Assembly (NCBI GenBank): GCA_004001285.1
Contig: AP018697.1
Location: 3,286,001 to 3,350,000, forward strand
DNA from: Arthrobacter sp. MN05-02
Lineage (GTDB): Bacteria; Actinomycetota; Actinomycetes; Actinomycetales; Micrococcaceae
Length of the DNA stretch: 64,000 nucleotides
Reading direction: 5' to 3'
The position numbers were made by a program, and so were the translations under genes. Of the stretch, positions 1 to 64,000 are shown in pieces. How positions within the stretch are numbered: position 1 is the stretch's first letter; each line of letters begins with the position of its first letter. A model generated the notes under the pieces. That model did no database searches. It was given only the letters and a program-made list of their open reading frames with translations, and was not told where the DNA came from.

Positions 1-295
1 CGACCAGTAGGTGCCCGCCCGTGCGGTTGAAGGCAAAGGACTCGGCGGGGCGGCCCTTGGTGGATTCCGCTCCTGATGGGACCACGAGTCGCGTATCGAG
101 GAGGGCATCGATGCGCTGGTTGATGGTCGAACGAGACAGTCCCGTGCGCGCAGCCACTTCCGATTTCGTGAGCACGAGTCCCGAGCGCAGGAGCTGCAGG
201 ATCTCCACGGTGCCGCCTGCTCCTCCACCTGTGGCCGGTGATGTGTACAGATTCTCGGCCACTTTCGCCCCTTCGTTGTGAACCCTGCTTGTCAT
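1..295 (-). CDS. ROK-family transcriptional repressor, N-terminal part (runs off the left edge)
   Basis: About 98 residues are visible. They form the winged helix-turn-helix found in front of ROK sugar-binding domains: residues about 28-75, with TGLSRSTINQRI as the recognition helix region, followed by KGRPAE at the wing. The sugar-kinase-like domain lies outside the window. The ATG at 293-295 is used because it starts a clean frame just upstream of the HTH. The gene is divergent from the ketose ABC operon that begins at 403, with 107 bp between them. By inference it represses that operon and is released by a sugar or sugar phosphate. The effector is unknown. Confidence 0.85.
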   Translation of the reverse strand, partial: MTSRVHNEGAKVAENLYTSPATGGGAGGTVEILQLLRSGLVLTKSEVAARTGLSRSTINQRIDALLDTRLVVPSGAESTKGRPAESFAFNRTGGHLLV

Positions 296-350
296 GTTAA
301 CCCGATTCGAGCTCGTAGTTGCGTGCGTCACAACGTGTAGTTATGCTAAC
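291..350. promoter_or_regulatory. Divergent control region: two copies of GTyATGyTAAC and a promoter for the ketose operon
   Basis: GTCATGTTAAC (291-301) and GTTATGCTAAC (340-350) are two copies of one near-palindromic 11-mer, 49 bp apart centre to centre. A plausible promoter for the operon at 403 is TTGCGT (319-324), a 17-bp spacer, then TATGCT (342-347), so the right-hand copy overlaps the -10 box. The left-hand copy overlaps the start codon of the ROK gene. This arrangement would let one repressor control both directions. Assigning the sites to the ROK protein is inference. Confidence 0.5.
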
Positions 351-402
351 ACCCAACGTTACTTTGACGTACATATGGTTTTCAAAGTCAGAAGGGGCAA
401 CG

Positions 403-1410
403 ATGCCGCAGCTACGGAACACCTTGATCGTTATCACCGCCACCACTGTGGGGGCTCTTTCCCTTGCGGGGTGCAGCACCACCGCTACGACCCCCGCCGC
501 GTCCGAGGGTGGGGAAGCGAAAACTGCTGCCGTCATCAAGGGCCTCGACAACCCGTTTTTCCAGTCGATGGAAGAGGGCATTAAGGCCGCGGATGATTCC
601 ATTACGGTCCAGGCCGCGCAGGACATCACCGATACGAGCGGCCAGGCTGACCGGCTTTCCTCACTGGCGGGTCAGGACTTCAGCTGCTTCATCATCAACC
701 CGATCAGCGGCAACAACCTGCTGCAGGGAGTTGCGCAGCTGAAAGCCAGCGGCAAGACCGTCGTGAACATCGACAGCCCTGTCGATCCCGAAGCCGCAGC
801 GTCCGCGAACGCCACCCCTGACACCTACATCGGCACGGACAACGTCTCCGCGGGCAACCTCGCCGGCGAGCACATGGCGAGCCTGATCAGCGACGGTGCC
901 AAGGTGGGAGTGATCGGCGGCATCGCCGGCGATGTCACCAGCGGTAACCGTGTCACCGGGTTCACCGAAGGCCTCGGCGGCAAGGGTCAAGTCCTGGAAA
1001 CCGTCTCGGCCGACTGGGACCGCCAGGTCGCCCTCACCAAGGCGGGGGACCTGCTGCGCGCCAACCCGGACATTGCCGGCTTCTTCGTAGCCAACGACGT
1101 CATGGGCTTGGGCGTGGCCCGCGCCGTCGCTGATGCTGGCCTCACCGGCGAGGTGTCCATCATCAGCGTCGACGGCGTCCCCGAAGGCCTCTCGGGCGTC
1201 GAATCGGGTGAGCTGACCGCGACCGTGGCCCAGTACCCCTACGCCATCGGCGAGATGGGAGCCCAGGCCTGCGCAGCAGCTGCTGCCGGCGACGAGCTCC
1301 CCGACAACGTCGAGGCCCCGGTGGCCCTGGTCACCAAGGACAACGTCTCCGACGCCCTCGCCGCCGCACCGGCACCGTTCGAAGATTTCGACAACCCGTT
1401 CGCCCAGTAG
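403..1410 (+). CDS. Sugar ABC transporter substrate-binding lipoprotein (RbsB/FrcB type)
   Basis: A 335-residue periplasmic-binding-protein-I type protein with a lipoprotein signal: a hydrophobic N-terminus and lipobox LAGC, with the lipidated Cys at residue 24. The body shows two-lobe features such as DNPFFQSMEEGIKAA near the start and SVDGVPEGL late in the protein. The ATG at 403 has GAAGGGG six bases upstream; a longer frame starting near 319 has no ribosome site and would bury the signal peptide. It is the first gene of a six-gene set with permease, ATPase, ketose 3-epimerase and kinase. A ketose such as allulose, fructose or tagatose is the likely ligand, by context only. Confidence 0.85.
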   Translation: MPQLRNTLIVITATTVGALSLAGCSTTATTPAASEGGEAKTAAVIKGLDNPFFQSMEEGIKAADDSITVQAAQDITDTSGQADRLSSLAGQDFSCFIINPISGNNLLQGVAQLKASGKTVVNIDSPVDPEAAASANATPDTYIGTDNVSAGNLAGEHMASLISDGAKVGVIGGIAGDVTSGNRVTGFTEGLGGKGQVLETVSADWDRQVALTKAGDLLRANPDIAGFFVANDVMGLGVARAVADAGLTGEVSIISVDGVPEGLSGVESGELTATVAQYPYAIGEMGAQACAAAAAGDELPDNVEAPVALVTKDNVSDALAAAPAPFEDFDNPFAQ

Positions 1411-1442
1411 CAGTTCAGGCCCGACCAAGGAAGCCAGGCGCC

Positions 1443-2480
1443 ATGTCCTCCGTTCCGCAAACATCCACGCCACCGGTAGGGAAGACACCGCCGGCAACCA
1501 GTACACGACAGAACCCGTCTCCGAGTGCGCCGCAGGGCGACCACTGGTACTCCAACCTGCGGCGTATCGGATTCTGGGCCGACCACGCGGCCATCATCGG
1601 CCTCGTGCTGCTCGTCATCGTCTTCACCGCATTGAACCCGGTCTTCCTGACCCTCGGGAATGTCCAATCGATCCTCGTCGCAGCGTCCATCCTGATGGTC
1701 CTGACCGTCGGTCAAGCCTTCGTAATCCTCAGCGACGGAATTGACCTCTCCATTGCGTCGACCATGACCCTCGGAGTGATCGCCTTCGGCATCGCCTTCT
1801 CCCAGGGAGCAGGACTGCTTATCAGCATGCTCTCGGCCATCGTCGCCAGCACGCTGATCGGAGTCCTCAACGGCATTCTCGTGGCCAAGGGGAAGATCAC
1901 CGACTTCATCGTGACCCTCGGAGCCCTCTCCGTGGCATCCGGCCTCGCCCTCGTGCTGTCGGACGGGAAGCCGATCTCGGTTTTCAGTGTCGGGCTCGTC
2001 AACTTCTCCACCCACGGCCTGCTGATCTTCGGCTTCCCCTTCATCGTCGCCGCGGTGATCGCCGTTCTGGCCCATGTCCTGCTCTTCCGCACCCGCTTCG
2101 GAACGCACCTGTTCGCGACCGGCGGGTCGAAGGAGGCAGCACAGGCCACCGGCATCAGCACGGCACGCATCAAGATCGCGGTCTACACGATCTCCGGTGT
2201 CCTCGCCGGCATCGCGGCGATCATGCTCATCGCACGGGTCGGCGCCTCGGAACCGGCAGCGAACACCACGTTCCTGCTCAATTCCGTGGCCGCCGTCGTC
2301 CTCGGAGGCGTCAGCCTCACCGGAGGCAAGGGAAACATCTTCGGCCCCATCGTCGGGGCCCTGCTCCTGACCGTGCTCACCAACGGGCTCACCCTGATGA
2401 ACGTGTCGCAGTTCTACCAGCCCCTGGCCGTCGGCATCGTCGTCATCCTCGCCGCCCTACTCTCGAGGTTCCAGAAATGA
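1443..2480 (+). CDS. Sugar ABC transporter permease (RbsC/FrcC type)
   Basis: A 345-residue membrane protein of the BPD_transp_2 (ribose/xylose) permease family, with about ten hydrophobic segments after a 35-residue polar N-terminus. The family landmarks are present: SDGIDLSIAS in the second quarter, GKITDFIVTLG, and the C-terminal LGGVSLTGGKGNIFGPIVGA loop that docks the ATPase. It starts 32 bp after the binding protein and its stop overlaps the ATPase start (ATGA at 2477-2480), so the two are translationally coupled. It forms the membrane channel of the importer. Confidence 0.9.
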   Translation: MSSVPQTSTPPVGKTPPATSTRQNPSPSAPQGDHWYSNLRRIGFWADHAAIIGLVLLVIVFTALNPVFLTLGNVQSILVAASILMVLTVGQAFVILSDGIDLSIASTMTLGVIAFGIAFSQGAGLLISMLSAIVASTLIGVLNGILVAKGKITDFIVTLGALSVASGLALVLSDGKPISVFSVGLVNFSTHGLLIFGFPFIVAAVIAVLAHVLLFRTRFGTHLFATGGSKEAAQATGISTARIKIAVYTISGVLAGIAAIMLIARVGASEPAANTTFLLNSVAAVVLGGVSLTGGKGNIFGPIVGALLLTVLTNGLTLMNVSQFYQPLAVGIVVILAALLSRFQK

Positions 2481-3235
2481 CCACCACCATCACCCAGCCC
2501 ATCGTCGACGTTCGCGACGTCTCCCTGTCCTTCGGCAACGTCAAAGCACTCCAGAACGTCAGCCTGACCCTCGCCCCGGGCGAGATCACCGCGATCGTCG
2601 GAGACAACGGCGCCGGGAAGTCCACGCTCGTCCGCTGCATCTCGGGTATCCACCGCCCCCAGTCCGGCTCCATCCGGTTCGACGGCGAGGAGACGCACTT
2701 CCGGAGCCCGGAAGACGCTCGGGAAAAAGGCATCGAGACCGTGCACCAGAACCTGGCGCTGGTCGATGACCTCACCGTCTGGCAGAACCTGTTCCTCAAC
2801 CGCGAACTCACCCGCGGCATCGGGCCGATCCGCTTCCTCGACCGCAAAGCCATGCGCGAGGAAGCCGACCGCATGGTCTCCACCCTCGCCGTCAACGTGC
2901 CGGCCGTGAAGTCCAAGGTCCGGCGCCTGTCCGGCGGCCAGCGCCAGGCAGTATCCATCTGCCGCGCCGCAGGCTTCAGCTCCAAGCTCGTCATCATGGA
3001 CGAACCCACAGCCGCCCTCGGCGTCCAGGAAACCGCAAAAGTGGAGGAACTGATCCTCAAACTCCGCGACGACGGACACCCTGTTCTCCTCATCAGCCAC
3101 AACTTCAGCCAGGTCATGCGCCTCAGCGATCAGGTCTGGGTCATGCGCGCCGGACGCTGCGTGGCAGGCCGACGCACCACCGACACCACCGGCGATGAAA
3201 TCGTCGCCCTCATCACCGGCTCCCGCGAGCAGTAA
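2477..3235 (+). CDS. Sugar ABC transporter ATP-binding protein (single-domain, FrcA type)
   Basis: A 252-residue single ABC domain: Walker A GDNGAGKST (42-50), Q-loop around residue 91, signature LSGGQRQ (151-157), Walker B LVIMDEP (171-177) and a switch His in LLISHNF. Most RbsA-type sugar ATPases carry two fused domains; the single-domain form is the one known from the FrcBCA fructose importer of Sinorhizobium. It presumably acts as a homodimer with the preceding permease. The substrate is inferred from neighbours. Confidence 0.88.
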   Translation: MTTTITQPIVDVRDVSLSFGNVKALQNVSLTLAPGEITAIVGDNGAGKSTLVRCISGIHRPQSGSIRFDGEETHFRSPEDAREKGIETVHQNLALVDDLTVWQNLFLNRELTRGIGPIRFLDRKAMREEADRMVSTLAVNVPAVKSKVRRLSGGQRQAVSICRAAGFSSKLVIMDEPTAALGVQETAKVEELILKLRDDGHPVLLISHNFSQVMRLSDQVWVMRAGRCVAGRRTTDTTGDEIVALITGSREQ

Positions 3236-3253
3236 AGCAAAGGAACACAGCAC

Positions 3254-4129
3254 ATGACACCCACGAATCCCCTCGGAGTCCATGCCCTCGTCTGGGCAGG
3301 AGACACCTCCCGCGAATCCGTCGAAACCGTCATCACCCGCACAGCCGCCGCCGGCTACGACCTCGTCGAGTTCTCCCTGCACGATTCCATCAACCTCGAC
3401 GTCGACCACGCCAGGCAGCTCCTCACCGACAACAACCTCGGCGTCGTCTGCTCACGCGGGCTCGCCTTCGACGCGGACGTCTCCAGCGATGACACCGCAA
3501 CCGTCGACCGCGGAGCCAAACTCCTCCAAGACTCCCTGCAGATCACCCACGAACTCGGCGGCACCCACTTCACCGGCGCCCTCTTCAGCGCCCTCGGCAA
3601 GTACGGGGCGCCCATGACAGCCGGAGGCAGGGACAACGTCGTGAAGGTCCTCAAGGAACTCGCCGCCGAAGCACAGTCACGCTCCATGACCCTCGGACTG
3701 GAAATCTGCAACAGGTACGAAACCAACGTCATCAACACCGCCCGCGATGCCCTGCGCCTGGCCGACGACATCGGCGCGGACAACGTGCTGATCCACCTCG
3801 ACACCTACCACATGAACATCGAGGAAAACGACCTCGTCACCCCGGTCTACGAGGTCGGCGAACGGCTCGGCTATGTCCACATCGGCGAAAACCACCGCGG
3901 GTACCTCGGCTCGGGCCACCTCGACTTCACCTCGTTCTTCCACGCCCTCGCAGGCATCAACTACACCGGCCCCATCACCTTCGAAAGCTTCTCCTCCGCC
4001 GTCGTCGCCCGGGGCCTGTCCAACGACCTCGCCGTGTGGCGGAACCTGTGGACCGACAGCGAAGACCTCGCGGTCCACGCACGCACTTTCATGGAGAACC
4101 AGCTGCACGCGAACCAGGTGAACCGGTGA
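3254..4129 (+). CDS. D-tagatose/D-allulose 3-epimerase family ketose epimerase
   Basis: A 291-residue TIM-barrel protein. The four metal ligands of the ketose 3-epimerase family are all present: Glu150 (LEICNRYE), Asp183 (HLDTYHMNIEE), His209 (YVHIGENHRGYLGSG) and Glu244 (FESFSS). As I recall, these are the same residue numbers as in the Agrobacterium D-psicose 3-epimerase. The HMNIEE and RGYLGSG stretches separate this family from generic xylose isomerase-like barrels. It would interconvert a ketohexose with its C3 epimer, for example allulose and fructose, after uptake and before phosphorylation. The exact sugar is not decided by sequence. Confidence 0.82.
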   Translation: MTPTNPLGVHALVWAGDTSRESVETVITRTAAAGYDLVEFSLHDSINLDVDHARQLLTDNNLGVVCSRGLAFDADVSSDDTATVDRGAKLLQDSLQITHELGGTHFTGALFSALGKYGAPMTAGGRDNVVKVLKELAAEAQSRSMTLGLEICNRYETNVINTARDALRLADDIGADNVLIHLDTYHMNIEENDLVTPVYEVGERLGYVHIGENHRGYLGSGHLDFTSFFHALAGINYTGPITFESFSSAVVARGLSNDLAVWRNLWTDSEDLAVHARTFMENQLHANQVNR

Positions 4130-4782
4130 CCCTGGAGGACCTCCTCCAGCGCATCACGCGCCTCCACAAGGAGCACACCGGTACGGTGGTCATCGGGGTG
4201 GTAGGCCCTCCAGGTGCCGGCAAAACCACCCTCGTCGAGCAACTCATCAAACGCCTCAACACGGAGGAGGAAGCACCCGCTCGTCAGCGATACGCACACG
4301 TGCCAATGGACGGATACCACCTTGCCGACGTCGAGTTGACCCGACTGGACAGGCTCGACAGGAAAGGCGCCCCCAACACCTTCGACGCCCTCGGGTACGC
4401 CGCGCTCCTGCAACGGCTACGCGAACCGCGTAACGCAGTCGTCTACGCGCCAGGGTTTGAACGGACCATCGAGCAACCCATCGCAGGAGCCGTCCCGGTT
4501 TATCCATCAGCGACCACAATCCTCACCGAGGGTAACTACCTCCTGCTGGACGAGCCGGGCTGGCGCGAGGTTCAGGAGCAGTGCACGGAAATCTGGTACT
4601 GCGAGCAGGACGACGAGCTCCGGATCGAACGCCTGATCGCCCGACACGTGCGCTTCGGGAAAACCCCTGCCGCCGCCGCCGACTGGGTGGATCAGGTCGA
4701 CGAGCCAAACGGACGACTCATCCGCACCACTAGAGACCGAGCGGACCTCGTCATCATGCTAGAAGAAGTCGCCACCGTCTAA
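4126..4782 (+). CDS. P-loop sugar kinase of the FrcK / uridine kinase-like family
   Basis: A 218-residue P-loop phosphotransferase with Walker A GPPGAGKTTL near residue 31 and the family block PMDGYHLADVELTRL, followed by a lid-like R-rich region (RIERLIARHVRFGKTP). Such proteins are annotated as fructose-transport kinase (FrcK) or nucleoside kinase-like. It starts with GTG overlapping the epimerase stop (GTGA at 4126-4129), so it is translationally coupled. In context it should phosphorylate the ketose leaving the epimerase. The E. coli allulose operon uses an unrelated ROK kinase (AlsK) at this step. Confidence 0.75.
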   Translation: MTLEDLLQRITRLHKEHTGTVVIGVVGPPGAGKTTLVEQLIKRLNTEEEAPARQRYAHVPMDGYHLADVELTRLDRLDRKGAPNTFDALGYAALLQRLREPRNAVVYAPGFERTIEQPIAGAVPVYPSATTILTEGNYLLLDEPGWREVQEQCTEIWYCEQDDELRIERLIARHVRFGKTPAAAADWVDQVDEPNGRLIRTTRDRADLVIMLEEVATV

Positions 4783-4846
4783 CACCACCAATGCTCAGGG
4801 ACGTGCCACTGCGGCATCACGCTCCCAACGACGCCCCAGCAATAGA

Positions 4847-4889
4847 CGAAGTGCATCCATGTCAGAAAAATTGACATGGATGCACTTCG
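4847..4889. terminator. Perfect 18-bp inverted repeat with 7-base loop after the ketose operon
   Basis: The arm 4847-4864 (CGAAGTGCATCCATGTCA) is exactly complementary to 4872-4889, around the loop GAAAAAT. It lies 65 bp after the kinase stop and can terminate the operon, although no T-run follows. The length and perfection of the stem are unusual for a simple terminator. It could instead be the end of a small mobile element. Confidence 0.55.
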
Positions 4890-4970
4890 CTTGTCTTGAC
4901 CAGGGTGGCACCGCAGTTGGCGTCGATGGTTACAGGAGCTTGATAGCTTTCTTCGTGGAGTCGGGTTTTT

Positions 4971-5541
4971 ATGTTCGTACCGGTACTCAGCCGCCAGCTC
5001 GCAGCCGCTGATTCTGCGTTCGCCCAGCAGGTCGCAAAGGATCCGCATGCCTTCGAGTTCCTCGGACACTCCGGTGAAGCCGCCGAGCGCGACCTCGAGC
5101 AGGTCCTGATGGACCGCATCGTCAACACCTTCGGGAGCTCGGCCCGGGCTCGCGTTCGTCGGTCGACAGGTGCACCTGGAGGTCGACGGCGACGATTTCT
5201 ACAGCGACCTGTTGTTCTCCCACGTCGAGCAACTGCGCTACGTCGTCATCGAGCTCAAAACCGGAAAGTTCCAGCCTGAATATGCCGTGGAACTGAAGTT
5301 CTACGTCGCCCTGGTCGACGGCAAGCGTCGCCATGAAGTCCATAACGACACGGTCGGGATCCTGATCTGCGGCAGCAGCAACGATCACACCGTCCGCTAC
5401 GCCCTCAGCCGCTCCGAGTCGCTGATGGCCGTGTCCACCTACACGTATGAGAATTTATTCGCCGCGGAACAACGCCTCGTATCGGGCGCCGATGAGCTGA
5501 CCGCGGCCTTCGACCAGATCGCATTGGGTGGCGCGGGATAG
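4971..5541 (+). pseudogene. DUF1016 (YhcG-like) PDDEXK nuclease, 5'-truncated and frameshifted
   Basis: Only the C-terminal nuclease half of a YhcG-type protein remains: DPHAFEFL and ERDLEQVLMDRI in one frame, then GRQVHLEVDGDDFYSDLLF and YVVIELKTGKFQPEYA in another. The latter holds the PD-(D/E)XK core (D in FYSDLLF, E-L-K in VIELKTG). The N-terminal DUF1016_N domain is missing. The frame breaks at two G runs (5133-5135 and 5146-5148); adding one G to each restores the consensus NTFGELGPGLAFVGRQ. The gene may therefore be truncated but otherwise open. It sits between the hairpin and dif-like site 1. Confidence 0.8.
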
Positions 5542-5569
5542 AAGGGGACTAACCCCTCTGCAGACCGCC

Positions 5570-5597
5570 ACCTCACATAAGACAAATTATCGGATGT
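5570..5597 (-). repeat. dif-like Xer site 1
   Basis: Minus strand: XerC-like arm ACATCCGATAA, centre TTTGTC, XerD-like arm TTATGTGAGGT. It shares CCGATAA and TTATGT with four other sites in the window. It is the most divergent of the five. The amidase stop codon (5587-5589) lies inside the XerC-like arm, which encodes Asp-Ile-Arg-stop. Confidence 0.65.
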
Positions 5598-7338
5598 CGT
5601 TCTGCTTGTTCGTTTGTAGGGCGGTCAAGGGTGGGGTGCGGGAAGGGGCATTGCGTCGCGGCTCGCTTGTCGCTTCAAACGCGGTGCTAATGCGCAGTAG
5701 TTCGGTGTCGCTGTAGGCAGGGCCGGCGAAGGTGAGCCCGACTGGCATTTGCAGGTCCGCTGCGATGCCCATAGGCACGGTGACTGTTGGTATGCCGAGG
5801 TGTCGTGGTACGAGGTTCCCGTTAGAAACCCACACGCCGTTGCGCCAGGCGATGTCCGCAGACTCGGGATTCCGGTCGCTGTCCGAGGGCCCGATGTCTG
5901 CAGCTGCCGGGAAAACGACGGCGTCCAGACCGAGCTTGTCCATCCATTGTTCGAGGTCGACGCGCCTCGTCTGCTCGAGACCGTGTAGTCCTTCCTCGAG
6001 GTGAGGGATGCCGGTCAGATCGAGAGTTGGGTTTCGACGGATGTGTTCGGGGTACTCGGCGATGTCGTCGTCGAAGCCTGAGTAGCGGTCGAGCGCGCCG
6101 TCGGGCACGGGGAAGATCTGATTTCCGTCGACGTCGGCGAGAGACGCGCAGTGCGGGTCGTTGTTGGCCTGAAGAAAGTCGTGCCAGGCCCATGCTGAGA
6201 GGTCAGTGATTTCGTGGTGCAGGTAGTCCGGGCTTACGAGCCCTCTGGTGCTGAGCGTTGGAGCACCGGGGCGGTCGCCTTCGTAGTTGGAGACGACTGG
6301 GAAGTCGACCTCGATGACCTCGGCGCCTGCCTGCTCGAGGTCGGCGGCCGCCTGCTGCCATAGGGCAATGATCGAGTCTCGTGTCGCGATGCGCTGACCT
6401 GTTGGTCCTCCGATGCCGGGGGAGGGCGCGGTGCCGGCTTCGGGGTCGGCGTTGATGTACATACGCGGGACGCCGAATCGTTTGCCGACGAGAACCTGCC
6501 GTGCGTGGTCCGGAGTTTTCGGACTGAGCTCGATATAGCTGTCGGGGCGCAGCTTGGAGGTGGGGGGTATGGCAATCCAGGGCTGCCTACGCCAGAAGTC
6601 GCCGCGCGTTTCGGGGTCGTCGGCGACGATGACGTCGAGGACTTCGAGCATGTCCGCCATTGTGCGAGTGTGAGGGACGACGACGTCCATGGTCGGAACC
6701 AGGGGCCAGTTTCCGCGCACGGAGATGATGCCGCGGGAGGGGGTGTACGCGCACAACCCGTTGTTCGACGCAGGGGCACGCCCGGAGGACCAGGTCTCTT
6801 CCGCCAGCCCAAAGGCGGCGAAGCTTGCGGCGGTAGCAGTTCCGGACCCGTTGGAGGATCCGGATGCGAACGCGGCGGTGAGATAGTCGGCGTTGTAGGG
6901 GCTTTCGGCGCGCCCGTAGACGCCGCGCTGCATGCCGCCGTTGGCCATCGGTGGCATGTTCGTCAGCCCGATGAGGACGGCCCCACCGGCGCGGAGCCGT
7001 TCAATGGTGAAGGCGTCCTGCTGTGCCACCAGTTCCTTGAACGCGGGGGAGCCGGCGGCCACGGTGAGCCCTGTGACCTTATAGCTGTCTTTTGCGGTGT
7101 AGGGGATGCCGTCGAGCGGACCAAGGGTGGCCCCACGCGTCCTGCGCGCGTCGGAGGCGCGTGCTTCGTGCAGGGCGTCGGGATTCATGACGACAAGGGA
7201 GTTCAGCCGAATGCCCCCGTGGTCGTATGCCTCGATCCGGCGAAGGTAGGCGGTAACGAGTTCCTCGCTTGTCGTCCTGCCGGTGATGAGCGCGTTCCTG
7301 AGATCGGCGATGGTCGCCTCGACAACATCGAACATCAA
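5587..7338 (-). CDS. Amidase-signature family hydrolase
   Basis: A 583-residue amidase-signature enzyme. The catalytic Lys is K83 in LDGIPYTAKD, the cis-Ser lies in ASGSSNGSG (about 158-166), and the nucleophile position is Ser185 in EETWSSGR, where most members have TDTGGSIR; this is a substituted but recognisable motif. It is translationally coupled to the upstream agmatine deiminase (ATGA overlap at 7335-7338), so hydrolysis of N-carbamoylputrescine or another amide from agmatine breakdown is the obvious hypothesis. In known pathways that step is done by the unrelated nitrilase-family AguB. About 25 C-terminal residues run into dif-like site 1, which supplies the stop codon. Confidence 0.85.
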   Translation of the reverse strand: MMFDVVEATIADLRNALITGRTTSEELVTAYLRRIEAYDHGGIRLNSLVVMNPDALHEARASDARRTRGATLGPLDGIPYTAKDSYKVTGLTVAAGSPAFKELVAQQDAFTIERLRAGGAVLIGLTNMPPMANGGMQRGVYGRAESPYNADYLTAAFASGSSNGSGTATAASFAAFGLAEETWSSGRAPASNNGLCAYTPSRGIISVRGNWPLVPTMDVVVPHTRTMADMLEVLDVIVADDPETRGDFWRRQPWIAIPPTSKLRPDSYIELSPKTPDHARQVLVGKRFGVPRMYINADPEAGTAPSPGIGGPTGQRIATRDSIIALWQQAAADLEQAGAEVIEVDFPVVSNYEGDRPGAPTLSTRGLVSPDYLHHEITDLSAWAWHDFLQANNDPHCASLADVDGNQIFPVPDGALDRYSGFDDDIAEYPEHIRRNPTLDLTGIPHLEEGLHGLEQTRRVDLEQWMDKLGLDAVVFPAAADIGPSDSDRNPESADIAWRNGVWVSNGNLVPRHLGIPTVTVPMGIAADLQMPVGLTFAGPAYSDTELLRISTAFEATSEPRRNAPSRTPPLTALQTNKQNDIR

Positions 7339-8468
7339 GGCACCGTGACCATGTGGGGGGCGGGCTGCTGCTGCGTGATGCAGTGAATACCCCCGCCGAA
7401 GGCGAAGATGTCGCGTGCGTCGACCAGTTCAACCGTGCGATCAGGGTAGGCCTCCTGCAGGATCCGCTGTGCAACGGCATCGTTGGGGTCGTCGAAGGCG
7501 CAGAGGACGACGACACCGTTGGCGACATAGTGGTTGATGTAGGACCAGTCGACGAACTCGTCCTCTTCTCTGATGACGGTAGGGGCCGGTACATCGACGA
7601 TCGTCAGTGCCCGTCCCTCCGCGTCGACAGCTGCCTCGAGTGTGGAGCGCAGAAGCCGGGTGACGGTGTGGTCGGGGTGGTCGGGGTTGTCCTGGCGGTG
7701 AAGGAGAACCGTGCCGGCCGCGGTGAAGGAGGCGACGATGTCGACGTGCCCGCGCGTCCCGAATTCCTCGTAGTCACGGCTGAGTCCCCGCGGGAGCCAG
7801 ATCGCGTGATGTGTTCCGAGTCGAGCGTGTACTTCTGCTTCCACGGAAGCTTTAGTGGCGGAGGGATTCCGTCCGGGGTCCAATTGCACTGTCTCGGTGA
7901 GCAGCACGGAACCGCGTCCGTCGACGTGGAAGCCCCCGCCTTCGTTGACGAGCGGGCTGCTGATCGTCGGGACATCTGCCAGGTCGGTGACTTTCCGGCC
8001 GACCTGTTCGTCCTGGCCCCACGCAGCCCAGGACTGGCCGCCCCAGCCATTGAAGATCCAGTCGACGGCCTGCACCGACCCGTCCCCACTGTGGATGAAG
8101 GTCGGGCCCGAGTCCCGGAGCCAGGCATCATCAAGTGGTACGGGATGAACGGCGATGCCCGGTCCCAGCATGGTCCGGGCGGTATCGAGGTCTACCGGGT
8201 CAGCAATGACCGTGACCGGCTCATGACGGGCGATGGTGTGGGCGACCCGGACCCAGGCTGTGCGGGCGCGGGCCAGAGTGTCACTGCCAGGCAGCCCGAA
8301 GGTGTCATTGGAGGGCGGAAAGGCCATCCAGGTGCGCTCGTGAGGTGCCCACTCGGCGGGCATGGTCGTCCCGCCCGGTACCCCAGACCGATCTTTCGCT
8401 GGGTCGGTTGTCGCGTCTGTTGCCTGATCGGTCGCCGTGCCGGGCACAGCGGTCTCTGGAAAGTTCAT
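7335..8468 (-). CDS. aguA: Agmatine deiminase / peptidyl-arginine deiminase family
   Basis: A 377-residue guanidine-modifying enzyme of the agmatine deiminase family. The N-terminal MPAEWAPHERTWMAFP block, the DSGPTFI strand, HVDIVASF and the C-terminal catalytic Cys363 in GGGIHCITQQQ are all in place. It hydrolyses agmatine to N-carbamoylputrescine and ammonia in the cytoplasm. The ATG at 8466-8468 is preceded by GAGAAGAAG. Putrescine oxidase, an APC permease and a coupled amidase are neighbours, which supports a polyamine role. A 40-residue fragment of a related gene is present at 51.1 kb. Confidence 0.88.
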   Translation of the reverse strand: MNFPETAVPGTATDQATDATTDPAKDRSGVPGGTTMPAEWAPHERTWMAFPPSNDTFGLPGSDTLARARTAWVRVAHTIARHEPVTVIADPVDLDTARTMLGPGIAVHPVPLDDAWLRDSGPTFIHSGDGSVQAVDWIFNGWGGQSWAAWGQDEQVGRKVTDLADVPTISSPLVNEGGGFHVDGRGSVLLTETVQLDPGRNPSATKASVEAEVHARLGTHHAIWLPRGLSRDYEEFGTRGHVDIVASFTAAGTVLLHRQDNPDHPDHTVTRLLRSTLEAAVDAEGRALTIVDVPAPTVIREEDEFVDWSYINHYVANGVVVLCAFDDPNDAVAQRILQEAYPDRTVELVDARDIFAFGGGIHCITQQQPAPHMVTVP

Positions 8469-8714
8469 GGATCTTCTTCTCGTTGTGGTGAGGGCTGGAG
8501 AATGGAGGTTTCTCGCAGGCCCTTAGTCGGTTTCCGGTCCTGAGCAGTATTCGCACCGGGGTTTGCATGGAGGATCTACTGGTGCTTCGCGATCTCCGGT
8601 TGGGGCGGGAGCGGGTGGGAGTGCTTGGCGGTGGTTCAAGGACATCGGGGTGTTTCCCTTCCCTGCAGGCATGAGCTTGTCAGCGGTCATCGGTCGTGGC
8701 GTTGAGGCGGGAGG

Positions 8715-10265
8715 TCACTCGGGGATGACGAGGGCGGAGGACTCCTTGGTGAGTGTCTGTCCCTTGAAGAATTTGGGATTGCGGGCCCGGATGACCAGCA
8801 TGAGGACGGCGCCGACCACGAGGATTCCGATTCCGATGACGAAGACGAGGCCGACGCCGAAGAGTTCCGAGCCGCTACCGAAGGCGGGGTCCCAGCTGTC
8901 GATGGCGGTCTGCAGGAACACGACGATCAAGCCCAGGCCGCCGAGAAGGGGCGCCAGGAAGCGGAACAGGAGGTTACGGACGCTGCTGAAGAGGGATGCT
9001 CTGAAGTACCAGACGCAGGCCAGTGCGGTCAGTCCGTAGTAGAAGCAGATCATCAGTCCGAGGGCCTGGATGGTGTCGTTGAGGACGTTCTCGCTGATGA
9101 TACGCATCAGGACGTAGAAGCCGCCTGACAGGACGCCGGCGAAGATCGTGGCGTAGACGGGTGAGTTGGTGTTCGGGTTCACGGACCCGAACCTGGCGGG
9201 CAGGGCCTTGTAGTAGCCCATGGCGAGCAGGGTGCGCGCGGGGGACACGAAGGTCGACTGCAGCGACGCCCCGCAGCTCGAGAGGACGGCCAGCGACAGG
9301 AGGATCGCGAACGGGCCCATGACGGGGGCTGCGAGGGACGTGAAGATGTTCTCCGAGTTGTCCGGATTGTTCAGGCCGATGCCTGTGTCCCCGGTGCCAG
9401 CGAACATGATCGTGGCGATGGAGCCGATCAGGTAGATCGCGAGGATGACTGCCGCAGCGATCGTCGCTGCCAGGCCTGAGGTCCGGCGCCCGTTCTTGGC
9501 TTCCTCGCTCACTGTCAGGCAGACATCCCAGCCCCAGAAGGCGAAGATCGACAGCGACAGGCCGGCGGCGAAGGCCGAGAAGCTCTCAATGCTAAGCGGG
9601 TTGAACCATTCCCAGCTGAAGGCCAGGCCGGAGGCGGTACCTGCCGCAACGCGGGCGAAGGCCTGGATGGTGTACCAGGCCAGGACGATCAGCTGGAATC
9701 CGACGAGGACGTACTGCACGGACTTGGTGGTGCGGATGCCGCGGCAGGACACCCAGACGGCGATGGCCATGAAGACCAAGCACGTGACGATGTTGACGGC
9801 CTTGTTCGTCGTCAGGTCCGCGAGGGAGTCGTTGCCGGTGAGTTGTGCCAGGAACAGATAGAAGAAATCGACGGCGACGCCGGCCAGGTTGGAGAGCACG
9901 ATGATGTTGGCCGCGAGCAGGCCCCAGCCGCCCATCCAGCCGATGAACGGTCCGAAGGCCTTGGTGACCCAGGTGAAGGTGGTGCCGCTGTCCGGGGAGT
10001 CGGCGTTGAGTTCCTTGTAGGCCAGGGCGACCAGGAACATGGGGATGAACCCGACGATGAAGATCGCGGGAAGGTAGACGCCGATCTCTGCCACTGTGAG
10101 ACCCAGCGTGCTGGTGAGAACGTAGGCCGGGGCGATCGTGCTGATGCCGATCACGACGATCGCGAGCAGGCCGAGTTGTCCTCGTGCCAGGCCCTTCGGG
10201 GACAGGGAGGGCGTATCCAGGGGTGTGCGCACGGTGCTGGTCGCTCCGCTGACGGATTTGTTCAT
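8715..10265 (-). CDS. APC-superfamily amino acid/polyamine permease
   Basis: A 516-residue protein with about 12-14 hydrophobic segments, belonging to the AA_permease_2 group. The first helix pair contains GISTIAPAYVLTSTLG, and FTWVTKAFGPFIGWMGGW follows, as in APC transporters. It lies between putrescine oxidase and agmatine deiminase on the same strand, so uptake of agmatine, putrescine or a related amine is likely. A 246-bp gap with no recognisable feature separates it from aguA, and a 147-bp gap from the oxidase. The substrate cannot be read from sequence. Confidence 0.85.
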   Translation of the reverse strand: MNKSVSGATSTVRTPLDTPSLSPKGLARGQLGLLAIVVIGISTIAPAYVLTSTLGLTVAEIGVYLPAIFIVGFIPMFLVALAYKELNADSPDSGTTFTWVTKAFGPFIGWMGGWGLLAANIIVLSNLAGVAVDFFYLFLAQLTGNDSLADLTTNKAVNIVTCLVFMAIAVWVSCRGIRTTKSVQYVLVGFQLIVLAWYTIQAFARVAAGTASGLAFSWEWFNPLSIESFSAFAAGLSLSIFAFWGWDVCLTVSEEAKNGRRTSGLAATIAAAVILAIYLIGSIATIMFAGTGDTGIGLNNPDNSENIFTSLAAPVMGPFAILLSLAVLSSCGASLQSTFVSPARTLLAMGYYKALPARFGSVNPNTNSPVYATIFAGVLSGGFYVLMRIISENVLNDTIQALGLMICFYYGLTALACVWYFRASLFSSVRNLLFRFLAPLLGGLGLIVVFLQTAIDSWDPAFGSGSELFGVGLVFVIGIGILVVGAVLMLVIRARNPKFFKGQTLTKESSALVIPE

Positions 10266-10412
10266 GGTGCGCCTTTTCTAACGGGGCAGCAGGTCATCGT
10301 TGACCCGTGCAGGGAATGTGGTGGGAGAAGGTCTGGGTTGCAGGTGGCAGTGGTGTTTCATACCAGCTGGTGACGGGCACGGTTGCGCTCCATCACCAGC
10401 CGGGCTGTCCGG

Positions 10413-11807
10413 TCAGGCGTGTACGCCGACCGGGTGAGAGGCGAGAACTTTCGCGATCCGTCCCGCAGTGAGCTGGCCCATGCGGATGGCGCCGTCGACG
10501 TGCTGGTAGCCCTCGGCCGCGAGGTCGGAGCTGGCCCAGTAGATCGGACCGACGGGGGTGAGCTGGTGGCGGGCGTAGCGGTGCAGGCCGCCGAGGTCGT
10601 AGCTGGCGGCGTAGGCGCCTCGGGTCCATTCCTCGGAGGCCCAGTCGGACTCGTAGTAGACCTCCGGGGTGAGCGCTTCGGGTCCGAAGAACTCTGCGAT
10701 GGACTCTAGGATGAGCTGGCGTCGTGCCGCCGGCTCAAGGTCGAACATGGCGTCGGCTTTCTCATCTGAGATGAAACCGACGAGTGTTCCACGGGAGTCC
10801 TCGTGGTTGGTGTTGTCGTAGACCTCCTGCACGATGGAGCCGGCGCTGAAGCCTGTGCCGCTGAGTCCGTGGTCGCGCCAGAACGGGATGGCGTAGACGG
10901 CGTGGACCTTGATGACCAGACCGAGGGACTGGTGCTGGTGCATCTGGTGCTGCCGGCGGGGAAGGGCCGGTTCGTAGCTGATTCGCGAGTAGAGGTTTGG
11001 CGGGACGGCGACGACGGCGTAGCGGGCGTTGACCGTGACGTCATCGGTGATCGCCTTGACGGCAGTAGTGCCGTTGTCGTTCAAGGAGTGGCGCAACGTG
11101 CGTACGGGACTGTTCAGGACGACGGAATCTCCGAGGTCTGCGGCCATTCGTTCGGAGACGGACTGCATCCCCCCGATGACCCGCTTGTCGAGGATGAAGT
11201 CTTCGTCCACCAGGTGTGAGAACGATCCTGCCGAGGCTGCCATGAGCACGGCCTGCAGGGCGGAGAAGGCATGGGCGGGTTTGGTCAGCATCCCGCCGGC
11301 GATGAAGAGGCCTATATTTTTGCAGGCCTCCTCGTCGGCGGACTGCTGCCGGAGCCAGTGGTGGAAGGAGATGATGTCCAACTCGCGGGCCTGAGGGTGC
11401 TTCCACGGAGCCGCTGGGTCCATCTGGGCCGCTAGATCATCGAGGATTCCGACGAGTCGCTCCATCTCTGACTGTGTCTCGGGAAGCGCCGGGAACATCT
11501 CCCCGGTGTAGCGGGTGGCTTTGCCCTCGGAGCCGATATACAACGATTCCCCCTCGCGGTATCGCGAGTATGTTCCGAGTCCGAGCTCGTCCAGCAGCCC
11601 GATCAACGCGGTCTGGTCCGGGGACACCCACTGGCCGCCGATTTCGAGCATGGCGCCGTCGATGATGTCGGTGTGTGTGCGCCCCCCGACACGGTCACGG
11701 GCTTCCAGGACGGTCACGGAGTGCCCGGCCCGGCGAAGCTCCCTGGCGGTCATCAGGCCGCAGGGTCCTGCTCCGACGATGACGACATCGCTGTCAATGG
11801 TGCGCAT
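10413..11807 (-). CDS. puo: Flavin monoamine oxidase, putrescine oxidase type
   Basis: A 464-residue FAD amine oxidase. The N-terminal Rossmann motif is VVIVGAGPCGLMTARELRRAG, followed by LEARDRVGGRTHTD and the GGQWVSPDQ strand; the C-terminal FAD contact is in GYQHVDGAIRMGQLTAGRIA. The overall resemblance is to actinobacterial putrescine oxidase, which converts putrescine to 4-aminobutanal with H2O2 release. There is no signal peptide, so it is cytoplasmic. It is divergent from the TetR gene at 11879 and leads the amine operon. The substrate assignment rests on family resemblance plus aguA next door. Confidence 0.82.
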   Translation of the reverse strand: MRTIDSDVVIVGAGPCGLMTARELRRAGHSVTVLEARDRVGGRTHTDIIDGAMLEIGGQWVSPDQTALIGLLDELGLGTYSRYREGESLYIGSEGKATRYTGEMFPALPETQSEMERLVGILDDLAAQMDPAAPWKHPQARELDIISFHHWLRQQSADEEACKNIGLFIAGGMLTKPAHAFSALQAVLMAASAGSFSHLVDEDFILDKRVIGGMQSVSERMAADLGDSVVLNSPVRTLRHSLNDNGTTAVKAITDDVTVNARYAVVAVPPNLYSRISYEPALPRRQHQMHQHQSLGLVIKVHAVYAIPFWRDHGLSGTGFSAGSIVQEVYDNTNHEDSRGTLVGFISDEKADAMFDLEPAARRQLILESIAEFFGPEALTPEVYYESDWASEEWTRGAYAASYDLGGLHRYARHQLTPVGPIYWASSDLAAEGYQHVDGAIRMGQLTAGRIAKVLASHPVGVHA

Positions 11808-11838
11808 GGTGCCCCTCTAGTAATGACCGACGCCACAA

Positions 11839-11855
11839 AATGAATGGCGTTCATT
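11839..11855. promoter_or_regulatory. Inverted-repeat operator between puo and the TetR gene
   Basis: AATGAA, TGGCG, TTCATT: a perfect 6-5-6 inverted repeat in the 71-bp divergent intergenic region. Its position and form suit a TetR dimer that represses both its own gene and the amine operon. Confidence 0.6.
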
Positions 11856-11878
11856 AATTCTGGATTACTGTAGAGGAC

Positions 11879-12607
11879 GTGGCTGATTTTGCGCAACCCC
11901 AGGTGAACTCATCGGAGCACGCCGTCGTGCCCTCCCAGGACGTACCGCGCCGGGCCGGGAGACCACCGAGGAGGGTCCTGACCCGGGACCTCATCACCCG
12001 GTCGACCCTCGAGCTCCTTGAGTCGGCCGGTTATGAACGCTTTACGATGGCGGCCCTTGCAAGGACGCTCCAGGTGGCGCCGTCTGCTCTGTACAACCAC
12101 GTGGAGTCCAAGAAGGACGTGCTGCTGTGGGTCCAGGACCATCTCATGGGTCTGGTCGACACCACCGCGTTCGAACATCAGCCCTGGTATGAGGCGCTGC
12201 GCGAATGGGCATGGTCCTACCGGGACATCTTCGCCCTGCACGCCCCTTTGATCCCGATCATCGCGGTCATGCCGGTCGGAGGAGCGCCGGAAACGTTGCG
12301 GATGTACGAGCAGGTTGCCCGCGGCCTCATCAACGGCGGCTGGCCCCCGGAGCGTGTCGTCCCTGGCATCGTGGCGATCGAATCCTTCATCTACGGCTCG
12401 GCGCTGGATGTGTCGGCGCCGGAGAACATCTTCGACGCAGGCGGCCTTGCGGAGAAGTTCCCGATCTTCACTTCCGCGGTTGCGAGCAGCAGACCCCCCG
12501 GGCCTCATGAAAACCGAGCTGACACTGCCTTCGAGGGCGGACTGACCGCAATGATCGACGGGCTGCGCGATCAAATCGCACAGGAGGGCCCCGTCACCAT
12601 AGATTGA
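11879..12607 (+). CDS. TetR/AcrR-family transcriptional regulator of the amine operon
   Basis: 242 residues: an Arg-rich N-terminal extension (GRPPRRVLTRDL), then the TetR HTH with YERFTMAALARTLQVAPSAL and YNHVESKKDVL at about residues 50-85, and a C-terminal ligand domain of the TetR_C class. It starts at GTG 11879 after the divergent operator. By position it controls puo, the permease, aguA and the amidase, probably responding to an amine. Its stop codon (12605-12607) lies inside the XerD-like arm of dif-like site 2, mirroring the amidase at the other end of the module. Confidence 0.85.
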   Translation: MADFAQPQVNSSEHAVVPSQDVPRRAGRPPRRVLTRDLITRSTLELLESAGYERFTMAALARTLQVAPSALYNHVESKKDVLLWVQDHLMGLVDTTAFEHQPWYEALREWAWSYRDIFALHAPLIPIIAVMPVGGAPETLRMYEQVARGLINGGWPPERVVPGIVAIESFIYGSALDVSAPENIFDAGGLAEKFPIFTSAVASSRPPGPHENRADTAFEGGLTAMIDGLRDQIAQEGPVTID

Positions 12608-12629
12608 CATAACGCTGGTTATCGGCGAT
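12602..12629 (-). repeat. dif-like Xer site 2
   Basis: Minus strand: ATCGCCGATAA, centre CCAGCG, TTATGTCAATC. It closely matches the actinobacterial dif consensus as I remember it. It separates the amine module from the glucuronide module and contains the stop codon of the TetR gene. Confidence 0.75.
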
Positions 12630-12721
12630 TCTCAAATGTGTCTCAAGAGCAGTTGGTTTCTCCGATGTGCTGTAGTGATGCGTGACTGATGCAAGCGGTG
12701 CAGAGTGCGGATCGGTACAGC

Positions 12722-13000
12722 TCAGGGTGCGACTGCGCTGACGAGGGTGGCTCGGCGACCGGAGCTGATGGTGGGCTCGGTTGTCGCTTGCTGATTCGCT
12801 ACGAGGATCTTGACCAGATTGGACACGGTGGCTTGGGACAGGCCGGTACGCAGTGAGAGTTGCCGTTGTGTGGCAGGGCCGTTCTGCTCCGAATCCTTTA
12901 GGAGTGCGCTCACATTGCGCAACCGCAGCGCCTGTTGGGAGCCGGATCCCTGAAGTCCTGCATCCACATGCGACGTCCTTGCACTCGACACAATCGTCAC
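12722..13000 (-). pseudogene. Truncated ROK-family regulator (HTH only)
   Basis: A 92-residue frame with a ROK-type helix-turn-helix (TQRQLSLRTGLSQATVSNLV, then SGRRATLV at the wing) that stops where the sugar-binding ROK domain should begin. Full ROK repressors are about 380-400 residues. It lies between dif-like site 2 and the terminator of the GH3 gene. It is probably the stump of a regulator cut off when the boundary formed. An HTH-only protein that still binds DNA cannot be excluded. Confidence 0.65.
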
Positions 13001-13071
13001 TCCTGCTCACTCCTCCACAACCTCGCACATGATGAGTGCGCTGAATGTACTTGCTCACCTGCCGGGACGCA

Positions 13072-13105
13072 CGCCGATCCCTCGAGAGAAGTGGAGGGAT
13101 CGGCG
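13072..13105 (-). terminator. Hairpin terminator after the GH3 gene
   Basis: A perfect 12-bp inverted repeat, CGCCGATCCCTC (13072-13083) and its complement (13094-13105) around a 10-base loop. It lies 10 bp beyond the GH3 stop codon and marks the end of the glucuronide operon. There is no strong T-run. Confidence 0.65.
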
Positions 13106-13115
13106 GACATCTTGC

Positions 13116-15599
13116 TCAGCGGACCTCGACGTCGAGGGTCTGGAAGTCGTCCTCCGCGTGGCGGCCGACGAGCAGCTGGAACTGCCCGGCCTCGTACTGC
13201 CAGCCGTCCTCGTAGTGCGCGAAGGCACGGGCGGGGATGTTGACTTCCACCGCTCCCGAGGCTCCGGCGTCGAGTGTCACGGAGCCGAAGCCCGCCAGCC
13301 AACGGACAGGCCGGTCCACTGCGGAACCGGTGCGCGCGACGTACACCTGCACCACCTCACGGCCGGAACGGGACCCGGTGTTCGTCACGGGGACGCTCAC
13401 GGTCAGGCCCTCCCCCGCTTCCACGGAGGCGACGTCGGCCGAGGCTGCGCCCACGTCGAAGGACGTGTACCCGAGGCCGAAGCCGAAGGGGTAGGCCGGG
13501 CTCGCTCCGCCGTCGGCCGCCTGCTTCAGCCACGCGCGGTAGCCGATGTGGATGCCCTCTTCGTAGCGCACCTTGCCGTCCACGGGCGTGGTGCTGAGCA
13601 CGGGGACGTCCTCGAGTGCAGCGGGCCACGAGGCGGGGAGGCGACCGCCAGGTTCTTCGGCACCGAGCAGGACGTCGGCGATCGCGGCACCGAATTCCTG
13701 GCCGCCGAACCAGCCGAGCAGGATGGCGTCGACGTCGTTCCGCCATGGCATGAGGACGGGCGAACCGGAGTTCACGACGACGACGGTGCGCGGGTTCACC
13801 GCGGCGACGGCGGCGACGAGGCGGTCCTGGTGACCCGGCAGGTCGAGGTCCTTCCGGTCGAAGCCCTCGGATTCGATGGCTGCGCTGGTGCCCACGACGA
13901 CGACGGCGACGTCGGCCTCGCGCGCGGCCTCGACGGCTGCTGCGATCTCGGCGTCCGCATCGTCGACGACGGTCTCCTCGCCGAGCAGGATGGCCGAGAA
14001 CGGGATGACCTGGCTCTCGGGCAGTGTGAAGATCGCTTCCACGGAGACGCGCTGGCCCGCCGTGGTGGCGACGGGGAAGGTCTTCTGCGGCGGGGAGAAC
14101 AGTGCCGCGCCGAGGACGTCGTGCTCGTCGATCAGTTCGCCGTCGAACACCACGTTGCCGTCGAGGATCAGCTTCACCTCACCGACGGTGCCGACGCCGA
14201 GGTGGTGCACGCCGTCATCGGGCGCTGTCCACTCCGTCTGGATGCGGATGCGCGAGGTGCCCTGCGGGATGCCCTTGCCGAACCAGATGAGGTGAGAGGC
14301 GAGGCGATCCTCGCCGGAGATCTCCGCACCGGTGGCGTCGAAGAAGGACACCCGGAGACCGGGCACGCCCGCCACCGGGTTGGAGAGCGAGGTCCGGGGG
14401 AACTCCTGCAGCCCGTCGGCCACCTTCGCGCCGCGCGAGTAGGTGAACTCGACGTCGTCGGGCAGTGCCTCGCGCAGGCCCTCCAGCGGCGAGACGATCT
14501 GCAGCGGCATGACGGTCGCGCTGCCACCGCCCTGCGTGCGGGCCTCGGACGCGTTGTGGCCGATGACGGCGACCCGCTCGAGCTTGGACGCATCCAGGGG
14601 CAGCAGGTCGTTCTCGTTGCGCACGAGCACGGAGCCGCGGACGGCGGCTTCGCGGGCGAAGGCGCGCCCGTCGATCTCGGCAGGCTGATCGGTGACAGCA
14701 GGCTCGAAACCGTCGAGGACGCCGACCCTCGCGGCGAGCCGCAGGATCCGGGTGACCTTCTCGAGGATCGCCTCGCGGGGCACCTCGCCCGCTTCGACGG
14801 CGGCGACGAGCTTCGGTCCCCAGTGCCCCACCGGACCGGGCATCTCCAGGTCCTGGTGCGCCTTGGCGGCGTCGATGGAGCGTACGCCGGTCCAGTCGGA
14901 GACCACGACGCCGTCGAAACCCCACTCGGTGGACAACGGCGTTTCGAGCAACGGGTTCTCGCTCGCCGTCGTGCCGTTGATCGAGTTGTAGGAGCTCATG
15001 ACGAGCCAGGCCTTCGCCTCGGTGACGGCCTGCTCGAACGCCGCGAGGTACAGCTCACGCAGCGGCCGCTCGGCGACGACGGAATCGGCCGTGAAGCGGT
15101 CCGTCTCGGCGTCGTTGGCGACGAAGTGCTTCGGCGTGGCACCGATACCCATCGATTGCACACCCGTCACGTAGCCCGCGGCGAGCCGGGCGGTGAGGAC
15201 CGGGTCCTCGCTCATGCACTCGAAGTGCCGGCCGCCCAGCGGGGAGCGGTGCAGGTTGATCGTGGGCCCGAGGACCACATGGACGCCCTTGCGGCGTGCT
15301 TCCTGGCCGAGGACCTGCCCGTAGCGGCGTGCGAGGTCCACCGACCAGGCGGCGGACAGGGAGGACGACGACGGCAGGCTGATCGAGTCGTGCCGCTCGT
15401 CGAAGTCCTCGCCGCGGACACCGGCGGGGCCGTCGCTGAGCACGACGCGGCGCAGGCCGATCTCGGGGATGGCCACGGTACTCCACACATCGGCGCCCGT
15501 CAGCAGGCTCACCTGCTGCTCGAGGGTCAGGCCCTCGGCGAGCTCACGGATACGGGGATCGACGGCGAGGGGGGTGCTGGTTGTTGTAGATATAGTCAT
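13116..15599 (-). CDS. Glycoside hydrolase family 3 beta-glycosidase
   Basis: An 827-residue GH3 enzyme with the expected order: N-terminal (beta/alpha)8 domain starting LTLEQQVSLLTGADVWST, SDGPAGVRG, and nucleophile Asp235 in GFDGVVVSDWTGVRS; then the C-terminal sandwich domain (about 300-600), interrupted by a PA14-like insert (WFGKGIPQGTSRIRIQTEW); then a fibronectin-III-like C-terminus. There is no signal peptide, so it acts inside the cell. As the last gene of the glucuronide operon it probably trims neutral sugars from imported oligosaccharides. The exact linkage is unknown. Confidence 0.9.
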   Translation of the reverse strand: MTISTTTSTPLAVDPRIRELAEGLTLEQQVSLLTGADVWSTVAIPEIGLRRVVLSDGPAGVRGEDFDERHDSISLPSSSSLSAAWSVDLARRYGQVLGQEARRKGVHVVLGPTINLHRSPLGGRHFECMSEDPVLTARLAAGYVTGVQSMGIGATPKHFVANDAETDRFTADSVVAERPLRELYLAAFEQAVTEAKAWLVMSSYNSINGTTASENPLLETPLSTEWGFDGVVVSDWTGVRSIDAAKAHQDLEMPGPVGHWGPKLVAAVEAGEVPREAILEKVTRILRLAARVGVLDGFEPAVTDQPAEIDGRAFAREAAVRGSVLVRNENDLLPLDASKLERVAVIGHNASEARTQGGGSATVMPLQIVSPLEGLREALPDDVEFTYSRGAKVADGLQEFPRTSLSNPVAGVPGLRVSFFDATGAEISGEDRLASHLIWFGKGIPQGTSRIRIQTEWTAPDDGVHHLGVGTVGEVKLILDGNVVFDGELIDEHDVLGAALFSPPQKTFPVATTAGQRVSVEAIFTLPESQVIPFSAILLGEETVVDDADAEIAAAVEAAREADVAVVVVGTSAAIESEGFDRKDLDLPGHQDRLVAAVAAVNPRTVVVVNSGSPVLMPWRNDVDAILLGWFGGQEFGAAIADVLLGAEEPGGRLPASWPAALEDVPVLSTTPVDGKVRYEEGIHIGYRAWLKQAADGGASPAYPFGFGLGYTSFDVGAASADVASVEAGEGLTVSVPVTNTGSRSGREVVQVYVARTGSAVDRPVRWLAGFGSVTLDAGASGAVEVNIPARAFAHYEDGWQYEAGQFQLLVGRHAEDDFQTLDVEVR

Positions 15600-15708
15600 T
15601 AGTGTGGCTCCTTTAGTGCGGGTGACGGGGCGCGGCGACGTGTGACGCGAACTGGATCTCTATGCTGCTGCTAGGGCACCAAATATGGGCTCCGCGCCAG
15701 TGGCGTCG

Positions 15709-17532
<1,824 letters not shown>

Positions 17533-18063
17533 CTAGCACGATGAGATAGTTGTGTGAGAGAGCAGCTTGGCTGCCTGTGCAGCGACGGCTGCAGGTGCTC
17601 CGGAATTGGTGCAGCGGGCACCGTGTTCGTCGGGCAGCAGTGGCTCGAGTGTTGCAAGCTGGGATTCCAGAAGTGCAGGTGGCATGAAGTGGCCGGCTCG
17701 ATTCGATAGCCTGTCTGCGATGAGCGCCCGGTCATCGTCCAAATGGACGAAAAACGTGTCCGGCGCCGATTCACGAATCAGGTTCCGATAGGAGCGCCGG
17801 AGGGCGCTGCATGCGATGACGAGAGGGGCGTGCGCCGAGGCGAGGTGCTCGCCCACCACGCGCAACCAGGGCTCCCGGTCAGCATCCGTTAGGGGGATCC
17901 CTCGCGCCATCTTCTCGACGTTCTGGTCGGGGTGCAGGGCGTCACCATCGAGGAAGGATCCGTTGATGAGCTCGGCGAGCAGGACTCCGATCGTGCTCTT
18001 GCCACAACCGGCGACACCCATCACGACAACGGGAAGTGGTCCGTACTGCTTCACCGGGCTCAC
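17533..18063 (-). CDS. gntK: Gluconokinase
   Basis: A 176-residue P-loop kinase of the GntK family: Walker [10 protein letters not shown] (16-24), FLDGDALHP, the [16 protein letters not shown] block and the C-terminal [14 protein letters not shown] stretch typical of gluconokinases. The GTG start overlaps the manD stop (18060-18063). It phosphorylates D-gluconate to 6-phosphogluconate. In this operon, which makes 2-keto-3-deoxygluconate but shows no separate KDG kinase, a wider substrate range is possible but unproven. Confidence 0.88.
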
Positions 18064-19289
18064 CAGTCGTGGACGGTGCCGTCGGAGAGGCGGTTGTAGG
18101 GCAGGTAGGCCTGCTGATAGGGGAAGGAGGCGGCGGCTTCCTCGTTGAGTTCCACGCCGAGGCCGGGGGTGTCGCTGGGGTGGAGGAATCCGTCGGTGAA
18201 CGTCATGGACTGCTCGAATACTGTGTTCGTCTTGGCGCTGTGTTCCATGTACTCCTGGATCCCGAAGTTGTGGATCGCCAATCCCACGTGGGATTGGGCA
18301 GCAAGCCCTACCGGGGAGACGTCGGTCGGCCCGTGGAAGCCGGATTTGATCTGGTACTGCGCCGCGTAGTCCATGACCTTCTTAAGGGGCGAAATCCCGC
18401 CGAAGTGCGTTGACGCCGCCCGCACGTAGTCGATGAGCTGGTCACGGATAAGGGTCTGGAAGTCGAAGACCGTGTTGAAAATTTCGCCGACGGCCAGCGG
18501 GGTGGTGGTGTGCTGACGGATCAGTCTGAAAGCGTCCTGGTTCTCGGCGGGTGTGACGTCTTCGAGCCAGAACAGGTCGTAGGGTTCCAGCGACTTCCCG
18601 AGTTTCGCGGCTTGGATCGGTGTCATGCGGTGATGCCCGTCGTGCAGCAACGGCAGTTCAGGGCCGAATTCGTTGCGGACCGCCTCGAAGACGGTAGGAA
18701 TGTGCCGCAGGTAGGCCCGGGTGTCCCAGTCCTCCTCGGTCGGCTGTGCGCCGCGCCCGGCGGGCTCGAAGTCGTATCGCTCCCCCGTGGCCTGGGCCTG
18801 AGCCGCGACGCCGTAGAGCGCGGTGATGCCCGGCACCGAGGTCTGCACCCGGATCGACTTGTAGCCTTCCTCGAGGTGCTGCCTGATCGAATCGAACAGC
18901 TCCGGCAGGTCCCGGCCTGATGCGTGCCCGTAGGTGCGAAGGGCCGTCCGCGACGCTCCACCGAGCAACTGGTATACGGGCATTCCGGCAGCTTTGCCCT
19001 TGATGTCCCACAGCGCCATGTCGACGGCGGCGATCGCCGCCATGGTGACAGGTCCCCGGCGCCAGTAGGCGCTGCGGTAGAGGAACTGCCAGGTGTCCTC
19101 GATGCGGTGCGGGTCCCGGCCGATCAGCAGCTGTGTCACGTGTTCCGTCAGGTAGGACGCGACAGCCAGTTCCCTACCGTTGAGCGTGGCATCACCGAGT
19201 CCGGTGATCCCCTCATCGGTCGTGATCTTTAATGTCACAAAATTCCGGCTCGGGCTCGTCACGATGACGTCGGCTGCGATGATCTTCAC
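18060..19289 (-). CDS. manD: D-mannonate dehydratase, enolase superfamily (ManD)
   Basis: A 409-residue enolase-superfamily protein. It begins with the ManD-type capping domain ([20 protein letters not shown] and [20 protein letters not shown]) and has the barrel residues of this subgroup: [32 protein letters not shown] and [11 protein letters not shown]. The reaction is D-mannonate to 2-keto-3-deoxy-D-gluconate. It is used here instead of the unrelated UxuA. The start overlaps the uxuB stop (ATGA at 19286-19289). Confidence 0.9.
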
Positions 19290-20697
19290 TCTGTTCCTTC
19301 GTTCGATGGGCGGGTCTGGTGCCCGGCGGGTGATGTGTCGGTGCGTAGCCGGCCCAGGGTTGCGTGGACGTGGTCGACGACGTCGGCATCCTCGGCGAGG
19401 GCGGGGCTGACGAGGGAGATCAATGCCCGCGTCCGCGCGGTCCCGCTCTTCCCAAGAGCTGTGGTGATGCCCTCGTGCAGGGGGTCCTGAAGTGCGGCAC
19501 CGCTCATCACGACGTCAATCCACGCTGCAAGGACTCCCAGGGCAGCGCTACCGCTCCGACCGGCCTCGCGCTCGGCAAGGACTACCGGGACTGCCCTCAT
19601 GCGTAATTTTTGTCGTTCCGTCCGCCGCGATCTGCTCCAGGCGATGCGCGATGCGTGCGTTCCGGAAGCGCTCACGGAGCGCATCGCGGTAGGCCGGGAT
19701 GTCGAGTGCAGGCAGGGTCAGGTGGTGTTGCGCCTCGTCCCAAAACGCTTCCACCGCCTCCGCGCACAGGGGGTCATCCAGTGCTTCCGCGACTGTGTGA
19801 TGGCCGCGGGCAAGTCCGCAATAAGCCAGAAGCGAGTGTGCCCCGTTGAGGAGCCAGAGCTTCCGATTTTCGAAGGGCTCGAGGTCACCGACGAACACCG
19901 CGCCGGCGGTCTCCCAGGCAGGACGCCCGGCAGGGAAATCACCGGCCAGGATCCAACTTGAGAAAGGCTCGGTGATCACCGGTGCATCGTCGATCAGACC
20001 CGTCCGGGCCGAGACCTCGGAGATGTCCTCGGCCGTGGTTCGGGGCGTGATGCGGTCGACGGACGTGCCGACGAAGCTCACGGTGTCCGTGATCCACTGC
20101 GGGAGTGCCGCATCGTGGCCGTCCTGCCCTGCGATCCGTAGGACAGCTTCCCGGGTTACCCTCCCGTTGTCCGCGAGGTTGTCGCAGCTGACGAGCGCCA
20201 GGGGTCCGATCCCGGCTGCTCGCCGTGCAGCCAGTCCTCGAACGAGGCGCCCGAGGGGGCGAGTGCGGCCGATCGTCGTCGTAGACGGCCTCGGTAATGG
20301 TCAGCGTGACGATGGCCGTGGTTGGAGCGGCGAGGAGGTTCTCCAGCCGTTCGGTGTCCGCGCCGTCATGGGCCTGGCTGATCGAGGTAATTACCTCGAA
20401 GCGATCATCTTTCGCTCCGCGTTCGACGACGGTGTAGAGGCCATCCTGGCGGGCGAGGACGGTGGCAGCGTCGGGTCGGCGACCGGTGAAGGCAGCGATT
20501 CCCCACTCGGTCGCATCCACCGCATGGTGCGTGTACCACGCCTGGTGGGACCGGTGGAATGCTCCCAGTCCCAGGTGAACGATCCGGACGGGTGGCGGAT
20601 TCGCCCCTTTTCGCCTCAGGGGAACCGGTGGGGTATCGATGTCCGGCAGGGCATCGTGCGGTGTCGGGGACCCAGCGTCCCGGTGGACCAGACTCAT
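19286..20697 (-). pseudogene. uxuB: Fructuronate reductase / mannitol dehydrogenase family, two frameshifts
   Basis: The protein is spread over three frames. The first part has IVHLGLGAFHRSHQAWYTH (NAD site) and FEVITSISQAHDGAD; the second has LALVSCDNLADNG, WILAGDFPAGRP and LWLLNGAHSLLAYCG (catalytic Lys-Asn-His region); the third has LRMRAVPVVLAERE. The breaks fall at a G5 run (20255-20259) and a T5 run (19607-19611). Removing one base from each gives 1410 bases, an intact frame of 469 residues. It would reduce fructuronate to mannonate between UxaC and ManD, both of which overlap it by ATGA. Because the gene is central to the pathway, sequencing error is as likely as true inactivation. Confidence 0.85.
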
Positions 20698-22124
20698 AGC
20701 GTGAAAACCCGTCTCGGCGCGGAGTCCACGACGTCGATGATCAGTTCGTGGGCGCGGGCCTCGCTGATGCGATGCTCCGCGACGAGGCGTGCCAGGAAGG
20801 CTGCCTCGATCCGTCGGGCCGCGTCATGCCGGGCCGGGATGGAGCAGAAGGCGCGGGTGTCATCGATGAACCCGGAGGACCGCGAGAAACCAGCGGTTTC
20901 CGTGATCGCCGACCGGAATCGCAGCATGGCGTCCGGCGCATCCAGGAACCACCACGGGGCACCGATGTATACGGACGGGTAGAAGCCTGCAAGGGGCGCG
21001 ATCTCTCGCGAGAAGACGGTCTCGTCGAGCGTGAACAGGACGAGGTGGAATCCGGGTGCCGTCCCGAAACTCTCGAGCAGGGGCCTGATGCTCTCGGTGT
21101 AGTCGATCGCGATGGGGATGTCGTGCCCCGTGTCCGGACCATATCCCTCCAGGGTGGGAGTGTGGTGGTTGCGCAACGAGCCGGGGTGCACAGTCATGAC
21201 CAGCCCGTCGTCCACGGACATGCGTGCCATTTCGAACAGCATGTGTGCTTCGAAGGTTTCCCGCTCGGCTGCTGTCGCGGTGCCCCGACGGACCAGTTCG
21301 AACAGCGTTGCAGCTTCGTTCCGCCCGAGCTTCACTGTCCGTGGCGTGCGCACCCCATGGTCCGTCGAGACGGCACCGTGGTTCCTAAAATGCGTTCGGC
21401 GGTTCTCGAGTGCGCGCAGGTACCCGTCGTACCCGGGCCGGCCATCACCGGCCTCATCGATCAGGCGGTCCACGTTGTTGCTCCAGGCGGGGAGGAAGGA
21501 GTTCAGGTAGGCATCGGGCCGGAAGGTGGGGAGCACCCGGCCAGGAAAGCGAGGATCGGAAGCGAGAGTGGCATGAGCTGCGAGGGAGTCGAGCGGATCG
21601 TCCGTCGTGGCGAGCACCTCGATGCCGAAATCCGCGAACAACTGTCGAGGGCGGAAGGCCGGATCAGTAAGTTTTTCGCTCAGAGCGTCGTAGACCTCGT
21701 CCGCGCCGCCCGTCGGTAAGCGGTCGATCATCGCTCCGGGAATGCCGAAGACGTGCTCGAACTCTCCGCGGAGCCAATAACCAGAAGCAGTGCCGTCGAA
21801 CAACGGCCAGGCCTGCGCGAACCGGTGCCACGCACTGCGGGCATCTACCGGATCCGCTCCGACACCGAGGTCACGGAGAGGTACGCCGCTGGCGTGTATG
21901 AGCCTCGTAACGTAGTGGTCCGGCGTCACGAACAATGAGGTCGGATCCGCGAAGGGCTCGTCGTTGACGAACAGGTCTGCGGGTACATGACCGTGGGGGG
22001 AGACGATGGGCAAATCTGCAACGTCGTTCAAGAGGTCTCGTGCGACCGAACGCACACCGGCGTCGGCCGGAAGCAGCCGCTCCGGGTGGGCTGCGAGGGA
22101 AAGGTCATCAATAGCCGTCTTCAC
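20694..22124 (-). CDS. uxaC: Glucuronate isomerase
   Basis: 476 residues of the UxaC family (amidohydrolase-like barrel): PIVSPHGHVPADLFVNDEPFADP with the metal-binding HxH near the N-terminus, TSLFVTPDHYVTRL, GYWLRGEFEHVFGI, LVMTVHPGSLRNH, and the C-terminal DTRAFCSIPARHDAARR. It converts D-glucuronate to D-fructuronate. GTG 22122-22124 is chosen because AAGGAGG lies 9 bp upstream; longer frames run antisense through the ATPase gene. The stop overlaps the uxuB start. Confidence 0.9.
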   Translation of the reverse strand: MKTAIDDLSLAAHPERLLPADAGVRSVARDLLNDVADLPIVSPHGHVPADLFVNDEPFADPTSLFVTPDHYVTRLIHASGVPLRDLGVGADPVDARSAWHRFAQAWPLFDGTASGYWLRGEFEHVFGIPGAMIDRLPTGGADEVYDALSEKLTDPAFRPRQLFADFGIEVLATTDDPLDSLAAHATLASDPRFPGRVLPTFRPDAYLNSFLPAWSNNVDRLIDEAGDGRPGYDGYLRALENRRTHFRNHGAVSTDHGVRTPRTVKLGRNEAATLFELVRRGTATAAERETFEAHMLFEMARMSVDDGLVMTVHPGSLRNHHTPTLEGYGPDTGHDIPIAIDYTESIRPLLESFGTAPGFHLVLFTLDETVFSREIAPLAGFYPSVYIGAPWWFLDAPDAMLRFRSAITETAGFSRSSGFIDDTRAFCSIPARHDAARRIEAAFLARLVAEHRISEARAHELIIDVVDSAPRRVFTL

Positions 22125-22167
22125 GGGCCGATGCCTCCTTCTACTGATAGCTCTGGGAATGGACGTG

Positions 22168-23013
22168 TCATACGGTCGCCCGCGCCTCAGTCGCCGCAAG
22201 CCTGCTGCGTTCGGCCCTGCGGGCGGCCTGGCGGTCGGGATCGGGCACGGGTGACGCGAGGAGAAGCTTCCTCGTGTATGGATGGTCGGGGTTCGTCGTG
22301 ACGCGCTCGGCCGGACCCTGCTCCACGATCTCGCCGCGATACATGACAGCGACACGGTGGCTGATATGGCGCACGACCTCCAGGTCATGGGAGACGAAAA
22401 GGTAGGAGACGCCGGTGGCCTGCTGGATGTCGAGGAACAGGTCGAGCACGCGGGCCTGTGTCGAGAGATCGAGTGCTGATACCGGTTCGTCACAGACAAT
22501 GAGCTTGGGCGATAACGCCAGGGACCTTGCGATGGCGATTCGCTGACGTTGACCGCCGGAGAATTCGCGGGGAAGCCGGCGCAGCGCATCCGTGGGCAAC
22601 GCAACCTGGTTGAGCAGCTCACCGACACGTCGTCGGGCTTCCACCCGGTTCGTTCCCTGCACCATCAGTGGTTCGGCGAGGATGTCCCCCACTTCCATGG
22701 CTGGGTTCAGTGATGTGTAGGGATCTTGGAAGACCACTTGGATGTCCTTGGACAGAGCCCTGCGCTGTGCACGCTTCGCCGACCCGATGTCCGTGCCTTC
22801 GAAAAGTATCCGCCCCCCTGTCACAGGAGCGAGGCCGAGCACCGCGCGGCCGAGGGTGGTTTTCCCGGAACCGGATTCACCTACCAGGCCGAGGGTCTCC
22901 CCCGCGCCGATTTCGATGCTGACCCGCTCGAGTGCCCGGAAGGGTTTGGCACGGAAGCCCTTTCCGGGATACTCGACCACCAGGTCCTGAACCTTGAGTA
23001 GTTCCGCAGTCAT
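22168..23013 (-). CDS. Oligopeptide-type ABC transporter ATP-binding protein (DppF-like)
   Basis: 281 residues with Walker A GESGSGKTT, Q-loop QDPYTSLNP, signature FSGGQRQR, Walker B LIVCDEPVSALD and the C-terminal HPYTRKLLLASPVPDPD block that marks the PepT/DppF family. It pairs with the ATPase half of the upstream fusion protein. In this operon the system most likely imports glucuronides or aldobiuronic oligosaccharides rather than peptides, because every downstream gene is hexuronate metabolism. That substrate is inference. Confidence 0.88.
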   Translation of the reverse strand: MTAELLKVQDLVVEYPGKGFRAKPFRALERVSIEIGAGETLGLVGESGSGKTTLGRAVLGLAPVTGGRILFEGTDIGSAKRAQRRALSKDIQVVFQDPYTSLNPAMEVGDILAEPLMVQGTNRVEARRRVGELLNQVALPTDALRRLPREFSGGQRQRIAIARSLALSPKLIVCDEPVSALDLSTQARVLDLFLDIQQATGVSYLFVSHDLEVVRHISHRVAVMYRGEIVEQGPAERVTTNPDHPYTRKLLLASPVPDPDRQAARRAERSRLAATEARATV

Positions 23014-23016
23014 GGT

Positions 23017-24927
23017 CTACACCTCCTGCGGCTTCGTACTCGACGCCGCATGGTGCGTCTGCGTACTGAGTCTGGACATTGGTGTTTTTCCTTCGAGCAT
23101 GGAGGACAACAGCATCTGTGTGTACGGATGCTGGGGAGAGTGCAGGATCTGCCGGACGGAACCTTCTTCGACGAGGCGGCCGTCCTGCATCACGCCGACG
23201 CGGTCGCAGATGTCGGCGACCACGCCGAAGTTGTGGGTGACCAGCAGGACCCCGATCTGCAGCCGCTGCTGCAGTTCACGAAGGAGATCCAGAACTTCGG
23301 CCTGCACCGTCACGTCGAGGGCAGTCGTCGGCTCATCGGCGATGATGAGGTCGGGCTCGCAACTGATGGCTCCAGCAATGAGGACGCGCTGCGCCATGCC
23401 GCCGGAGACCTGGTGTGGATAGGCAGCGAATGTTCGCTCGGGGTGCGGAATCCCGACGTCGGCGAGCAGCTTCAGGGCCTGATTCTTCGCCGCGCTCTTC
23501 GAGATGCCGAGGACCTTCGTCATGGGTCTAACGAGCTGGTGCCCGATGGTGAAGGCCGGATCGAGATTACTCATCGGTTCCTGGGGTATGTAGCCGATGC
23601 GCTTGCCCCGCAGCGCAGAGAGGCGGTGCTGGTCGACTTGGTCGTTCGTCGGCGCAACGGTGTAGGAACCATCGAACTGTATGGTGCCGGCCGCGATGCG
23701 GGCCGTCGGAGGGAGCAGGCCGAGGATCGAGAATGCCGTTTGCGACTTGCCGGACCCGGATTCCCCGACGATGCCGAGGACCTCGCCCCGATCGAGGTGG
23801 AAAGAGACATCGTCCACCACCTTCTTCAATGAGCCATCAGCCTGGGGGTAGCCCACGGCTAGATGGGACACGCGGAGGAGGTGATGCTCGGTGCCCGTCT
23901 CTACCGCTGGCACGGTTTCCTTGCGGACACGACGGGATTTACGCATGGGGGTGGATCGCAGGCCGAGTCCTCCGGACGTCGCCCCGAGGGCGGCAGCGGT
24001 GGTGCCGGCGTCAGCGCTGGCAATCGGCTTCACGCCGCGGACTTTCTCCTGGTCTTCCAATGCATCGCGTACGGCGTTGCCGAGCAGGACGAGTGCGCCG
24101 ATGGTCAGACCGATGGCCAGGCTCGGCCAGAGCAGGAGTTGGGGGGTCATATAGATGTTCTTGAAGCCCTCGCTGAGCATGACGCCCCAGGTTGCTTTCG
24201 AGGGGTCACCCAGACCAAGGAATTCGAGTCCTGACTGGACGGCGATGGCTATCCCGCACACTGCGGCTGTCTGAATGATGATGGGAGCCCTCACCACGGA
24301 GAAGATGTGGCGGCCGATGATGCTGGCATCCGAGAGGCCCGATACCCGGGCGGCATCGACGTACAGTTCATTGCGGACTGCTTGGACAGCGCTTCGGGTC
24401 AGGCGGAAGTAGCTGGGGCTGATGAGGATGCCGAAGGCGATCATCGCGATCCAGACGGAGGGCCCGAAGGCTGCCCTAATGACCAGGAGGACGATCAGTC
24501 CGGGAAGGCTCATCAGGACCGAGACGATCCAGTTGGAGGTCGTGTCGAATCGGCCGCCGTAGTAGCCGGCGATGAGACCGGTTGGAAGCCCGATGGCGAT
24601 CGCCACCGCCGCGCAGAGGAGTGCTGAGAGCAGCGTCAGTTGCGCGCCGTAGAGGAGTCGGCTCCACACATCCCGGCCAGCACCGTCGGTTCCGAGGATG
24701 TTGACGTCGTCGGGTCCGGCAAGCGTCTTGGCGATGTTGGCATAGTTCTCGTCAAACGGGGCGAGCACCGGAGCGAGGATCGCAAGACCGACAATGATCG
24801 TCAGGATAGCGATGGAAATCAGGCCCATCGGATTTCGCAGCAGGCGCCGGAGCGGGCTGGAGCGCACCACTGTGCCGCTCTGTCCCGTGCCAGTGGCAGC
24901 TTGCGCGGCCTGGACTGTCTTACTCAT
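23017..24927 (-). CDS. ABC transporter permease-ATPase fusion (DppC-DppD)
   Basis: 636 residues carrying two normally separate subunits. Residues about 1-300 are a DppC-type permease (LGTDGAGRDVWSRLLYGAQ, YFRLTRSAVQAVRNELYVDAAR coupling helix, about six membrane segments). Residues about 350-636 are a DppD-type ATPase (GESGSGKSQTAFSIL, QEPMSNLDP, VSGGMAQR, LIIADEPTTALDVTVQ, HPYTQMLL). The fusion is uninterrupted and is an architecture I know from actinobacterial transporters, so it is not a frameshift product. ATG 24925-24927 overlaps the DppB-like stop. Confidence 0.88.
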   Translation of the reverse strand: MSKTVQAAQAATGTGQSGTVVRSSPLRRLLRNPMGLISIAILTIIVGLAILAPVLAPFDENYANIAKTLAGPDDVNILGTDGAGRDVWSRLLYGAQLTLLSALLCAAVAIAIGLPTGLIAGYYGGRFDTTSNWIVSVLMSLPGLIVLLVIRAAFGPSVWIAMIAFGILISPSYFRLTRSAVQAVRNELYVDAARVSGLSDASIIGRHIFSVVRAPIIIQTAAVCGIAIAVQSGLEFLGLGDPSKATWGVMLSEGFKNIYMTPQLLLWPSLAIGLTIGALVLLGNAVRDALEDQEKVRGVKPIASADAGTTAAALGATSGGLGLRSTPMRKSRRVRKETVPAVETGTEHHLLRVSHLAVGYPQADGSLKKVVDDVSFHLDRGEVLGIVGESGSGKSQTAFSILGLLPPTARIAAGTIQFDGSYTVAPTNDQVDQHRLSALRGKRIGYIPQEPMSNLDPAFTIGHQLVRPMTKVLGISKSAAKNQALKLLADVGIPHPERTFAAYPHQVSGGMAQRVLIAGAISCEPDLIIADEPTTALDVTVQAEVLDLLRELQQRLQIGVLLVTHNFGVVADICDRVGVMQDGRLVEEGSVRQILHSPQHPYTQMLLSSMLEGKTPMSRLSTQTHHAASSTKPQEV

Positions 24928-25865
24928 GAGACACGCACCTTTGGATTGAGCCAGCCGTTGAGGAGGTCGACGACCAGGTTCACGACGATTACGACGACGA
25001 CTGTGTAGATAACGACTCCCATGACTACGGGGAGGTCGCCCTGCGTCGTCGACAGGACCGCGAGGGGACCGAGGCCTGGAAGGGCGAAAATCGATTCGAT
25101 GATGACGACGCCGCCAAGCATGCCGATGAGTTGCAGGCTCAGGACTGTCAGTCCTGCTGGTGCGGCACTGCGTAGAACGTGCTTGAACAGGATTTCGCTT
25201 TCGCTGATGCCCCTGCTTCTGAGCGTGCGGACGTAGTCGCGCTCGAGTTGCTTGATGACGGCGGATCGGATCTGCTGTGCACCACCGGTCACCCCGTTGA
25301 GGACCAGTGCGGCAACAGGAAGCGTAAGGGAAATGAGCCAGGCAGTGGCGCCAGCTCCAGGGCTGATGGTGCTCGTCGCCGGGAAGAATCCGAGCTGTAT
25401 GGCGAACAGGGTGACCAGCAGGATGCCGATGACGAAACCGGGAATAGCGTCGCCGACAACGGCGGCCACTTGAACCAAGCGGTCGATCCAGCCGCGGCGG
25501 ACGGCGGCAGCGACGCCGATAAGCGCGGCAACGATAGCGATGATCAGCATCGCGGTGAAGACCATCACCATCGTTACCGGCACACGACTGGATAGTGCCT
25601 GAGTGACAGGCTCGGAGGTGAACCACGAGGTACCGAGGTCACCCTGAACGGCCGAACCAAGCCAGGAGAAATACCGAAAGATAAGGGGCTGATCCAGGCC
25701 CAGTTCGACTTCCTTCGCTGCAACTTGTTCGGGACTTGCCTGGTCTCCCACAATGTTCCGTGCGATATTTCCACTCGAGAAATACAGAAGGAAGAAGGTC
25801 AAGGCCGACACGGTCAGTAGCACCGCGATACCGCTGGCCAGCCGTTTCAGGATGAACGACGTCAT
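24924..25865 (-). CDS. Oligopeptide-type ABC transporter permease (DppB-like)
   Basis: A 313-residue membrane protein with six predicted helices. It opens with the DppB start pattern FILKRLASGIAVLLTVSALTFFLLY and the external loop GDQASPEQVAAKEVELGLDQP, and carries the EAA-type coupling sequence QLERDYVRTLRSRGISESEIL. It follows the binding protein by 78 bp and overlaps the permease-ATPase fusion. With the fusion protein it forms the channel. Confidence 0.9.
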   Translation of the reverse strand: MTSFILKRLASGIAVLLTVSALTFFLLYFSSGNIARNIVGDQASPEQVAAKEVELGLDQPLIFRYFSWLGSAVQGDLGTSWFTSEPVTQALSSRVPVTMVMVFTAMLIIAIVAALIGVAAAVRRGWIDRLVQVAAVVGDAIPGFVIGILLVTLFAIQLGFFPATSTISPGAGATAWLISLTLPVAALVLNGVTGGAQQIRSAVIKQLERDYVRTLRSRGISESEILFKHVLRSAAPAGLTVLSLQLIGMLGGVVIIESIFALPGLGPLAVLSTTQGDLPVVMGVVIYTVVVVIVVNLVVDLLNGWLNPKVRVS

Positions 25866-25943
25866 TGGCTTACTCCTGGTTGGGGTTCTATCGGGTTCCG
25901 GAGTGCAGGGCCGACACGGCCCTGCACCCCGGTGCTATTGGGC

Positions 25944-27479
25944 CTACTTGGCGGGCGCGTAATTGTAGATCGACGGGACGGCCTGCTGGACCTGAGGAGT
26001 GACCGAGATCTTCGGGCTGTGGTAGTACATCTGGTCGATGCGGAACAGAGGTGCGAACCAGGCGTTCTCGGTGACGTACTCGTTCACCGCCTGTGCCTTC
26101 TCAGCTGCCTCGGTGCCACCGGTCTGAACATCATCGATCAGTGCCTGAAGTTCAGGTGTCGTCGTCTTGAAGGGGTTGTACAGAGCCTGCGTGGAGATCA
26201 GCTGGTTGATGGCCACCCACGGCTCACCCTGGAACAGGTTGTACTGAATTACCGGGTACTTCTTGGCGGCCACGTCCGAGGTGAAGGTCGTCGTCGTCGG
26301 GGCACCGACATTAAGAGTGATGCCGACATCGGAGAGCTGCTGCTTGAGAACGGCCAGGAGGGTTGGCTCTTCCGCGGGCAGCGCCGGCACTTCGATCGTC
26401 ACTCCCGAGCTGTAGCCGGCCTCAGCAAGAAGTTCCTTAGCCTTTTCCGGGTCATACGTGTACCGATCCTCCAGGTCCTCCACCCACGCTCCACTGTCGG
26501 GGCCGAACATCTGGCTGGTGACAGATCCACGTCCAAGGCGGACCTGATCGAGAATAGTCTGGCGATCGAAGGCATAGTTGATTGCCTGGCGCACACGCAC
26601 ATCGGCTAGTGGTTCGACGACTTCCCCACCACGGTCCATGAGGAGCAGACCTGTCCAGTCCACCTGGTTGGATTCGAGGATCATTCCGGAACCCTCTGCC
26701 TGCTTTCCCGCCTTCGGGTCCAGAATCGTCGCATCAACTTGTCCTGAGACCAGGGCGTTGGTTCGCGCAGTGATGTCGGCGAGGGTCTTCAGCGTGACAC
26801 TGGAAAATTTCTGAAGGTCCTTGTTCCAGTAATCCTCCCTTGCCGTGAAGACAAGCTGGGATCCGGGAACCGAGGAAGCTTTGTCCATCACATAAGGGCC
26901 GCTGCCGACGGGTTCCGTGGTGATGCTCTCAGTGCCCAACGCTGCGGGGCTTCCCATCAAGCCGGCCGCTTGGCTGAGGTAGAACTCCAACGAAGGGTCG
27001 GGAGCGGACAGGGTAAGTTCCACCGTGTCCTCGTCCACCGCCGCGACACTGTCGACGGCGCGCAACTGGTTCATTTGCGGCCCGTTTGCCTCGCGGAAGT
27101 GATCGAAATTGGCCTTCGCCGCTTCGGCGTCGAACTTCGCCCCGTCGCTGAAGGTGACATCCGTGCGTAGGTCGAGGGTAAGGACGGTGTTGTCCTCGTT
27201 GTACTCCCATTCCGTCGCCAACATGGGACTGAGCGCGCCGTCAGGCTCTCTCAGCAGCAGGGAATCATAGGCGACCTGATAGGGCTGCAGGACATGCCCG
27301 ACGTGCGCCTGTGAAGGGTCCCAGGAGCGGGGTTCGCCCAGTATCCCAAGCGTCAGTGTCTGAGCCTGTCCTTGTCCACCGTCGCCGCCACCTGTGGAGG
27401 AGGGTGTGTTCGACGCACATCCGGCTAGAGCCAGTGAAGCGATTGCGGCCATCGCGAGGGCCGGTTTTCTCAACGTCAT
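25944..27479 (-). CDS. ABC transporter substrate-binding lipoprotein, SBP_bac_5 family
   Basis: 511 residues with a lipoprotein signal (ALAMAAIASLALAGCAS, lipidated Cys near residue 22) and the family-5 solute-binding fold: SWDPSQAHVGHVLQPYQVAYDSLL, DVRVRQAINYAFDRQTIL and a late VAINQLIST stretch. The ATG at 27477-27479 starts the signal peptide; an upstream ATG gives an extra 17 polar residues. It leads the ten-gene glucuronide operon and is presumably the glucuronide or oligosaccharide receptor. Confidence 0.88.
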   Translation of the reverse strand: MTLRKPALAMAAIASLALAGCASNTPSSTGGGDGGQGQAQTLTLGILGEPRSWDPSQAHVGHVLQPYQVAYDSLLLREPDGALSPMLATEWEYNEDNTVLTLDLRTDVTFSDGAKFDAEAAKANFDHFREANGPQMNQLRAVDSVAAVDEDTVELTLSAPDPSLEFYLSQAAGLMGSPAALGTESITTEPVGSGPYVMDKASSVPGSQLVFTAREDYWNKDLQKFSSVTLKTLADITARTNALVSGQVDATILDPKAGKQAEGSGMILESNQVDWTGLLLMDRGGEVVEPLADVRVRQAINYAFDRQTILDQVRLGRGSVTSQMFGPDSGAWVEDLEDRYTYDPEKAKELLAEAGYSSGVTIEVPALPAEEPTLLAVLKQQLSDVGITLNVGAPTTTTFTSDVAAKKYPVIQYNLFQGEPWVAINQLISTQALYNPFKTTTPELQALIDDVQTGGTEAAEKAQAVNEYVTENAWFAPLFRIDQMYYHSPKISVTPQVQQAVPSIYNYAPAK

Positions 27480-27581
27480 TGTCCAGATTCCTTCTACCAT
27501 GTGGCTTGGCACCTCATTGCGCCAACGCAATGGCCCTCACAAACCGAATTCCTCTAGAGGCTAGACGCCATTGGACAAGCA

Positions 27582-27597
27582 GTGCAACCGTTTGCCA
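27582..27597 (-). promoter_or_regulatory. LacI-type operator upstream of the glucuronide operon
   Basis: GTGCAACCGTTTGCCA matches the perfect palindrome found upstream of the LacI gene (28691-28706) at 13 of 16 positions. It lies 103 bp before the first gene of the operon. The likely ligand is the LacI protein encoded just upstream. Confidence 0.6.
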
Positions 27598-27644
27598 TTT
27601 GTTGCCAAAGTGAGCGTCTGGCGAAGCAGGATTGTCGATGCAAC

Positions 27645-28661
27645 CTAGGAACGAGCGTTGTCGGTTGAGGATCGCACAACGAGGTGGGCAGGAAGGGTCG
27701 CGAGTTGGCGTACGGTATTGCCGGCTAGGGGGTTCAGTTGGGCCATCAGCATGGAGACGGAGACGCGCCCGGCCTGTTCTATGGGGCACGAGATTGTCGT
27801 GAGCGGCGGGTTACAGAAGTCCGCTCCGAAGATGTCGTCGCATCCAATGAGGCTTATGTCGCGCGGCACGTCAACACTACGTTCTTCCAATCGCTGCAGC
27901 ATGCCGATGGCCAGGAGGTCGTTGAAGGCAATCACGGCGGTCGCCTTCGTACTGAGTGCGGCATCGGCAGCAGCAGCACCAGATGAACGTTTTGGAATGT
28001 AGGGGCCGATCCGGTGAGCTGTCATGCTGCGTCGCGTCGCGGCCTCCTCAATGGCCTGCCAGCGGCGATGGTTTGACCAGGAGCTGACGGGGCCCGATGC
28101 GTAAGTGACGGACTTGTGCCCTAGGGACGCTAGATGGTCGACCGCCTGAACCATTGCGTCGGCTGTGTCCAAGAGGACTGTTGGGGCTTCGGAACTGGGT
28201 CGATTGATCGTCACCAGAGGATGCTGGTGTGCCACAGCGGAGAGCTGCTGATCAGTCAGACGGGATGCTGCCAGGATGATGCCGTCTGTACTGCGGCGCA
28301 GACGATGTAGAGTCTGAAGTTCGACGTCCGTCGCTTCCTCGGTATCGACGAGCAGCTGCGTATAGCCGGCGGCCTTCAACTGAGCTTGCGTGCCGCGGAC
28401 TATATCGAAGTAGAAAGGGTTGGTGACGTCTGGCACCAGAAGGGCGACCGTACCTGTTCTGCCTGAGCTCAACCCGCGTGCCTGCGTGCTGGGGACGTAC
28501 TCCAACTCAGCGGCTATTTGCTCTATTTTCTTACGTGTTCGTGGGTTTACCCGATCCGGGTTTGAGAGGGCACGAGACACGGTCGACGCAGCGACCCCGG
28601 CCCGGGCAGCTATGTCCCGGATAGTGGGCAGGCGCTCCGATGCACCAATCTCGTCTGTCAT
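27645..28661 (-). CDS. LacI-family transcriptional repressor of the glucuronide operon
   Basis: 338 residues with the LacI HTH at residues about 12-35 (TIRDIAARAGVAASTVSRAL, hinge NPRTRKKIEQIAAELEY) and a periplasmic-binding-like effector domain ending CDDIFGADFCNPPLTTI. ATG 28659-28661 is the start nearest the HTH. It faces the same way as the operon it precedes. Two matching operators, one at its own promoter and one before the transporter, indicate autoregulation and operon control. A hexuronate or glucuronide inducer is inferred. Confidence 0.9.
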   Translation of the reverse strand: MTDEIGASERLPTIRDIAARAGVAASTVSRALSNPDRVNPRTRKKIEQIAAELEYVPSTQARGLSSGRTGTVALLVPDVTNPFYFDIVRGTQAQLKAAGYTQLLVDTEEATDVELQTLHRLRRSTDGIILAASRLTDQQLSAVAHQHPLVTINRPSSEAPTVLLDTADAMVQAVDHLASLGHKSVTYASGPVSSWSNHRRWQAIEEAATRRSMTAHRIGPYIPKRSSGAAAADAALSTKATAVIAFNDLLAIGMLQRLEERSVDVPRDISLIGCDDIFGADFCNPPLTTISCPIEQAGRVSVSMLMAQLNPLAGNTVRQLATLPAHLVVRSSTDNARS

Positions 28662-28690
28662 ATGTGAAGTATTGATCCTGGGCAACATAA

Positions 28691-28706
28691 TGGCAAACGT
28701 TTGCCA
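28691..28706. promoter_or_regulatory. Perfect LacI-type operator upstream of the LacI gene
   Basis: TGGCAAACGTTTGCCA is a perfect 16-bp palindrome with the central CG of LacI/GalR operators, 30 bp before the repressor start codon. It is probably the autoregulatory site. Confidence 0.75.
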
Positions 28707-28923
28707 CTCACGAGGAATCTCCCACCAGTGCACACACAGGGTACTTACCCACAGCCGATAGTCGGATCGATGCTACTGATTGCGCGCAGACATGCGGCAA
28801 GTGAGTTGTCGGTCGGGTTCGTGCTGGCCATTTGATCTGCTGCGCCGCTAGGTGACCTCCAATTTGGCCTGCTTGAGGGATGGCCCAGAGGGGTCTGTCG
28901 CAGGGTTCGATGCCGTCCAATCA

Positions 28924-29262
28924 CTATTCCCATTCGTGTGGCGGGTGCTCTATAGCGAGAAAGCGCCGAGCAGTCTTCACCACGTGATTTGTGCCGCATC
29001 CACAAAGGGCCTCGTTTGGCGAAAAGGAGGGATGCGAGACGGTCGAAATGGTAGATCCACCAGGACGACATCCCCTGTTCGCATGAGTCTCCAACGACTG
29101 CTCATATAATCCTCGCCGTCTGTCCACAGCTTCGGCGTGGTTCTACCATTGCGAGCACCAGTACTGGTTCTGCGACCGGTCCACAGACTCCAGCATCGCG
29201 GCCAAGCCATCCACCCAACTCACCAGCTCCTCCGGCGTGAAGGGTAAAGTCCTTTCCCCTAT
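28924..29262 (-). pseudogene. DUF4913 protein, decayed second copy
   Basis: Broken frames still show LPFTPEELVSWVDG, ESVDRSQNQYWCSQW and MSSWWIYHFDRLASLLFAKRGP. These align with the DUF4913 gene at 45121-45516 (FTPEDLVDWVEG, ESVDRSQNQYWCSQWW, MSSWWIDHFDRHAAVLFAKRGP). Several frameshifts separate the pieces. It lies directly after the coupling-protein fragment in the same order and orientation as the better copy. Confidence 0.75.
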
Positions 29263-29289
29263 CGGTGTAATGGTTGGGTTGAAGGGCCG

Positions 29290-29740
29290 GCGTGGCGTCG
29301 GTGCTGGGTGCTGTCCTGCCTGCGTCGTCCTAATACGTTCGACCGTTGACCCGATGCGGGTGGTGATGGTTTTGTCCCGGAGCCAAGGACGGTGCGGACG
29401 ATGGCTCCTCCCCCGGTGAAGGTTTTCACCCATGTCCTATTGGCTGATAGTTCGGAGAGTTGGGCGACGGACATAATGTCGCGGAGCTGGGTCTGCATGG
29501 AGCGGGAGGATCCGTTCCTCGAGGTCGAGGTGCTGCGGATTGCCGCGTCGTACGGGCCGCTGGTTTTGGATAGGGATTCGAGGAACTGTGTCTCGTCCGA
29601 CCCGCCGCTGTAAACCTTTTGGGCAGCTGCCGACCAGAGGGTGTCCCATCCGGTGCGCTCGAGTATTGCCTTCCCTGGCCGCGGATATGGAAGCGCCCAG
29701 TGACGACGATGCTCCTCAACCTGAAAAACGGATATCAGTC
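29290..29740 (-). pseudogene. C-terminal fragment of a conjugative coupling protein (TraG/TraD type)
   Basis: AILERTGWDTLWSAAAQKVY, GGSDETQFLESLSKTSG and RDIMSVAQLSELSANRTWV match the coupling protein at 45.5-47.2 kb (AMLERTGWETLWSAAAVKVY and onward). Only the last third or so survives; the ATPase core is absent. It sits just left of dif-like site 3 and is a relic of a conjugative element. Confidence 0.75.
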
Positions 29741-29847
29741 GGGTAGTTGTCATGAGTAGATGACGAACGCAGCCGACGCAATGAAGCTGTATTTCTGTTC
29801 ATACGTGTCCAAAGTTTGCGACTACTTAGGTTAGCCGCCGCCGCCGT

Positions 29848-29875
29848 CAGGGACATAAGGCGCGTTATCGGCGGT
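29848..29875 (-). repeat. dif-like Xer site 3
   Basis: Minus strand: ACCGCCGATAA, centre CGCGCC, TTATGTCCCTG. It lies between the conjugation remnants and the sugar-transport module. Confidence 0.7.
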
Positions 29876-29935
29876 CGATGAACGTCCTCGGAATTATTGA
29901 GCCCCGGATCTCCGGACATTCTTGACCGATAAGGC

Positions 29936-29976
29936 AAAAGCCCCGAGGTCTAGTTCCGCCGGACCGCGGGGCTTTT
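29936..29976. terminator. Bidirectional hairpin terminator after the sugar ABC operon
   Basis: AAAAGCCCCG (29936-29945) pairs with CGGGGCTTTT (29967-29976), extended inward by GGTC/GACC. A-run and T-run flanks let it act in both directions. It follows the permease stop at 30089 on the minus strand. The 112 bases between show nothing recognisable. Confidence 0.75.
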
Positions 29977-30088
29977 CGCATGGGTTATTCCAGGCGCGTG
30001 AGGAAGGCCAGGGTGGACTCGGTGCTTATGATCAAATGGGTGAGTGCTCCGTTAGAAACTTCGGAGTAGTTGGCGCCACGTGAGGACA

Positions 30089-31123
30089 CTATCCAGGCAG
30101 ACCGATGCGTCGTTCGCCTGAGCGGAGCTGTTGGATGATCACTGCGGCCACCAGAAGTGCGCCCTTTGCGACGTTCTGCCAGAACGTATTGACGCCAAGC
30201 AGCGTCATTCCATTGATCAGCACTCCGAGCAGGATGACGGCGAGAATGGTTCCTGCGATGGTGCCCTTGCCTCCCTTGAGGGCGGCGCCACCGAGGGCAG
30301 CTGCGGTAATTGCTTCGAGTTCGAGTCCTTCCGACCCTGATACCGGCTGCCCGGAACCGGTGCGGGCCGTGATCAGGATTCCCGCGACAGCAGCGACCGC
30401 ACCTGTCGCCATGTAGATGCCTAGCAGGTAGCGGTTGATATTTATGCCGGCGAGTCGGGAGGCAATATCGTTGCCGCCGACGGCGTAGATGTTGCGGCCG
30501 ATCGTTGTGTAACGCAGCACGATGTGGCAGAGAGCTGCGACGATCGCGAGTACCCAGATGAGTGTGGGGATGCCGAGGATGGACCCGCGGGACAGGAATA
30601 CGAAGAACGGATCAGCTCCGGTATAACCCTGTGCTCTTCCGTCCGAGATGAGCTGGGCGACGCCCTTGTACGCTGCCAGTGTTGCCAGGGTAGCGATGAC
30701 CGGATTGACTCTCCCGAACACGATGATGCAACCGTTGATCAGGCCGCAGAGGATGCCGACTCCCACAGCGCCGACGACGCCAAGCACGGGACCAGCGGCC
30801 GTGAAGATCATCGCTGAAGTTACCGACGTCAGCCCGGCGATGGACCCGACTGAGATGTCCAGTGCGCCCATGATGATCACCAGTGTCTGCACCACGGCGA
30901 GCAGGCCGGCGATAGCAACGGCAGTGCCTATCACTTTGAGGTTCCCCACCGTGAAGAACAGTGGGTCCTGGCTGCCGATGATGGCGACGACAAGAGCGAT
31001 AGCCATCAGAAGTGAGATGTTCTGGACGCCAACGCGTTCAATAACAGCGCGCATCGGGCTGGTTCTGACGGAGGCTGACGGGTCTGCCTTCTTAATTGAT
31101 GTTGAGGCTTGCGTTGTGGACAT
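30089..31123 (-). CDS. Sugar ABC transporter permease (RbsC/AraH type)
   Basis: 344 residues, BPD_transp_2 family, about ten membrane segments after a 30-residue polar tail. GALDISVGSIAGLTSVTSAM and the C-terminal LGGAALKGGKGTIAGTILAVILLGVL are the standard landmarks. It is the last gene of the DUF5107-led operon, 16 bp after the ATPase. The substrate is probably a pentose or hexose, given the AraF-like binding protein. Confidence 0.9.
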   Translation of the reverse strand: MSTTQASTSIKKADPSASVRTSPMRAVIERVGVQNISLLMAIALVVAIIGSQDPLFFTVGNLKVIGTAVAIAGLLAVVQTLVIIMGALDISVGSIAGLTSVTSAMIFTAAGPVLGVVGAVGVGILCGLINGCIIVFGRVNPVIATLATLAAYKGVAQLISDGRAQGYTGADPFFVFLSRGSILGIPTLIWVLAIVAALCHIVLRYTTIGRNIYAVGGNDIASRLAGININRYLLGIYMATGAVAAVAGILITARTGSGQPVSGSEGLELEAITAAALGGAALKGGKGTIAGTILAVILLGVLINGMTLLGVNTFWQNVAKGALLVAAVIIQQLRSGERRIGLPG

Positions 31124-31139
31124 CGTCGTAAACTTTCGA

Positions 31140-32732
31140 CTAGGAGGAAGGCGCGGGCGATGCCGCGGAAGAGGTTGCTTCTATGGGTGTGTGAAGAGCC
31201 GCGTCATCCATTGCAAGAGCAAGGATTGCTTCCTCGGAAGCGTCCGAATGTGCCAATTCGCCGACAATGCGGCCGTTCGCCATGACGTAGATTCGATCGG
31301 CCAGACCTAGAACTTCGGGAAGTTCGCTAGAGACCACGAGGACGGCCACACCCTGGTGTGCGAGGTCGTCGATGATCTTGTAAATTTCCGCCTTCGCGCC
31401 GACGTCGACTCCTCGGGTAGGTTCATCGAGCACCAGTAGCTGAGGATTGGTAGCCAGCCAGCGGGCCAGTACCACTTTCTGTTGGTTGCCGCCGGAGAGG
31501 TTCTTGACAAGCTGATCTCCGGACGGCGTTCTGATCCTTAGTCGGGAAATATAGTCGTTCGCCAGATCGTGCTCGGCTTTGGACCGGACGAAGATTCCTC
31601 GAGCGAGTTTGGACAGGACAGCCAGGGCCGTATTGTCGCGGACGCTGCGTTCCATGATGAGCGCCTCGGCTTTGCGCTCTTCCGGCGCAAAACCGATGCC
31701 CGCAGCGACGGCGCCGGCTGGGCTTCGGAAGACGACCGATCTGCCGCCTACTCGTAATTCGCCTGAGTCGATGCGCACATCGCCGACGATGGTCTTCATC
31801 AGCTCGCTTCGGCCGGATCCCACCAGGCCAGCGACTCCGACAACTTCGCCCGCACGCACGGTGATCGACACGTCCCGGCAATGTTCATTGCCGACGGCCC
31901 GCAGCTCGAGAATCACGTCGCCTGCCGGGACGGGATCGCGATGGAAGAACTGGGTCAGATCTCTTCCAACCATCATGCGCACCAGTTCGTTGTGGTCCGT
32001 TTCGGAAGTAGGGCGAGTGCCAACGAGTCGTCCATCCCGAAGGACGGTGACGCGATCTGACAGCGCAAAGATTTCCGGCATGCGGTGGGAAACGTAGCCG
32101 ATTGCCACGCCCTCATCGCGTAGCTTCCGGATGACGCTGAAGAGAACAGCGGCTTCCTCATCCCCCAATGATGAGGTTGGCTCGTCAAAGCAAATGACAC
32201 TTGGATCGTCGATCAGTGCTCGCATGATCTCAACGACCTGCCGCTGCGCTGGCGAGAGATCGCTTCCGAGGGTTGCCGGAGAGATCACCCGTTCGAGCCC
32301 GAAGCGGAAGAGCGCTTCACTTGCTAGTGCCTGCAACCGTGCCTGCTTGAAGAGCAGACCGTCACTACTGACTGCGCCGATGAAGATATTCTCGGCCACA
32401 CTGACATGCGGCACGATTTCCGGCTCTTGAGCAATGACCCTCAGTCCCGCCTGACGCGAGTGCTTCGGTTCGGAGAAGTGCACCTCCTCCCGGAAAAGGA
32501 GGAGTGAGCCAGAGTCTGGCTGGTAGTCCCCGGTGAGTATCTTCAGCAGCGTGGACTTGCCGGCTCCATTCTCTCCCATGAGCGCGGTGACCTCACCGGC
32601 CCGGAGCTCAACGGACACCCCTTCCAGGGCGGTAACCGGGCCGAATCGCTTGCCGATGTTCTGCGCGTGAAGGACTACGCTTCCCGGGCTGACATGTTCC
32701 CTTTTCCGCAAATGCGTTTGGCTGGTCGGCAT
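31140..32732 (-). CDS. Sugar ABC transporter ATPase, two fused domains (RbsA/AraG type)
   Basis: 530 residues with two ABC domains. The first has Walker A GENGAGKST, a degenerate signature (LSPAQRQ) and Walker B VICFDEPTSSL; the second has a weak Walker A (GLVGSGRSE), signature LSGGNQQK and Walker B LLVLDEPTRGVDVGAK. This asymmetry is normal for sugar importers. ATG 32730-32732 has AAAAGAG eight bases upstream; a GTG nine bases earlier lacks room for a ribosome site. Confidence 0.9.
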   Translation of the reverse strand: MPTSQTHLRKREHVSPGSVVLHAQNIGKRFGPVTALEGVSVELRAGEVTALMGENGAGKSTLLKILTGDYQPDSGSLLLFREEVHFSEPKHSRQAGLRVIAQEPEIVPHVSVAENIFIGAVSSDGLLFKQARLQALASEALFRFGLERVISPATLGSDLSPAQRQVVEIMRALIDDPSVICFDEPTSSLGDEEAAVLFSVIRKLRDEGVAIGYVSHRMPEIFALSDRVTVLRDGRLVGTRPTSETDHNELVRMMVGRDLTQFFHRDPVPAGDVILELRAVGNEHCRDVSITVRAGEVVGVAGLVGSGRSELMKTIVGDVRIDSGELRVGGRSVVFRSPAGAVAAGIGFAPEERKAEALIMERSVRDNTALAVLSKLARGIFVRSKAEHDLANDYISRLRIRTPSGDQLVKNLSGGNQQKVVLARWLATNPQLLVLDEPTRGVDVGAKAEIYKIIDDLAHQGVAVLVVSSELPEVLGLADRIYVMANGRIVGELAHSDASEEAILALAMDDAALHTPIEATSSAASPAPSS

Positions 32733-32809
32733 TGACGTCACTCTTTTCAGGTTTGGCGTGGTGGGTCCCGTCCGGCTTTCATAGGTCGTGCCGGACAGGC
32801 CGGGTTCAT

Positions 32810-33862
32810 CTAGGTGCAGACAACGCCGGCGGATTCCCAGTTCTTGGAGTTGACGATTTCGGTGTTTGCGATGGTTTCCGGAGGCAGTGACTCACCACTG
32901 CGCAGGTGCTCCACCATCGCCTCAACTGCTGCTTTGCCTACCTCGGCGCCGGAGATGAACAAGGCCGACTTGTTCCCCGTCTCCTGGTTTGCCGCCCAGT
33001 CCTTGCAGGTCAGATAGGCGCCCAGGCCGACACCGGCGATGTTGTCGGCGGCGACGCCCGAGTTTTGCAGGGCCGTGACGACGCCGGTTTCATTTTCGTC
33101 GTTGCATCCCCAGACAACCCAGTTTTCTACGTCGGCATTCGCCGTGATGATTGCACCTGCCTTGTTCTGCGCATCAGTTGCCGAATTGTCGGTTCCGATC
33201 TCGATGATCTCGGGCACCTCGGAGCCAACCGCTTCAGTGAAGGCAGCTTCAGCTCCTTCGACGCGCTGTTGGCACACCGACAGGTCCTGCTTGTAGGCGG
33301 AGAGAATTCGGGTATTCTCCGGCGTCCAGCCGGCTTCGGTGTAAAGCCTGGCCGCTTCGGCGCCGACTTCCTCTCCCATCGCGGTTCCGTTGAAGCCAGC
33401 GAAGGGAGCCTCGGTTCCTTCGGCATCGGCGATGACGTCATCCGAGGCCATGACGGGAATGCCAGCGGTTTCAGCTGCGCCGATGACCTGGGGGCCGATC
33501 TGCTGATCCGGAACCACGATGATGATGCCGTCGACCTGCTGGGCGATGACTGAATCGAGCTCACTGATCGCCTTATTGGCGTCCGTTCCAAGGTTTACTA
33601 CCTGCACCTCGACGTCGCCCAGCGCCTCCGCTGCTTCCTTGGCACCTTCGGCCTGATCGACGAAGTACTGCTGATCACCCTGCTTCTGCAGGTATGCGAT
33701 GGTCAGGGGGCCATCATTGGCTTCCTGGCTCTCGCCCGCAGTTCCGGCGGGTTCCTCCATGCCGGAGGAGCAGGCACTCAGGCCCAAAAGGGTGATGCTG
33801 AGGACTGCGAGGGTGGAGAAGCTTCGGCGGTGCGATATCCGAGAACTGAAAGTGGTACTCAT
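32810..33862 (-). CDS. Sugar ABC transporter substrate-binding lipoprotein (AraF-like)
   Basis: 350 residues. The lipoprotein signal ends at LGLSACSS (Cys about residue 31). The mature part is a periplasmic-binding-protein-I fold with IAYLQKQGDQQYFVDQAEGA at the start, VPDQQIGPQVIGAA, VVWGCNDENETGVVTAL and a C-terminal SPELING-free pair of Cys residues (YLTCKDW and VVCT). It most resembles L-arabinose-type receptors. It follows the DUF5107 gene by 75 bp on the same strand. Confidence 0.85.
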   Translation of the reverse strand: MSTTFSSRISHRRSFSTLAVLSITLLGLSACSSGMEEPAGTAGESQEANDGPLTIAYLQKQGDQQYFVDQAEGAKEAAEALGDVEVQVVNLGTDANKAISELDSVIAQQVDGIIIVVPDQQIGPQVIGAAETAGIPVMASDDVIADAEGTEAPFAGFNGTAMGEEVGAEAARLYTEAGWTPENTRILSAYKQDLSVCQQRVEGAEAAFTEAVGSEVPEIIEIGTDNSATDAQNKAGAIITANADVENWVVWGCNDENETGVVTALQNSGVAADNIAGVGLGAYLTCKDWAANQETGNKSALFISGAEVGKAAVEAMVEHLRSGESLPPETIANTEIVNSKNWESAGVVCT

Positions 33863-33937
33863 GGACGTTCCTTCTTTCCGGGTGGTTCCTCTCGGCGGCT
33901 CTGCCGGGAGGGATGTTTATTGAGATAATGGTGGTTT

Positions 33938-36900
33938 TCAGGAGGCCAGTTCTCGCAGTTGAGCACGCAGTGACATCACCAACTGCTCCTGCTGGGACTG
34001 GGGTGAGTCGTGGAACAGGAGCATGCTGGGTAGGGAGGTGGCGAAGAAGTCGACCTGTGCCGGAGTCCCTGCCAACTCATCCGTGAAATTTGCGAGTTTG
34101 CAGGTGAGATCGGCCGCCTCGGTATCCCTTCCCAGCCGGCGCAGCGCCAGCACCGAGTAGAAGGTGTGGGTGCTGTAGGGCATGTCGGACATGTTGATGA
34201 AATCACCCTGCGCAGAAGCGGCTTCCTCCCATGCCTGGTGGGCGGCGCCCTCGTTGCCTGCCCTGTGGTGAGCTTCGCCGAGGAGCCAGACCAGCCGCGC
34301 GCGATTGGCCAGCGGGTGCCTGGCTTCACCGAGGTTGAGGGGAAGGTTCAGCGCCTGCTGCAAGAGGTCGACGGATTCCTGCGGACTGTGGGCTGACTCG
34401 GCGAGGGCAATCAGGGCCTCTTCCCATGCCGCGAGGACCTGACCCTCACCGCCCTCCCATGGCTGGAACGCGCGGCCCAGGAGGAGGTTCCTCGCTTCGG
34501 TTGCGCGGCCTGCTTCGGTAAGGAGGCGGGCGTAAACAACGGTGAGGTCATCACGTTCGGAAATCAGATGTGCGCGCTGTTCGAGGAATCGTAATCGATC
34601 CTCCGCGGTGCGTCCGGCGCGGAGGATGAGCTGGTCGTACTCGAAGACCAGCTTCGAGTCCTCCGGATCCAGTTCAAGTGCCTTGCTGTAGAAGCCGACT
34701 GCGGCAATCGGGTCATGCCGGACATTGAACGCTGCCACGCCGAGGTTTCGATATGCCACCTTAAGCTGTCCGGAGTCGAGCTGCCTTGTGGTGCCCTGCG
34801 TCCAGGCCAGGATCGCGTCGTCATAGCGGCCGGCGTCGTAATACCAGTGGCCCAACAAGGTCGGCGCAAGCCCGTCGTGCTGATACTCCCCGGCAGCGTG
34901 CTCGAGGGCCTTGATGTCCGAAAGCCGCGAGGGTAGGCAGTGCGTGGCGTAGGCGGCCCGTGCGGAGGCAGCGGCCAGCGCGGCTTCTGCTCTCCGCCCA
35001 GCCAAGGAGAGCAGATGAGCACGGTGGTACTGAACGAGTGGAGCAACGTTGACCTGTCCGGGTGCGGTGTGTGCGGCTGCGGTGGTGGCTTCATCGAGTA
35101 CCTGAAGTGCGGCTTCAGTGAAGCCGGCGGCAGCGTATTCGAGGGCGACGTCGAGCAGGGTCGCACCGTCTTTGGTGAGTTCCAGCCCCGCAATGTGCCG
35201 TGCCCATTGGTCGAGTGGATCGCAGGACAGCACGGCATCCACCTGTCCTCTGGCTTCTACCGGCTTGCCCAGCTTGTCGAGGGTGAGGGCCAGTAGGCAC
35301 TGGGCCTGCGAGTGCCCGGTGTCGTGCGCCAGGACCTTGCTCAGGTGTTCCTCGCATGCCTTCCATCGCCCGGCCCGTGCGTCGACTTGTGCGAGGACGA
35401 AGCGCGCAGGCACGACCCAGCCAGCGTCCCAGGCTGCTTTCTCAAGGAAATCGCGGGCCTCGTCATCACGGTCCTGGTGTGTGAGGTTCAACCCGAGCCG
35501 ATAGTGCGTTTCACCGGTTGCCGGGGTGGTCACCCGCGCGACGAGACGGTCAAGGGCAGTCCGATAGAACCGCTCCGCTTTTGGGAACTGGCCAGAGCGG
35601 TCCCGCAGTGCACCCATGGCCGTGTTCGCGCCGACGTGCATCGGATCGCGGCGCACCGCTTCGAGCCAATAGGGCTCAGGTGAGCGGGTGGCATGACGGT
35701 ACTGCTCAAGATACTGGCCGGTGTAGAAGAGTTCATCGGTGCTGCCAACTGCAGCCGGCGCCGGCGGCTCGGTGGCGAGAGTCGGGGTGGGTAGGGGTCG
35801 GTCAGAGGGCATGGAGCTCCACGACAGGAGCTCGACCTCGGCCGCCGCAAGGGTGACGGTGAGGTCGTCGGCGTCGTACCGGGTCCCCAGCTCGGGCGTG
35901 AGGATCACCGGTTCGCCCACCTGGGCGTCAACGGTTTCGGTGTAAAGGACCTCTGCCCCCAGTCCGGTCACGGTGACGCGCAGCTCTGGGTAGTGCCGGG
36001 TGGTCGTGATACCGATACGCACGTCGGTGGAGGAGTCGAGGGGAACGACGTCGAAACGGACGGCGGCCTCGAGATTCGCTTGATGTGCCGGTCCGATCCC
36101 TCGAATGGGATACCAGTACTGGCTGAAGGTCTTCGTCTCACCGGGGTGCAGGTAGGAGAAGTCCGGTTGATTGTCGGTATATGCACCGGCCATGAGTTCC
36201 ACGTACGGGCCGTCCTCGTCGGTCAGGTTGCGATCCCAGGCGTAGCCGAACTCGGCGTTGCCCCAGGTCCACTGCTTCTTGCCCGGCGCCACGTGACGGT
36301 CGGCCCAGTGGATGAACCCCGCATCACGGCCATGGTCGTAGCCGCCGAAAAAGTCGTCCTGCGTGGCTGTCACCATGTACGACGTCGGTACGGGGATGTT
36401 GCGGTACCAGTCCAGCCGATTGCCGTCCGGCTTCGCCTCGCTCACCTGCGCGGAGTAGTCGACCCCGTAGTAGGTTCCTTCGACCTCGGGGAAGGTTGCG
36501 GTAGCCCGCTTGGCGTGGTCGGCGACATGGGCGACGTCCGTGGGGAAGAAGGACTGGTAGCCGTTATTGACTGCCGCAGCGACGTTGGCCCACCAGAGGA
36601 ACGTCTGCTTGTCGGAGGTGCGATTGTAGAGTCGGACGCGTGCCTCGATGACTGAGGAGCCAGGCCGCAGGCGGATACCGTGCATGCCCTTCATGCGGTT
36701 CATCGGGTCGTGGTCGCTACACCAGACAGTCACGGCGCCATCGGCTTCCTCCTCGAGATGGAAGTCGGTGGGCAGGAAGGTTGCCGGACGGTGGTGCTGA
36801 GGCCAGTTGAATTCGACGCCGCCGGAGATCCACGGTCCGGCCAGACCCACGAGTGCGGGCTTGATCACGTTGTTGCGGTAGAAGAAGTCGTAGTCAGCGG

Positions 36901-37282
36901 ACTTGTCGTAGCCGATGTGGATGCGGCCGCCAAGCTCAGGCAGGATGACCAGACGCACCCACTGGTTCTCGAGGTGAACGGCCTGCCACTCGTGCGGCAC
37001 TTTCTCGGGATTGATCCGCTCGTGGAACGGCAGCGGGTAGACCCTGCCGGATGAACCCTGATACACCCGGTTCCCTAGGAATGCGGGGTAAGCGCTGGGC
37101 TCATCCGGCAAGTACGAATCGATGATCATGGGTTCCACCCACGCCGCTACCGGCTTGCTGGTCTGGCTTGCGGGAACCGGAGGGAGGGTAATCCTAGATG
37201 CAGCCTGAGGACTGTCGGGAAGGGCTACTCGAGGGCTTTCGTGCTGCGCGGTGGGGTTCTCGACGTTGAGCATGCGGTCCAT
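33938..37282 (-). CDS. DUF5107 protein with C-terminal TPR repeats
   Basis: 1114 residues. Residues about 50-480 are a DUF5107 domain, a galactose-mutarotase-like beta-sandwich (LPELGGRIHIGYDKSADYDFFYRN, SGGVEFNWPQHHRP, LLWWANVAAAVN-type strands, HWADRHVAPGKKQWTWGN). Residues about 540-1100 are tetratricopeptide repeats (EAVRRDPMHVGANTAMGALRD, YFRLGLNL-type pairs, GFYSKALELDPEDSKLVFEYD). There is no signal peptide, so it is cytoplasmic. It leads the ABC operon and is divergent from an AraC regulator, so a carbohydrate role is likely; a glycosidase or sugar-binding function is plausible but not shown by recognisable catalytic residues. Confidence 0.82.
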   Translation of the reverse strand: MDRMLNVENPTAQHESPRVALPDSPQAASRITLPPVPASQTSKPVAAWVEPMIIDSYLPDEPSAYPAFLGNRVYQGSSGRVYPLPFHERINPEKVPHEWQAVHLENQWVRLVILPELGGRIHIGYDKSADYDFFYRNNVIKPALVGLAGPWISGGVEFNWPQHHRPATFLPTDFHLEEEADGAVTVWCSDHDPMNRMKGMHGIRLRPGSSVIEARVRLYNRTSDKQTFLWWANVAAAVNNGYQSFFPTDVAHVADHAKRATATFPEVEGTYYGVDYSAQVSEAKPDGNRLDWYRNIPVPTSYMVTATQDDFFGGYDHGRDAGFIHWADRHVAPGKKQWTWGNAEFGYAWDRNLTDEDGPYVELMAGAYTDNQPDFSYLHPGETKTFSQYWYPIRGIGPAHQANLEAAVRFDVVPLDSSTDVRIGITTTRHYPELRVTVTGLGAEVLYTETVDAQVGEPVILTPELGTRYDADDLTVTLAAAEVELLSWSSMPSDRPLPTPTLATEPPAPAAVGSTDELFYTGQYLEQYRHATRSPEPYWLEAVRRDPMHVGANTAMGALRDRSGQFPKAERFYRTALDRLVARVTTPATGETHYRLGLNLTHQDRDDEARDFLEKAAWDAGWVVPARFVLAQVDARAGRWKACEEHLSKVLAHDTGHSQAQCLLALTLDKLGKPVEARGQVDAVLSCDPLDQWARHIAGLELTKDGATLLDVALEYAAAGFTEAALQVLDEATTAAAHTAPGQVNVAPLVQYHRAHLLSLAGRRAEAALAAASARAAYATHCLPSRLSDIKALEHAAGEYQHDGLAPTLLGHWYYDAGRYDDAILAWTQGTTRQLDSGQLKVAYRNLGVAAFNVRHDPIAAVGFYSKALELDPEDSKLVFEYDQLILRAGRTAEDRLRFLEQRAHLISERDDLTVVYARLLTEAGRATEARNLLLGRAFQPWEGGEGQVLAAWEEALIALAESAHSPQESVDLLQQALNLPLNLGEARHPLANRARLVWLLGEAHHRAGNEGAAHQAWEEAASAQGDFINMSDMPYSTHTFYSVLALRRLGRDTEAADLTCKLANFTDELAGTPAQVDFFATSLPSMLLFHDSPQSQQEQLVMSLRAQLRELAS

Positions 37283-37310
37283 CGTAGGGATTCAGCATCG
37301 ACGGCACGTA

Positions 37311-37340
37311 GGACAAAACAGTGGTCTTTTTGGACAAAAC
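37311..37340. promoter_or_regulatory. AraC-type direct repeats between DUF5107 and araC genes
   Basis: GGACAAAAC occurs at 37311-37319 and 37332-37340, a 21-bp period, in the 83-bp divergent intergenic space. Direct repeats two helical turns apart are the usual binding pattern of AraC-family dimers. Confidence 0.6.
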
Positions 37341-37365
37341 GATGATTTAAGGGAGTCTGGTCGGT

Positions 37366-38235
37366 GTGCATATAGCCGAGGGGTTCCCGGGTCAGCGCCT
37401 CTTTGTACTACCGCATCCGCAAGTGTCGGTGGCCTTGAACCAGCCGGGAACCTCCCACCTGGTCGTTACTGCCTGTGGATCCTTTCCGCATGCGCGGTCG
37501 CACGGTTTCGTGAGGGCGGAGCCGATCTCGCAGGCAGTGATACTCGTCTGCGCCGATGGCGGTGGGTGGTGCGAAACACCTGCAGGACGCTTCCCGGTTC
37601 GCGCTGGTCAGGTGGTAGTGCTGCCGCCTGATCATCCACACGCCTACGGGGCTGACGAGGAGAACCCTTGGACGCTGTGGTGGCTCCATGTGGCAGGCAG
37701 GGACCTGAGCGAGTTCCTTGACGCTGCGGATATGACCATGAATGCGCCCGTACGCGACTTGCCCGACCTGTACGGAATAGTCGCGTTAGTCACCGAAGTG
37801 GTGCAGCGCATGGAAAGGGATTCTACAAATGCGAGCCTTCTCGCAGCTGCCGGCGCAGCATGGCACGTGATGGCGCTGCTCGCCTCAGCGAGGAGCACGT
37901 CATCGTCCGCCCGCAATGCACTCATCGATGAAGCAGCGGCATATCTGCGCGCGCACTACCTGGAACGGACAAGCGTTGCGGAACTGGCTGCGCGAGCCAA
38001 TCTGAGTCCGTCGCACTTCGCTGCTTTGTTCGCTAAGCAAATCGGTGAGCCAGTGCTCCGCTACCAAACCCAGTTGCGCATGACGCACGCCCGGGAACTG
38101 CTCGATACGACGGGATACAGCATCGCCAGGGTCGGTGAACTTGTAGGCTACTCCGATGGTTTCTACTTCTCGCGGCAGTTTCGCGAGGTTCACGGAATGA
38201 CAGCCCGGCAGTACCGGGCCCAGAACAAGGGGTGA
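37366..38235 (+). CDS. AraC-family transcriptional regulator
   Basis: 289 residues: an N-terminal cupin sugar-sensing domain (GQVVVLPPDHPHAYGADEENPWTLWW at about 80-107) and a C-terminal double HTH (SVAELAARANLSPSHFAALF, then YSIARVGELVGYSDGFYFSRQF). GTG 37366 has GGGAG ten bases upstream. It is divergent from the DUF5107-ABC operon and is inferred to activate it when its sugar is present. The 21-bp direct repeats between the genes are the likely sites. Confidence 0.9.
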   Translation: MHIAEGFPGQRLFVLPHPQVSVALNQPGTSHLVVTACGSFPHARSHGFVRAEPISQAVILVCADGGGWCETPAGRFPVRAGQVVVLPPDHPHAYGADEENPWTLWWLHVAGRDLSEFLDAADMTMNAPVRDLPDLYGIVALVTEVVQRMERDSTNASLLAAAGAAWHVMALLASARSTSSSARNALIDEAAAYLRAHYLERTSVAELAARANLSPSHFAALFAKQIGEPVLRYQTQLRMTHARELLDTTGYSIARVGELVGYSDGFYFSRQFREVHGMTARQYRAQNKG

Positions 38236-38559
38236 ACACGATCGACCAGTAATTCATAGCCGGCGAAGGCTGCATCTACCAAACAAACACCATCCCCGGG
38301 ACTAGATCGGCACAGCCATGCGCTTCCTCGGCGATTCACATCTCCAGCAACGCGAGCCGAAACACGTCGCTTTGCCCGTCTAGGTCCGCACTGGCCCATC
38401 AGGTACACCGTCGTGCCCTGACATTGTCGGAAATTCGTCGTCTCAGCCGCCCTTGCGGGTGCAGCCCTACCCTTCCGTGAGGGCGGTCAAGCGGATTCTG
38501 TAGTCTGAGTGCCGCGGCTCAGTTGCTCTAAGCCACGGCGGAGGACATGAAGCTGATGG
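38236..38559. other. Convergent intergenic region with a hairpin
   Basis: No gene is visible in these 324 bases. GCCGCGGCT (38511-38519) and AGCCACGGC (38531-38539) form a stem with one mismatch, a candidate terminator for the epimerase gene or for araC. Otherwise I see nothing. Confidence 0.4.
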
Positions 38560-39495
38560 CTACCCGCCTAGCCTCCGCAAGACCCACTCGACGTGGACCG
38601 ACTCTCCTGGTGCGAGCACGCGAAGGTCACGGCCCGAGTTCAGCGCATCCGGAGGGCAGGTCATGGGTTCAACGGCCAGCGCATGACGATGAACAGGACT
38701 CCCCGGCACATCGGTCGTGTACAGCTGCACCCACTTGCATTCAGCACTCAACTCGAGTTCAACTCCTGTCCTCTGCCCGTTGAACAGGCGGACTGTCGCC
38801 CGACCGGTTCCGTCCCTCGCAAGCCCCGTGAAGGCATTGTTCAAAACCGTTTGCCCGATCTTCCTCGGCGTCCGGAAGTCGAAACAACCCCGCTCGTACT
38901 CATCGACATACACAAGTTTTTGCGGCAGGTATCGGACCGGGTCCACAAGCAGAACCTCGTTGGCTGGCAGTTCCAGGGTCCAGCCGTCCACAGCTGTGGG
39001 GCCGGGGTTCCCTGCGAGCAGATAAGGGTGCCCACCCATCCCAAAAGGTGCGCTCTCCATACTCTCATTCGTGGCAGTGACACTTTGTGTCAGTCCTTCT
39101 TCCCGCAGCACGAAGCGCACATCAAGTCGAATGCTCCACGGATAGCCGGGTTGAGGGCCAACCATCGCCGTCAACGTGAGCTCCTGCGCTCCTTCACTAA
39201 TGGGTGTGAAGTCGAGGTCGGATACCAGCCCATGTGAGGCATTGCCTCGCTCGGGTTCATTCATTGGTAGGGCGTATGCGCTGCCCCTGAACCGGTATTC
39301 CGCGTTGGCGGTCCGGTTCGGCCACGGGGCAAGCAGGGCTCCTCGCATTGCCGGGCGTTCCTCAGCGGCATCGAACGGCATGAGCAGGTCCACCCCGTGG
39401 CAGGAGTAGCCCCGCAACGTTGCCCCGATGCTGGCGATATGAGCTTCAGAATCGCCTACCTTCAGCACGTACTGTTGGCCCGAAATGGTGCGCAT
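38560..39495 (-). CDS. Aldose 1-epimerase (mutarotase)
   Basis: A 311-residue galactose-mutarotase-family protein: GATLRGYSCHGVDLLMPFD near the start, substrate-binding NRTANAEYRF, catalytic His in PFGMGGHPYLL, and catalytic Glu in ALAVEPMTCPPDALN. ATG 39493-39495 has AGAGG nine bases upstream, and an upstream in-frame ATG at 39531 gives 12 extra residues. It interconverts anomers of a sugar brought in by the neighbouring importer. It is transcribed alone, convergent with araC. Confidence 0.87.
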   Translation of the reverse strand: MRTISGQQYVLKVGDSEAHIASIGATLRGYSCHGVDLLMPFDAAEERPAMRGALLAPWPNRTANAEYRFRGSAYALPMNEPERGNASHGLVSDLDFTPISEGAQELTLTAMVGPQPGYPWSIRLDVRFVLREEGLTQSVTATNESMESAPFGMGGHPYLLAGNPGPTAVDGWTLELPANEVLLVDPVRYLPQKLVYVDEYERGCFDFRTPRKIGQTVLNNAFTGLARDGTGRATVRLFNGQRTGVELELSAECKWVQLYTTDVPGSPVHRHALAVEPMTCPPDALNSGRDLRVLAPGESVHVEWVLRRLGG

Positions 39496-40194
39496 TGACC
39501 CAATCCTCTTGAAAGTCCCCGTCATGTCCAATTCCTGAGCAAAGACCCATTGGGCCCTTCCTGCTGCTGTTGATTCCCCAGCTGGCTTTCAAGGGAAGCG
39601 CGCGTCGTGCCGCGCCCGCAAGTCGATGTTGCTTCAAAACAGCCAGCTACACGTCAACTATCTGTGGTGGATGCGGGCTACTAGCCCCTTGCCGCTGGAC
39701 ACTACCGTCGTCGTGACAAGAGGACGGGCAAGGTCATCGTCATGCTCTCTGTTACTGGTGCGGGTTCCGTCAAGGTAGCTGATGCCAGCTACCAGATGAA
39801 CCATCCAGCTACGCGACACCGCCGGCTTCCGTTCCCCTCGCACACCACTCGAGCACGGAAAAATTATGGACGAGGTGATGGATTCACTTGCTGGGCGCCG
39901 AGATCGGTGATCTCACCCGGACTCTCACGTGTGACCGTAGGCCGGTGGTTCGAATCCAATCTGTAGATCGCGCCGTGGCGCTCTTCGCCGAACTGCTGAC
40001 CACGCTAGAGGAAACTGGTACCGGCGGACATTCTCGCATCTTCAGGTGTCGCAGGGCAGCTACTCATCCGCTTGGCTGACGCTTTGGACCAAGCTCTGCG
40101 GCTCAGTTCTGTCGGTGGCAGAGGAGTTTGAGCGCGGATCCCGAGGCAGTGTTTCTCGGTAGCGAGGCGGTAGAGCATCGGCTGCGTCAACATC
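39496..40194. other. Gene-free stretch left of dif-like site 4
   Basis: About 700 bases hold the epimerase leader and then only short unsupported frames. A stretch around 39940-39960 contains GGTTCGAATCC, the core of a tRNA T-arm, but no complete cloverleaf can be built around it. No protein family is recognised. Confidence 0.4.
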
Positions 40195-40222
40195 AGTTGA
40201 CATAGTATTAATTATCGGCGAT
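40195..40222 (-). repeat. dif-like Xer site 4
   Basis: Minus strand: ATCGCCGATAA, centre TTAATA, CTATGTCAACT. Of the five this looks nearest to the actinobacterial dif consensus as I recall it, and its AT-rich centre is typical of true dif. It lies 63 bp beyond the sdpB stop. Confidence 0.78.
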
Positions 40223-40285
40223 CTCGCGCTGCGCCAGACGGAGTGCTTAGTCTGCCTGCCAGACGTTGTGGGTTTCGTTGTGAGA

Positions 40286-41251
40286 TCAGCCGATGCTGTT
40301 TGCGGTCGGTGACGCGTCGGGTCTGGCTTGAGAAGCTAAACCCTCTGGATACTGGTTCGACTCCTGACGGATAGTTGTCTTCCAAGCGAGTGATGTTGCT
40401 GCGAGGACTCCGCCGATCATGACCATGCCGAAGGATCCGAGGCCGATCATCAGGATGATCATGACGTGTAGTGCAGCGGCGAGAATGAATGCGAGGCGTT
40501 GCCATGGTCGGGAGGAAAGGATCAGCACTGCGATCGCGAGTTCCGTGATCATCGTGCCCCAGGTGGCGGCGACGGCGAGCAAGGGAACCGCGGTTACCTC
40601 ACGCATCAGGCCGGCGAGCGGTCCCGTCACACCGAAGTACTCCATGCGCGTTACATAGTAGACAGCCGAACCGTCTTGCCAGGCCTCTACGGCCATTTTG
40701 GAGATGCTGCTGTTGAGGTAGATATATGCCATCTGAGCACGGAGAAGCCAGTGCGCAGCCCAACTCAACCCGTAGAAGCGTCCTCCAAGGCTGTTCGGTT
40801 GAGTGGAGCGCGACCATACCCAGTACCTTGTGTCCGACAGGGAGATCAGCGCGATGCATACGGTGATTGCGACCGCGGCCTGGTCTCCTCCCTCTGGAAG
40901 GTCGATCGCCAACACGATCGACAGAGCGACATATAGGTGCACCCAGCTCATGATGCGGGGTGCGAAGCCAAGGGCGATAAGTACCAACGCTCCGATGAAC
41001 AGCCACCTGACCATCTCTGGTGGCGCCCAGCAGAAGGCAGAAAACGACCAGGAGGTATCGCACCTGGCCAGTGCTGGCTGCTCCCCCACTGGAACGAACA
41101 TGTTCGAAGTAGGGGTCGTGAGGAGTAGCGACAGCTGCGCAAGAGCTACTAGGACCCGTCCTATGTCGAAAGCTCTATTAGCTATGTCTGTACTTGCACC
41201 CAGAGATGCAGCGACCGCAGACGTTATGGCACCGATGCGGTCGGTCAGCAT
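40286..41251 (-). CDS. sdpB: SdpB-like membrane protein of an SDP-type antimicrobial peptide system
   Basis: A 321-residue membrane protein with about seven to eight helices and an HTTM-like layout (RAFDIGRVLVALAQLSLLL, WAAHWLLRAQMAYIYLNSSISKM, SAVYYVTRMEYFGV). As SdpB does in Bacillus, it would help convert pro-SdpC into the active peptide together with SdpA. Its ATG overlaps the sdpA stop by 7 bases. It is the last gene of the sdpI-C-A-B cluster, just before dif-like site 4. Confidence 0.82.
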   Translation of the reverse strand: MLTDRIGAITSAVAASLGASTDIANRAFDIGRVLVALAQLSLLLTTPTSNMFVPVGEQPALARCDTSWSFSAFCWAPPEMVRWLFIGALVLIALGFAPRIMSWVHLYVALSIVLAIDLPEGGDQAAVAITVCIALISLSDTRYWVWSRSTQPNSLGGRFYGLSWAAHWLLRAQMAYIYLNSSISKMAVEAWQDGSAVYYVTRMEYFGVTGPLAGLMREVTAVPLLAVAATWGTMITELAIAVLILSSRPWQRLAFILAAALHVMIILMIGLGSFGMVMIGGVLAATSLAWKTTIRQESNQYPEGLASQARPDASPTANSIG

Positions 41252-41880
41252 GTCACTTCCAAGTGGGACACTCTCTCATCGATTCTCCATCCCGAGTAGT
41301 CTGCCCGGTACGTCCAAGGAACTGGTGCGGTTTCAACCAGGAGAACCTCGCCGCAGATGGTCGGGTCGGGCGATGAATTACTCACCGGCGTTGCAGGAAG
41401 GCTTTCAAGAGCTTCTACCAAGCAGTCGTCTGACGCTACCAGATCGGCACATTCCAGCCATTCTGCATCGGAGAAACTTAGAAGAGCCATTTCCGGACCC
41501 TGGGACCGGTGGTCGCGAGCGAATCCAAACAAGTTTTCCGGGCGCGAGTTGGGAAATTCCGACGCGTTCTCAATGCTTTGTCTGTTGGAGTGCACTGAGT
41601 ATGCAGTGAGCTCAGGGGAGTCCGGAGGTTTTGTGAAGAATGACCAACTCTGGGGCATCAGCGTTCCAAAGAAGGTGCGGGCGGGCCCCCCATCCCTCAC
41701 GGACAGGACATTACTCGGCATTGTGAAGAATAGCGACAAGCCAAACAGGATGCCTACCACTACCAACGAAGCTAGGGCAAGTATTACTTGTCTTGATCCC
41801 ACTTCAGGTGAATATGTCTCGGTCCTGTGGTCGCTTTCATCGACTTTTGTTGGACTATCAGTCACTGAGGCCAGAAGCAA
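41245..41880 (-). CDS. sdpA: SdpA-like antimicrobial peptide maturation protein
   Basis: Up to 211 residues with one N-terminal membrane segment (about 31-52) and the SdpA hallmark PQSWSFFTKPPDSPEL soon after it; the rest is an extracytoplasmic or soluble domain. A GTG at 41863-41865 is an alternative start that reduces the overlap with sdpC from 23 to 8 bases. SdpA and SdpB are both needed to mature the SdpC toxin in Bacillus. Identification rests on the motif plus sdpB and sdpC neighbours. Confidence 0.82.
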   Translation of the reverse strand: MLLASVTDSPTKVDESDHRTETYSPEVGSRQVILALASLVVVGILFGLSLFFTMPSNVLSVRDGGPARTFFGTLMPQSWSFFTKPPDSPELTAYSVHSNRQSIENASEFPNSRPENLFGFARDHRSQGPEMALLSFSDAEWLECADLVASDDCLVEALESLPATPVSNSSPDPTICGEVLLVETAPVPWTYRADYSGWRIDERVSHLEVTC

Positions 41881-42556
41881 TCGTGCTGACCATCGTGTCC
41901 TTCTCGATGGTGCTGGGGGCAGATCCCTGCATCTCGGGCAAGTACACGAGATAGATGACTGTCACCGCGACACCGGCATGGAAGCCAGCCACTGCACCAT
42001 AAACAACAGCCGCGGCTCCAGCGGCCACGACTGCGGCTGCAGCCAACCAGGTAGCTGTCCACGCCCAGTTGCTGCCATTCGTGCTGTACACGTCCTTCGA
42101 CTTCGCTGGTTTCGCGTTGTACACCTTGAGCGCATATGCGTTCAGGCTTGTTGCGAACTCTTGAAGTGCTCGATCGACGTGAACGGGCGAGCCGCTTTGC
42201 AGGTTGGCCGAGATTCGGGCCACGACTTGAGGATGCGCTGCATGGTAGTCAGCAATAAGGGCGTTGGCAGCACTTCGGTCTGCGCCCTCCTCGGCCTGCT
42301 TGAAGCCCAGGGAGTCAGCGAGCCCTGGGTTGTCATCGGACACGCGTCCGTCGCCGAAGACGAGGAACTGCAGTACTTCTTCGTCAGAGTATTTCGCTTG
42401 CGGCAGTTCGGCTTTCGCTGCTGTGGCGCGCGATTCTCCGCCTACAATCTGGGTTGTGCTTGCCTGCTGGGTGGCGCCGGTAGCGACGCCGCCTCCGCTG
42501 ATAACCAACGACGTTGTCAGTGCAGCACCAACAAGCAATTTACGACGATTTTCCAT
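41858..42556 (-). CDS. sdpC: SdpC-family antimicrobial peptide precursor
   Basis: A 232-residue secreted precursor: signal peptide (about 1-28), the SdpC-family block YSDEEVLQFLVFGDG (56-70), a helical region, and a hydrophobic stretch from about 163 to 206 that corresponds to the mature toxin segment of Bacillus SdpC. No Cys is present in that segment, so the disulfide of the Bacillus peptide is absent. The product probably kills sensitive cells by dissipating membrane potential. An SdpI-like immunity gene lies 28 bp upstream. Confidence 0.85.
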   Translation of the reverse strand: MENRRKLLVGAALTTSLVISGGGVATGATQQASTTQIVGGESRATAAKAELPQAKYSDEEVLQFLVFGDGRVSDDNPGLADSLGFKQAEEGADRSAANALIADYHAAHPQVVARISANLQSGSPVHVDRALQEFATSLNAYALKVYNAKPAKSKDVYSTNGSNWAWTATWLAAAAVVAAGAAAVVYGAVAGFHAGVAVTVIYLVYLPEMQGSAPSTIEKDTMVSTIASGLSD

Positions 42557-42583
42557 GTTTCCACCATTTTTGATACTGACTGA

Positions 42584-42964
42584 CTAGTTGTGCTGATCTT
42601 TAGCAGCTTTAGAGGCGACGATTCCAGAAGTGATGAGCATCGCAATCACCAGGGCGAAGCCCGGCAGGATGATTGTTGCATTGACGGCTTGGCTGGGTTC
42701 AAAGCCGGTGATGAGTAAGGCTGTCAAGCCGGCGATAGTAGCAACAGCAGCTGCAATGGCCCCTGCTAGCACCCAAGGGGCACCTGCTTTCTGTCCCCGG
42801 CTCCACGCCTCGTCAGATGACATCGTCGCTCGTGTGCGTATGCCGATTGCCCCGTTGCGTGAGATTCGATCTTTCCGCAACATCGACGAAAAGCCGGCGA
42901 AAAGAATCCCGATCAGAATGAAGAAGACCGTCGCTACGATGAGCGGAGTAGTAGCCTCGTCCAT
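42584..42964 (-). CDS. sdpI: SdpI-family immunity protein
   Basis: A 126-residue protein with three membrane segments (about 7-25, 61-84 and 94-115) and the SdpI/YhfL signature RNGAIGIRTRATMSSDEAW (36-54). In Bacillus, SdpI protects the producer from SdpC. It is first in the operon here, so immunity is made before the toxin. AGGGGG precedes the ATG. The Bacillus system has a separate sdpRI operon; no sdpR is seen here. Confidence 0.85.
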   Translation of the reverse strand: MDEATTPLIVATVFFILIGILFAGFSSMLRKDRISRNGAIGIRTRATMSSDEAWSRGQKAGAPWVLAGAIAAAVATIAGLTALLITGFEPSQAVNATIILPGFALVIAMLITSGIVASKAAKDQHN

Positions 42965-43417
42965 GCGTCCCCCTGCGTGGTGTTGAGTGATTTCAACAGT
43001 CTCATACGTGCTCCGGAGATTTCAAGCGAGTAGTCAAAGGTTGAACCTTGAACAATCGCTGACGCTGGTTCATGCCATTGCATCTATTACATCTTCGGCG
43101 TGTTAGCGACATGCAGTACTTACTTCGTTGCATGAGTTCGCTCGGCGACGAGACGCTGACTTAATCCCAGGCGTAGGTCCAGAGTTGGCTTGCGACACCC
43201 GCATTGGAGAACGCCCAACCTATTGTCCTGTCAACTACGCCGTCTGAGTACCTCTCGTCCACCAGGGCATTACCCGGCTAAAGCAGCGCGTCCGTGGCGT
43301 CTCGTCGCGAATCCGAGCTGATCAATGCCCTGTTGGTCCTGGGGAGCACGCGCAAGCTTCAGGTTAGTTGCGTCAGAGCCCTGAAGCATTGTGGGTAACC
43401 TTCTCTCGAACCCTAAC
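42965..43417. other. Upstream region of the sdp operon
   Basis: About 450 bases hold the sdpI ribosome site and presumably its promoter. I could not pick out a confident -35/-10 pair or a regulator gene. No protein frame is supported. Confidence 0.4.
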
Positions 43418-43445
43418 GTCCGACATAGGGTCAGTTATCGGCGAT
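43418..43445 (-). repeat. dif-like Xer site 5
   Basis: Minus strand: ATCGCCGATAA, centre CTGACC, CTATGTCGGAC. With site 4 it brackets the complete sdp operon (3.2 kb between sites). Confidence 0.72.
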
Positions 43446-43668
43446 TACCTTGTGGCCAAGGAAGGGGACATTCCTGGCCCATCGGATAACTCTTCACCCT
43501 GATTTGCCCAGATCTGTGGCCTGAAACGAACGGGCTGACCGGTAGCCGCAGCTTGGTGCATCAGCAGAGACAGGTGGTCTTGGCTTGCTTCAGCCAAGCG
43601 GTGTAGGTCAGGACCACCCTGGACATGTGCAGCCATCCGGACGTCAGCCACCTCGCTATGTGACGTAG

Positions 43669-44139
43669 CTAGTACTGGGGAAAGCTGAGCGGTTGTTTCA
43701 GCTTGCCAGTCTTCAGGTCGCGGCGTAGCTCTAGAAGAAAGTCGGCTAGCAGCTTGTCTAAGGTGCTGTACTCCTTGTCGAGCCGTTCTCCACGGTCAGA
43801 GGCGTTGCTATCGACTACCACTTCTACGGTTCGCTCTAGCTGGTACAGGAGCTTTGCCACCAATACGTTCAGGCTGTGGGAGGCGAGGACATTGAGAGGC
43901 GTCATGAAGGCACCGTCGCGCCCAGCCGAGTCCGGCTGTCTCGGATTAGCTAGGTCCCGAAGACCCTTCATCCGGGCCACCTCGGTGGACAGCGCCGCGT
44001 ATGCAGCGAAATACGCTGACTACTTCTGGTTGCGAAGCCACTGGCGGTGCTCCGAGGTCCTTGTGAGCCAAGAACCAAGCAGGCTGCCGATGAGTGCTGC
44101 GGCAGCGGCTATAAGGGCAATCTGAAGCTCCTGAGGCAC
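43669..44139 (-). pseudogene. Small membrane-anchored hypothetical protein with an in-frame amber codon
   Basis: Reading from GTG 44137-44139, an N-terminal helix (IALIAAAAALIGSLLGSWL) is followed by RTSEHRQWLRNQK, a TAG stop at 44020-44022, then SAYFAAYAALSTEVARMKG in the same frame and on to a stop at 43669. The layout (one anchor, then a charged helical domain) resembles many small hypothetical proteins of mobile elements. A shorter protein of 103 residues could still start at 43980. No function is recognised. Confidence 0.5.
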
Positions 44140-44456
44140 TACTGCTCCCACTCGCTAGAATCATCATTCGCGTGTCACCCATTGGGCGCAGAGAGACCCC
44201 CTGCTTTAGTCAGGGGGTCTTTCTTGGCGCTACTTGGCCTCCCCGTCCGCCCTGCTCGTGCGCAGCCCAACCGCGTGACACCGCCTGCAGCCATCAGTCG
44301 AATGACGGAACTGCGCCGCCCTCGGCCGAGTCCCAAGTCCTCGGCCCATGCGGTTGGCACAGCACGCCTACAGTTGAAGCTGCGCGGCGCGTCGAAAGCT
44401 CGGCGGATTACTTTGGTGATGGATGTCTGCCAAGCGAGGTATGCCACGCTTGCTCT
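44140..44456 (+). terminator. Intergenic region with a strong hairpin terminator (44194-44225)
   Basis: AGACCCCCTG (44194-44203) pairs perfectly with CAGGGGGTCT (44211-44220), followed by TTCTT: a classical plus-strand intrinsic terminator. No plus-strand gene is seen upstream within this module, so it may be an orphan or may act in the arfB leader. The rest, up to the arfB start at 44457, shows nothing else. Confidence 0.7.
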
Positions 44457-44879
44457 GTGGATCTTGAAGTGACGGCGGACCTGATGATTCCGGCATCCGA
44501 GTTGCAGTGGAAGTTTTCGAGGTCCTCGGGGCCTGGAGGACAGCACGTCAACACGTCTGACAGTCGAGTACAACTCACCTGGATGGCAGCGGAGTCGTCG
44601 GCGCTAAGCGATGAGCAACGGACGCGAATCGCCCACCGAATCGCTCAAATCCACGGGTCGGGATCGATCACGGTGACTGTGTCGGAGCAGCGGTCCCAGT
44701 TGCGCAACCGCGAAATCGCTCTCCAAGCGCTCCGCGACATCGTGGTCGCGGCACTTGCCCATCCGCCCGCGCCGCGCCGCGCGACCCGTCCCACGCGTGG
44801 CTCGGAGCGTCGCCGGGTCGCGAACAAGCAACAGCGATCCGCGATCAAGCGGCAACGCCGACGCCCGACCAACGAGTGA
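44457..44879 (+). CDS. arfB: ArfB-type peptidyl-tRNA hydrolase, ribosome rescue factor
   Basis: 140 residues with the release-factor catalytic motif GPGGQHVNTSDSRVQLTW near residue 25 and a basic C-terminal tail (RRVANKQQRSAIKRQRRR) that enters the mRNA channel of stalled ribosomes. ArfB hydrolyses peptidyl-tRNA on ribosomes lacking a stop codon. GTG 44457 gives the standard short N-terminus (VDLEVTADLMIPASELQW); the longer open frame upstream reads through the terminator and is not supported. It stands alone between the last dif-like site and the conjugation genes. Confidence 0.88.
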   Translation: MDLEVTADLMIPASELQWKFSRSSGPGGQHVNTSDSRVQLTWMAAESSALSDEQRTRIAHRIAQIHGSGSITVTVSEQRSQLRNREIALQALRDIVVAALAHPPAPRRATRPTRGSERRRVANKQQRSAIKRQRRRPTNE

Positions 44880-45120
44880 TGCCCCTAGGTCGCTTCCGAC
44901 CGCAGTCCACGGCGCTGACCCCACTGGAGAAGTGGCCCATCACGATGCGGAGCGTCATCGGGGTTTGAAGCCTTTGTCTCGAGGACGGATCTGGCGATAT
45001 GTAGTTGCTGAGGTTGCTGCAGCCGGTGATCGCCCGGGTAGGGCCGTTGCTCGCGTCGGTTGATTGCCCTCTTCGCGCCTTCCCAGATTCCAAACCTTGG
45101 AAGTGTGGTGGATGGACGAG

Positions 45121-45516
45121 TTACCAAGCCCATCTATGTGGCGGTAATTCAGTGACGAGCCTTCGACGAGTCCCCTTCTCGACGTGCTGCGTTCCGCACT
45201 CCCCGAACGGGCCCCGCTTAGCGAAGAGAACGGCCGCGTGACGGTCGAAGTGGTCGATCCACCACGACGACATGCCACCGTTCGCCTGCGCCTCCAGCCA
45301 CTGCTCGTACAGCCCCCGGAATCGGTCGACGGCCTCTGGGTGGTTCCACCATTGGGAGCACCAGTATTGGTTCTGTGACCGGTCGACTGATTCGATCATC
45401 GACACTAGGCCCTCGACCCAGTCCACGAGATCTTCGGGTGTGAAGGCGAGGTCCACTTCCCTGTCCTGACCGTTAGGTTCGGTTCCCTCGGCCGCATCGC
45501 TGTCGCTACTGGTCAT
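45121..45516 (-). CDS. DUF4913 domain protein
   Basis: 131 residues with FTPEDLVDWVEG, SVDRSQNQYWCSQWWNHPEAVDRF and MSSWWIDHFDRHAAVLFAKRGPFG, the signature of DUF4913, a family found in actinobacterial plasmids and integrative elements beside conjugation genes. The ATG overlaps the coupling-protein stop (45513-45516). No biochemical function is known to me. A decayed copy lies at 28924-29262. The 240 bases between arfB and its stop hold nothing else. Confidence 0.82.
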   Translation of the reverse strand: MTSSDSDAAEGTEPNGQDREVDLAFTPEDLVDWVEGLVSMIESVDRSQNQYWCSQWWNHPEAVDRFRGLYEQWLEAQANGGMSSWWIDHFDRHAAVLFAKRGPFGECGTQHVEKGTRRRLVTELPPHRWAW

Positions 45517-47204
45517 AGGGTGTCCCCTACCTTCGCTGCCCTGATGCGTTCCATAGTGGGGCCGATACGGGCGTTGATGGTCTTGTCGCGAAACCAGGGA
45601 ATGGTGCGGACGATGGTGCCGCCTCCGTTGGAGGTCTTCACCCAGGCCCTGTTGGTGGGGAGTTCGGAGAGCTGGGAGACGGACATGATGTCCCGCCGCT
45701 GCGTCTGCACGGGCCGGGAGGACCCATTCCTCGAGGTGGAGCTGCTGCGGACTTTCGCGTCGTACTGGCCGATGGTCTTGGACAGGGGATTCAAGGAACG
45801 CGGTGTCGTCGGAGCCTCCGCCGTAGACCTTGACCGCAGCCGCGGACCAGAGGGTTTCCCACCCGGTGCGCTCAAGCATGGCCACGCCCTGGCCGCGGGT
45901 CTGGAAGTACGCGCTGACGACGATGCCCATCGAGCCGAAGAACGAGTACCACTCGGGGAGTTGCTTGAGTTTGACGACGTTGCCGACCTCATCCAGGTCA
46001 ACGACCAGCGGCACCGGTAGGCGACCGCCGGCCCGGCGTGCGGCCTGCTGGGCTGCGGTGAACACGGCATAGACCAGCGTGGACACGAACGCTGCGCCAG
46101 AGCCGGCGGCGTCCTGCGAGAGCAGGATCAGGGTGTCCCTGCCGGTCACAAATCGGGCCGGATCAAACACCGGGACACCAGGGGTCGGCATCGACCACGC
46201 TACGAGCTCATCGTGGACGAGTGCGGAGGCCATGCGCTGCGCACTGGCGGCCACGGATCCACGGGTGTCATCCGGCTGGGCGCTCATTCCCTTCAACGCC
46301 GACGACGGGCCGGTGTTCCCGGCTCGTTCCAGCAGCTCGGCGGGTTCGATGAAGTCGGCCGAGGCCACCCACTGCAGGACGTCCTTCATCGTGCCGCCGC
46401 TATTCGCGGCTGCGAGGAAGCACCAGGACAGGAAGTCACGTCCCTGCGAGTCGAACTGCGCATCACCCTTGCCCTGCCCCGCGCTCGGCGCAGACGAGGT
46501 TTCGAAGATCGACGCAACCTCCCCGGCGCTCACCGTATCCGTGACGACGGTGAGCGGGTTGAAGATCATCGCGGGATGCGGGCTGTCGCGCCAGATCCGC
46601 TGCGGGTCGAACAGCCACACCGTCCCGGTATTGGAGCGGGCGGCCAGGACCTCGGCGACGCCGTCGACCTTGTTGCTGGTCATGATGTACGCACCGGGGG
46701 CCTCGATGGCATGCCGGACGACCTGCGTCGTGGTCTTACCCCGCCCGGTCCCCCAGACATGGGTCGAGCACTTCCGCCAGCCCTGGATAACTGCCTTGGT
46801 GCCGGCGTCGCCGGCATACCCGATCGTCAGGCCCCCGGACCGATACCTTCCGCGGTCGGGTGAAGGCGGACCGCTTCGGTGAGGCGGGCATCGAGCATCG
46901 CCGGGCGCATCTTCCCGCCAGGACTCATCCGCCGGGATGCTTCGGCGGTCCGTGATACCGGGCGGGTGCTCCACCACGCGAAGGCGGCGATGACCACGAC
47001 CGCTTCCGCGCCGAGGAGCCAGCTCGCGGCTGCCGGCCATGGATCCCCCGTAGTCAGTCCGATGGCGAGGGTGATCGGGTTCCATGACAGGTCGGTGGGA
47101 GCCGGGGTGAAGGCTTCGGCGAGGTGGATCAGGGCGACCGCGACGAACGCAGCGAGGGCTACGAACGAGAACGCGATGACCGGGCCGTTCTCCTCGGTCT
47201 TCAT
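45513..47204 (-). pseudogene. Conjugative DNA-transfer coupling protein (TraG/TraD type), two frame breaks
   Basis: After correction the gene encodes 563 residues: two N-terminal membrane helices (VIAFSFVALAAFVAVALI and WLLGAEAVVVIAAFAWW), a Walker A in WGTGRGKTT, AYIMTSNKVDG, LLSQDAAGSGAAF, VVDLDEVGNVVKLKQLPEW (Walker B region) and a TraM-recognition C-terminus. The frame breaks at a C5 run (46832-46836; one base missing) and a G4 run (45785-45788; one base extra). The net length stays divisible by three. It would couple relaxosome DNA to a type IV secretion channel. Confidence 0.8.
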
Positions 47205-47214
47205 CGGGTCACCT

Positions 47215-47960
47215 TCATCGGGTCACCTTCGCGTGCGCGGCGGCCCATACCTTATTGGTGTTGTGGGCGCGGTGTTCGCCGGCGGTGAGGTTCACCCGGA
47301 ACGGCACCCCGCGTTCGGACCCGGTTTTCAGCATGAACCGGCCACGCCCGGGAGGAGGTGAGACTTGGTTGGTGTTCGGGTTTATCGACCCTTCGGCTGA
47401 CCGGCCGACCAGCATCGCCTTTTCCCTTCGAGACGGGGAGCACCGTTTCCAGCAGGTCCATCTCGTTCTGCGCCAGTCCGCCGAGGATCTTCGCACTGGA
47501 ACGCTCCACGAAACCTGTCGCGATCTTCGTCAACTCATCTGTGGACAGCTGCAGGTCCTTCATGGAGTGCGTGATCATCAGCTGCCCCAGGCCCTTGGTC
47601 CTGGGTCCTGGGGCAGCTGATGATCGAGTCGATCTGGTGGACCAGCAGCTCACTGGCGCGTAGGGACTGCCACAGCTCGTCCATGATCATCAGGTGATGG
47701 CGCTCCTCCATCAGTCCGGCATCGGCGAGGGTGTTCGCGGCCGAGATGCCGGCCTGCCCGTAGGACCAGCACACCGTCTGCACCGCGGCCCGCAGGGTCA
47801 GCTGTGACTCGTCGATCAGGAAATGTCGAAGTCCACGGAGGTGTCGATTTTCATTTCCTGGTGGTCTGCTGGGAGAACACGTCCCCGAACGGGCCATGCT
47901 CACCCAACGCGTTCAGGCCCGCCAGGAGGTTCCTGACCTGAGGCAGGTACTCGTCGTTCC
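47215..47960 (-). pseudogene. VirB4/TraC-like conjugation ATPase, C-terminal remnant
   Basis: Pieces in several frames: LAGLNALGEHGPFGDVF, LTLRAAVQTVCWSYGQAGI, HHLMIMDELWQSLRASE (Walker B-like MIMDELW), GLGQLMITHSMKDLQLST, LGGLAQNEMDLLETVLPVS and GSINPNTNQVSPPPGRGRFMLK. Order and content fit the C-terminal ATPase domain of a VirB4-type protein. The N-terminal part is missing and two palindromic scars disrupt the rest. It ends 11 bp before the coupling-protein start. Confidence 0.7.
47573..47625. repeat. 19-bp perfect inverted repeat inside the VirB4-like gene
   Basis: 47573-47591 and 47607-47625 are exact inverse complements around 15 bases. The right-hand copy replaces the expected coding sequence between HQIDSI and the KGLGQLMITHS segment, so it looks templated from its neighbour. 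Confidence 0.8.
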
Positions 47961-48000
47961 TCGATGAGCAGTGCCGATTGGATCTGGGCAGGTGCGAACT

Positions 48001-48303
48001 TTATGGCGGCGTCGCCGGCGCCAGCCTGCACGGCGCCATCGAAGGCTTCCAGCAGGAGCACCAACCGGCCGGGGCCCCAAGTCGTCCCCGCCCGATCCGG
48101 GCGGGGAGCGCCACCCCTTCGTCCTCGAGGTGCGCCGCGCGGTCGGCGGGGGCCTCGAGCATCAGCCGACCCTCCCGGTCAAGGGCGGCGACGAGCTTCC
48201 CGTTCAGCGCCACGGCCGCGCTCCCGGACATCTCGGTGCGTGCTACGCCCCGGTGGCCGGGCAGGCACGCCGGCGGCGAGGTGGTCGAGCCCGGCGCCGG
48301 CAT
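48001..48303 (-). CDS. Hypothetical protein at the accessory/chromosome junction
   Basis: A frame of about 100 residues. Its middle (SGSAAVALNGKLVAALDREGRLMLEAP) loosely recalls a TfoX N-terminal domain, but the key positions are weak and the last 30 residues (RLGAPAGWCSCWKPSM) look like a shifted frame. It lies between the VirB4-like remnant and mscL, where accessory sequence meets chromosome-like sequence. It may be a truncated chromosomal gene. Low confidence. Confidence 0.3.
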   Translation of the reverse strand: MPAPGSTTSPPACLPGHRGVARTEMSGSAAVALNGKLVAALDREGRLMLEAPADRAAHLEDEGVALPARIGRGRLGAPAGWCSCWKPSMAPCRLAPATPP

Positions 48304-48349
48304 CGGCGCAAGGCGCGTCGCCGCGCTGCGTCGCCGTCCGCCGGCGCTC

Positions 48350-48766
48350 TCACGGCCGGATGTCGCGGGCAGCCAACTCCTTGAGGAGGTCGCGCATCTC
48401 GGTGAGCAGCGCCGTGTCGACGGGCAGGGGCTCCTCCGCGGGTTCCTCGGGCGCGGCGAGCGCGCGCAGGCGGGCGGTCGCCCGGTTCATCGGCATCACG
48501 AAGACGAAGTAGACGACGGCCGCGGTGATGAGGAAGGTGACCGCCGCCGTGATGACGGCACCGATGTCGACGAAGGTGGCGTCGTTCCCCGGGCGGATCC
48601 GGAAGCCGAGGCCGACGTCGACCCCGCCCGCGGACGCGATGACCGGCTGGATGATGTTCGCCGTGAACGCGCCGACGAGCGCGGTGAAGGCACTGCCGAT
48701 GACCACCGCGATCGCCAGTTCGATGACGTTCCCGCGCAGGATGAAATCCCTGAAACCCTTGATCAC
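48350..48766 (-). CDS. mscL: Large-conductance mechanosensitive channel MscL
   Basis: 138 residues with the MscL start IKGFRDFILRGNVIELAIAVVIGSAF, TM1 with the gate glycines, a periplasmic loop (DVGLGFRIRPGNDATFVDIG), TM2 and a charged C-terminal helix (LLTEMRDLLKEL). GTG 48764-48766 is chosen because GGGGGA lies 7-8 bases upstream and the protein begins directly with the amphipathic N-helix. It releases solutes on hypo-osmotic shock. The start codon sits in the centre of a 14-bp palindrome. Confidence 0.93.
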   Translation of the reverse strand: MIKGFRDFILRGNVIELAIAVVIGSAFTALVGAFTANIIQPVIASAGGVDVGLGFRIRPGNDATFVDIGAVITAAVTFLITAAVVYFVFVMPMNRATARLRALAAPEEPAEEPLPVDTALLTEMRDLLKELAARDIRP

Positions 48767-48860
48767 GTGATCATCCCCCTGGTCGGTGGTTCTGCCGGAT
48801 GTGGCTGTACCGCCCACTCTAGTGAGGCGTCCGGGCACCTGGGGCCAGCCGGCACCACGC

Positions 48861-49418
48861 CTACTCCTGGGAAGCGCGGGCCCCGCGTCCCGAGACGATC
48901 AGGTCGACGACGTCGAGCAGTTCGGCGATCTCCCCGGCACTCGTCCGCCCGGAGCCCGCCGAGGCGAAGAAGGCGGCGTCGTAGTAGAGCCCGTCGCCGA
49001 GCAGCTTGACGGCGCGCGCCGTCGTGCGGTCGCCGAGCTGCGCCTCGAGGGCGTCCAGCCAGCGCTCCTGGATCTCGGCGAGCGAGGCCTTCGCCGTCGG
49101 GTGGCCCTGCTGCGCGAGACGGGCCATCGACACGAGGGCGCGGTCCAGGGCGCTGTCCTCGAAGACGGAGGTCCGGACGTAGTAGCGTGCCGCTCCGTCC
49201 GGGGCCGAGTCCATGGACTCCCGGTCCCGATCGGCGAGACCGCGGAGACGGTCGGCAAGGCCCTCCACGAGCGCTTCCTTGGAAGGGAAGTGGTACAGGA
49301 GGCCACCCTTGGAGACGTCGGCGGCGGCGGCGACCGCCTCCATGGTGGCGGCCCGTTCACCATCTCGGATCAGCGCGTTCTCGAAGCTGTCGAGGATGCG
49401 CTCGCGGGAAGTTGACAC
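48861..49418 (-). CDS. TetR-family repressor of the adjacent MFS exporter
   Basis: 185 residues: HTH at about 25-45 (TMEAVAAAADVSKGGLLYHF, followed by PSKEALVEGL) and a TetR_C ligand domain. It is divergent from the MFS gene at 49480, with 61 bp between. An inverted repeat in the gap is the likely operator. GTG 49416-49418 is used as start; the site before it is poor, so the exact start is uncertain. Confidence 0.85.
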   Translation of the reverse strand: MSTSRERILDSFENALIRDGERAATMEAVAAAADVSKGGLLYHFPSKEALVEGLADRLRGLADRDRESMDSAPDGAARYYVRTSVFEDSALDRALVSMARLAQQGHPTAKASLAEIQERWLDALEAQLGDRTTARAVKLLGDGLYYDAAFFASAGSGRTSAGEIAELLDVVDLIVSGRGARASQE

Positions 49419-49451
49419 TCCACAATGATACCGGTCACTTTTGTTGTACTG

Positions 49452-49467
49452 TACCGGCTGGACGGTA
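49452..49467. promoter_or_regulatory. TetR operator before the MFS exporter
   Basis: TACCG, GCTGGA, CGGTA: a perfect 5-6-5 inverted repeat 12 bp upstream of the MFS start, in the divergent intergenic region. A related TACCGG lies 24 bp to its left. It would block both promoters. Confidence 0.55.
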
Positions 49468-49479
49468 TAGCTTTGAGGG

Positions 49480-51072
49480 ATGACAACACCTTCCCCCTCC
49501 GCACGTGTGTCCGGGGTGAACCCGCGTGCCGTTCCTTCCCCCGTAGCCCTTGCCGGCCGCCGCGAATGGTTCGCCCTCACCGTGCTGATGCTGCCGGTGC
49601 TGCTGGTCTCGGTCGACAACACGGTGCTGAGCTTCGCGCTGCCCGAGATCTCCCGACACTTCGCGACGAGCGGCACCACGCTCCTCTGGATCGTCGACAG
49701 CTACCCCCTCGTCCTGGCGGGACTGCTCGTGGCGATGGGCAGCTTCGGCGACCGCTTCGGCCGGCGCCGCCTGCTCATGATCGGAGCGGCCGGTTTCGCC
49801 CTCTTCTCCGTCGTGGCCGCCTTCGCGCCGACCGCCGGATTCCTCGTCGCGGCACGCGTGGGCCTCGGCGTCTTCGGTGCCATGCTCATGCCCTCGACCC
49901 TGTCGCTGATCCGCAACATCTTCACGGATCGCAACCAGCGGCGCATCGCCATCGCCGTCTGGGCCGCCGGCTTCTCGGCCGGGGCGGCCCTCGGCCCGCT
50001 GCTCGGTGGCGCCCTGCTCGAGCACTTCTGGTGGGGTTCGGTGTTCCTCCTCGCCGTGCCCGTACTCGTGCTCATGCTCGCGCTGACCCCGGCCGTGGTG
50101 CCGGAATCCAGGGACGCCGCCCCGGGACGCGTGGACTACGCCGGCATCGTCCTGTCCATCGCGACCATGCTGCCGGTCGTCTACGCCATCAAGAACCTCG
50201 CGAAGGGCGGCCCGCTGCTCGTCTCGGTGACGGCCGCGTTCATCGGCCTCGCCGCCGGCACGGTGTTCGTCGTGCGCCAGCTGCGGCGCCGCGACCCCAT
50301 GCTCGACGTCCGCCTCTTCAGGGTCCGCGCCTTCACCGGAGCCGTCCTGGTCAACCTGCTCGCGATCTTCTCGCTCGTCGGCTTCCTGTTCTTCGTCTCG
50401 CAGCACCTGCAGCTGGTCCTCGGGTACAGCCCTCTCGATGCCGGGCTCGTCCTGCTGCCGGGCCTGGTGGTGACGATCATCGCAGGCCTGGCCGTCGTAC
50501 CGCTCGCCCGCAGGCTGCCCCCGCACGCCGTCGTCCCGGTGGCACTGCTCTTCTCGGCGGCCGCCTACGCGATGATCGCCCTGCTGGGCGAGGGCGGATC
50601 GGCAGGCTTCCTGATGATCGCCTTCGTCATCCTCGGCATCGGCGTGGGCGCGTCGGAGACGGTCTCGAACGATCTCATCCTGTCCTCGGTGCCCGCCGCG
50701 AAGGCGGGTGCGGCGTCCGCCGTCTCGGAGACCGCCTACGAGGTGGGCTCGGTCCTCGGCACGGCCGTGCTCGGCAGCATCCTGCTCGCGTCCTACCAGC
50801 AGAACCTGCGGCTCCCTGCGGGTCTCAGCGCGGCCCAGGCGGACACCTCCACCGAGACCCTCGGCGGCGCCGTCGAGGTGGCGACGCAACTCGGCCCCAC
50901 AAGCGCGTCCCTGCTCCGGGACTCGGCCTTCTCCGCCTTCGACAGCGGCATCACCGTGACTTCCGGGATCGCCGCCCTGCTCATGGTCGGGGCATCGGTA
51001 CTCGCGGCATGGAGCCTGCGCGGTGAGGCCCGAGCCGCGTCGGTCGGGTCCGGCCACGAGCACGACGGCTAG
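49480..51072 (+). CDS. MFS drug exporter, DHA2 (14-helix) family
   Basis: 530 residues with 14 predicted membrane segments. Motif A is GSFGDRFGRRRLLM; motif D1 lies in VDNTVLSFALPEISRHF; motif C is present as WAAGFSAGAALGPLLGG. It resembles LfrA/QacA/SmvA-type exporters of cationic dyes and biocides. The divergent TetR gene and operator suggest drug-induced expression. The substrate is not determined by sequence. Confidence 0.9.
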   Translation: MTTPSPSARVSGVNPRAVPSPVALAGRREWFALTVLMLPVLLVSVDNTVLSFALPEISRHFATSGTTLLWIVDSYPLVLAGLLVAMGSFGDRFGRRRLLMIGAAGFALFSVVAAFAPTAGFLVAARVGLGVFGAMLMPSTLSLIRNIFTDRNQRRIAIAVWAAGFSAGAALGPLLGGALLEHFWWGSVFLLAVPVLVLMLALTPAVVPESRDAAPGRVDYAGIVLSIATMLPVVYAIKNLAKGGPLLVSVTAAFIGLAAGTVFVVRQLRRRDPMLDVRLFRVRAFTGAVLVNLLAIFSLVGFLFFVSQHLQLVLGYSPLDAGLVLLPGLVVTIIAGLAVVPLARRLPPHAVVPVALLFSAAAYAMIALLGEGGSAGFLMIAFVILGIGVGASETVSNDLILSSVPAAKAGAASAVSETAYEVGSVLGTAVLGSILLASYQQNLRLPAGLSAAQADTSTETLGGAVEVATQLGPTSASLLRDSAFSAFDSGITVTSGIAALLMVGASVLAAWSLRGEARAASVGSGHEHDG

Positions 51073-51099
51073 TACGACGGCGGCGGCGCCGGTGGCATC

Positions 51100-51218
51100 C
51101 GGAGCCTCGTCCCGGGGATCGTCGAAGGCGCGGAGGACGACGACGTTCGCGACATAGTGGTTGATGTAGGACCAGTCGACGAACCCTCCGTCGTCCCGGA
51201 TCACGGTAGTGCGGGCAG
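51100..51218 (-). pseudogene. Fragment of an agmatine deiminase gene
   Basis: About 40 residues (TTVIRDDGGFVDWSYINHY, then VANVVVLRAFDDPRDE) match residues near 300 of the aguA product at 7335-8468 (VIREEDEFVDWSYINHY, VANGVVVLCAFDDPND). One Gly codon is lost, and both ends of the gene are absent. It is a relic directly after the MFS gene. Confidence 0.75.
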
Positions 51219-51263
51219 GAGGACGCGATCGAGGGTGCACGGGCCGCAGGCACGCGGGAAGCC

Positions 51264-51854
51264 TCACCGATAGCGGCGGGCACCGGCGGCCTCGGGCGCG
51301 AAGACACCCACCTGCAGCCCGATGACGGGGGCATGCCAGTCCGAGACGAGGGACACCTGCCCGGTCAGTCGTGCCCTGAGCCAGCCGCTGAAGTCGCCCG
51401 TCGCCCGCGTGCCGTCGATGACGTCGGCCAGGGGGTAGCCCCCGGTCCGGGGGACCTGGACCTTGGTGCCATCGAGGAACGAGACGATGACCTTGACCCT
51501 GGCATGGCCCCGGCACTCCCGCTCGGCGTGAGCGGCCTCGTGCCGCAGCGCGGTCAGGGCGTGGTCGAAGACGATGCTCCCGCGGTCGAAGGACGGGTGT
51601 GCCGGCCGGGCGACCGAATGGAACGCGACCCAATGGAGTGGATGCACGTCCGAGACGACGGTCACCGCCCCGGCCCGTGCCCGGATCTGCAACCACACGA
51701 GGTCGTTCGGGACGTTGTTCAGTTCGGCGAGGACGGGGCGTACACCGCAGGCCTCCCAGAGCGACCCGATCCGCTGGTGGAGCGCCGGGACATCAGGGCA
51801 GGTCACCGTGAACCCGTCCTCAGCCGCCTCGACATCAACCTTGAAGACCAGCAT
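51264..51854 (-). CDS. Hypothetical protein, 196 residues
   Basis: I do not recognise this protein. It starts MLVFKVDVEAAEDGFTV, has no signal peptide or membrane segment, and contains a strand-rich middle (VTVVSDVHPLHWVAFHS) and a repeated W-containing element (FSGWLRARLTGQVSLVSDWH). The codon pattern looks like a real high-GC gene and the frame is uninterrupted. Its neighbours (aguA fragment, histidine kinase) give no clear hint. Confidence 0.55.
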   Translation of the reverse strand: MLVFKVDVEAAEDGFTVTCPDVPALHQRIGSLWEACGVRPVLAELNNVPNDLVWLQIRARAGAVTVVSDVHPLHWVAFHSVARPAHPSFDRGSIVFDHALTALRHEAAHAERECRGHARVKVIVSFLDGTKVQVPRTGGYPLADVIDGTRATGDFSGWLRARLTGQVSLVSDWHAPVIGLQVGVFAPEAAGARRYR

Positions 51855-51968
51855 GCCCTACCACCTACGGGACGCGGACGACGTCCCTTACGTCGAAAGT
51901 AGGCTCCTGCGGGGTGCGGGTCCAGTACTTTGCCGAGCCGGCTTTCCGCTTGAAGCTCAGCGGAATCC

Positions 51969-53228
51969 CTATCCGATGGGGCCGGAGCCGAACTCCACCT
52001 GCACGGTGAGGCCGCCTCCGGGGGTCTGGGCGAAGGCGAGCCGACCGCCGTGGGCCTGCGCTATCCGCATGCAGGTCGCGAGGCCGATCCCGGTGCCGGG
52101 CGGATCCCCGTCACGATCGAGGCGCACCAGCGGCTCCAGGACGCGGTCGTAGTCCTCCGGGGGGATGCCCTTCCCGTTGTCGGCCACGTCGAGGCGCCAG
52201 GATCCGGGCGTGCCAGTACCGGTGATGCGCACCTCCGGTGGGACGCCGGGACGCGCGTAGGCGACCGCGTTGGCGACCAGATTCTGGATGAGGACGCGCA
52301 GCTGCTCCCGATCCGCGATGCCCGAGAAGTCCTCGGTGTGGATGCGCACGCCGTCCACGTGGTGCCCCAGGTCGTCGACGGCGGCCTCGACCACGGCCGC
52401 GAGGGAGACGGTCTCCGGGCGGACGGCGCCGCCGACCCGCGAATAACCGAGCAGGTTCTCCACCATCGAGGACATGCGGAGCGCGCTCGCACCAATGCGC
52501 TTGAAGTACGTGCCCGCAGGGCCCTCCTGCAGGTCGGGCTCGTCCTCGGCGAGCTCCGCGAGTCCGACGACGTTGGTCAGGGGCCCACGCAGGTCGTGAC
52601 TGATCCGGCCCGCGAATTCACCGAGCAGTTCGTTGCTGCGCTGCAGCTCGGAGATCGTCGCGTCGAGCTGGCGTGTCCGCAGCTGGAGGTCGAGGACGTC
52701 GACCACCTGGGCCGCCAGGGTCTCCAGTCCCGCCGCCTGTTGCCCGGTCAGGGTGCCCGGCTTCTCGTCGAAGATGCACAGGGTGCCGAGGGGAACGCCG
52801 TCCTTCGTCAGGAGAGGCGTGGTGGCGTAGAACCGGACGGCCCCGAAACGACCGTCCACGAAGGGATTCGCCCGGAACCGAGGGTCCTCGCTGCAGTCCG
52901 CCACCACGACGGTGTGGCCGTACTTGAGCACCTGCCCGCACAGCGAATCGTCCCGTGCACACATGAGCGGCTCGAGCCCCAGCGCGGCGATCTGGTGGAA
53001 CTCGTCCTCGGTGATCACGTTGATGGCCCCGTACCGGGCGTTGCAGAGCTGGACGGCGAGCGCCACGAGGTTCTGCAGGGCGGCCGGAGCGTTCGAGGGA
53101 GCGGCCGGTTGCGGCAGGGAACCGGCGGGCGCCACCTCGCCGAGGGCCACGCCCAGCCCGTACTGCGAGAGCAGGTCGGCGTGGCCGGGGCCTCGGGCAA
53201 CCTTCTGCAGGGATGCCTGATCGGTCAT
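51969..53228 (-). CDS. GAF-domain sensor histidine kinase
   Basis: 419 residues: GAF domain (about 45-195, including IAALGLEPLMCARDDSLCGQVL and GTLCIFDEKPG), then HisKA with the phospho-His in FAGRISHDLRGPLTNVVG, then the HATPase domain with N box LIQNLVANAVAYARP, G1 DVADNGKGIP and G2 GTGIGLATCMRIA. No membrane segments, so it is a soluble sensor. ATG 53226-53228 is preferred to an upstream start. No response regulator is adjacent. Confidence 0.9.
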   Translation of the reverse strand: MTDQASLQKVARGPGHADLLSQYGLGVALGEVAPAGSLPQPAAPSNAPAALQNLVALAVQLCNARYGAINVITEDEFHQIAALGLEPLMCARDDSLCGQVLKYGHTVVVADCSEDPRFRANPFVDGRFGAVRFYATTPLLTKDGVPLGTLCIFDEKPGTLTGQQAAGLETLAAQVVDVLDLQLRTRQLDATISELQRSNELLGEFAGRISHDLRGPLTNVVGLAELAEDEPDLQEGPAGTYFKRIGASALRMSSMVENLLGYSRVGGAVRPETVSLAAVVEAAVDDLGHHVDGVRIHTEDFSGIADREQLRVLIQNLVANAVAYARPGVPPEVRITGTGTPGSWRLDVADNGKGIPPEDYDRVLEPLVRLDRDGDPPGTGIGLATCMRIAQAHGGRLAFAQTPGGGLTVQVEFGSGPIG

Positions 53229-53356
53229 GTCGCCCACGTCCTCCCAGTAGCAGCGCGCGATGATCTGCCTACTAGGGTAGTCCTCGGTGTCCACGCGCAC
53301 AGCGAACACACGGCCTCCCCGGCCGGCTGCCCACCAGGATCGGGGACAATGGGGAT

Positions 53357-54970
53357 GTGGCCCTGTTAACCGAATCCCCCGTTCTCGACGCCGACGCCGT
53401 CCGCCGCGAAGCCGGACGCCGTCGTACCTTCGCCGTCATCTCCCACCCCGACGCCGGGAAGTCGACCCTCACGGAAGCCCTCGCCCTCCTCGCCCGGGCC
53501 ATCCAGGACGCCGGCGTCACGCACGGCAAGTCGAGCCGCCACGCGACCGTGTCCGACTGGATGGGCATCGAGCAGGAGCGCGGCATCTCGATCAGCTCGG
53601 CCGCGCTGCAGCTGACCTACCGCGGCACCATCCTGAACGTCGTGGACACCCCCGGCCACGCCGACTTCTCCGAGGACACCTACCGCGTCCTCGCCGCCGT
53701 CGACTCCGCCGTCATGCTGATCGACGCCGCGAAGGGCTTCGAACCGCAGACCGTGAAGCTGCTGGCCGTCTGCAAGGCACGCAACATCCCGATCATCACC
53801 GTCATCAACAAGTGGGACCGGCCGGGCCTGGACGCGCTGGGGCTGATCGACGACGTCGGTGAGCGCACCGGCATGACGCCCGTCCCGCTGACCTGGCCGG
53901 CCGGGATCGCCGGCGATTTCAAGGGTCTGCTGGACCTGCGGGCACAGCGTGCCATCGCCCTCGAGGCCGTCGATGCGGGCGCCCAGGCCGCCGAGGAGAC
54001 CGACGTCGACATCGACACCCTCGACCCGCGCGACGCGGGTCCGTGGGTCGATGCTCGCGAGGAGTCCGGCCTCGTCGAGTCCTCGAACGGGTCCTTCGAC
54101 CGCGAGGAGTTCGAAGCCGCCCGGCAGACGCCCGTCCTGTTCGCGGCGGCCGCCAAGAATTTCGGGGTCTCCCAGCTCCTCGACATCCTCGTGGACGTGG
54201 CGCCCTCACCGTCGCCGCGCCCGTCCAAGGAGGACGAGCCCAGGCCCATCGACGCGCCCATGTCCGGCTTCGTCTTCAAGGTGCAGGCCGGCCAGGACAG
54301 CGCGCACCGCGACCACATCGCCTACCTGCGCATCTGCTCCGGCACGTTCGAGCGCGGCATGGTCATCACCAACCAGCGCACCGGCAAGCCCTTCGCAACG
54401 AAGTACGCGCACCGCGTCCTCGGGCGCAGCCGCGAGGTGGTGGACACCGCGTGGCCGGGAGACGTCGTCGGCCTCGTGAATGCGACGAGCCTCCGCGTGG
54501 GCGACAGCCTCTTCGCCGAGCAGCCCGTGCAGTTCCCCGACATCCCCCGCTTCTCCCCCGAACTCTTCGCCGTCGCGCGGGCCAAGGATCCGGGACGCTA
54601 CAAGCAGTTCCGCCGCGGTATCGAGCAGCTCGAGCACGAGGGTGTGGTGCAGGTGCTGCGCTCGGACCTCCGAGGCGACCAGGCGCCCGTCCTCGCCGCC
54701 GTCGGCGCCCTGCAGTTCGAGGTCGCCGCCGAACGGCTCGGCACCGAGTTCAATGCTCCGACGTCGCTGGACCACCTCTCCTACACGCTCGCCATGCGCG
54801 TGGCCCCCGAGAGCCAGGGCGTGCCGCAGACCTTCCGCGGCGGCGAGATCATGTTCCGCTCCGACGGTGAGATCGTGGCCGTCTTCGGCGACAAGTGGAA
54901 GGTGGGGCACTTCCGGAAGGACTACCCCGACGTCGTCCTGGAGCCGATCGGTGCCGCCGTCGACCAGTAG
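53357..54970 (+). CDS. prfC: Peptide chain release factor 3
   Basis: 537 residues, the full RF3 length. GTPase motifs are complete: P-loop SHPDAGKST (29-37), switch region ERGISISS, DTPGHADF, and NKWDRPG. The RF3-specific C-terminus (VGALQFEVAAERLGTEF, ending FRKDYPDVVLEPIG) is present. It recycles RF1/RF2 from the ribosome after termination. The GTG start at 53357 gives the usual short N-terminus. It is a chromosome-type housekeeping gene. Confidence 0.95.
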   Translation: MALLTESPVLDADAVRREAGRRRTFAVISHPDAGKSTLTEALALLARAIQDAGVTHGKSSRHATVSDWMGIEQERGISISSAALQLTYRGTILNVVDTPGHADFSEDTYRVLAAVDSAVMLIDAAKGFEPQTVKLLAVCKARNIPIITVINKWDRPGLDALGLIDDVGERTGMTPVPLTWPAGIAGDFKGLLDLRAQRAIALEAVDAGAQAAEETDVDIDTLDPRDAGPWVDAREESGLVESSNGSFDREEFEAARQTPVLFAAAAKNFGVSQLLDILVDVAPSPSPRPSKEDEPRPIDAPMSGFVFKVQAGQDSAHRDHIAYLRICSGTFERGMVITNQRTGKPFATKYAHRVLGRSREVVDTAWPGDVVGLVNATSLRVGDSLFAEQPVQFPDIPRFSPELFAVARAKDPGRYKQFRRGIEQLEHEGVVQVLRSDLRGDQAPVLAAVGALQFEVAAERLGTEFNAPTSLDHLSYTLAMRVAPESQGVPQTFRGGEIMFRSDGEIVAVFGDKWKVGHFRKDYPDVVLEPIGAAVDQ

Positions 54971-54978
54971 CGCGTCGG

Positions 54979-55854
54979 TCAGTAGCTCCCGGACGCTCCA
55001 CCGCCGCTGAAGCCGCCGCCTCCGTTCATCGAGGAACCCGACGAGTGGCCCGCGGTGCCGCCGGAGTAGAGCGCGGGGTTCGCCACGTAGAGGGGCAGCC
55101 AGAGAGCCGGGTTGCTCACGGCGTCACTGCCACGGTTGCTGTACCGGTACTTCCGGTAGGCGTCGCGCTGCTCCTCGGTGAGCCGCAGGTCGGGATCCGA
55201 TTCCTCGGCGGCCCGGAGTTCCTCGTCCGCGCGTCGACGACGGCGGCGGGAGTCGGCGACGATCCACCCGATGATCGCTGACAGCACGAGGGTGATGCCT
55301 CCGGCCACCCAGGCGAACAGCACCCAGTCGAAGGGCTCCTCCTCCGGTTCGGAGCCCTCCGCGTACAGGTACACCTGGTCCACGGCCTCCGTGAGCCCCC
55401 GGGCGTAGTCCTCATCGGCGAAGGCCGGTTCGAGGACGTCCTCGATGACCTGCTCGGCGTCGTCGTCCGAGAAGGCCTCCCGCACGCCGTCGGCCGTCTC
55501 GATGCGTAGTTCCCGCTCACCCGTGTCCGCGACCACGAGCACGCCGTTGTCGGCGTCCTCGTCGCCCACCTGCCAGGCGGTGGCCACGGCGCGCGCGTAG
55601 TCCTCGATGGACCCTCCGGCGCCGTCGACCGTCAGGACGGCGACCCGCGCAGCACCGGTGGCGCTGTTCCGGCGCTCGATGAGCGCGTCGAGCGCCTGCT
55701 CCTCGCCCGGCGTCAGGATCTCGGCGGCGTCCAGCACGTTGCCCTGTGCGGGAGGTCCGGGGATATCTGCGGATTGGCTACCGCCGCACCCCGTCAGGAC
55801 CAGTAGGACGGCAGCTGCTCCGGTGGTGCGAGCGATGATCCGGCTGCGTTTCAC
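54979..55854 (-). CDS. TPM-domain lipoprotein
   Basis: 291 residues: lipoprotein signal with Cys in VLTGCGG (about residue 23), a TPM (YgcG-type) domain at about 40-165 (VLDAAEILTPGEEQALDALIE, VGDEDADNGVLVVAD, LRIETADGVREAFSD), one membrane helix near 180-200, an acidic and Arg-rich linker, and a Gly/Ser-rich tail (GGGGFSGGGASGSY). Such proteins are linked to envelope processes, but the role is not defined. It is convergent with prfC, 8 bp away. Confidence 0.85.
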   Translation of the reverse strand: MKRSRIIARTTGAAAVLLVLTGCGGSQSADIPGPPAQGNVLDAAEILTPGEEQALDALIERRNSATGAARVAVLTVDGAGGSIEDYARAVATAWQVGDEDADNGVLVVADTGERELRIETADGVREAFSDDDAEQVIEDVLEPAFADEDYARGLTEAVDQVYLYAEGSEPEEEPFDWVLFAWVAGGITLVLSAIIGWIVADSRRRRRRADEELRAAEESDPDLRLTEEQRDAYRKYRYSNRGSDAVSNPALWLPLYVANPALYSGGTAGHSSGSSMNGGGGFSGGGASGSY

Positions 55855-56001
55855 GATGTCCCCTCGATCGGCGGAACGACCGGACGACCCCTGTCCGGGG
55901 GATCGGCACGGGCCCGGTCGTCGTGCCTGCCATTCTAGCCACGGAGCCTGCCTGCGGGCGGGTGATCAGGCGGCAGGAGGGTCCGCCGGAGGTGGCCTCG
56001 C

Positions 56002-57111
56002 CTAGCTGTTCCGTCCCCGCGCCGTGACCGTCCAGCGTCCCTGTGCGGCGCCGTCGCGCACCACCTGCACCTCGTCCACGAGGTTGATCGTCATGCAGAC
56101 ATGGTTCGGGACCACCCGCAGCCGCGAACCCAGTGGTGGCAGTTCTCCGCCGGGAGGCCACTCGACGGTGGCGTGGTGCTCGGACAACGCCACGATGCGC
56201 GCGTCGTGGTGGTCGAGGAGCCTGCCGTGCCCGGTGGCCCAGGCTGCGCGGTCACTGCCCAGGACCTTGCTGCCCGCGTCCAGGATGAAGCGGTGAGGGC
56301 CTCCGTCCGGACCCCGCCGGTGGCTCACCACCGTACTCTCGACGCTCAGCGCGATGTCCGCCGGCCGGCAGTGGCCGAGCTCCCACTGCTGCGCGTCGCC
56401 GAAGACGTACACGCCGGGACGCAGTTCCGTCACGGTGTCGCCCGAGGACAGGCGCGCCGAGGGAGTGGATCCGCCGCTGACGGCGGGATCAGTGAAGCCG
56501 GCACCGACCAGGGCGGCTGCGGCGGCGGACAGGGCGGCCTGCTCGTCGGCGACCGCGGGGCGCGCTGCTCCCGGGCCGTAGCTGTGGCCCGGGAAGGTGA
56601 AGACGCCACGGACTTCCAGTCCGGCGGCTGCGGCGGCCCTGGCGACCCCGACGGCCTCCCCCGGCAGGACTCCGCTGCGGTGGTGGCCGCTGTCCAGCTC
56701 GACGCGGACTCCGATGCGGGCGGCATCGGACCCGAGGCTGCGGGCCAGCTGCAGGGCACCCTCCGCCGAGTCGACGCCGACCAGCACGCGGGCGCGGTCG
56801 GCCAGCGCGAGCAGGCGCTCGCCGTCCCGCTCGTCGACCCACAGGGGGTAGGCGATGAAGACGTCCCCGATGCCGCGGGCGACGAAGGCCTCGGCCTCAC
56901 CGATGGTCGCGACGGTCAGGCCGACAGCACCCGCGGCGACCTGCAGGTGCGCGATCTCGGCGATCTTGTGGGTCTTGGCGTGCGGCCGCAGTGCGATCCC
57001 CCGCTCCTGCGCGGAGGCCGCCATGGCGGCGATGTTCCGTTCCAGGACGTCGAGATCGACGACGACGTCGGGTGTCGGGCTGCCGGAGGCCGGCGGGACC
57101 CTGCCGCTCAC
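56002..57111 (-). CDS. D-threonine aldolase / D-serine dehydratase-like PLP enzyme
   Basis: 369 residues of the alanine-racemase-fold D-threonine aldolase family. The PLP Lys is in RPHAKTHKIAEIAHLQ (about residue 45); the C-terminal beta domain has the metal-ligand region ALSEHHATVEW and LRVVPNHVCMTINL, with the His/Cys pair that binds the divalent metal. GTG 57109-57111 overlaps the stop of the upstream GAF-ANTAR gene (GTGA). It cleaves D-3-hydroxy amino acids; the exact substrate is uncertain. Confidence 0.85.
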   Translation of the reverse strand: MSGRVPPASGSPTPDVVVDLDVLERNIAAMAASAQERGIALRPHAKTHKIAEIAHLQVAAGAVGLTVATIGEAEAFVARGIGDVFIAYPLWVDERDGERLLALADRARVLVGVDSAEGALQLARSLGSDAARIGVRVELDSGHHRSGVLPGEAVGVARAAAAAGLEVRGVFTFPGHSYGPGAARPAVADEQAALSAAAAALVGAGFTDPAVSGGSTPSARLSSGDTVTELRPGVYVFGDAQQWELGHCRPADIALSVESTVVSHRRGPDGGPHRFILDAGSKVLGSDRAAWATGHGRLLDHHDARIVALSEHHATVEWPPGGELPPLGSRLRVVPNHVCMTINLVDEVQVVRDGAAQGRWTVTARGRNS

Positions 57112-57849
57112 GAGTCGAAGTGGGTCTCGGGGAGTTCCTGGCCGATCGAGGCGACCACCGCTGCGGCGACGTCCGCGAGTTTCCTGTTCCGACCGCTGGA
57201 CGCAGCCTTGAGGATGGTCATCGCGGTGTCGTGGCTGCACCGGTTCTGCCCCATGATGATGCCCGCCGCGACATCGATCGTCGTGCGCGAGCTCATCGCG
57301 GCCCGGAGCTGATGACCGGTGTCGGAGAGGTGCGCGACGCGCACGGCCATGCGGAGGGGATTTCGAGGCCTCCCGGGCGAGGTCGACGGCAGCGGCGATG
57401 ACGGCCTCGTCGAAGGCGTTCTCCCGGGTCGAATACAGGTTCAGGCCGGCTGCGGCGAGACCGTCGAGCGGGATCGGCACTCCGAGCGCCGAACGGACGC
57501 CGTGGCCGGCGATGGCCCTCGTGTAGTCCCCGAAGCGGGATTCGCTGCGGAAGTCGGGCACCACGTAAATCTGGCCCTCGCGGGCGGCGCGGAGGCACGG
57601 ACCGTCGTCGAACTCGTACTGGACCTCGTCCATCAGCCGCGCCTGCTCGCTGCTGCTCGCCACGTTCCCCTTGACGCGCGGCCGGAGGAGGGTGACCCCG
57701 CAGAACACCTCGCTGCCCTCCGACGTCAACGCATCCGCAGCGAGCTTCGCCAGCCCGTCGAGGAACTCGTTCACGTCGGAGCTCTCCAGCACCATGTCCT
57801 GCAGCATCCCCGGCAGGGACACTTCGCCGAGTATCTGGTCGTCAGCCAC
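57108..57849 (-). pseudogene. GAF-ANTAR RNA-binding regulator, one frameshift
   Basis: GAF domain first (VLESSDVNEFLDGLAKLA, DDGPCLRAAREGQIYVV, FGDYTRAIAGHGVRSALGVPI), then, after the break, the ANTAR domain (LRAAMSSRTTIDVAAGIIMGQNR, DTAMTILKAASSGRNRKL). The break is a G4 run at 57356-57359; removing one base gives 741 bases and a continuous 246-residue protein. ANTAR proteins bind paired hairpins in mRNA leaders to prevent termination. GTG 57847-57849 is taken as start. The frameshift may be a sequencing error. Confidence 0.8.
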
Positions 57850-58070
57850 CGTGATCCACCTTCTGCTCGCATCGGGGCCGCCGGTACGGCCCATCGTCCG
57901 CCACGCTACCCGCATGGCAGGCCCACGGGAAACAACCAGCCGCCCCCATCCGGTCATGGGGCCGGACCGGAGCAGGGTGGGACGGAGCCGAACCGGGCGG
58001 AATCGGGACCGGACGACGACGGCGACGAGCCGCTCCCGGCCTGCGCCGCGGTCCGGCGGGGGAGGAGGAA

Positions 58071-58763
58071 CTAGGAGGCGCGACCGGCCGGGGTGATCCC
58101 GCCGGAGCAGGCAGCGCCGGGCTCACGCGTCTGCTCGCCCTGGATGTACTTGTCGAGGAAGGTCGCCAGGCGCGAATCGTCCGCGGAGTCGACCTTGAGC
58201 TGCAGGCCCCAGGCGCTGGCGGCGATCGGGGTGTCGAGGTCCGGGTAGGGGCTGAGCAGCACGTAGGACCGCGTTCCCACGAGTTCGGTCAGCTTGTCGA
58301 TCTCCTCCTGACCGATCTCCGGGTCGTAGGTGATCCAGACGGCTCCGTGCTCCATGGAATGCACGGAGTTCTCGTTGGGAACGGGCTCCGTGTAGACGCC
58401 GCAGTTGGTCCAGACGGGGTTGTGGTCCCCGCCCACGGGAGGCGACTGCTCGTACTCGACCGCGGCGTCGACGTGGTTGAACGTCACGTCGGGGTACTCC
58501 TGGATGCCCTCGATGGGCTGCGAGGCTGCAGCCTCACGGTCCCGGTTCACCTGCACCTGGTTCACGATGACGAGGGTCACGGCGATGATGACCGCGAGGA
58601 TCACGGCGCCGATACCGCCGAAGATCAGGGCGTTGCGCTTGCGTTCACCGGCCCGCTGCTGGGCCTGGATGGCGGCCAGGCGCGCCTGGCGGTCCTGGTT
58701 CTCCTGGGAACGTTTCTTGTTCAACGAGGTGTCCTTCGGTGCTGGGGTGGCTGCGGTGTACAC
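58071..58763 (-). CDS. DUF3105 membrane-anchored protein
   Basis: Up to 230 residues: a charged N-terminus (KKRSQENQDRQARLAAIQAQQ), one membrane helix (about 46-68), then an external DUF3105 domain with SPPVGGDHNPVWTNCGVY and the VHSMEHGAVWITYDP core. A TTG at 58722-58724 with AAGGAC upstream is an alternative start that trims 13 residues. The family has no firm function to my knowledge. It pairs with the DUF305 gene beside the copper genes, a frequent actinobacterial arrangement. Confidence 0.85.
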   Translation of the reverse strand: MYTAATPAPKDTSLNKKRSQENQDRQARLAAIQAQQRAGERKRNALIFGGIGAVILAVIIAVTLVIVNQVQVNRDREAAASQPIEGIQEYPDVTFNHVDAAVEYEQSPPVGGDHNPVWTNCGVYTEPVPNENSVHSMEHGAVWITYDPEIGQEEIDKLTELVGTRSYVLLSPYPDLDTPIAASAWGLQLKVDSADDSRLATFLDKYIQGEQTREPGAACSGGITPAGRAS

Positions 58764-58853
58764 CGCGGATCGGATTGCGCCGGAAACAAATGTACCGGCG
58801 GGTCCCGCCAGTCCTCGAACCCGACCCAGCGGGTCGCGGCCCGGACGGGCGGC

Positions 58854-59513
58854 CTAGAGGTTGTCGAGCATTCCCTGCATGAGCGTGATCTCGGCCTGCT
58901 GGCCGGACTGGATCTTGGTGGCCAGTGACCGGACCTGGTCCGTCTCCGCGAGGTCGGCGCCCGCCTCGGCCATCTCGACGCCGGCCGTGTGGTGGTCGAT
59001 CATCAGCGTGAGGTAGAGCCTCTCGGCGTCCTCGCCCTCGGCGGCGCGCAGTTCCTCGAGCTGCGCCTCGGTCGCCATCCCGGGCATGAGGCCGTCGGCC
59101 GTGAGCATGGATGCGCCGTCGCCCGAGCCCATGTCCATGCCGCCGTGCTCGCCGGACCCCGCGGCCATCCACTCCATGCGGGGCAGCGGGCTGCTCTGGT
59201 CCAGCCCCCACTCCTCGAGCCACGCGTACATCTGCCCCGCCTGCTGCTGCTGGGTGAGCGCGATGTCGTAGGCGATCGCGCGCAGCGTCTCGTCGGTGGC
59301 GCTGTCGCGCACGATCATCGACATCTCGACGGCCTGGTTGTGGTGCACCTGCATGTCCCGGGCGAATCCGGCATCCGCACTGTCCGTGCCCGGATATGAG
59401 GGCCCCGCCGAGATGCGTCCTGCGGTGAAGGCCAGCGCGAAGAGGGCGAGTACCGCGATCGCGGCGAGGATCAGGAGCACTCGTTTCTGCCAGCCGGACA
59501 GCGAGAGGGTCAT
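58854..59513 (-). CDS. DUF305 protein, probable copper-linked envelope protein
   Basis: 219 residues with an N-terminal membrane helix (about 10-32) and two DUF305 repeats, each with a His pair: MQVHHNQAVEM and MIDHHTAGVEM, plus a Met-rich linker (MEWMAAGSG, GGMDMGSG). The ferritin-like His/Met pattern suggests metal binding outside the membrane. It is divergent from the CsoR operator and csoR, so copper control of this gene as well is likely. Confidence 0.88.
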   Translation of the reverse strand: MTLSLSGWQKRVLLILAAIAVLALFALAFTAGRISAGPSYPGTDSADAGFARDMQVHHNQAVEMSMIVRDSATDETLRAIAYDIALTQQQQAGQMYAWLEEWGLDQSSPLPRMEWMAAGSGEHGGMDMGSGDGASMLTADGLMPGMATEAQLEELRAAEGEDAERLYLTLMIDHHTAGVEMAEAGADLAETDQVRSLATKIQSGQQAEITLMQGMLDNL

Positions 59514-59612
59514 GGACGTCCTTGGATCGGGGGGTGTGCCGGTTCGCCACCCTACGGTGTCCGGCTGGGCGTTTCCTCAACACATGGGAATATCCGGCCG
59601 GGGTGGCGGCTT

Positions 59613-59629
59613 ATACCCCCCGAGGGTAT
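59613..59629. promoter_or_regulatory. CsoR operator
   Basis: ATACCC, CCCGA, GGGTAT: a perfect 6-5-6 inverted repeat of the GC-flanked type bound by copper-sensing CsoR. It lies 28 bp before csoR, between it and the divergent DUF305 gene. Confidence 0.8.
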
Positions 59630-59656
59630 CGTAGAGGACATGCGAGGAGCGAATCG

Positions 59657-59999
59657 ATGACCACCGAAGCCACCACGGACGGCACCACGAGCCACACCAC
59701 GGCACCGCACGGCTACACGGCGGACAAGGACGCCTACCTCAAGCGGCTCCGCCGCATCGAGGGGCCAGGTGCGCGGCATCGCGCGGATGGTCGAGGAGGA
59801 CAAGTACTGCATCGACATCCTGACCCAGGTCGCAGCCGTCAACAAGGCGCTCCACGCGGTCTCCATGGGACTGCTCGAAGAACACATCTCACACTGCGTC
59901 GTCGGAGCAGCCCAGGAGTCCCAGGCCTCCGGCAACGACGACGCCGTCCAGGAGAAGGTCCAGGAAGCGACGGCCGCGATCGGCCGGCTCCTGCGCTGA
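59657..59999 (+). pseudogene. csoR: Copper-sensing repressor CsoR, one frameshift
   Basis: The first 35 residues ([18 protein letters not shown]) are in one frame; the rest ([20 protein letters not shown], then LEEHISHCV, with the Cys-His-Cys copper ligands) is in another. The break is the G4 run at 59761-59764; removing one G gives 342 bases and an intact 113-residue CsoR. Since the operator, copZ and copA are all present, sequencing error is likely. It represses the operon until Cu(I) binds. Confidence 0.88.
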
Positions 60000-60034
60000 T
60001 CCACCCCCATCCACCCCGATCCGAGGAGAACACC

Positions 60035-60259
60035 ATGACCACCACCACGATCAGCATCACCGGCATGACCTGCGGCCACTGCGTCAGTGCCGTCGCGAGC
60101 GAGCTGTCCGGGCTCCCCGGCGTCGAGACCGTCGACGTCGACCTCGTCAACGGCGGGACGTCCACCGCCACCATCTCGTCCTCCGCACCACTGGATGCCG
60201 CCTCGATCGACGACGCCGTCGCCGAAGCCGGTTACACCGTGGTGCCCGCCGGTTCCTGA
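60035..60259 (+). CDS. copZ: Copper chaperone CopZ
   Basis: A 74-residue heavy-metal-associated domain with the Cu(I) site GMTCGHC (10-16) and the expected ferredoxin-like pattern (LSGLPGVETVDVDLVNGG). GAGGAG precedes the ATG by 7 bases. It delivers Cu(I) to CopA, whose gene starts one base after its stop codon. Confidence 0.92.
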   Translation: MTTTTISITGMTCGHCVSAVASELSGLPGVETVDVDLVNGGTSTATISSSAPLDAASIDDAVAEAGYTVVPAGS

Positions 60260-60260
60260 C

Positions 60261-62511
60261 ATGGCCACGCAGCAGATCCCGGCGCAGGGAGCCGGCCAGG
60301 AGCAGCGCGTCGTCGAACTGTCCATCCAGGGCATGACGTGCGCGTCCTGCGTGGGCCGTGTCGAGCGGAAGCTCGGCAGGCTCGACGGCGTCGAGGCGAG
60401 CGTCAACCTGCCGCTGGAGAGCGCCGTCGTCAGGGGTCCCCGCCTCCATCAGCGACCAGGACCTGATCGACACCGTCACAGCCACCGGATACGGCGCCCA
60501 CGTGGTGCATCCCGACCGGTCGGGCGGGGACGCGCACGACCACGAGCACACGCCGCCCCTCCTCGGAGCCCGGCTGGTCCTTGCGGCACTCCTGTCCGTG
60601 CCGGTCCTGGTGATCTCCATGGTGCCCGCGCTGCAGTTCGCGAACTGGGGGTGGGTGGTCTTCGCGTTGTCCGTCCCCGTGGTCACGTGGTCCGCATGGC
60701 CGTTCCACCGGGCCGCGGCCGTCAACGCACGGCACCTGTCCTCCACCATGGACACCCTCGTGTCCATCGGCGTCACCGCGGCCTTCCTCTTCTCGGCCTG
60801 GCAGCTCGTCGCCGATCCCGCCCTGACGCAGCACCCCGGCATGGCCGGCATGGATGCGCACGCCCTCTACTTCGAGGTGGCCGCAGTCGTCGTGACGTTC
60901 CTGCTGCTCGGCCGCTTCCTCGAGGCCTCGGCGAAGCAGCGGGCCGGGAACGCCCTGAAGTCGCTCCTGAGCCTCGGCGCCAAGGAAGCGCATGTGCTCC
61001 GCACCGTCGACGGCGAGCGCATCGAGGTCACCCTGCCCGCCGACGCGCTGATCCCGGGCGACGAGTTCGTGGTCCGTCCCGGCGAGAAGATCGCCACCGA
61101 CGGCGTGGTCACCGAGGGCGCCGGCGCCGTCGACACCGCGCTGCTCACGGGAGAGAGCATCCCGGTCGAGGTGGCCGCCGGGGACGCCGTCACGGGTGCC
61201 ACGATCAACACCTCGGGCAGGCTCGTGGTGCGCGCCACGCGCGTCGGTTCCGACACCGTGCTCTCGCACATGGGCCGCCTCGTCAGCCAGGCGCAGAGCG
61301 GGAAGGCCCGGATCGCCCGGCTCGCGGACCGCATCAGCGCCGTCTTCGTCCCCGTGGTGCTCGTCCTCGCGATCCTCACCTTCGTGCTCTGGCTCGTCCT
61401 CACGGGCGACCTCGACGCGGCCTTCACCGCGGCCGTCACGGTCCTGGTGATCGCCTGCCCCTGCGCCCTGGGCCTCGCGACGCCCACGGCCCTGCTGACC
61501 GGCACGGGCCGCGGAGCGCAGCTCGGCATCCTCATCCGCGGACCGCAGGTCCTCGAGGACACCCGGACCGTGGACACCATCGTGCTGGACAAGACCGGCA
61601 CGGTCACCACGGGAACCATGGCCGTGGACGACGTCGTCGTGCTCTCCGACGTGGCCGCCGCCGACCTGCTGCGCCTCGCGGGTGCCGTCGAGGCGGCGAG
61701 CGAGCACCCCATCGCCCAGGCGATCGCCCGGCACGCCGCCGCCCGGGGCCGGCTCCCCGAGACGACGGACTTCTCCAGTGGCCCGGGTGGGGGCGTGCGC
61801 GGCGCGGTCGACGGCGTGACCGTCGCGGTCGGCCGGGCCGGCTGGCTGGAGGAGAACGGCATCCGCCCCACCGGTGAGCAGACGGCGGCCTTCGGCTCCG
61901 CAGAGGACGCGGGGGCGACGGCGGTGTGGGTGGCCGTCGACGGCGACGTCGCGGGCGTCATCACCCTGTCCGACACCGTCAAGGAGGGTTCCGCGGCCGC
62001 GATCGGGCACCTGCGCCGACTCGGGCTGCGGCCCGTCCTGCTCACGGGCGACAACCGCGCCGTGGCCCTGCAGGTGGCTGCCGCGGTGGGGATCGACGCC
62101 GCGGACGTCCGCGCCGGGGTGACGCCGGCGGGCAAGGTCGACGCCGTACGCGAACTGCAGGCGGCAGGGGCGACCGTGGCCATGGCGGGCGACGGCGTCA
62201 ACGATGCCGCGGCGCTCGCCCAGGCGGACCTCGGCATCGCGATGGGATCGGGTACCGATGTCGCCATCGAGGCGGCGGACCTCACGGTGATGGGCAACAG
62301 CCTGGAGCAGGTGGCCCAGGCGATCGAGCTCTCGCGCCGCACGCTGGGCACGATCAAGGGCAACCTGTTCTGGGCTTTCTTCTACAACGCCGTGGGCATT
62401 CCCGTCGCGGCACTGGGCCTGCTCAACCCGATGCTCGCGGGGGCGGCGATGGCGGCGAGTTCCGTCCTCGTCGTCGCCAACTCGCTGAGGCTGCGCAGCT
62501 TCGGGCGGTGA
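60261..62511 (+). pseudogene. copA: Cu(I)-translocating P-type ATPase CopA, one frameshift
   Basis: One N-terminal HMA domain (GMTCASCVGRVERKL), a break at the G4 run 60433-60436, then the full P1B-ATPase: a His-rich stretch (HDHEHTPP), CPC ion-binding site in VIACPCALGLATPTALL, phosphorylation site DKTGTVTTG, GDGVNDAAALAQADLGIAMG, and the last two helices. Removing one G gives 2250 bases and 749 residues. It exports Cu(I). As with csoR, the single homopolymer change may be a sequencing error. Confidence 0.9.
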
Positions 62512-62593
62512 TACCGCGAGCCGGTGCCGGCTCCCGATCGGCTCCTGCCGACCGGGTGCCGGCACCGCTCCGGTCTTCCTCGCCGCCGGTCGG

Positions 62594-63712
62594 TCAGCGG
62601 GATGCGGCCGATGCCAGATCGGACAGTGCTGTCAGGGGGACCTCCCTGGGCCGCTCCACGGTGCTGCGGACGGGGACGGAGATCCCGTCCGCAGCCGAGT
62701 GGAGGAGGGATTCCATGACATCGAGGACGTGGTAGGCGAGTTCCCCGTTCGCCCGGTGCTGCTCACCCGGCGGGGTGAGGGCCATGTCCGCGAGGCCGTA
62801 CCCGCGGCCCGCTCCGATGTAGCCGGCGCTCTCCGGGAGGACCTCCCAGCCGTTGTCCCGGTTCGCGAGGGTGCAGATCGACACCTCGCCGTCGAAGTAG
62901 TTGGGGTCAGGAACGGTCAGGCTTGCGTGTTCACCGTGGATCTCGATGTTTGAGGACCTCGTCTGCACGGCGTCGAAGCTCATGACGAGGGTGGAGAGGG
63001 CACCGGATGCGTGGACCAGCACCCCCGTGACGTGCGAGTCGACGGAGACCGGAATGGGTTCGCCCGCGCGCGGACCGGACCCGATGGTCCGTTGCTTCCG
63101 CGTATGGCTGGCCGCTCCGATGACGGACGTGACCGGCCCCAGCAGGGTGACCAGCGCCGTGACGTAGTACGGGCCCATGTCCAGCAGCGGTCCGCCACCG
63201 GGCACGTAGTAGAAGTCCGGGTTGGGGTGCCAGCGTTCGTGGCCGGGCGTGACCATGGTCGCCGTGGCCGAGATGGGACGGCCGATCAGGCCGTCGTCGA
63301 TGGCATGGCGCGCGGTCTGGATGCCCGTCCCGAGCACCGTGTCGGGGGCGCACCCCACCCGGACCCCCGCGGCCTCCGCGAGGGCGAGCACCTCCCGGGC
63401 CTCGGTCGTGTTCGCCGCCAGCGGTTTCTCGCCGTAGACGTGTTTTCCTGCCGCGATGGCCCGGGCCGCGACCTCCGCGTGGGCGGCAGGGATCGTGAGG
63501 TTCAGGACGGTGTCGATCCCGGGGTCGGCCAGCAGCTCGTCCACGGTCAGGGCCCGCACCCCCTCCTGCGAATCCGCGACGGCCTGTGCCCGGCCCGGGT
63601 CCAGGTCCGCCACGGCCTTGAGGTTCACCGACCCCAGCGACGGCAGGGTCTTCAGGTACTGGGCCACGATCGCTCCGCAGCCGATGATTCCGACGTTCAA
63701 CGGCTCGCCCAC
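62594..63712 (-). CDS. Gfo/Idh/MocA-family NAD(P)-dependent oxidoreductase
   Basis: 372 residues: N-terminal Rossmann fold (NVGIIGCGAIVAQYLKTL), the family EKP motif in GKHVYGEKPLAANTTEA, and a C-terminal alpha/beta substrate domain with PGGGPLLDMGPYYVTALVTLLG. GTG 63710-63712 is the start nearest the Rossmann motif and overlaps the upstream ThuA-like gene by 16 bases. These pairs oxidise sugars or inositols; the substrate is unknown. Confidence 0.9.
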   Translation of the reverse strand: MGEPLNVGIIGCGAIVAQYLKTLPSLGSVNLKAVADLDPGRAQAVADSQEGVRALTVDELLADPGIDTVLNLTIPAAHAEVAARAIAAGKHVYGEKPLAANTTEAREVLALAEAAGVRVGCAPDTVLGTGIQTARHAIDDGLIGRPISATATMVTPGHERWHPNPDFYYVPGGGPLLDMGPYYVTALVTLLGPVTSVIGAASHTRKQRTIGSGPRAGEPIPVSVDSHVTGVLVHASGALSTLVMSFDAVQTRSSNIEIHGEHASLTVPDPNYFDGEVSICTLANRDNGWEVLPESAGYIGAGRGYGLADMALTPPGEQHRANGELAYHVLDVMESLLHSAADGISVPVRSTVERPREVPLTALSDLASAASR

Positions 63713-64000
63713 AGCAAACCCCTTTCGATGATGGTCCGGACGTTCGGATCGTCGAGGATCTCCACGCGGTGTCCGGGGGTGGCGACGAAGATGCGGCCCT
63801 CGCCCCACTGGCGGGTCCAGATGGCGGGGGACGTGACGGGACGGTTCCAGGGGTCCCATGCACGGACGGCCTGTGTCGTCGTCGCGAGCACGTCGATGTA
63901 GTCGTCCGCGAGCACCCAGTACTGCTCGGTCACGAGGTCGAAGTCCCTGATGCCGCGGGTGATCGGGTGATCCGCTGCGGCCGGGAGCATGTTCACCCGG
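63697..64000 (-). CDS. ThuA-domain protein, C-terminal part (runs off the right edge)
   Basis: About 100 residues of a ThuA-like (trehalose utilisation) protein: HPITRGIRDFDLVTEQYWVL, then PVTSPAIWTRQWGEGRIFVATPGH, typical of the end of the glutamine-amidotransferase-like fold. The start lies outside the window. It overlaps the oxidoreductase gene, as ThuA/ThuB pairs usually do. A role in sugar (3-keto-glycoside) metabolism is likely from family context. Confidence 0.82.
   Translation of the reverse strand, partial: RVNMLPAAADHPITRGIRDFDLVTEQYWVLADDYIDVLATTTQAVRAWDPWNRPVTSPAIWTRQWGEGRIFVATPGHRVEILDDPNVRTIIERGLLWASR

Follow-up and report, generated by a model that had tools for sequence, protein, structure and literature searches.

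dif is a short site, normally present in one copy per bacterial chromosome, that serves the separation of daughter chromosomes. In Vibrio cholerae, dif-like sites also form arrays of direct tandem repeats. Gene modules with Xer sites at their borders have hitherto been regarded as peculiar to Acinetobacter, and chiefly to those of its plasmids that confer antibiotic resistance. Reports on Acinetobacter pdif modules and chromosomal islands of dif modules (PMC6449649, PMC13141974, PMC12907356) describe 28-bp sites that resemble the host dif, have variable centres and lie between accessory genes—clustered in arrays on plasmids and chromosomes, with toxins among the cargo and with elements that hunt the sites—and in all these respects resemble the locus analyzed here. 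One of these reports found no pdif on Psychrobacter and Moraxella plasmids and calls the wide distribution characteristic of Acinetobacter (PMC6449649). On A. baumannii plasmids, Xer sites fuse replicons instead of excising pieces, under the control of site compatibility, according to a further study (PMC11705084).

Five dif-type sites in direct orientation

The window is a stretch of 64,000 nucleotides from the chromosome of Arthrobacter sp. MN05-02. The original prediction placed in it five dif-like sites in the same orientation, each read as XerC arm, crossover region and XerD arm, that divide the region into functional modules. A pattern search recovered all five at their predicted places, with the listed centres and all on the minus strand (Table 1). 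The 19-mers CCGATAAN6YTATGT lie at 5575, 12607, 29853, 40200 and 43423, each within its 28-mer, and are the only matches at ≤2 mismatches in the window; shuffled versions gave a mean of 0.46 and at most 3 matches, with five reached in 0 of 100 shuffles.

Scored with a weight matrix of the arms (maximum 48; trained on 49 sites, some of them from the window), sites 2 and 4 are near consensus and the other three have weaker arms; when the same 1.04 Mb were reversed, no score exceeded 6.9. The 11-6-11 architecture carries the arms of the host dif, and each arm of the site at 12602 agrees by eye at 9 of 11 positions with the dif suggested for Frankia alni, CACGCCGATAATGCACATTATGTCAAGT (PMC3025954). 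Judged by sequence, the five are dif-type XerC/XerD sites. That they are chance matches or the binding site of a regulator is hardly conceivable: the poor outer arms of two of the five would suit such a reading, but the clustering, the breakpoints described below and the controls argue against it, and a chance origin was rejected on the shuffles and on a reversed pattern that returned no match.

Table 1 Features of the dif-type array and its surroundings (window positions).
Feature	Position	Strand	Remarks
yhcG (DUF1016/PDDEXK), 3' part	4986..5526	+	reads towards site 1
dif-type site 1	5570..5597	-	ACATCCGATAA.TTTGTC.TTATGTGAGGT; degenerate, score 13.3; amine-module border
Amine module	5587..12607	-; TetR +	amidase, agmatine-deiminase-like, amino-acid permease, amine oxidase; TetR at 11879-12607
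Palindrome, weaker copy	12592..12608	-	2 mismatches; at site 2
dif-type site 2	12602..12629	-	centre CCAGCG; score 41.7, near consensus; overlaps tetR 3' end
Glucuronide module	12630..29847	-	GH3, GH2, SKI-family kinase, MR/MLE dehydratase, Mannitol_dh, UxaC, peptide-type ABC transporter, binding protein, LacI, traG fragment
traG fragment, C-terminal (TraG-D_C)	29259..29753	-	plasmid type; ends ~95 bp from site 3
dif-type site 3	29848..29875	-	centre CGCGCC; score 19.1
Sugar module	29876..40194	AraC +	ABC permease, ATPase, binding protein, DUF5107/TPR protein, AraC, aldose epimerase
Palindrome GTCAAC-N4-GTTGACG	40185..40201	-	overlaps XerD arm of site 4
dif-type site 4	40195..40222	-	centre TTAATA; score 36.5
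Sdp module interval	40223..43417	-	sdpBAC-like toxin operon 40286-42556; SdpI-like immunity gene 42584-42964
dif-type site 5	43418..43445	-	centre CTGACC; score 24.7
traG with DUF4913, plasmid type	45121..47085	-	region 84.5% identical to C2:58593-61427 of the same genome
Island right end	48022..48083		plasmid homology stops at 48022; chromosomal sequence (mscL side) begins ~48083

Genome-wide, where matches at random positions would have spoken against modules, the 25-mer at ≤3 mismatches returned nine clustered matches—among them one chromosomal dif, four window sites and three on the 155-kb second replicon—versus none for the reversed pattern. The native chromosomal dif was located at C1:1812109, opposite dnaA (C1:194). 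The window sites, at 3.29-3.33 Mb, lie 1.48 Mb away from it and near the origin; the array is thus not integrated at the native dif, as an IMEX or a dif array would be.

The host encodes XerD (341.4 bits, above the curated cut-off) and XerC (323.8 bits, just below the cut-off of 335), and these would be the enzymes acting on the window sites. No tyrosine recombinase (PF00589, E up to 0.001), and hence no integrase of its own, was found in the window. The ten sites of this genome all differ in their centres, so that by the Acinetobacter compatibility rule the array may now be frozen; it is probably quiet in this strain.

The array lies in a plasmid-like island

In the window, dif-like sites bound gene modules on both sides (Table 1). 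The claim of one coherent function per interval held in broad terms, the gene content being much as described, but the traG fragment beside the site at 29848 does not fit it. The SKI-family kinase of the glucuronide module may be a gluconokinase, and the SdpC-like protein scores under its curated cut-off.

The sites sit in an island of ~49 kb near the origin, with a GC content of 0.57-0.66 over most of its length against mostly ~0.70 outside. Its left end falls outside the window, at about C1:3284643 (~1.36 kb from position 1), and the island is absent from the corresponding locus in two relatives (G006 and G001). Neither outer end carries a dif-type site, which implies that the island did not arrive near the origin by Xer integration at these sites. 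The order traG, sites, yhcG is common to C2 of the same genome, to G024_C25 and, if that contig is circular, to G014_C14. Besides the two traG pieces, no transfer gene was found among 40 window proteins run against Pfam. In a plasmid collection, no record covered 80% of either module query, the traG match in A. agilis fell in a region without a site, and a site of C2 returned no match. The whole island looks plasmid-derived. The closest match is an array first carried by a plasmid and later taken up into the chromosome, rather than one at dif as in Vibrio.

The amine module breaks at a site in a relative

The amine module recurs at G008_C20:17221-23975 with 88-89% identity, next to the site presumed to be native dif in G008, around which an array with direct-repeat layout and catabolic cargo is found. 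The expected coincidence of module borders with sites was borne out at one end: homology breaks inside the site at 5570-5597, but the other border falls 24 bp short of the site at 12602-12629. The site compared in G008 is itself degenerate. The left arm is unusual in both copies (CATCCGATAA and CATCAGATAG), and the right arms of site 1 differ between the two genomes, each joined to a different neighbour; the flank is of the dif-flank/yhcG type in MN05-02 and of the palindrome type in G008. This comparison would be the best single proof of a module border at a site. No relative was found with a glucuronide, sugar or Sdp module starting or ending at a site, the relatives being insufficiently close for borders at base level. 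Operons related to the amine and glucuronide ones are also found in G004, G014 (G014_C15), G031 and G211, in stretches that lack a convincing site; that of G004 holds one weak match (12.8).

These operons, the island ends without sites, the traG fragment within the glucuronide interval and the restriction of the border comparison to one module would also suit a reading in which the sites are relics of plasmid dimer resolution or cointegrates, the blocks were assembled by homologous, IS-mediated or illegitimate recombination, and borders other than that at site 1 coincide with sites by accident. We regard this as unlikely, given the hybrid arms of the amine module, the constant orientation of the sites and the breakpoints centred on them across the genus.

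Sites as breakpoints of homology across the genus

All 38 genus genomes contain at least one site match at ≤2 mismatches; the centre TCTACA, matched in 30 of the 38, was taken for the native dif. We surveyed breakpoints at 66 sites in 25 genomes (1.56 Mb; homologies ≥80 bp, in register), some of which, scoring 12-20, may be false (e.g., G004:2779903). Pairwise homologies started at a site in 48 cases (right-hand), ended at one in five (left-hand) and crossed one in none, homologies ending further from a site being left out of these classes. Sites formed the ends of blocks ≥300 bp in 21 of 66 cases, compared with a random mean of 3.3 (maximum 9; 300 randomisations) and a mean of 6.8 under local shifts (maximum 14; 300 shifts). 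Counted as raw homology ends instead of distinct sites, the 45 observed were not significant against random positions (mean 9.5, maximum 54) or local shifts (mean 21.1, maximum 66). One dif-flank/yhcG sequence is common to many of the 48 right-hand homologies and, as we read them, to some ten of the 21 sites at breakpoints, and these cases are not independent; on their left side, the right-hand homologies have flanks unlike one another.

Neighbouring sites <30 kb apart had the same orientation in 18 of 18 pairs; sites in both orientations in the Acinetobacter style (C-internal plus D-internal) were not found among them. Avoidance of equal centres within one genome was not significant, one of 114 pairs being equal versus 2.0 expected and 813 of 2000 shuffles as low.

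The ~107 bp next to site 1, on its yhcG side, share homology (74%) with the right-hand flank of the chromosomal dif of the same genome. Across the genus, a site lies ≤600 bp from yhcG at 20 of 45 loci (random mean 4.9, maximum 10; 500 randomisations). As a universal dif companion, yhcG was rejected: among named loci (the best 80 of 580; range -1400 to +800 bp relative to the stop codon), three had a dif-like match in this range—four matches, two with 2 mismatches, and one locus being G022 itself—and five further matches lay elsewhere in these best 80 loci. Twelve named plasmid regions were compared: 11 were chosen because of yhcG, and that of A. agilis because of traG. Sites scoring >30 lie 56 and 84 bp from yhcG in Dietzia pI and Arthrobacter TMP15; the site in the Cryobacterium region scores 43.1, at a distance of 6.5 kb; weak sites occur in StoSoilB3 (20.4, at 131 bp) and NicSoilB8 (12.2, at 110 bp), and seven of the 12 regions have no site above 9. 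yhcG was absent from the examined stretches of phage-like contigs with sites. For a site-yhcG-site unit in G006 no clean empty site was found, the corresponding position in MN05-02, G001 and G034 holding other, common sequence.

Some breakpoints involve mobile elements. The pair G023/G025, one of the five left-hand homologies, was rejected as proof of a module swap, an inserted element adjoining the site, and the homology end in G010/G011 is probably another such insertion. A repeated element thus accounts for the former and probably the latter, and a report on Acinetobacter insertion sequences describes the same site-targeting habit (PMC10132070). That the breakpoints as a whole arise from insertions into dif-type sites, not from module recombination, is nevertheless very improbable: neither flank of window site 1 is such an element, in MN05-02 or in G008, and the mutually different left flanks speak against it as well.

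A tyrosine recombinase of mobile elements (RIT-like or similar) might instead work the sites, with dif merely its target. Elements with their own tyrosine recombinase lie ~5 bp from the XerD arm at the presumed native dif of G013, and likewise in G023 at the native dif and two extra sites; a second type comes after native dif in G011 and after a site on a plasmid in G010, and MN05-02 holds two copies of a relative of that recombinase. These copies, however, are 2.4 kb and ~40 kb from the nearest site, no such recombinase was found in the window, and four recombinase queries matched within 3 kb of only 3 of the 66 sites, beyond which two more (G023) run into a recombinase element at contig ends. 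With arms that match the host dif in an 11-6-11 arrangement, we hold this explanation to be decidedly unlikely.

Discussion

The modular reading originally proposed stands as regards dif-type sites, their direct orientation and their role as homology breakpoints in the genus; XerCD action is an interpretation, and the island ends lack sites. We consider it likely that the sites are joins of separate modules, made by Xer recombination through cointegrates on a plasmid, and that the array later passed into the chromosome. Joining would have been head to tail with all modules facing the same way, probably next to the traG of a conjugative-type plasmid. Most likely, host XerC and XerD would recombine compatible sites on two replicons (two plasmids, or a plasmid and the chromosomal dif); when the cointegrate later resolved or decayed, a new module would remain, bordered on both sides by a hybrid site that combines the left arm of one parent with the right arm of the other. 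The array-bearing plasmid segment, which has yhcG remnants at one end and traG at the opposite one, would later have been inserted into the chromosome, with a Rieske-type gene on one side and mscL on the other, through some process that did not involve Xer recombination at these sites; the host could then use the amine, glucuronide, sugar and Sdp genes.

More tentatively, the system that resolves chromosome dimers might, in Arthrobacter and in certain related actinobacteria, double as a gene-exchange network spanning the genus: flanks would be traded among native dif, plasmid sites and sites in islands, and whole catabolic operons would travel as directly repeated cassettes, the centre being a compatibility code, the XerD-arm palindrome marking one class of site and tyrosine-recombinase elements hunting all of them. 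The centre statistics (one equal pair in 114) lend the code no support here. Xer-bordered modules in soil actinobacteria, loaded with large operons for nutrient use, would in themselves make XerCD a more general route for the exchange of metabolic genes; they would help explain how catabolic islands assemble in Arthrobacter and open the centre-compatibility rule to direct tests in a second phylum.

The supposed lack of an earlier description was upheld, in that the literature matches listed hold no such direct-repeat catabolic array outside Acinetobacter, and we call the present dif modules new in being directly repeated, actinobacterial and catabolic. The array is actinobacterial and all direct, whereas Acinetobacter has C-internal and D-internal modules; its cargo is large catabolic operons in intervals of 7-17 kb; and Arthrobacter sites often lie beside yhcG, some with a XerD-side palindrome, with a conjugative-type plasmid traG adjoining. 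Xer cointegration in A. baumannii suggests a mechanism that may apply in Arthrobacter (PMC11705084). IMEX (PMC9765430) share the direct tandem dif-like repeats and the absence of a detected integrase, and the array of G008 lies, like them, at a presumed native dif. Unlike IMEX and the V. cholerae arrays, the window array carries metabolic and not phage cargo, has no known free circular form, and lies far from dif and close to the origin. IS1202-family elements, which target dif and pdif (PMC10132070), resemble the Arthrobacter elements in their single orientation, their position ~5 bp from a Xer arm and their use of native and extra sites; the Arthrobacter elements differ in that they encode tyrosine recombinases where the IS1202 family has a DDE transposase, and in their place on the XerD side.

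Dif-type sites in the window, the host genome and the genus

A search of the whole window for CCGATAAN6YTATGT at up to two mismatches returned five matches, all on the minus strand, and no sixth, a number reached in none of 100 dinucleotide shuffles of the window; the original prediction of five same-orientation dif-like sites was thus borne out. A scan of the chromosome (C1; 3,488,433 bp) and the second replicon (C2; 154,991 bp) of Arthrobacter sp. MN05-02 with TCGCCGATAAN6TTATGTCAA at up to three mismatches gave nine matches, as compared to 0 for the reversed control. Four fell in the window (site 1 being too degenerate for this pattern), three on C2 and one each at two further C1 positions. 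All ten sites differ in their centres, and arms of the window type are in agreement with those of a dif proposed for Frankia alni (PMC3025954). Because dnaA lies at C1:194, placing C1:1812109 52% of the way round, we take the latter for the native dif, the chromosomal dimer-resolution site.

Dif-type sites and associated features of Arthrobacter sp. MN05-02
Feature	Position	Remark
Window sites 1-5	5570, 12602, 29848, 40195, 43418	
Dif-type sites on C2	77437, 82635, 84460	genome pattern scan
Dif-type site outside window	C1:206849	genome pattern scan
Dif-type site	C1:1812109	centre TTTACA; genome pattern scan
Second, truncated traG piece	29259-29753 (window)	beside site 3
XerC orthologue	C1:2009601	
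XerD orthologue	C1:1375910	
Third tyrosine recombinase	C1:209559 and C2:36138	two copies with equal score

With two mismatches allowed, every one of the 38 genus genomes gave one or more matches, and in 30 of the 38 one match had the centre TCTACA; these sites are presumed to be native dif. A weight matrix built from 49 sites, applied to 1.56 Mb of stretches from MN05-02 and relatives, yielded 66 sites in 25 genomes at a score of at least 12, a few of the weakest of which may be false; no score of the reversed control exceeded 8. As the scanned regions had been picked for holding a site, the DUF1016/PDDEXK gene yhcG or a window homologue, or for flanking the window, the counts are not genome-wide rates. 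All 18 pairs of neighbouring sites less than 30 kb apart pointed the same way. Different genomes can share a centre (CCGACG in six); within a genome, centres were equal in 1 of 114 pairs (in G014) against 2.0 expected from shuffles, a rarity that is not significant (813 of 2000 shuffles as low).

An exact actinobacterial dif-like 24-mer was also present in 28 viral-contig stretches. In five of these (L277, L280, L285, L291 and L294), the sequence stays similar for ~35 bases more; they are perhaps phages using the host Xer system.

A low-GC island with site-separated gene modules

The window sites lie in a ~49-kb island. Its 2-kb steps mostly have a GC content of 0.57-0.66 (0.682 at 14 kb), as opposed to 0.65-0.74, mostly ~0.70, outside. 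Comparison with relatives places its start ~1.36 kb ahead of the window (near C1:3284643) and its end at window 48083, with a Rieske-type gene (so called from a reading of the encoded protein) on one side and mscL on the other; in its place, relatives have 228 bp (G006) or 689 bp (G001). The right end is a region with the conjugation-type gene traG, 84.5% identical to C2 and similar in four relatives' contigs (G014_C14, G010_C1, G024_C25, G022_C82). With this right end, a yhcG remnant as its left end and no dif-like site at either outer end even at low threshold, the island resembles a segment of a conjugative-type plasmid that has become integrated.

The sites separate four sets of genes: one for amine catabolism, one for glucuronide catabolism that includes a peptide-type transporter, one for a sugar transporter, and an Sdp-like toxin operon accompanied by an SdpI-like immunity gene (the SdpC-like protein scoring 75.7, cut-off 99.2). 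The proposal of one function per interval fits these sets, but the truncated traG piece breaks the picture.

Dif-type sites and the ends of homology

In G008, an amine module lies on contig C20, 5 kb beyond a presumed native dif at 12186; it is 88% identical to window 5585-12015 and 89% identical to 12216-12578. Homology breaks inside site 1, past the XerC arm: MN05-02 reads CATCCGATAA.TTTGTC.TTATGTGAGG and G008 CATCAGATAG.TTGATT.TTCGTCAGCC, with an unusual left arm in common and the right arms and everything beyond different (dif flank plus yhcG in MN05-02, a palindrome type, GTCAACN4GTTGACG, in G008). The opposite border of the homology falls 24 bp short of site 2, where G008 has no site, so that the predicted coincidence of module borders with sites applies to one end of this module but not precisely to the other. 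On C20, a site at 1916 is followed by an alpha-L-rhamnosidase/sugar-binding-protein/GH3 set, dif, a yhcG relic, the amine module and a degenerate site near 23950 (score below 10, found by alignment only); catabolic modules therefore also stand in direct-repeat order around the presumed native dif of G008.

Pairwise alignment of the 4-kb flanks of all 66 sites, classing homologies of at least 80 bp in register and leaving out those beginning further off, revealed 48 that start at a site running right, five that end at one from the left, and none running across. At 21 of the 66 sites, a homology block of at least 300 bp ended within 12 bp, as compared to a mean of 3.3 (maximum 9) in 300 random placements in the same regions and 6.8 (maximum 14) upon local shifting. 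A single sequence, the dif flank together with yhcG, recurs in many of the right-hand homologies and at about ten of these 21 sites, which makes them interdependent. The raw block-end count was weaker (45 observed; random mean 9.5, maximum 54; local shift mean 21.1, maximum 66).

A recurrent arrangement of traG, sites and yhcG

On the site strand, the order traG, sites with modules, and yhcG facing back to the last site is shared by the island, C2 (only the N-terminal part of yhcG left) and G024_C25 (0.84 kb between two sites), as well as by G014_C14 if that contig is circular. Complete yhcG stands alone between two direct sites in G022_C12, G032_C3 and G006_C1, and beside native dif it is intact in G005 and a relic in G003 and G008. 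The right flanks of the MN05-02 dif and window site 1 are homologous (107 bp, 74%). GTCAACN4GTTGACG, one mismatch allowed, overlaps the XerD arm at 16 of the 66 sites, namely at window 40185-40201 and 15 others in relatives and C2. Among 395 GTCAAC words in the same regions, 16 had the second half at the right distance, 15 at sites and one elsewhere; in G026, the palindrome is longer and includes the whole arm in inverted form (TTATGTCAAC-ttag-GTTGACATAA).

At the chromosomal spot of the G006 site-yhcG-site unit, G003:C15 (L161 about 5935-10023) holds ~4 kb with a yhcG remnant and no dif-type site above threshold, perhaps a decayed insertion. Plasmids carry dif-like sites 3' of yhcG in Dietzia (56 bp; L188 9085) and Arthrobacter TMP15 (84 bp; L183 10134). 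In the Arthrobacter StoSoilB3 plasmid (L186 13154), a weak one 131 bp after yhcG precedes LacI, mannitol dehydrogenase, RspA and gluconokinase genes. The C2 sites (L034/L035) bound genes for a multiubiquitin protein, a DUF6791-ThiF protein and an M78 peptidase, then an AAA ATPase, possibly a ubiquitin-like defence cassette.

Candidate enzymes at the sites

Mobile elements with their own tyrosine recombinases also occur at such sites. In G023, one sequence follows a few bases past the XerD arm at native dif and two extra sites, the three contigs all ending in the 77 bp that begin contig C48. By eye, the translated products of the latter (L307 1-3832) are a tyrosine recombinase (375 aa), an HTH-like protein (151 aa) and another recombinase-like protein (508 aa). 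Beside the presumed native dif of G013 (one contig; L308 about 2304-5953) lies a relative of this element (85% over 3.0 kb). In each case the element, a dif-hunting one of non-DDE type, has the same orientation and lies ~5 bp from the XerD arm, whether of presumed native dif or of an extra site. A left-hand homology between G023_C33 and G025_C41, considered as a module swap, was an inserted element instead. A second element type, with one sequence as judged by eye over about 75 bp, follows both the G011 native dif (L058 1525-1600) and a G010 plasmid site (L109 8498-9397); in G010, a tyrosine recombinase lies 436 bp away. Such elements make no distinction between native dif and extra sites.

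Their recombinases, rather than host XerCD, might act at the sites; however, a search of the MN05-02 genome for tyrosine recombinases found none in the window. Since the arms match the host dif and the window holds no other candidate, host XerCD is the likely enzyme, as judged from sequence. The third tyrosine recombinase of the host belongs to a 4.2-kb stretch shared by C1:208528-212712 and C2:33540-37720 (99.4% identical), perhaps a RIT-type element.

Comparison with known dif modules

We infer that the present window array is quiet. In Acinetobacter baumannii, sites of this kind bring about the fusion of plasmids and not the excision of fragments, and site sequence sets compatibility (PMC11705084). 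Literature searches on dif-bordered modules in Actinobacteria or Arthrobacter, on DUF1016/YhcG with dif, on recombinase-in-trio elements and on IMEX returned no such array among the matches listed, with subscription journals mostly outside coverage; the dif-module matches listed named Acinetobacter in the title or abstract start, save one wastewater paper. In PMC6449649, the sites are called characteristic of Acinetobacter, with none reported in Psychrobacter and Moraxella plasmids, and it is again in Acinetobacter that dif module islands in the chromosome have been described (PMC12907356). Dif-bordered modules as such are known; the MN05-02 array appears to be a new form of them, directly repeated, with catabolic cargo and in an actinobacterial host.
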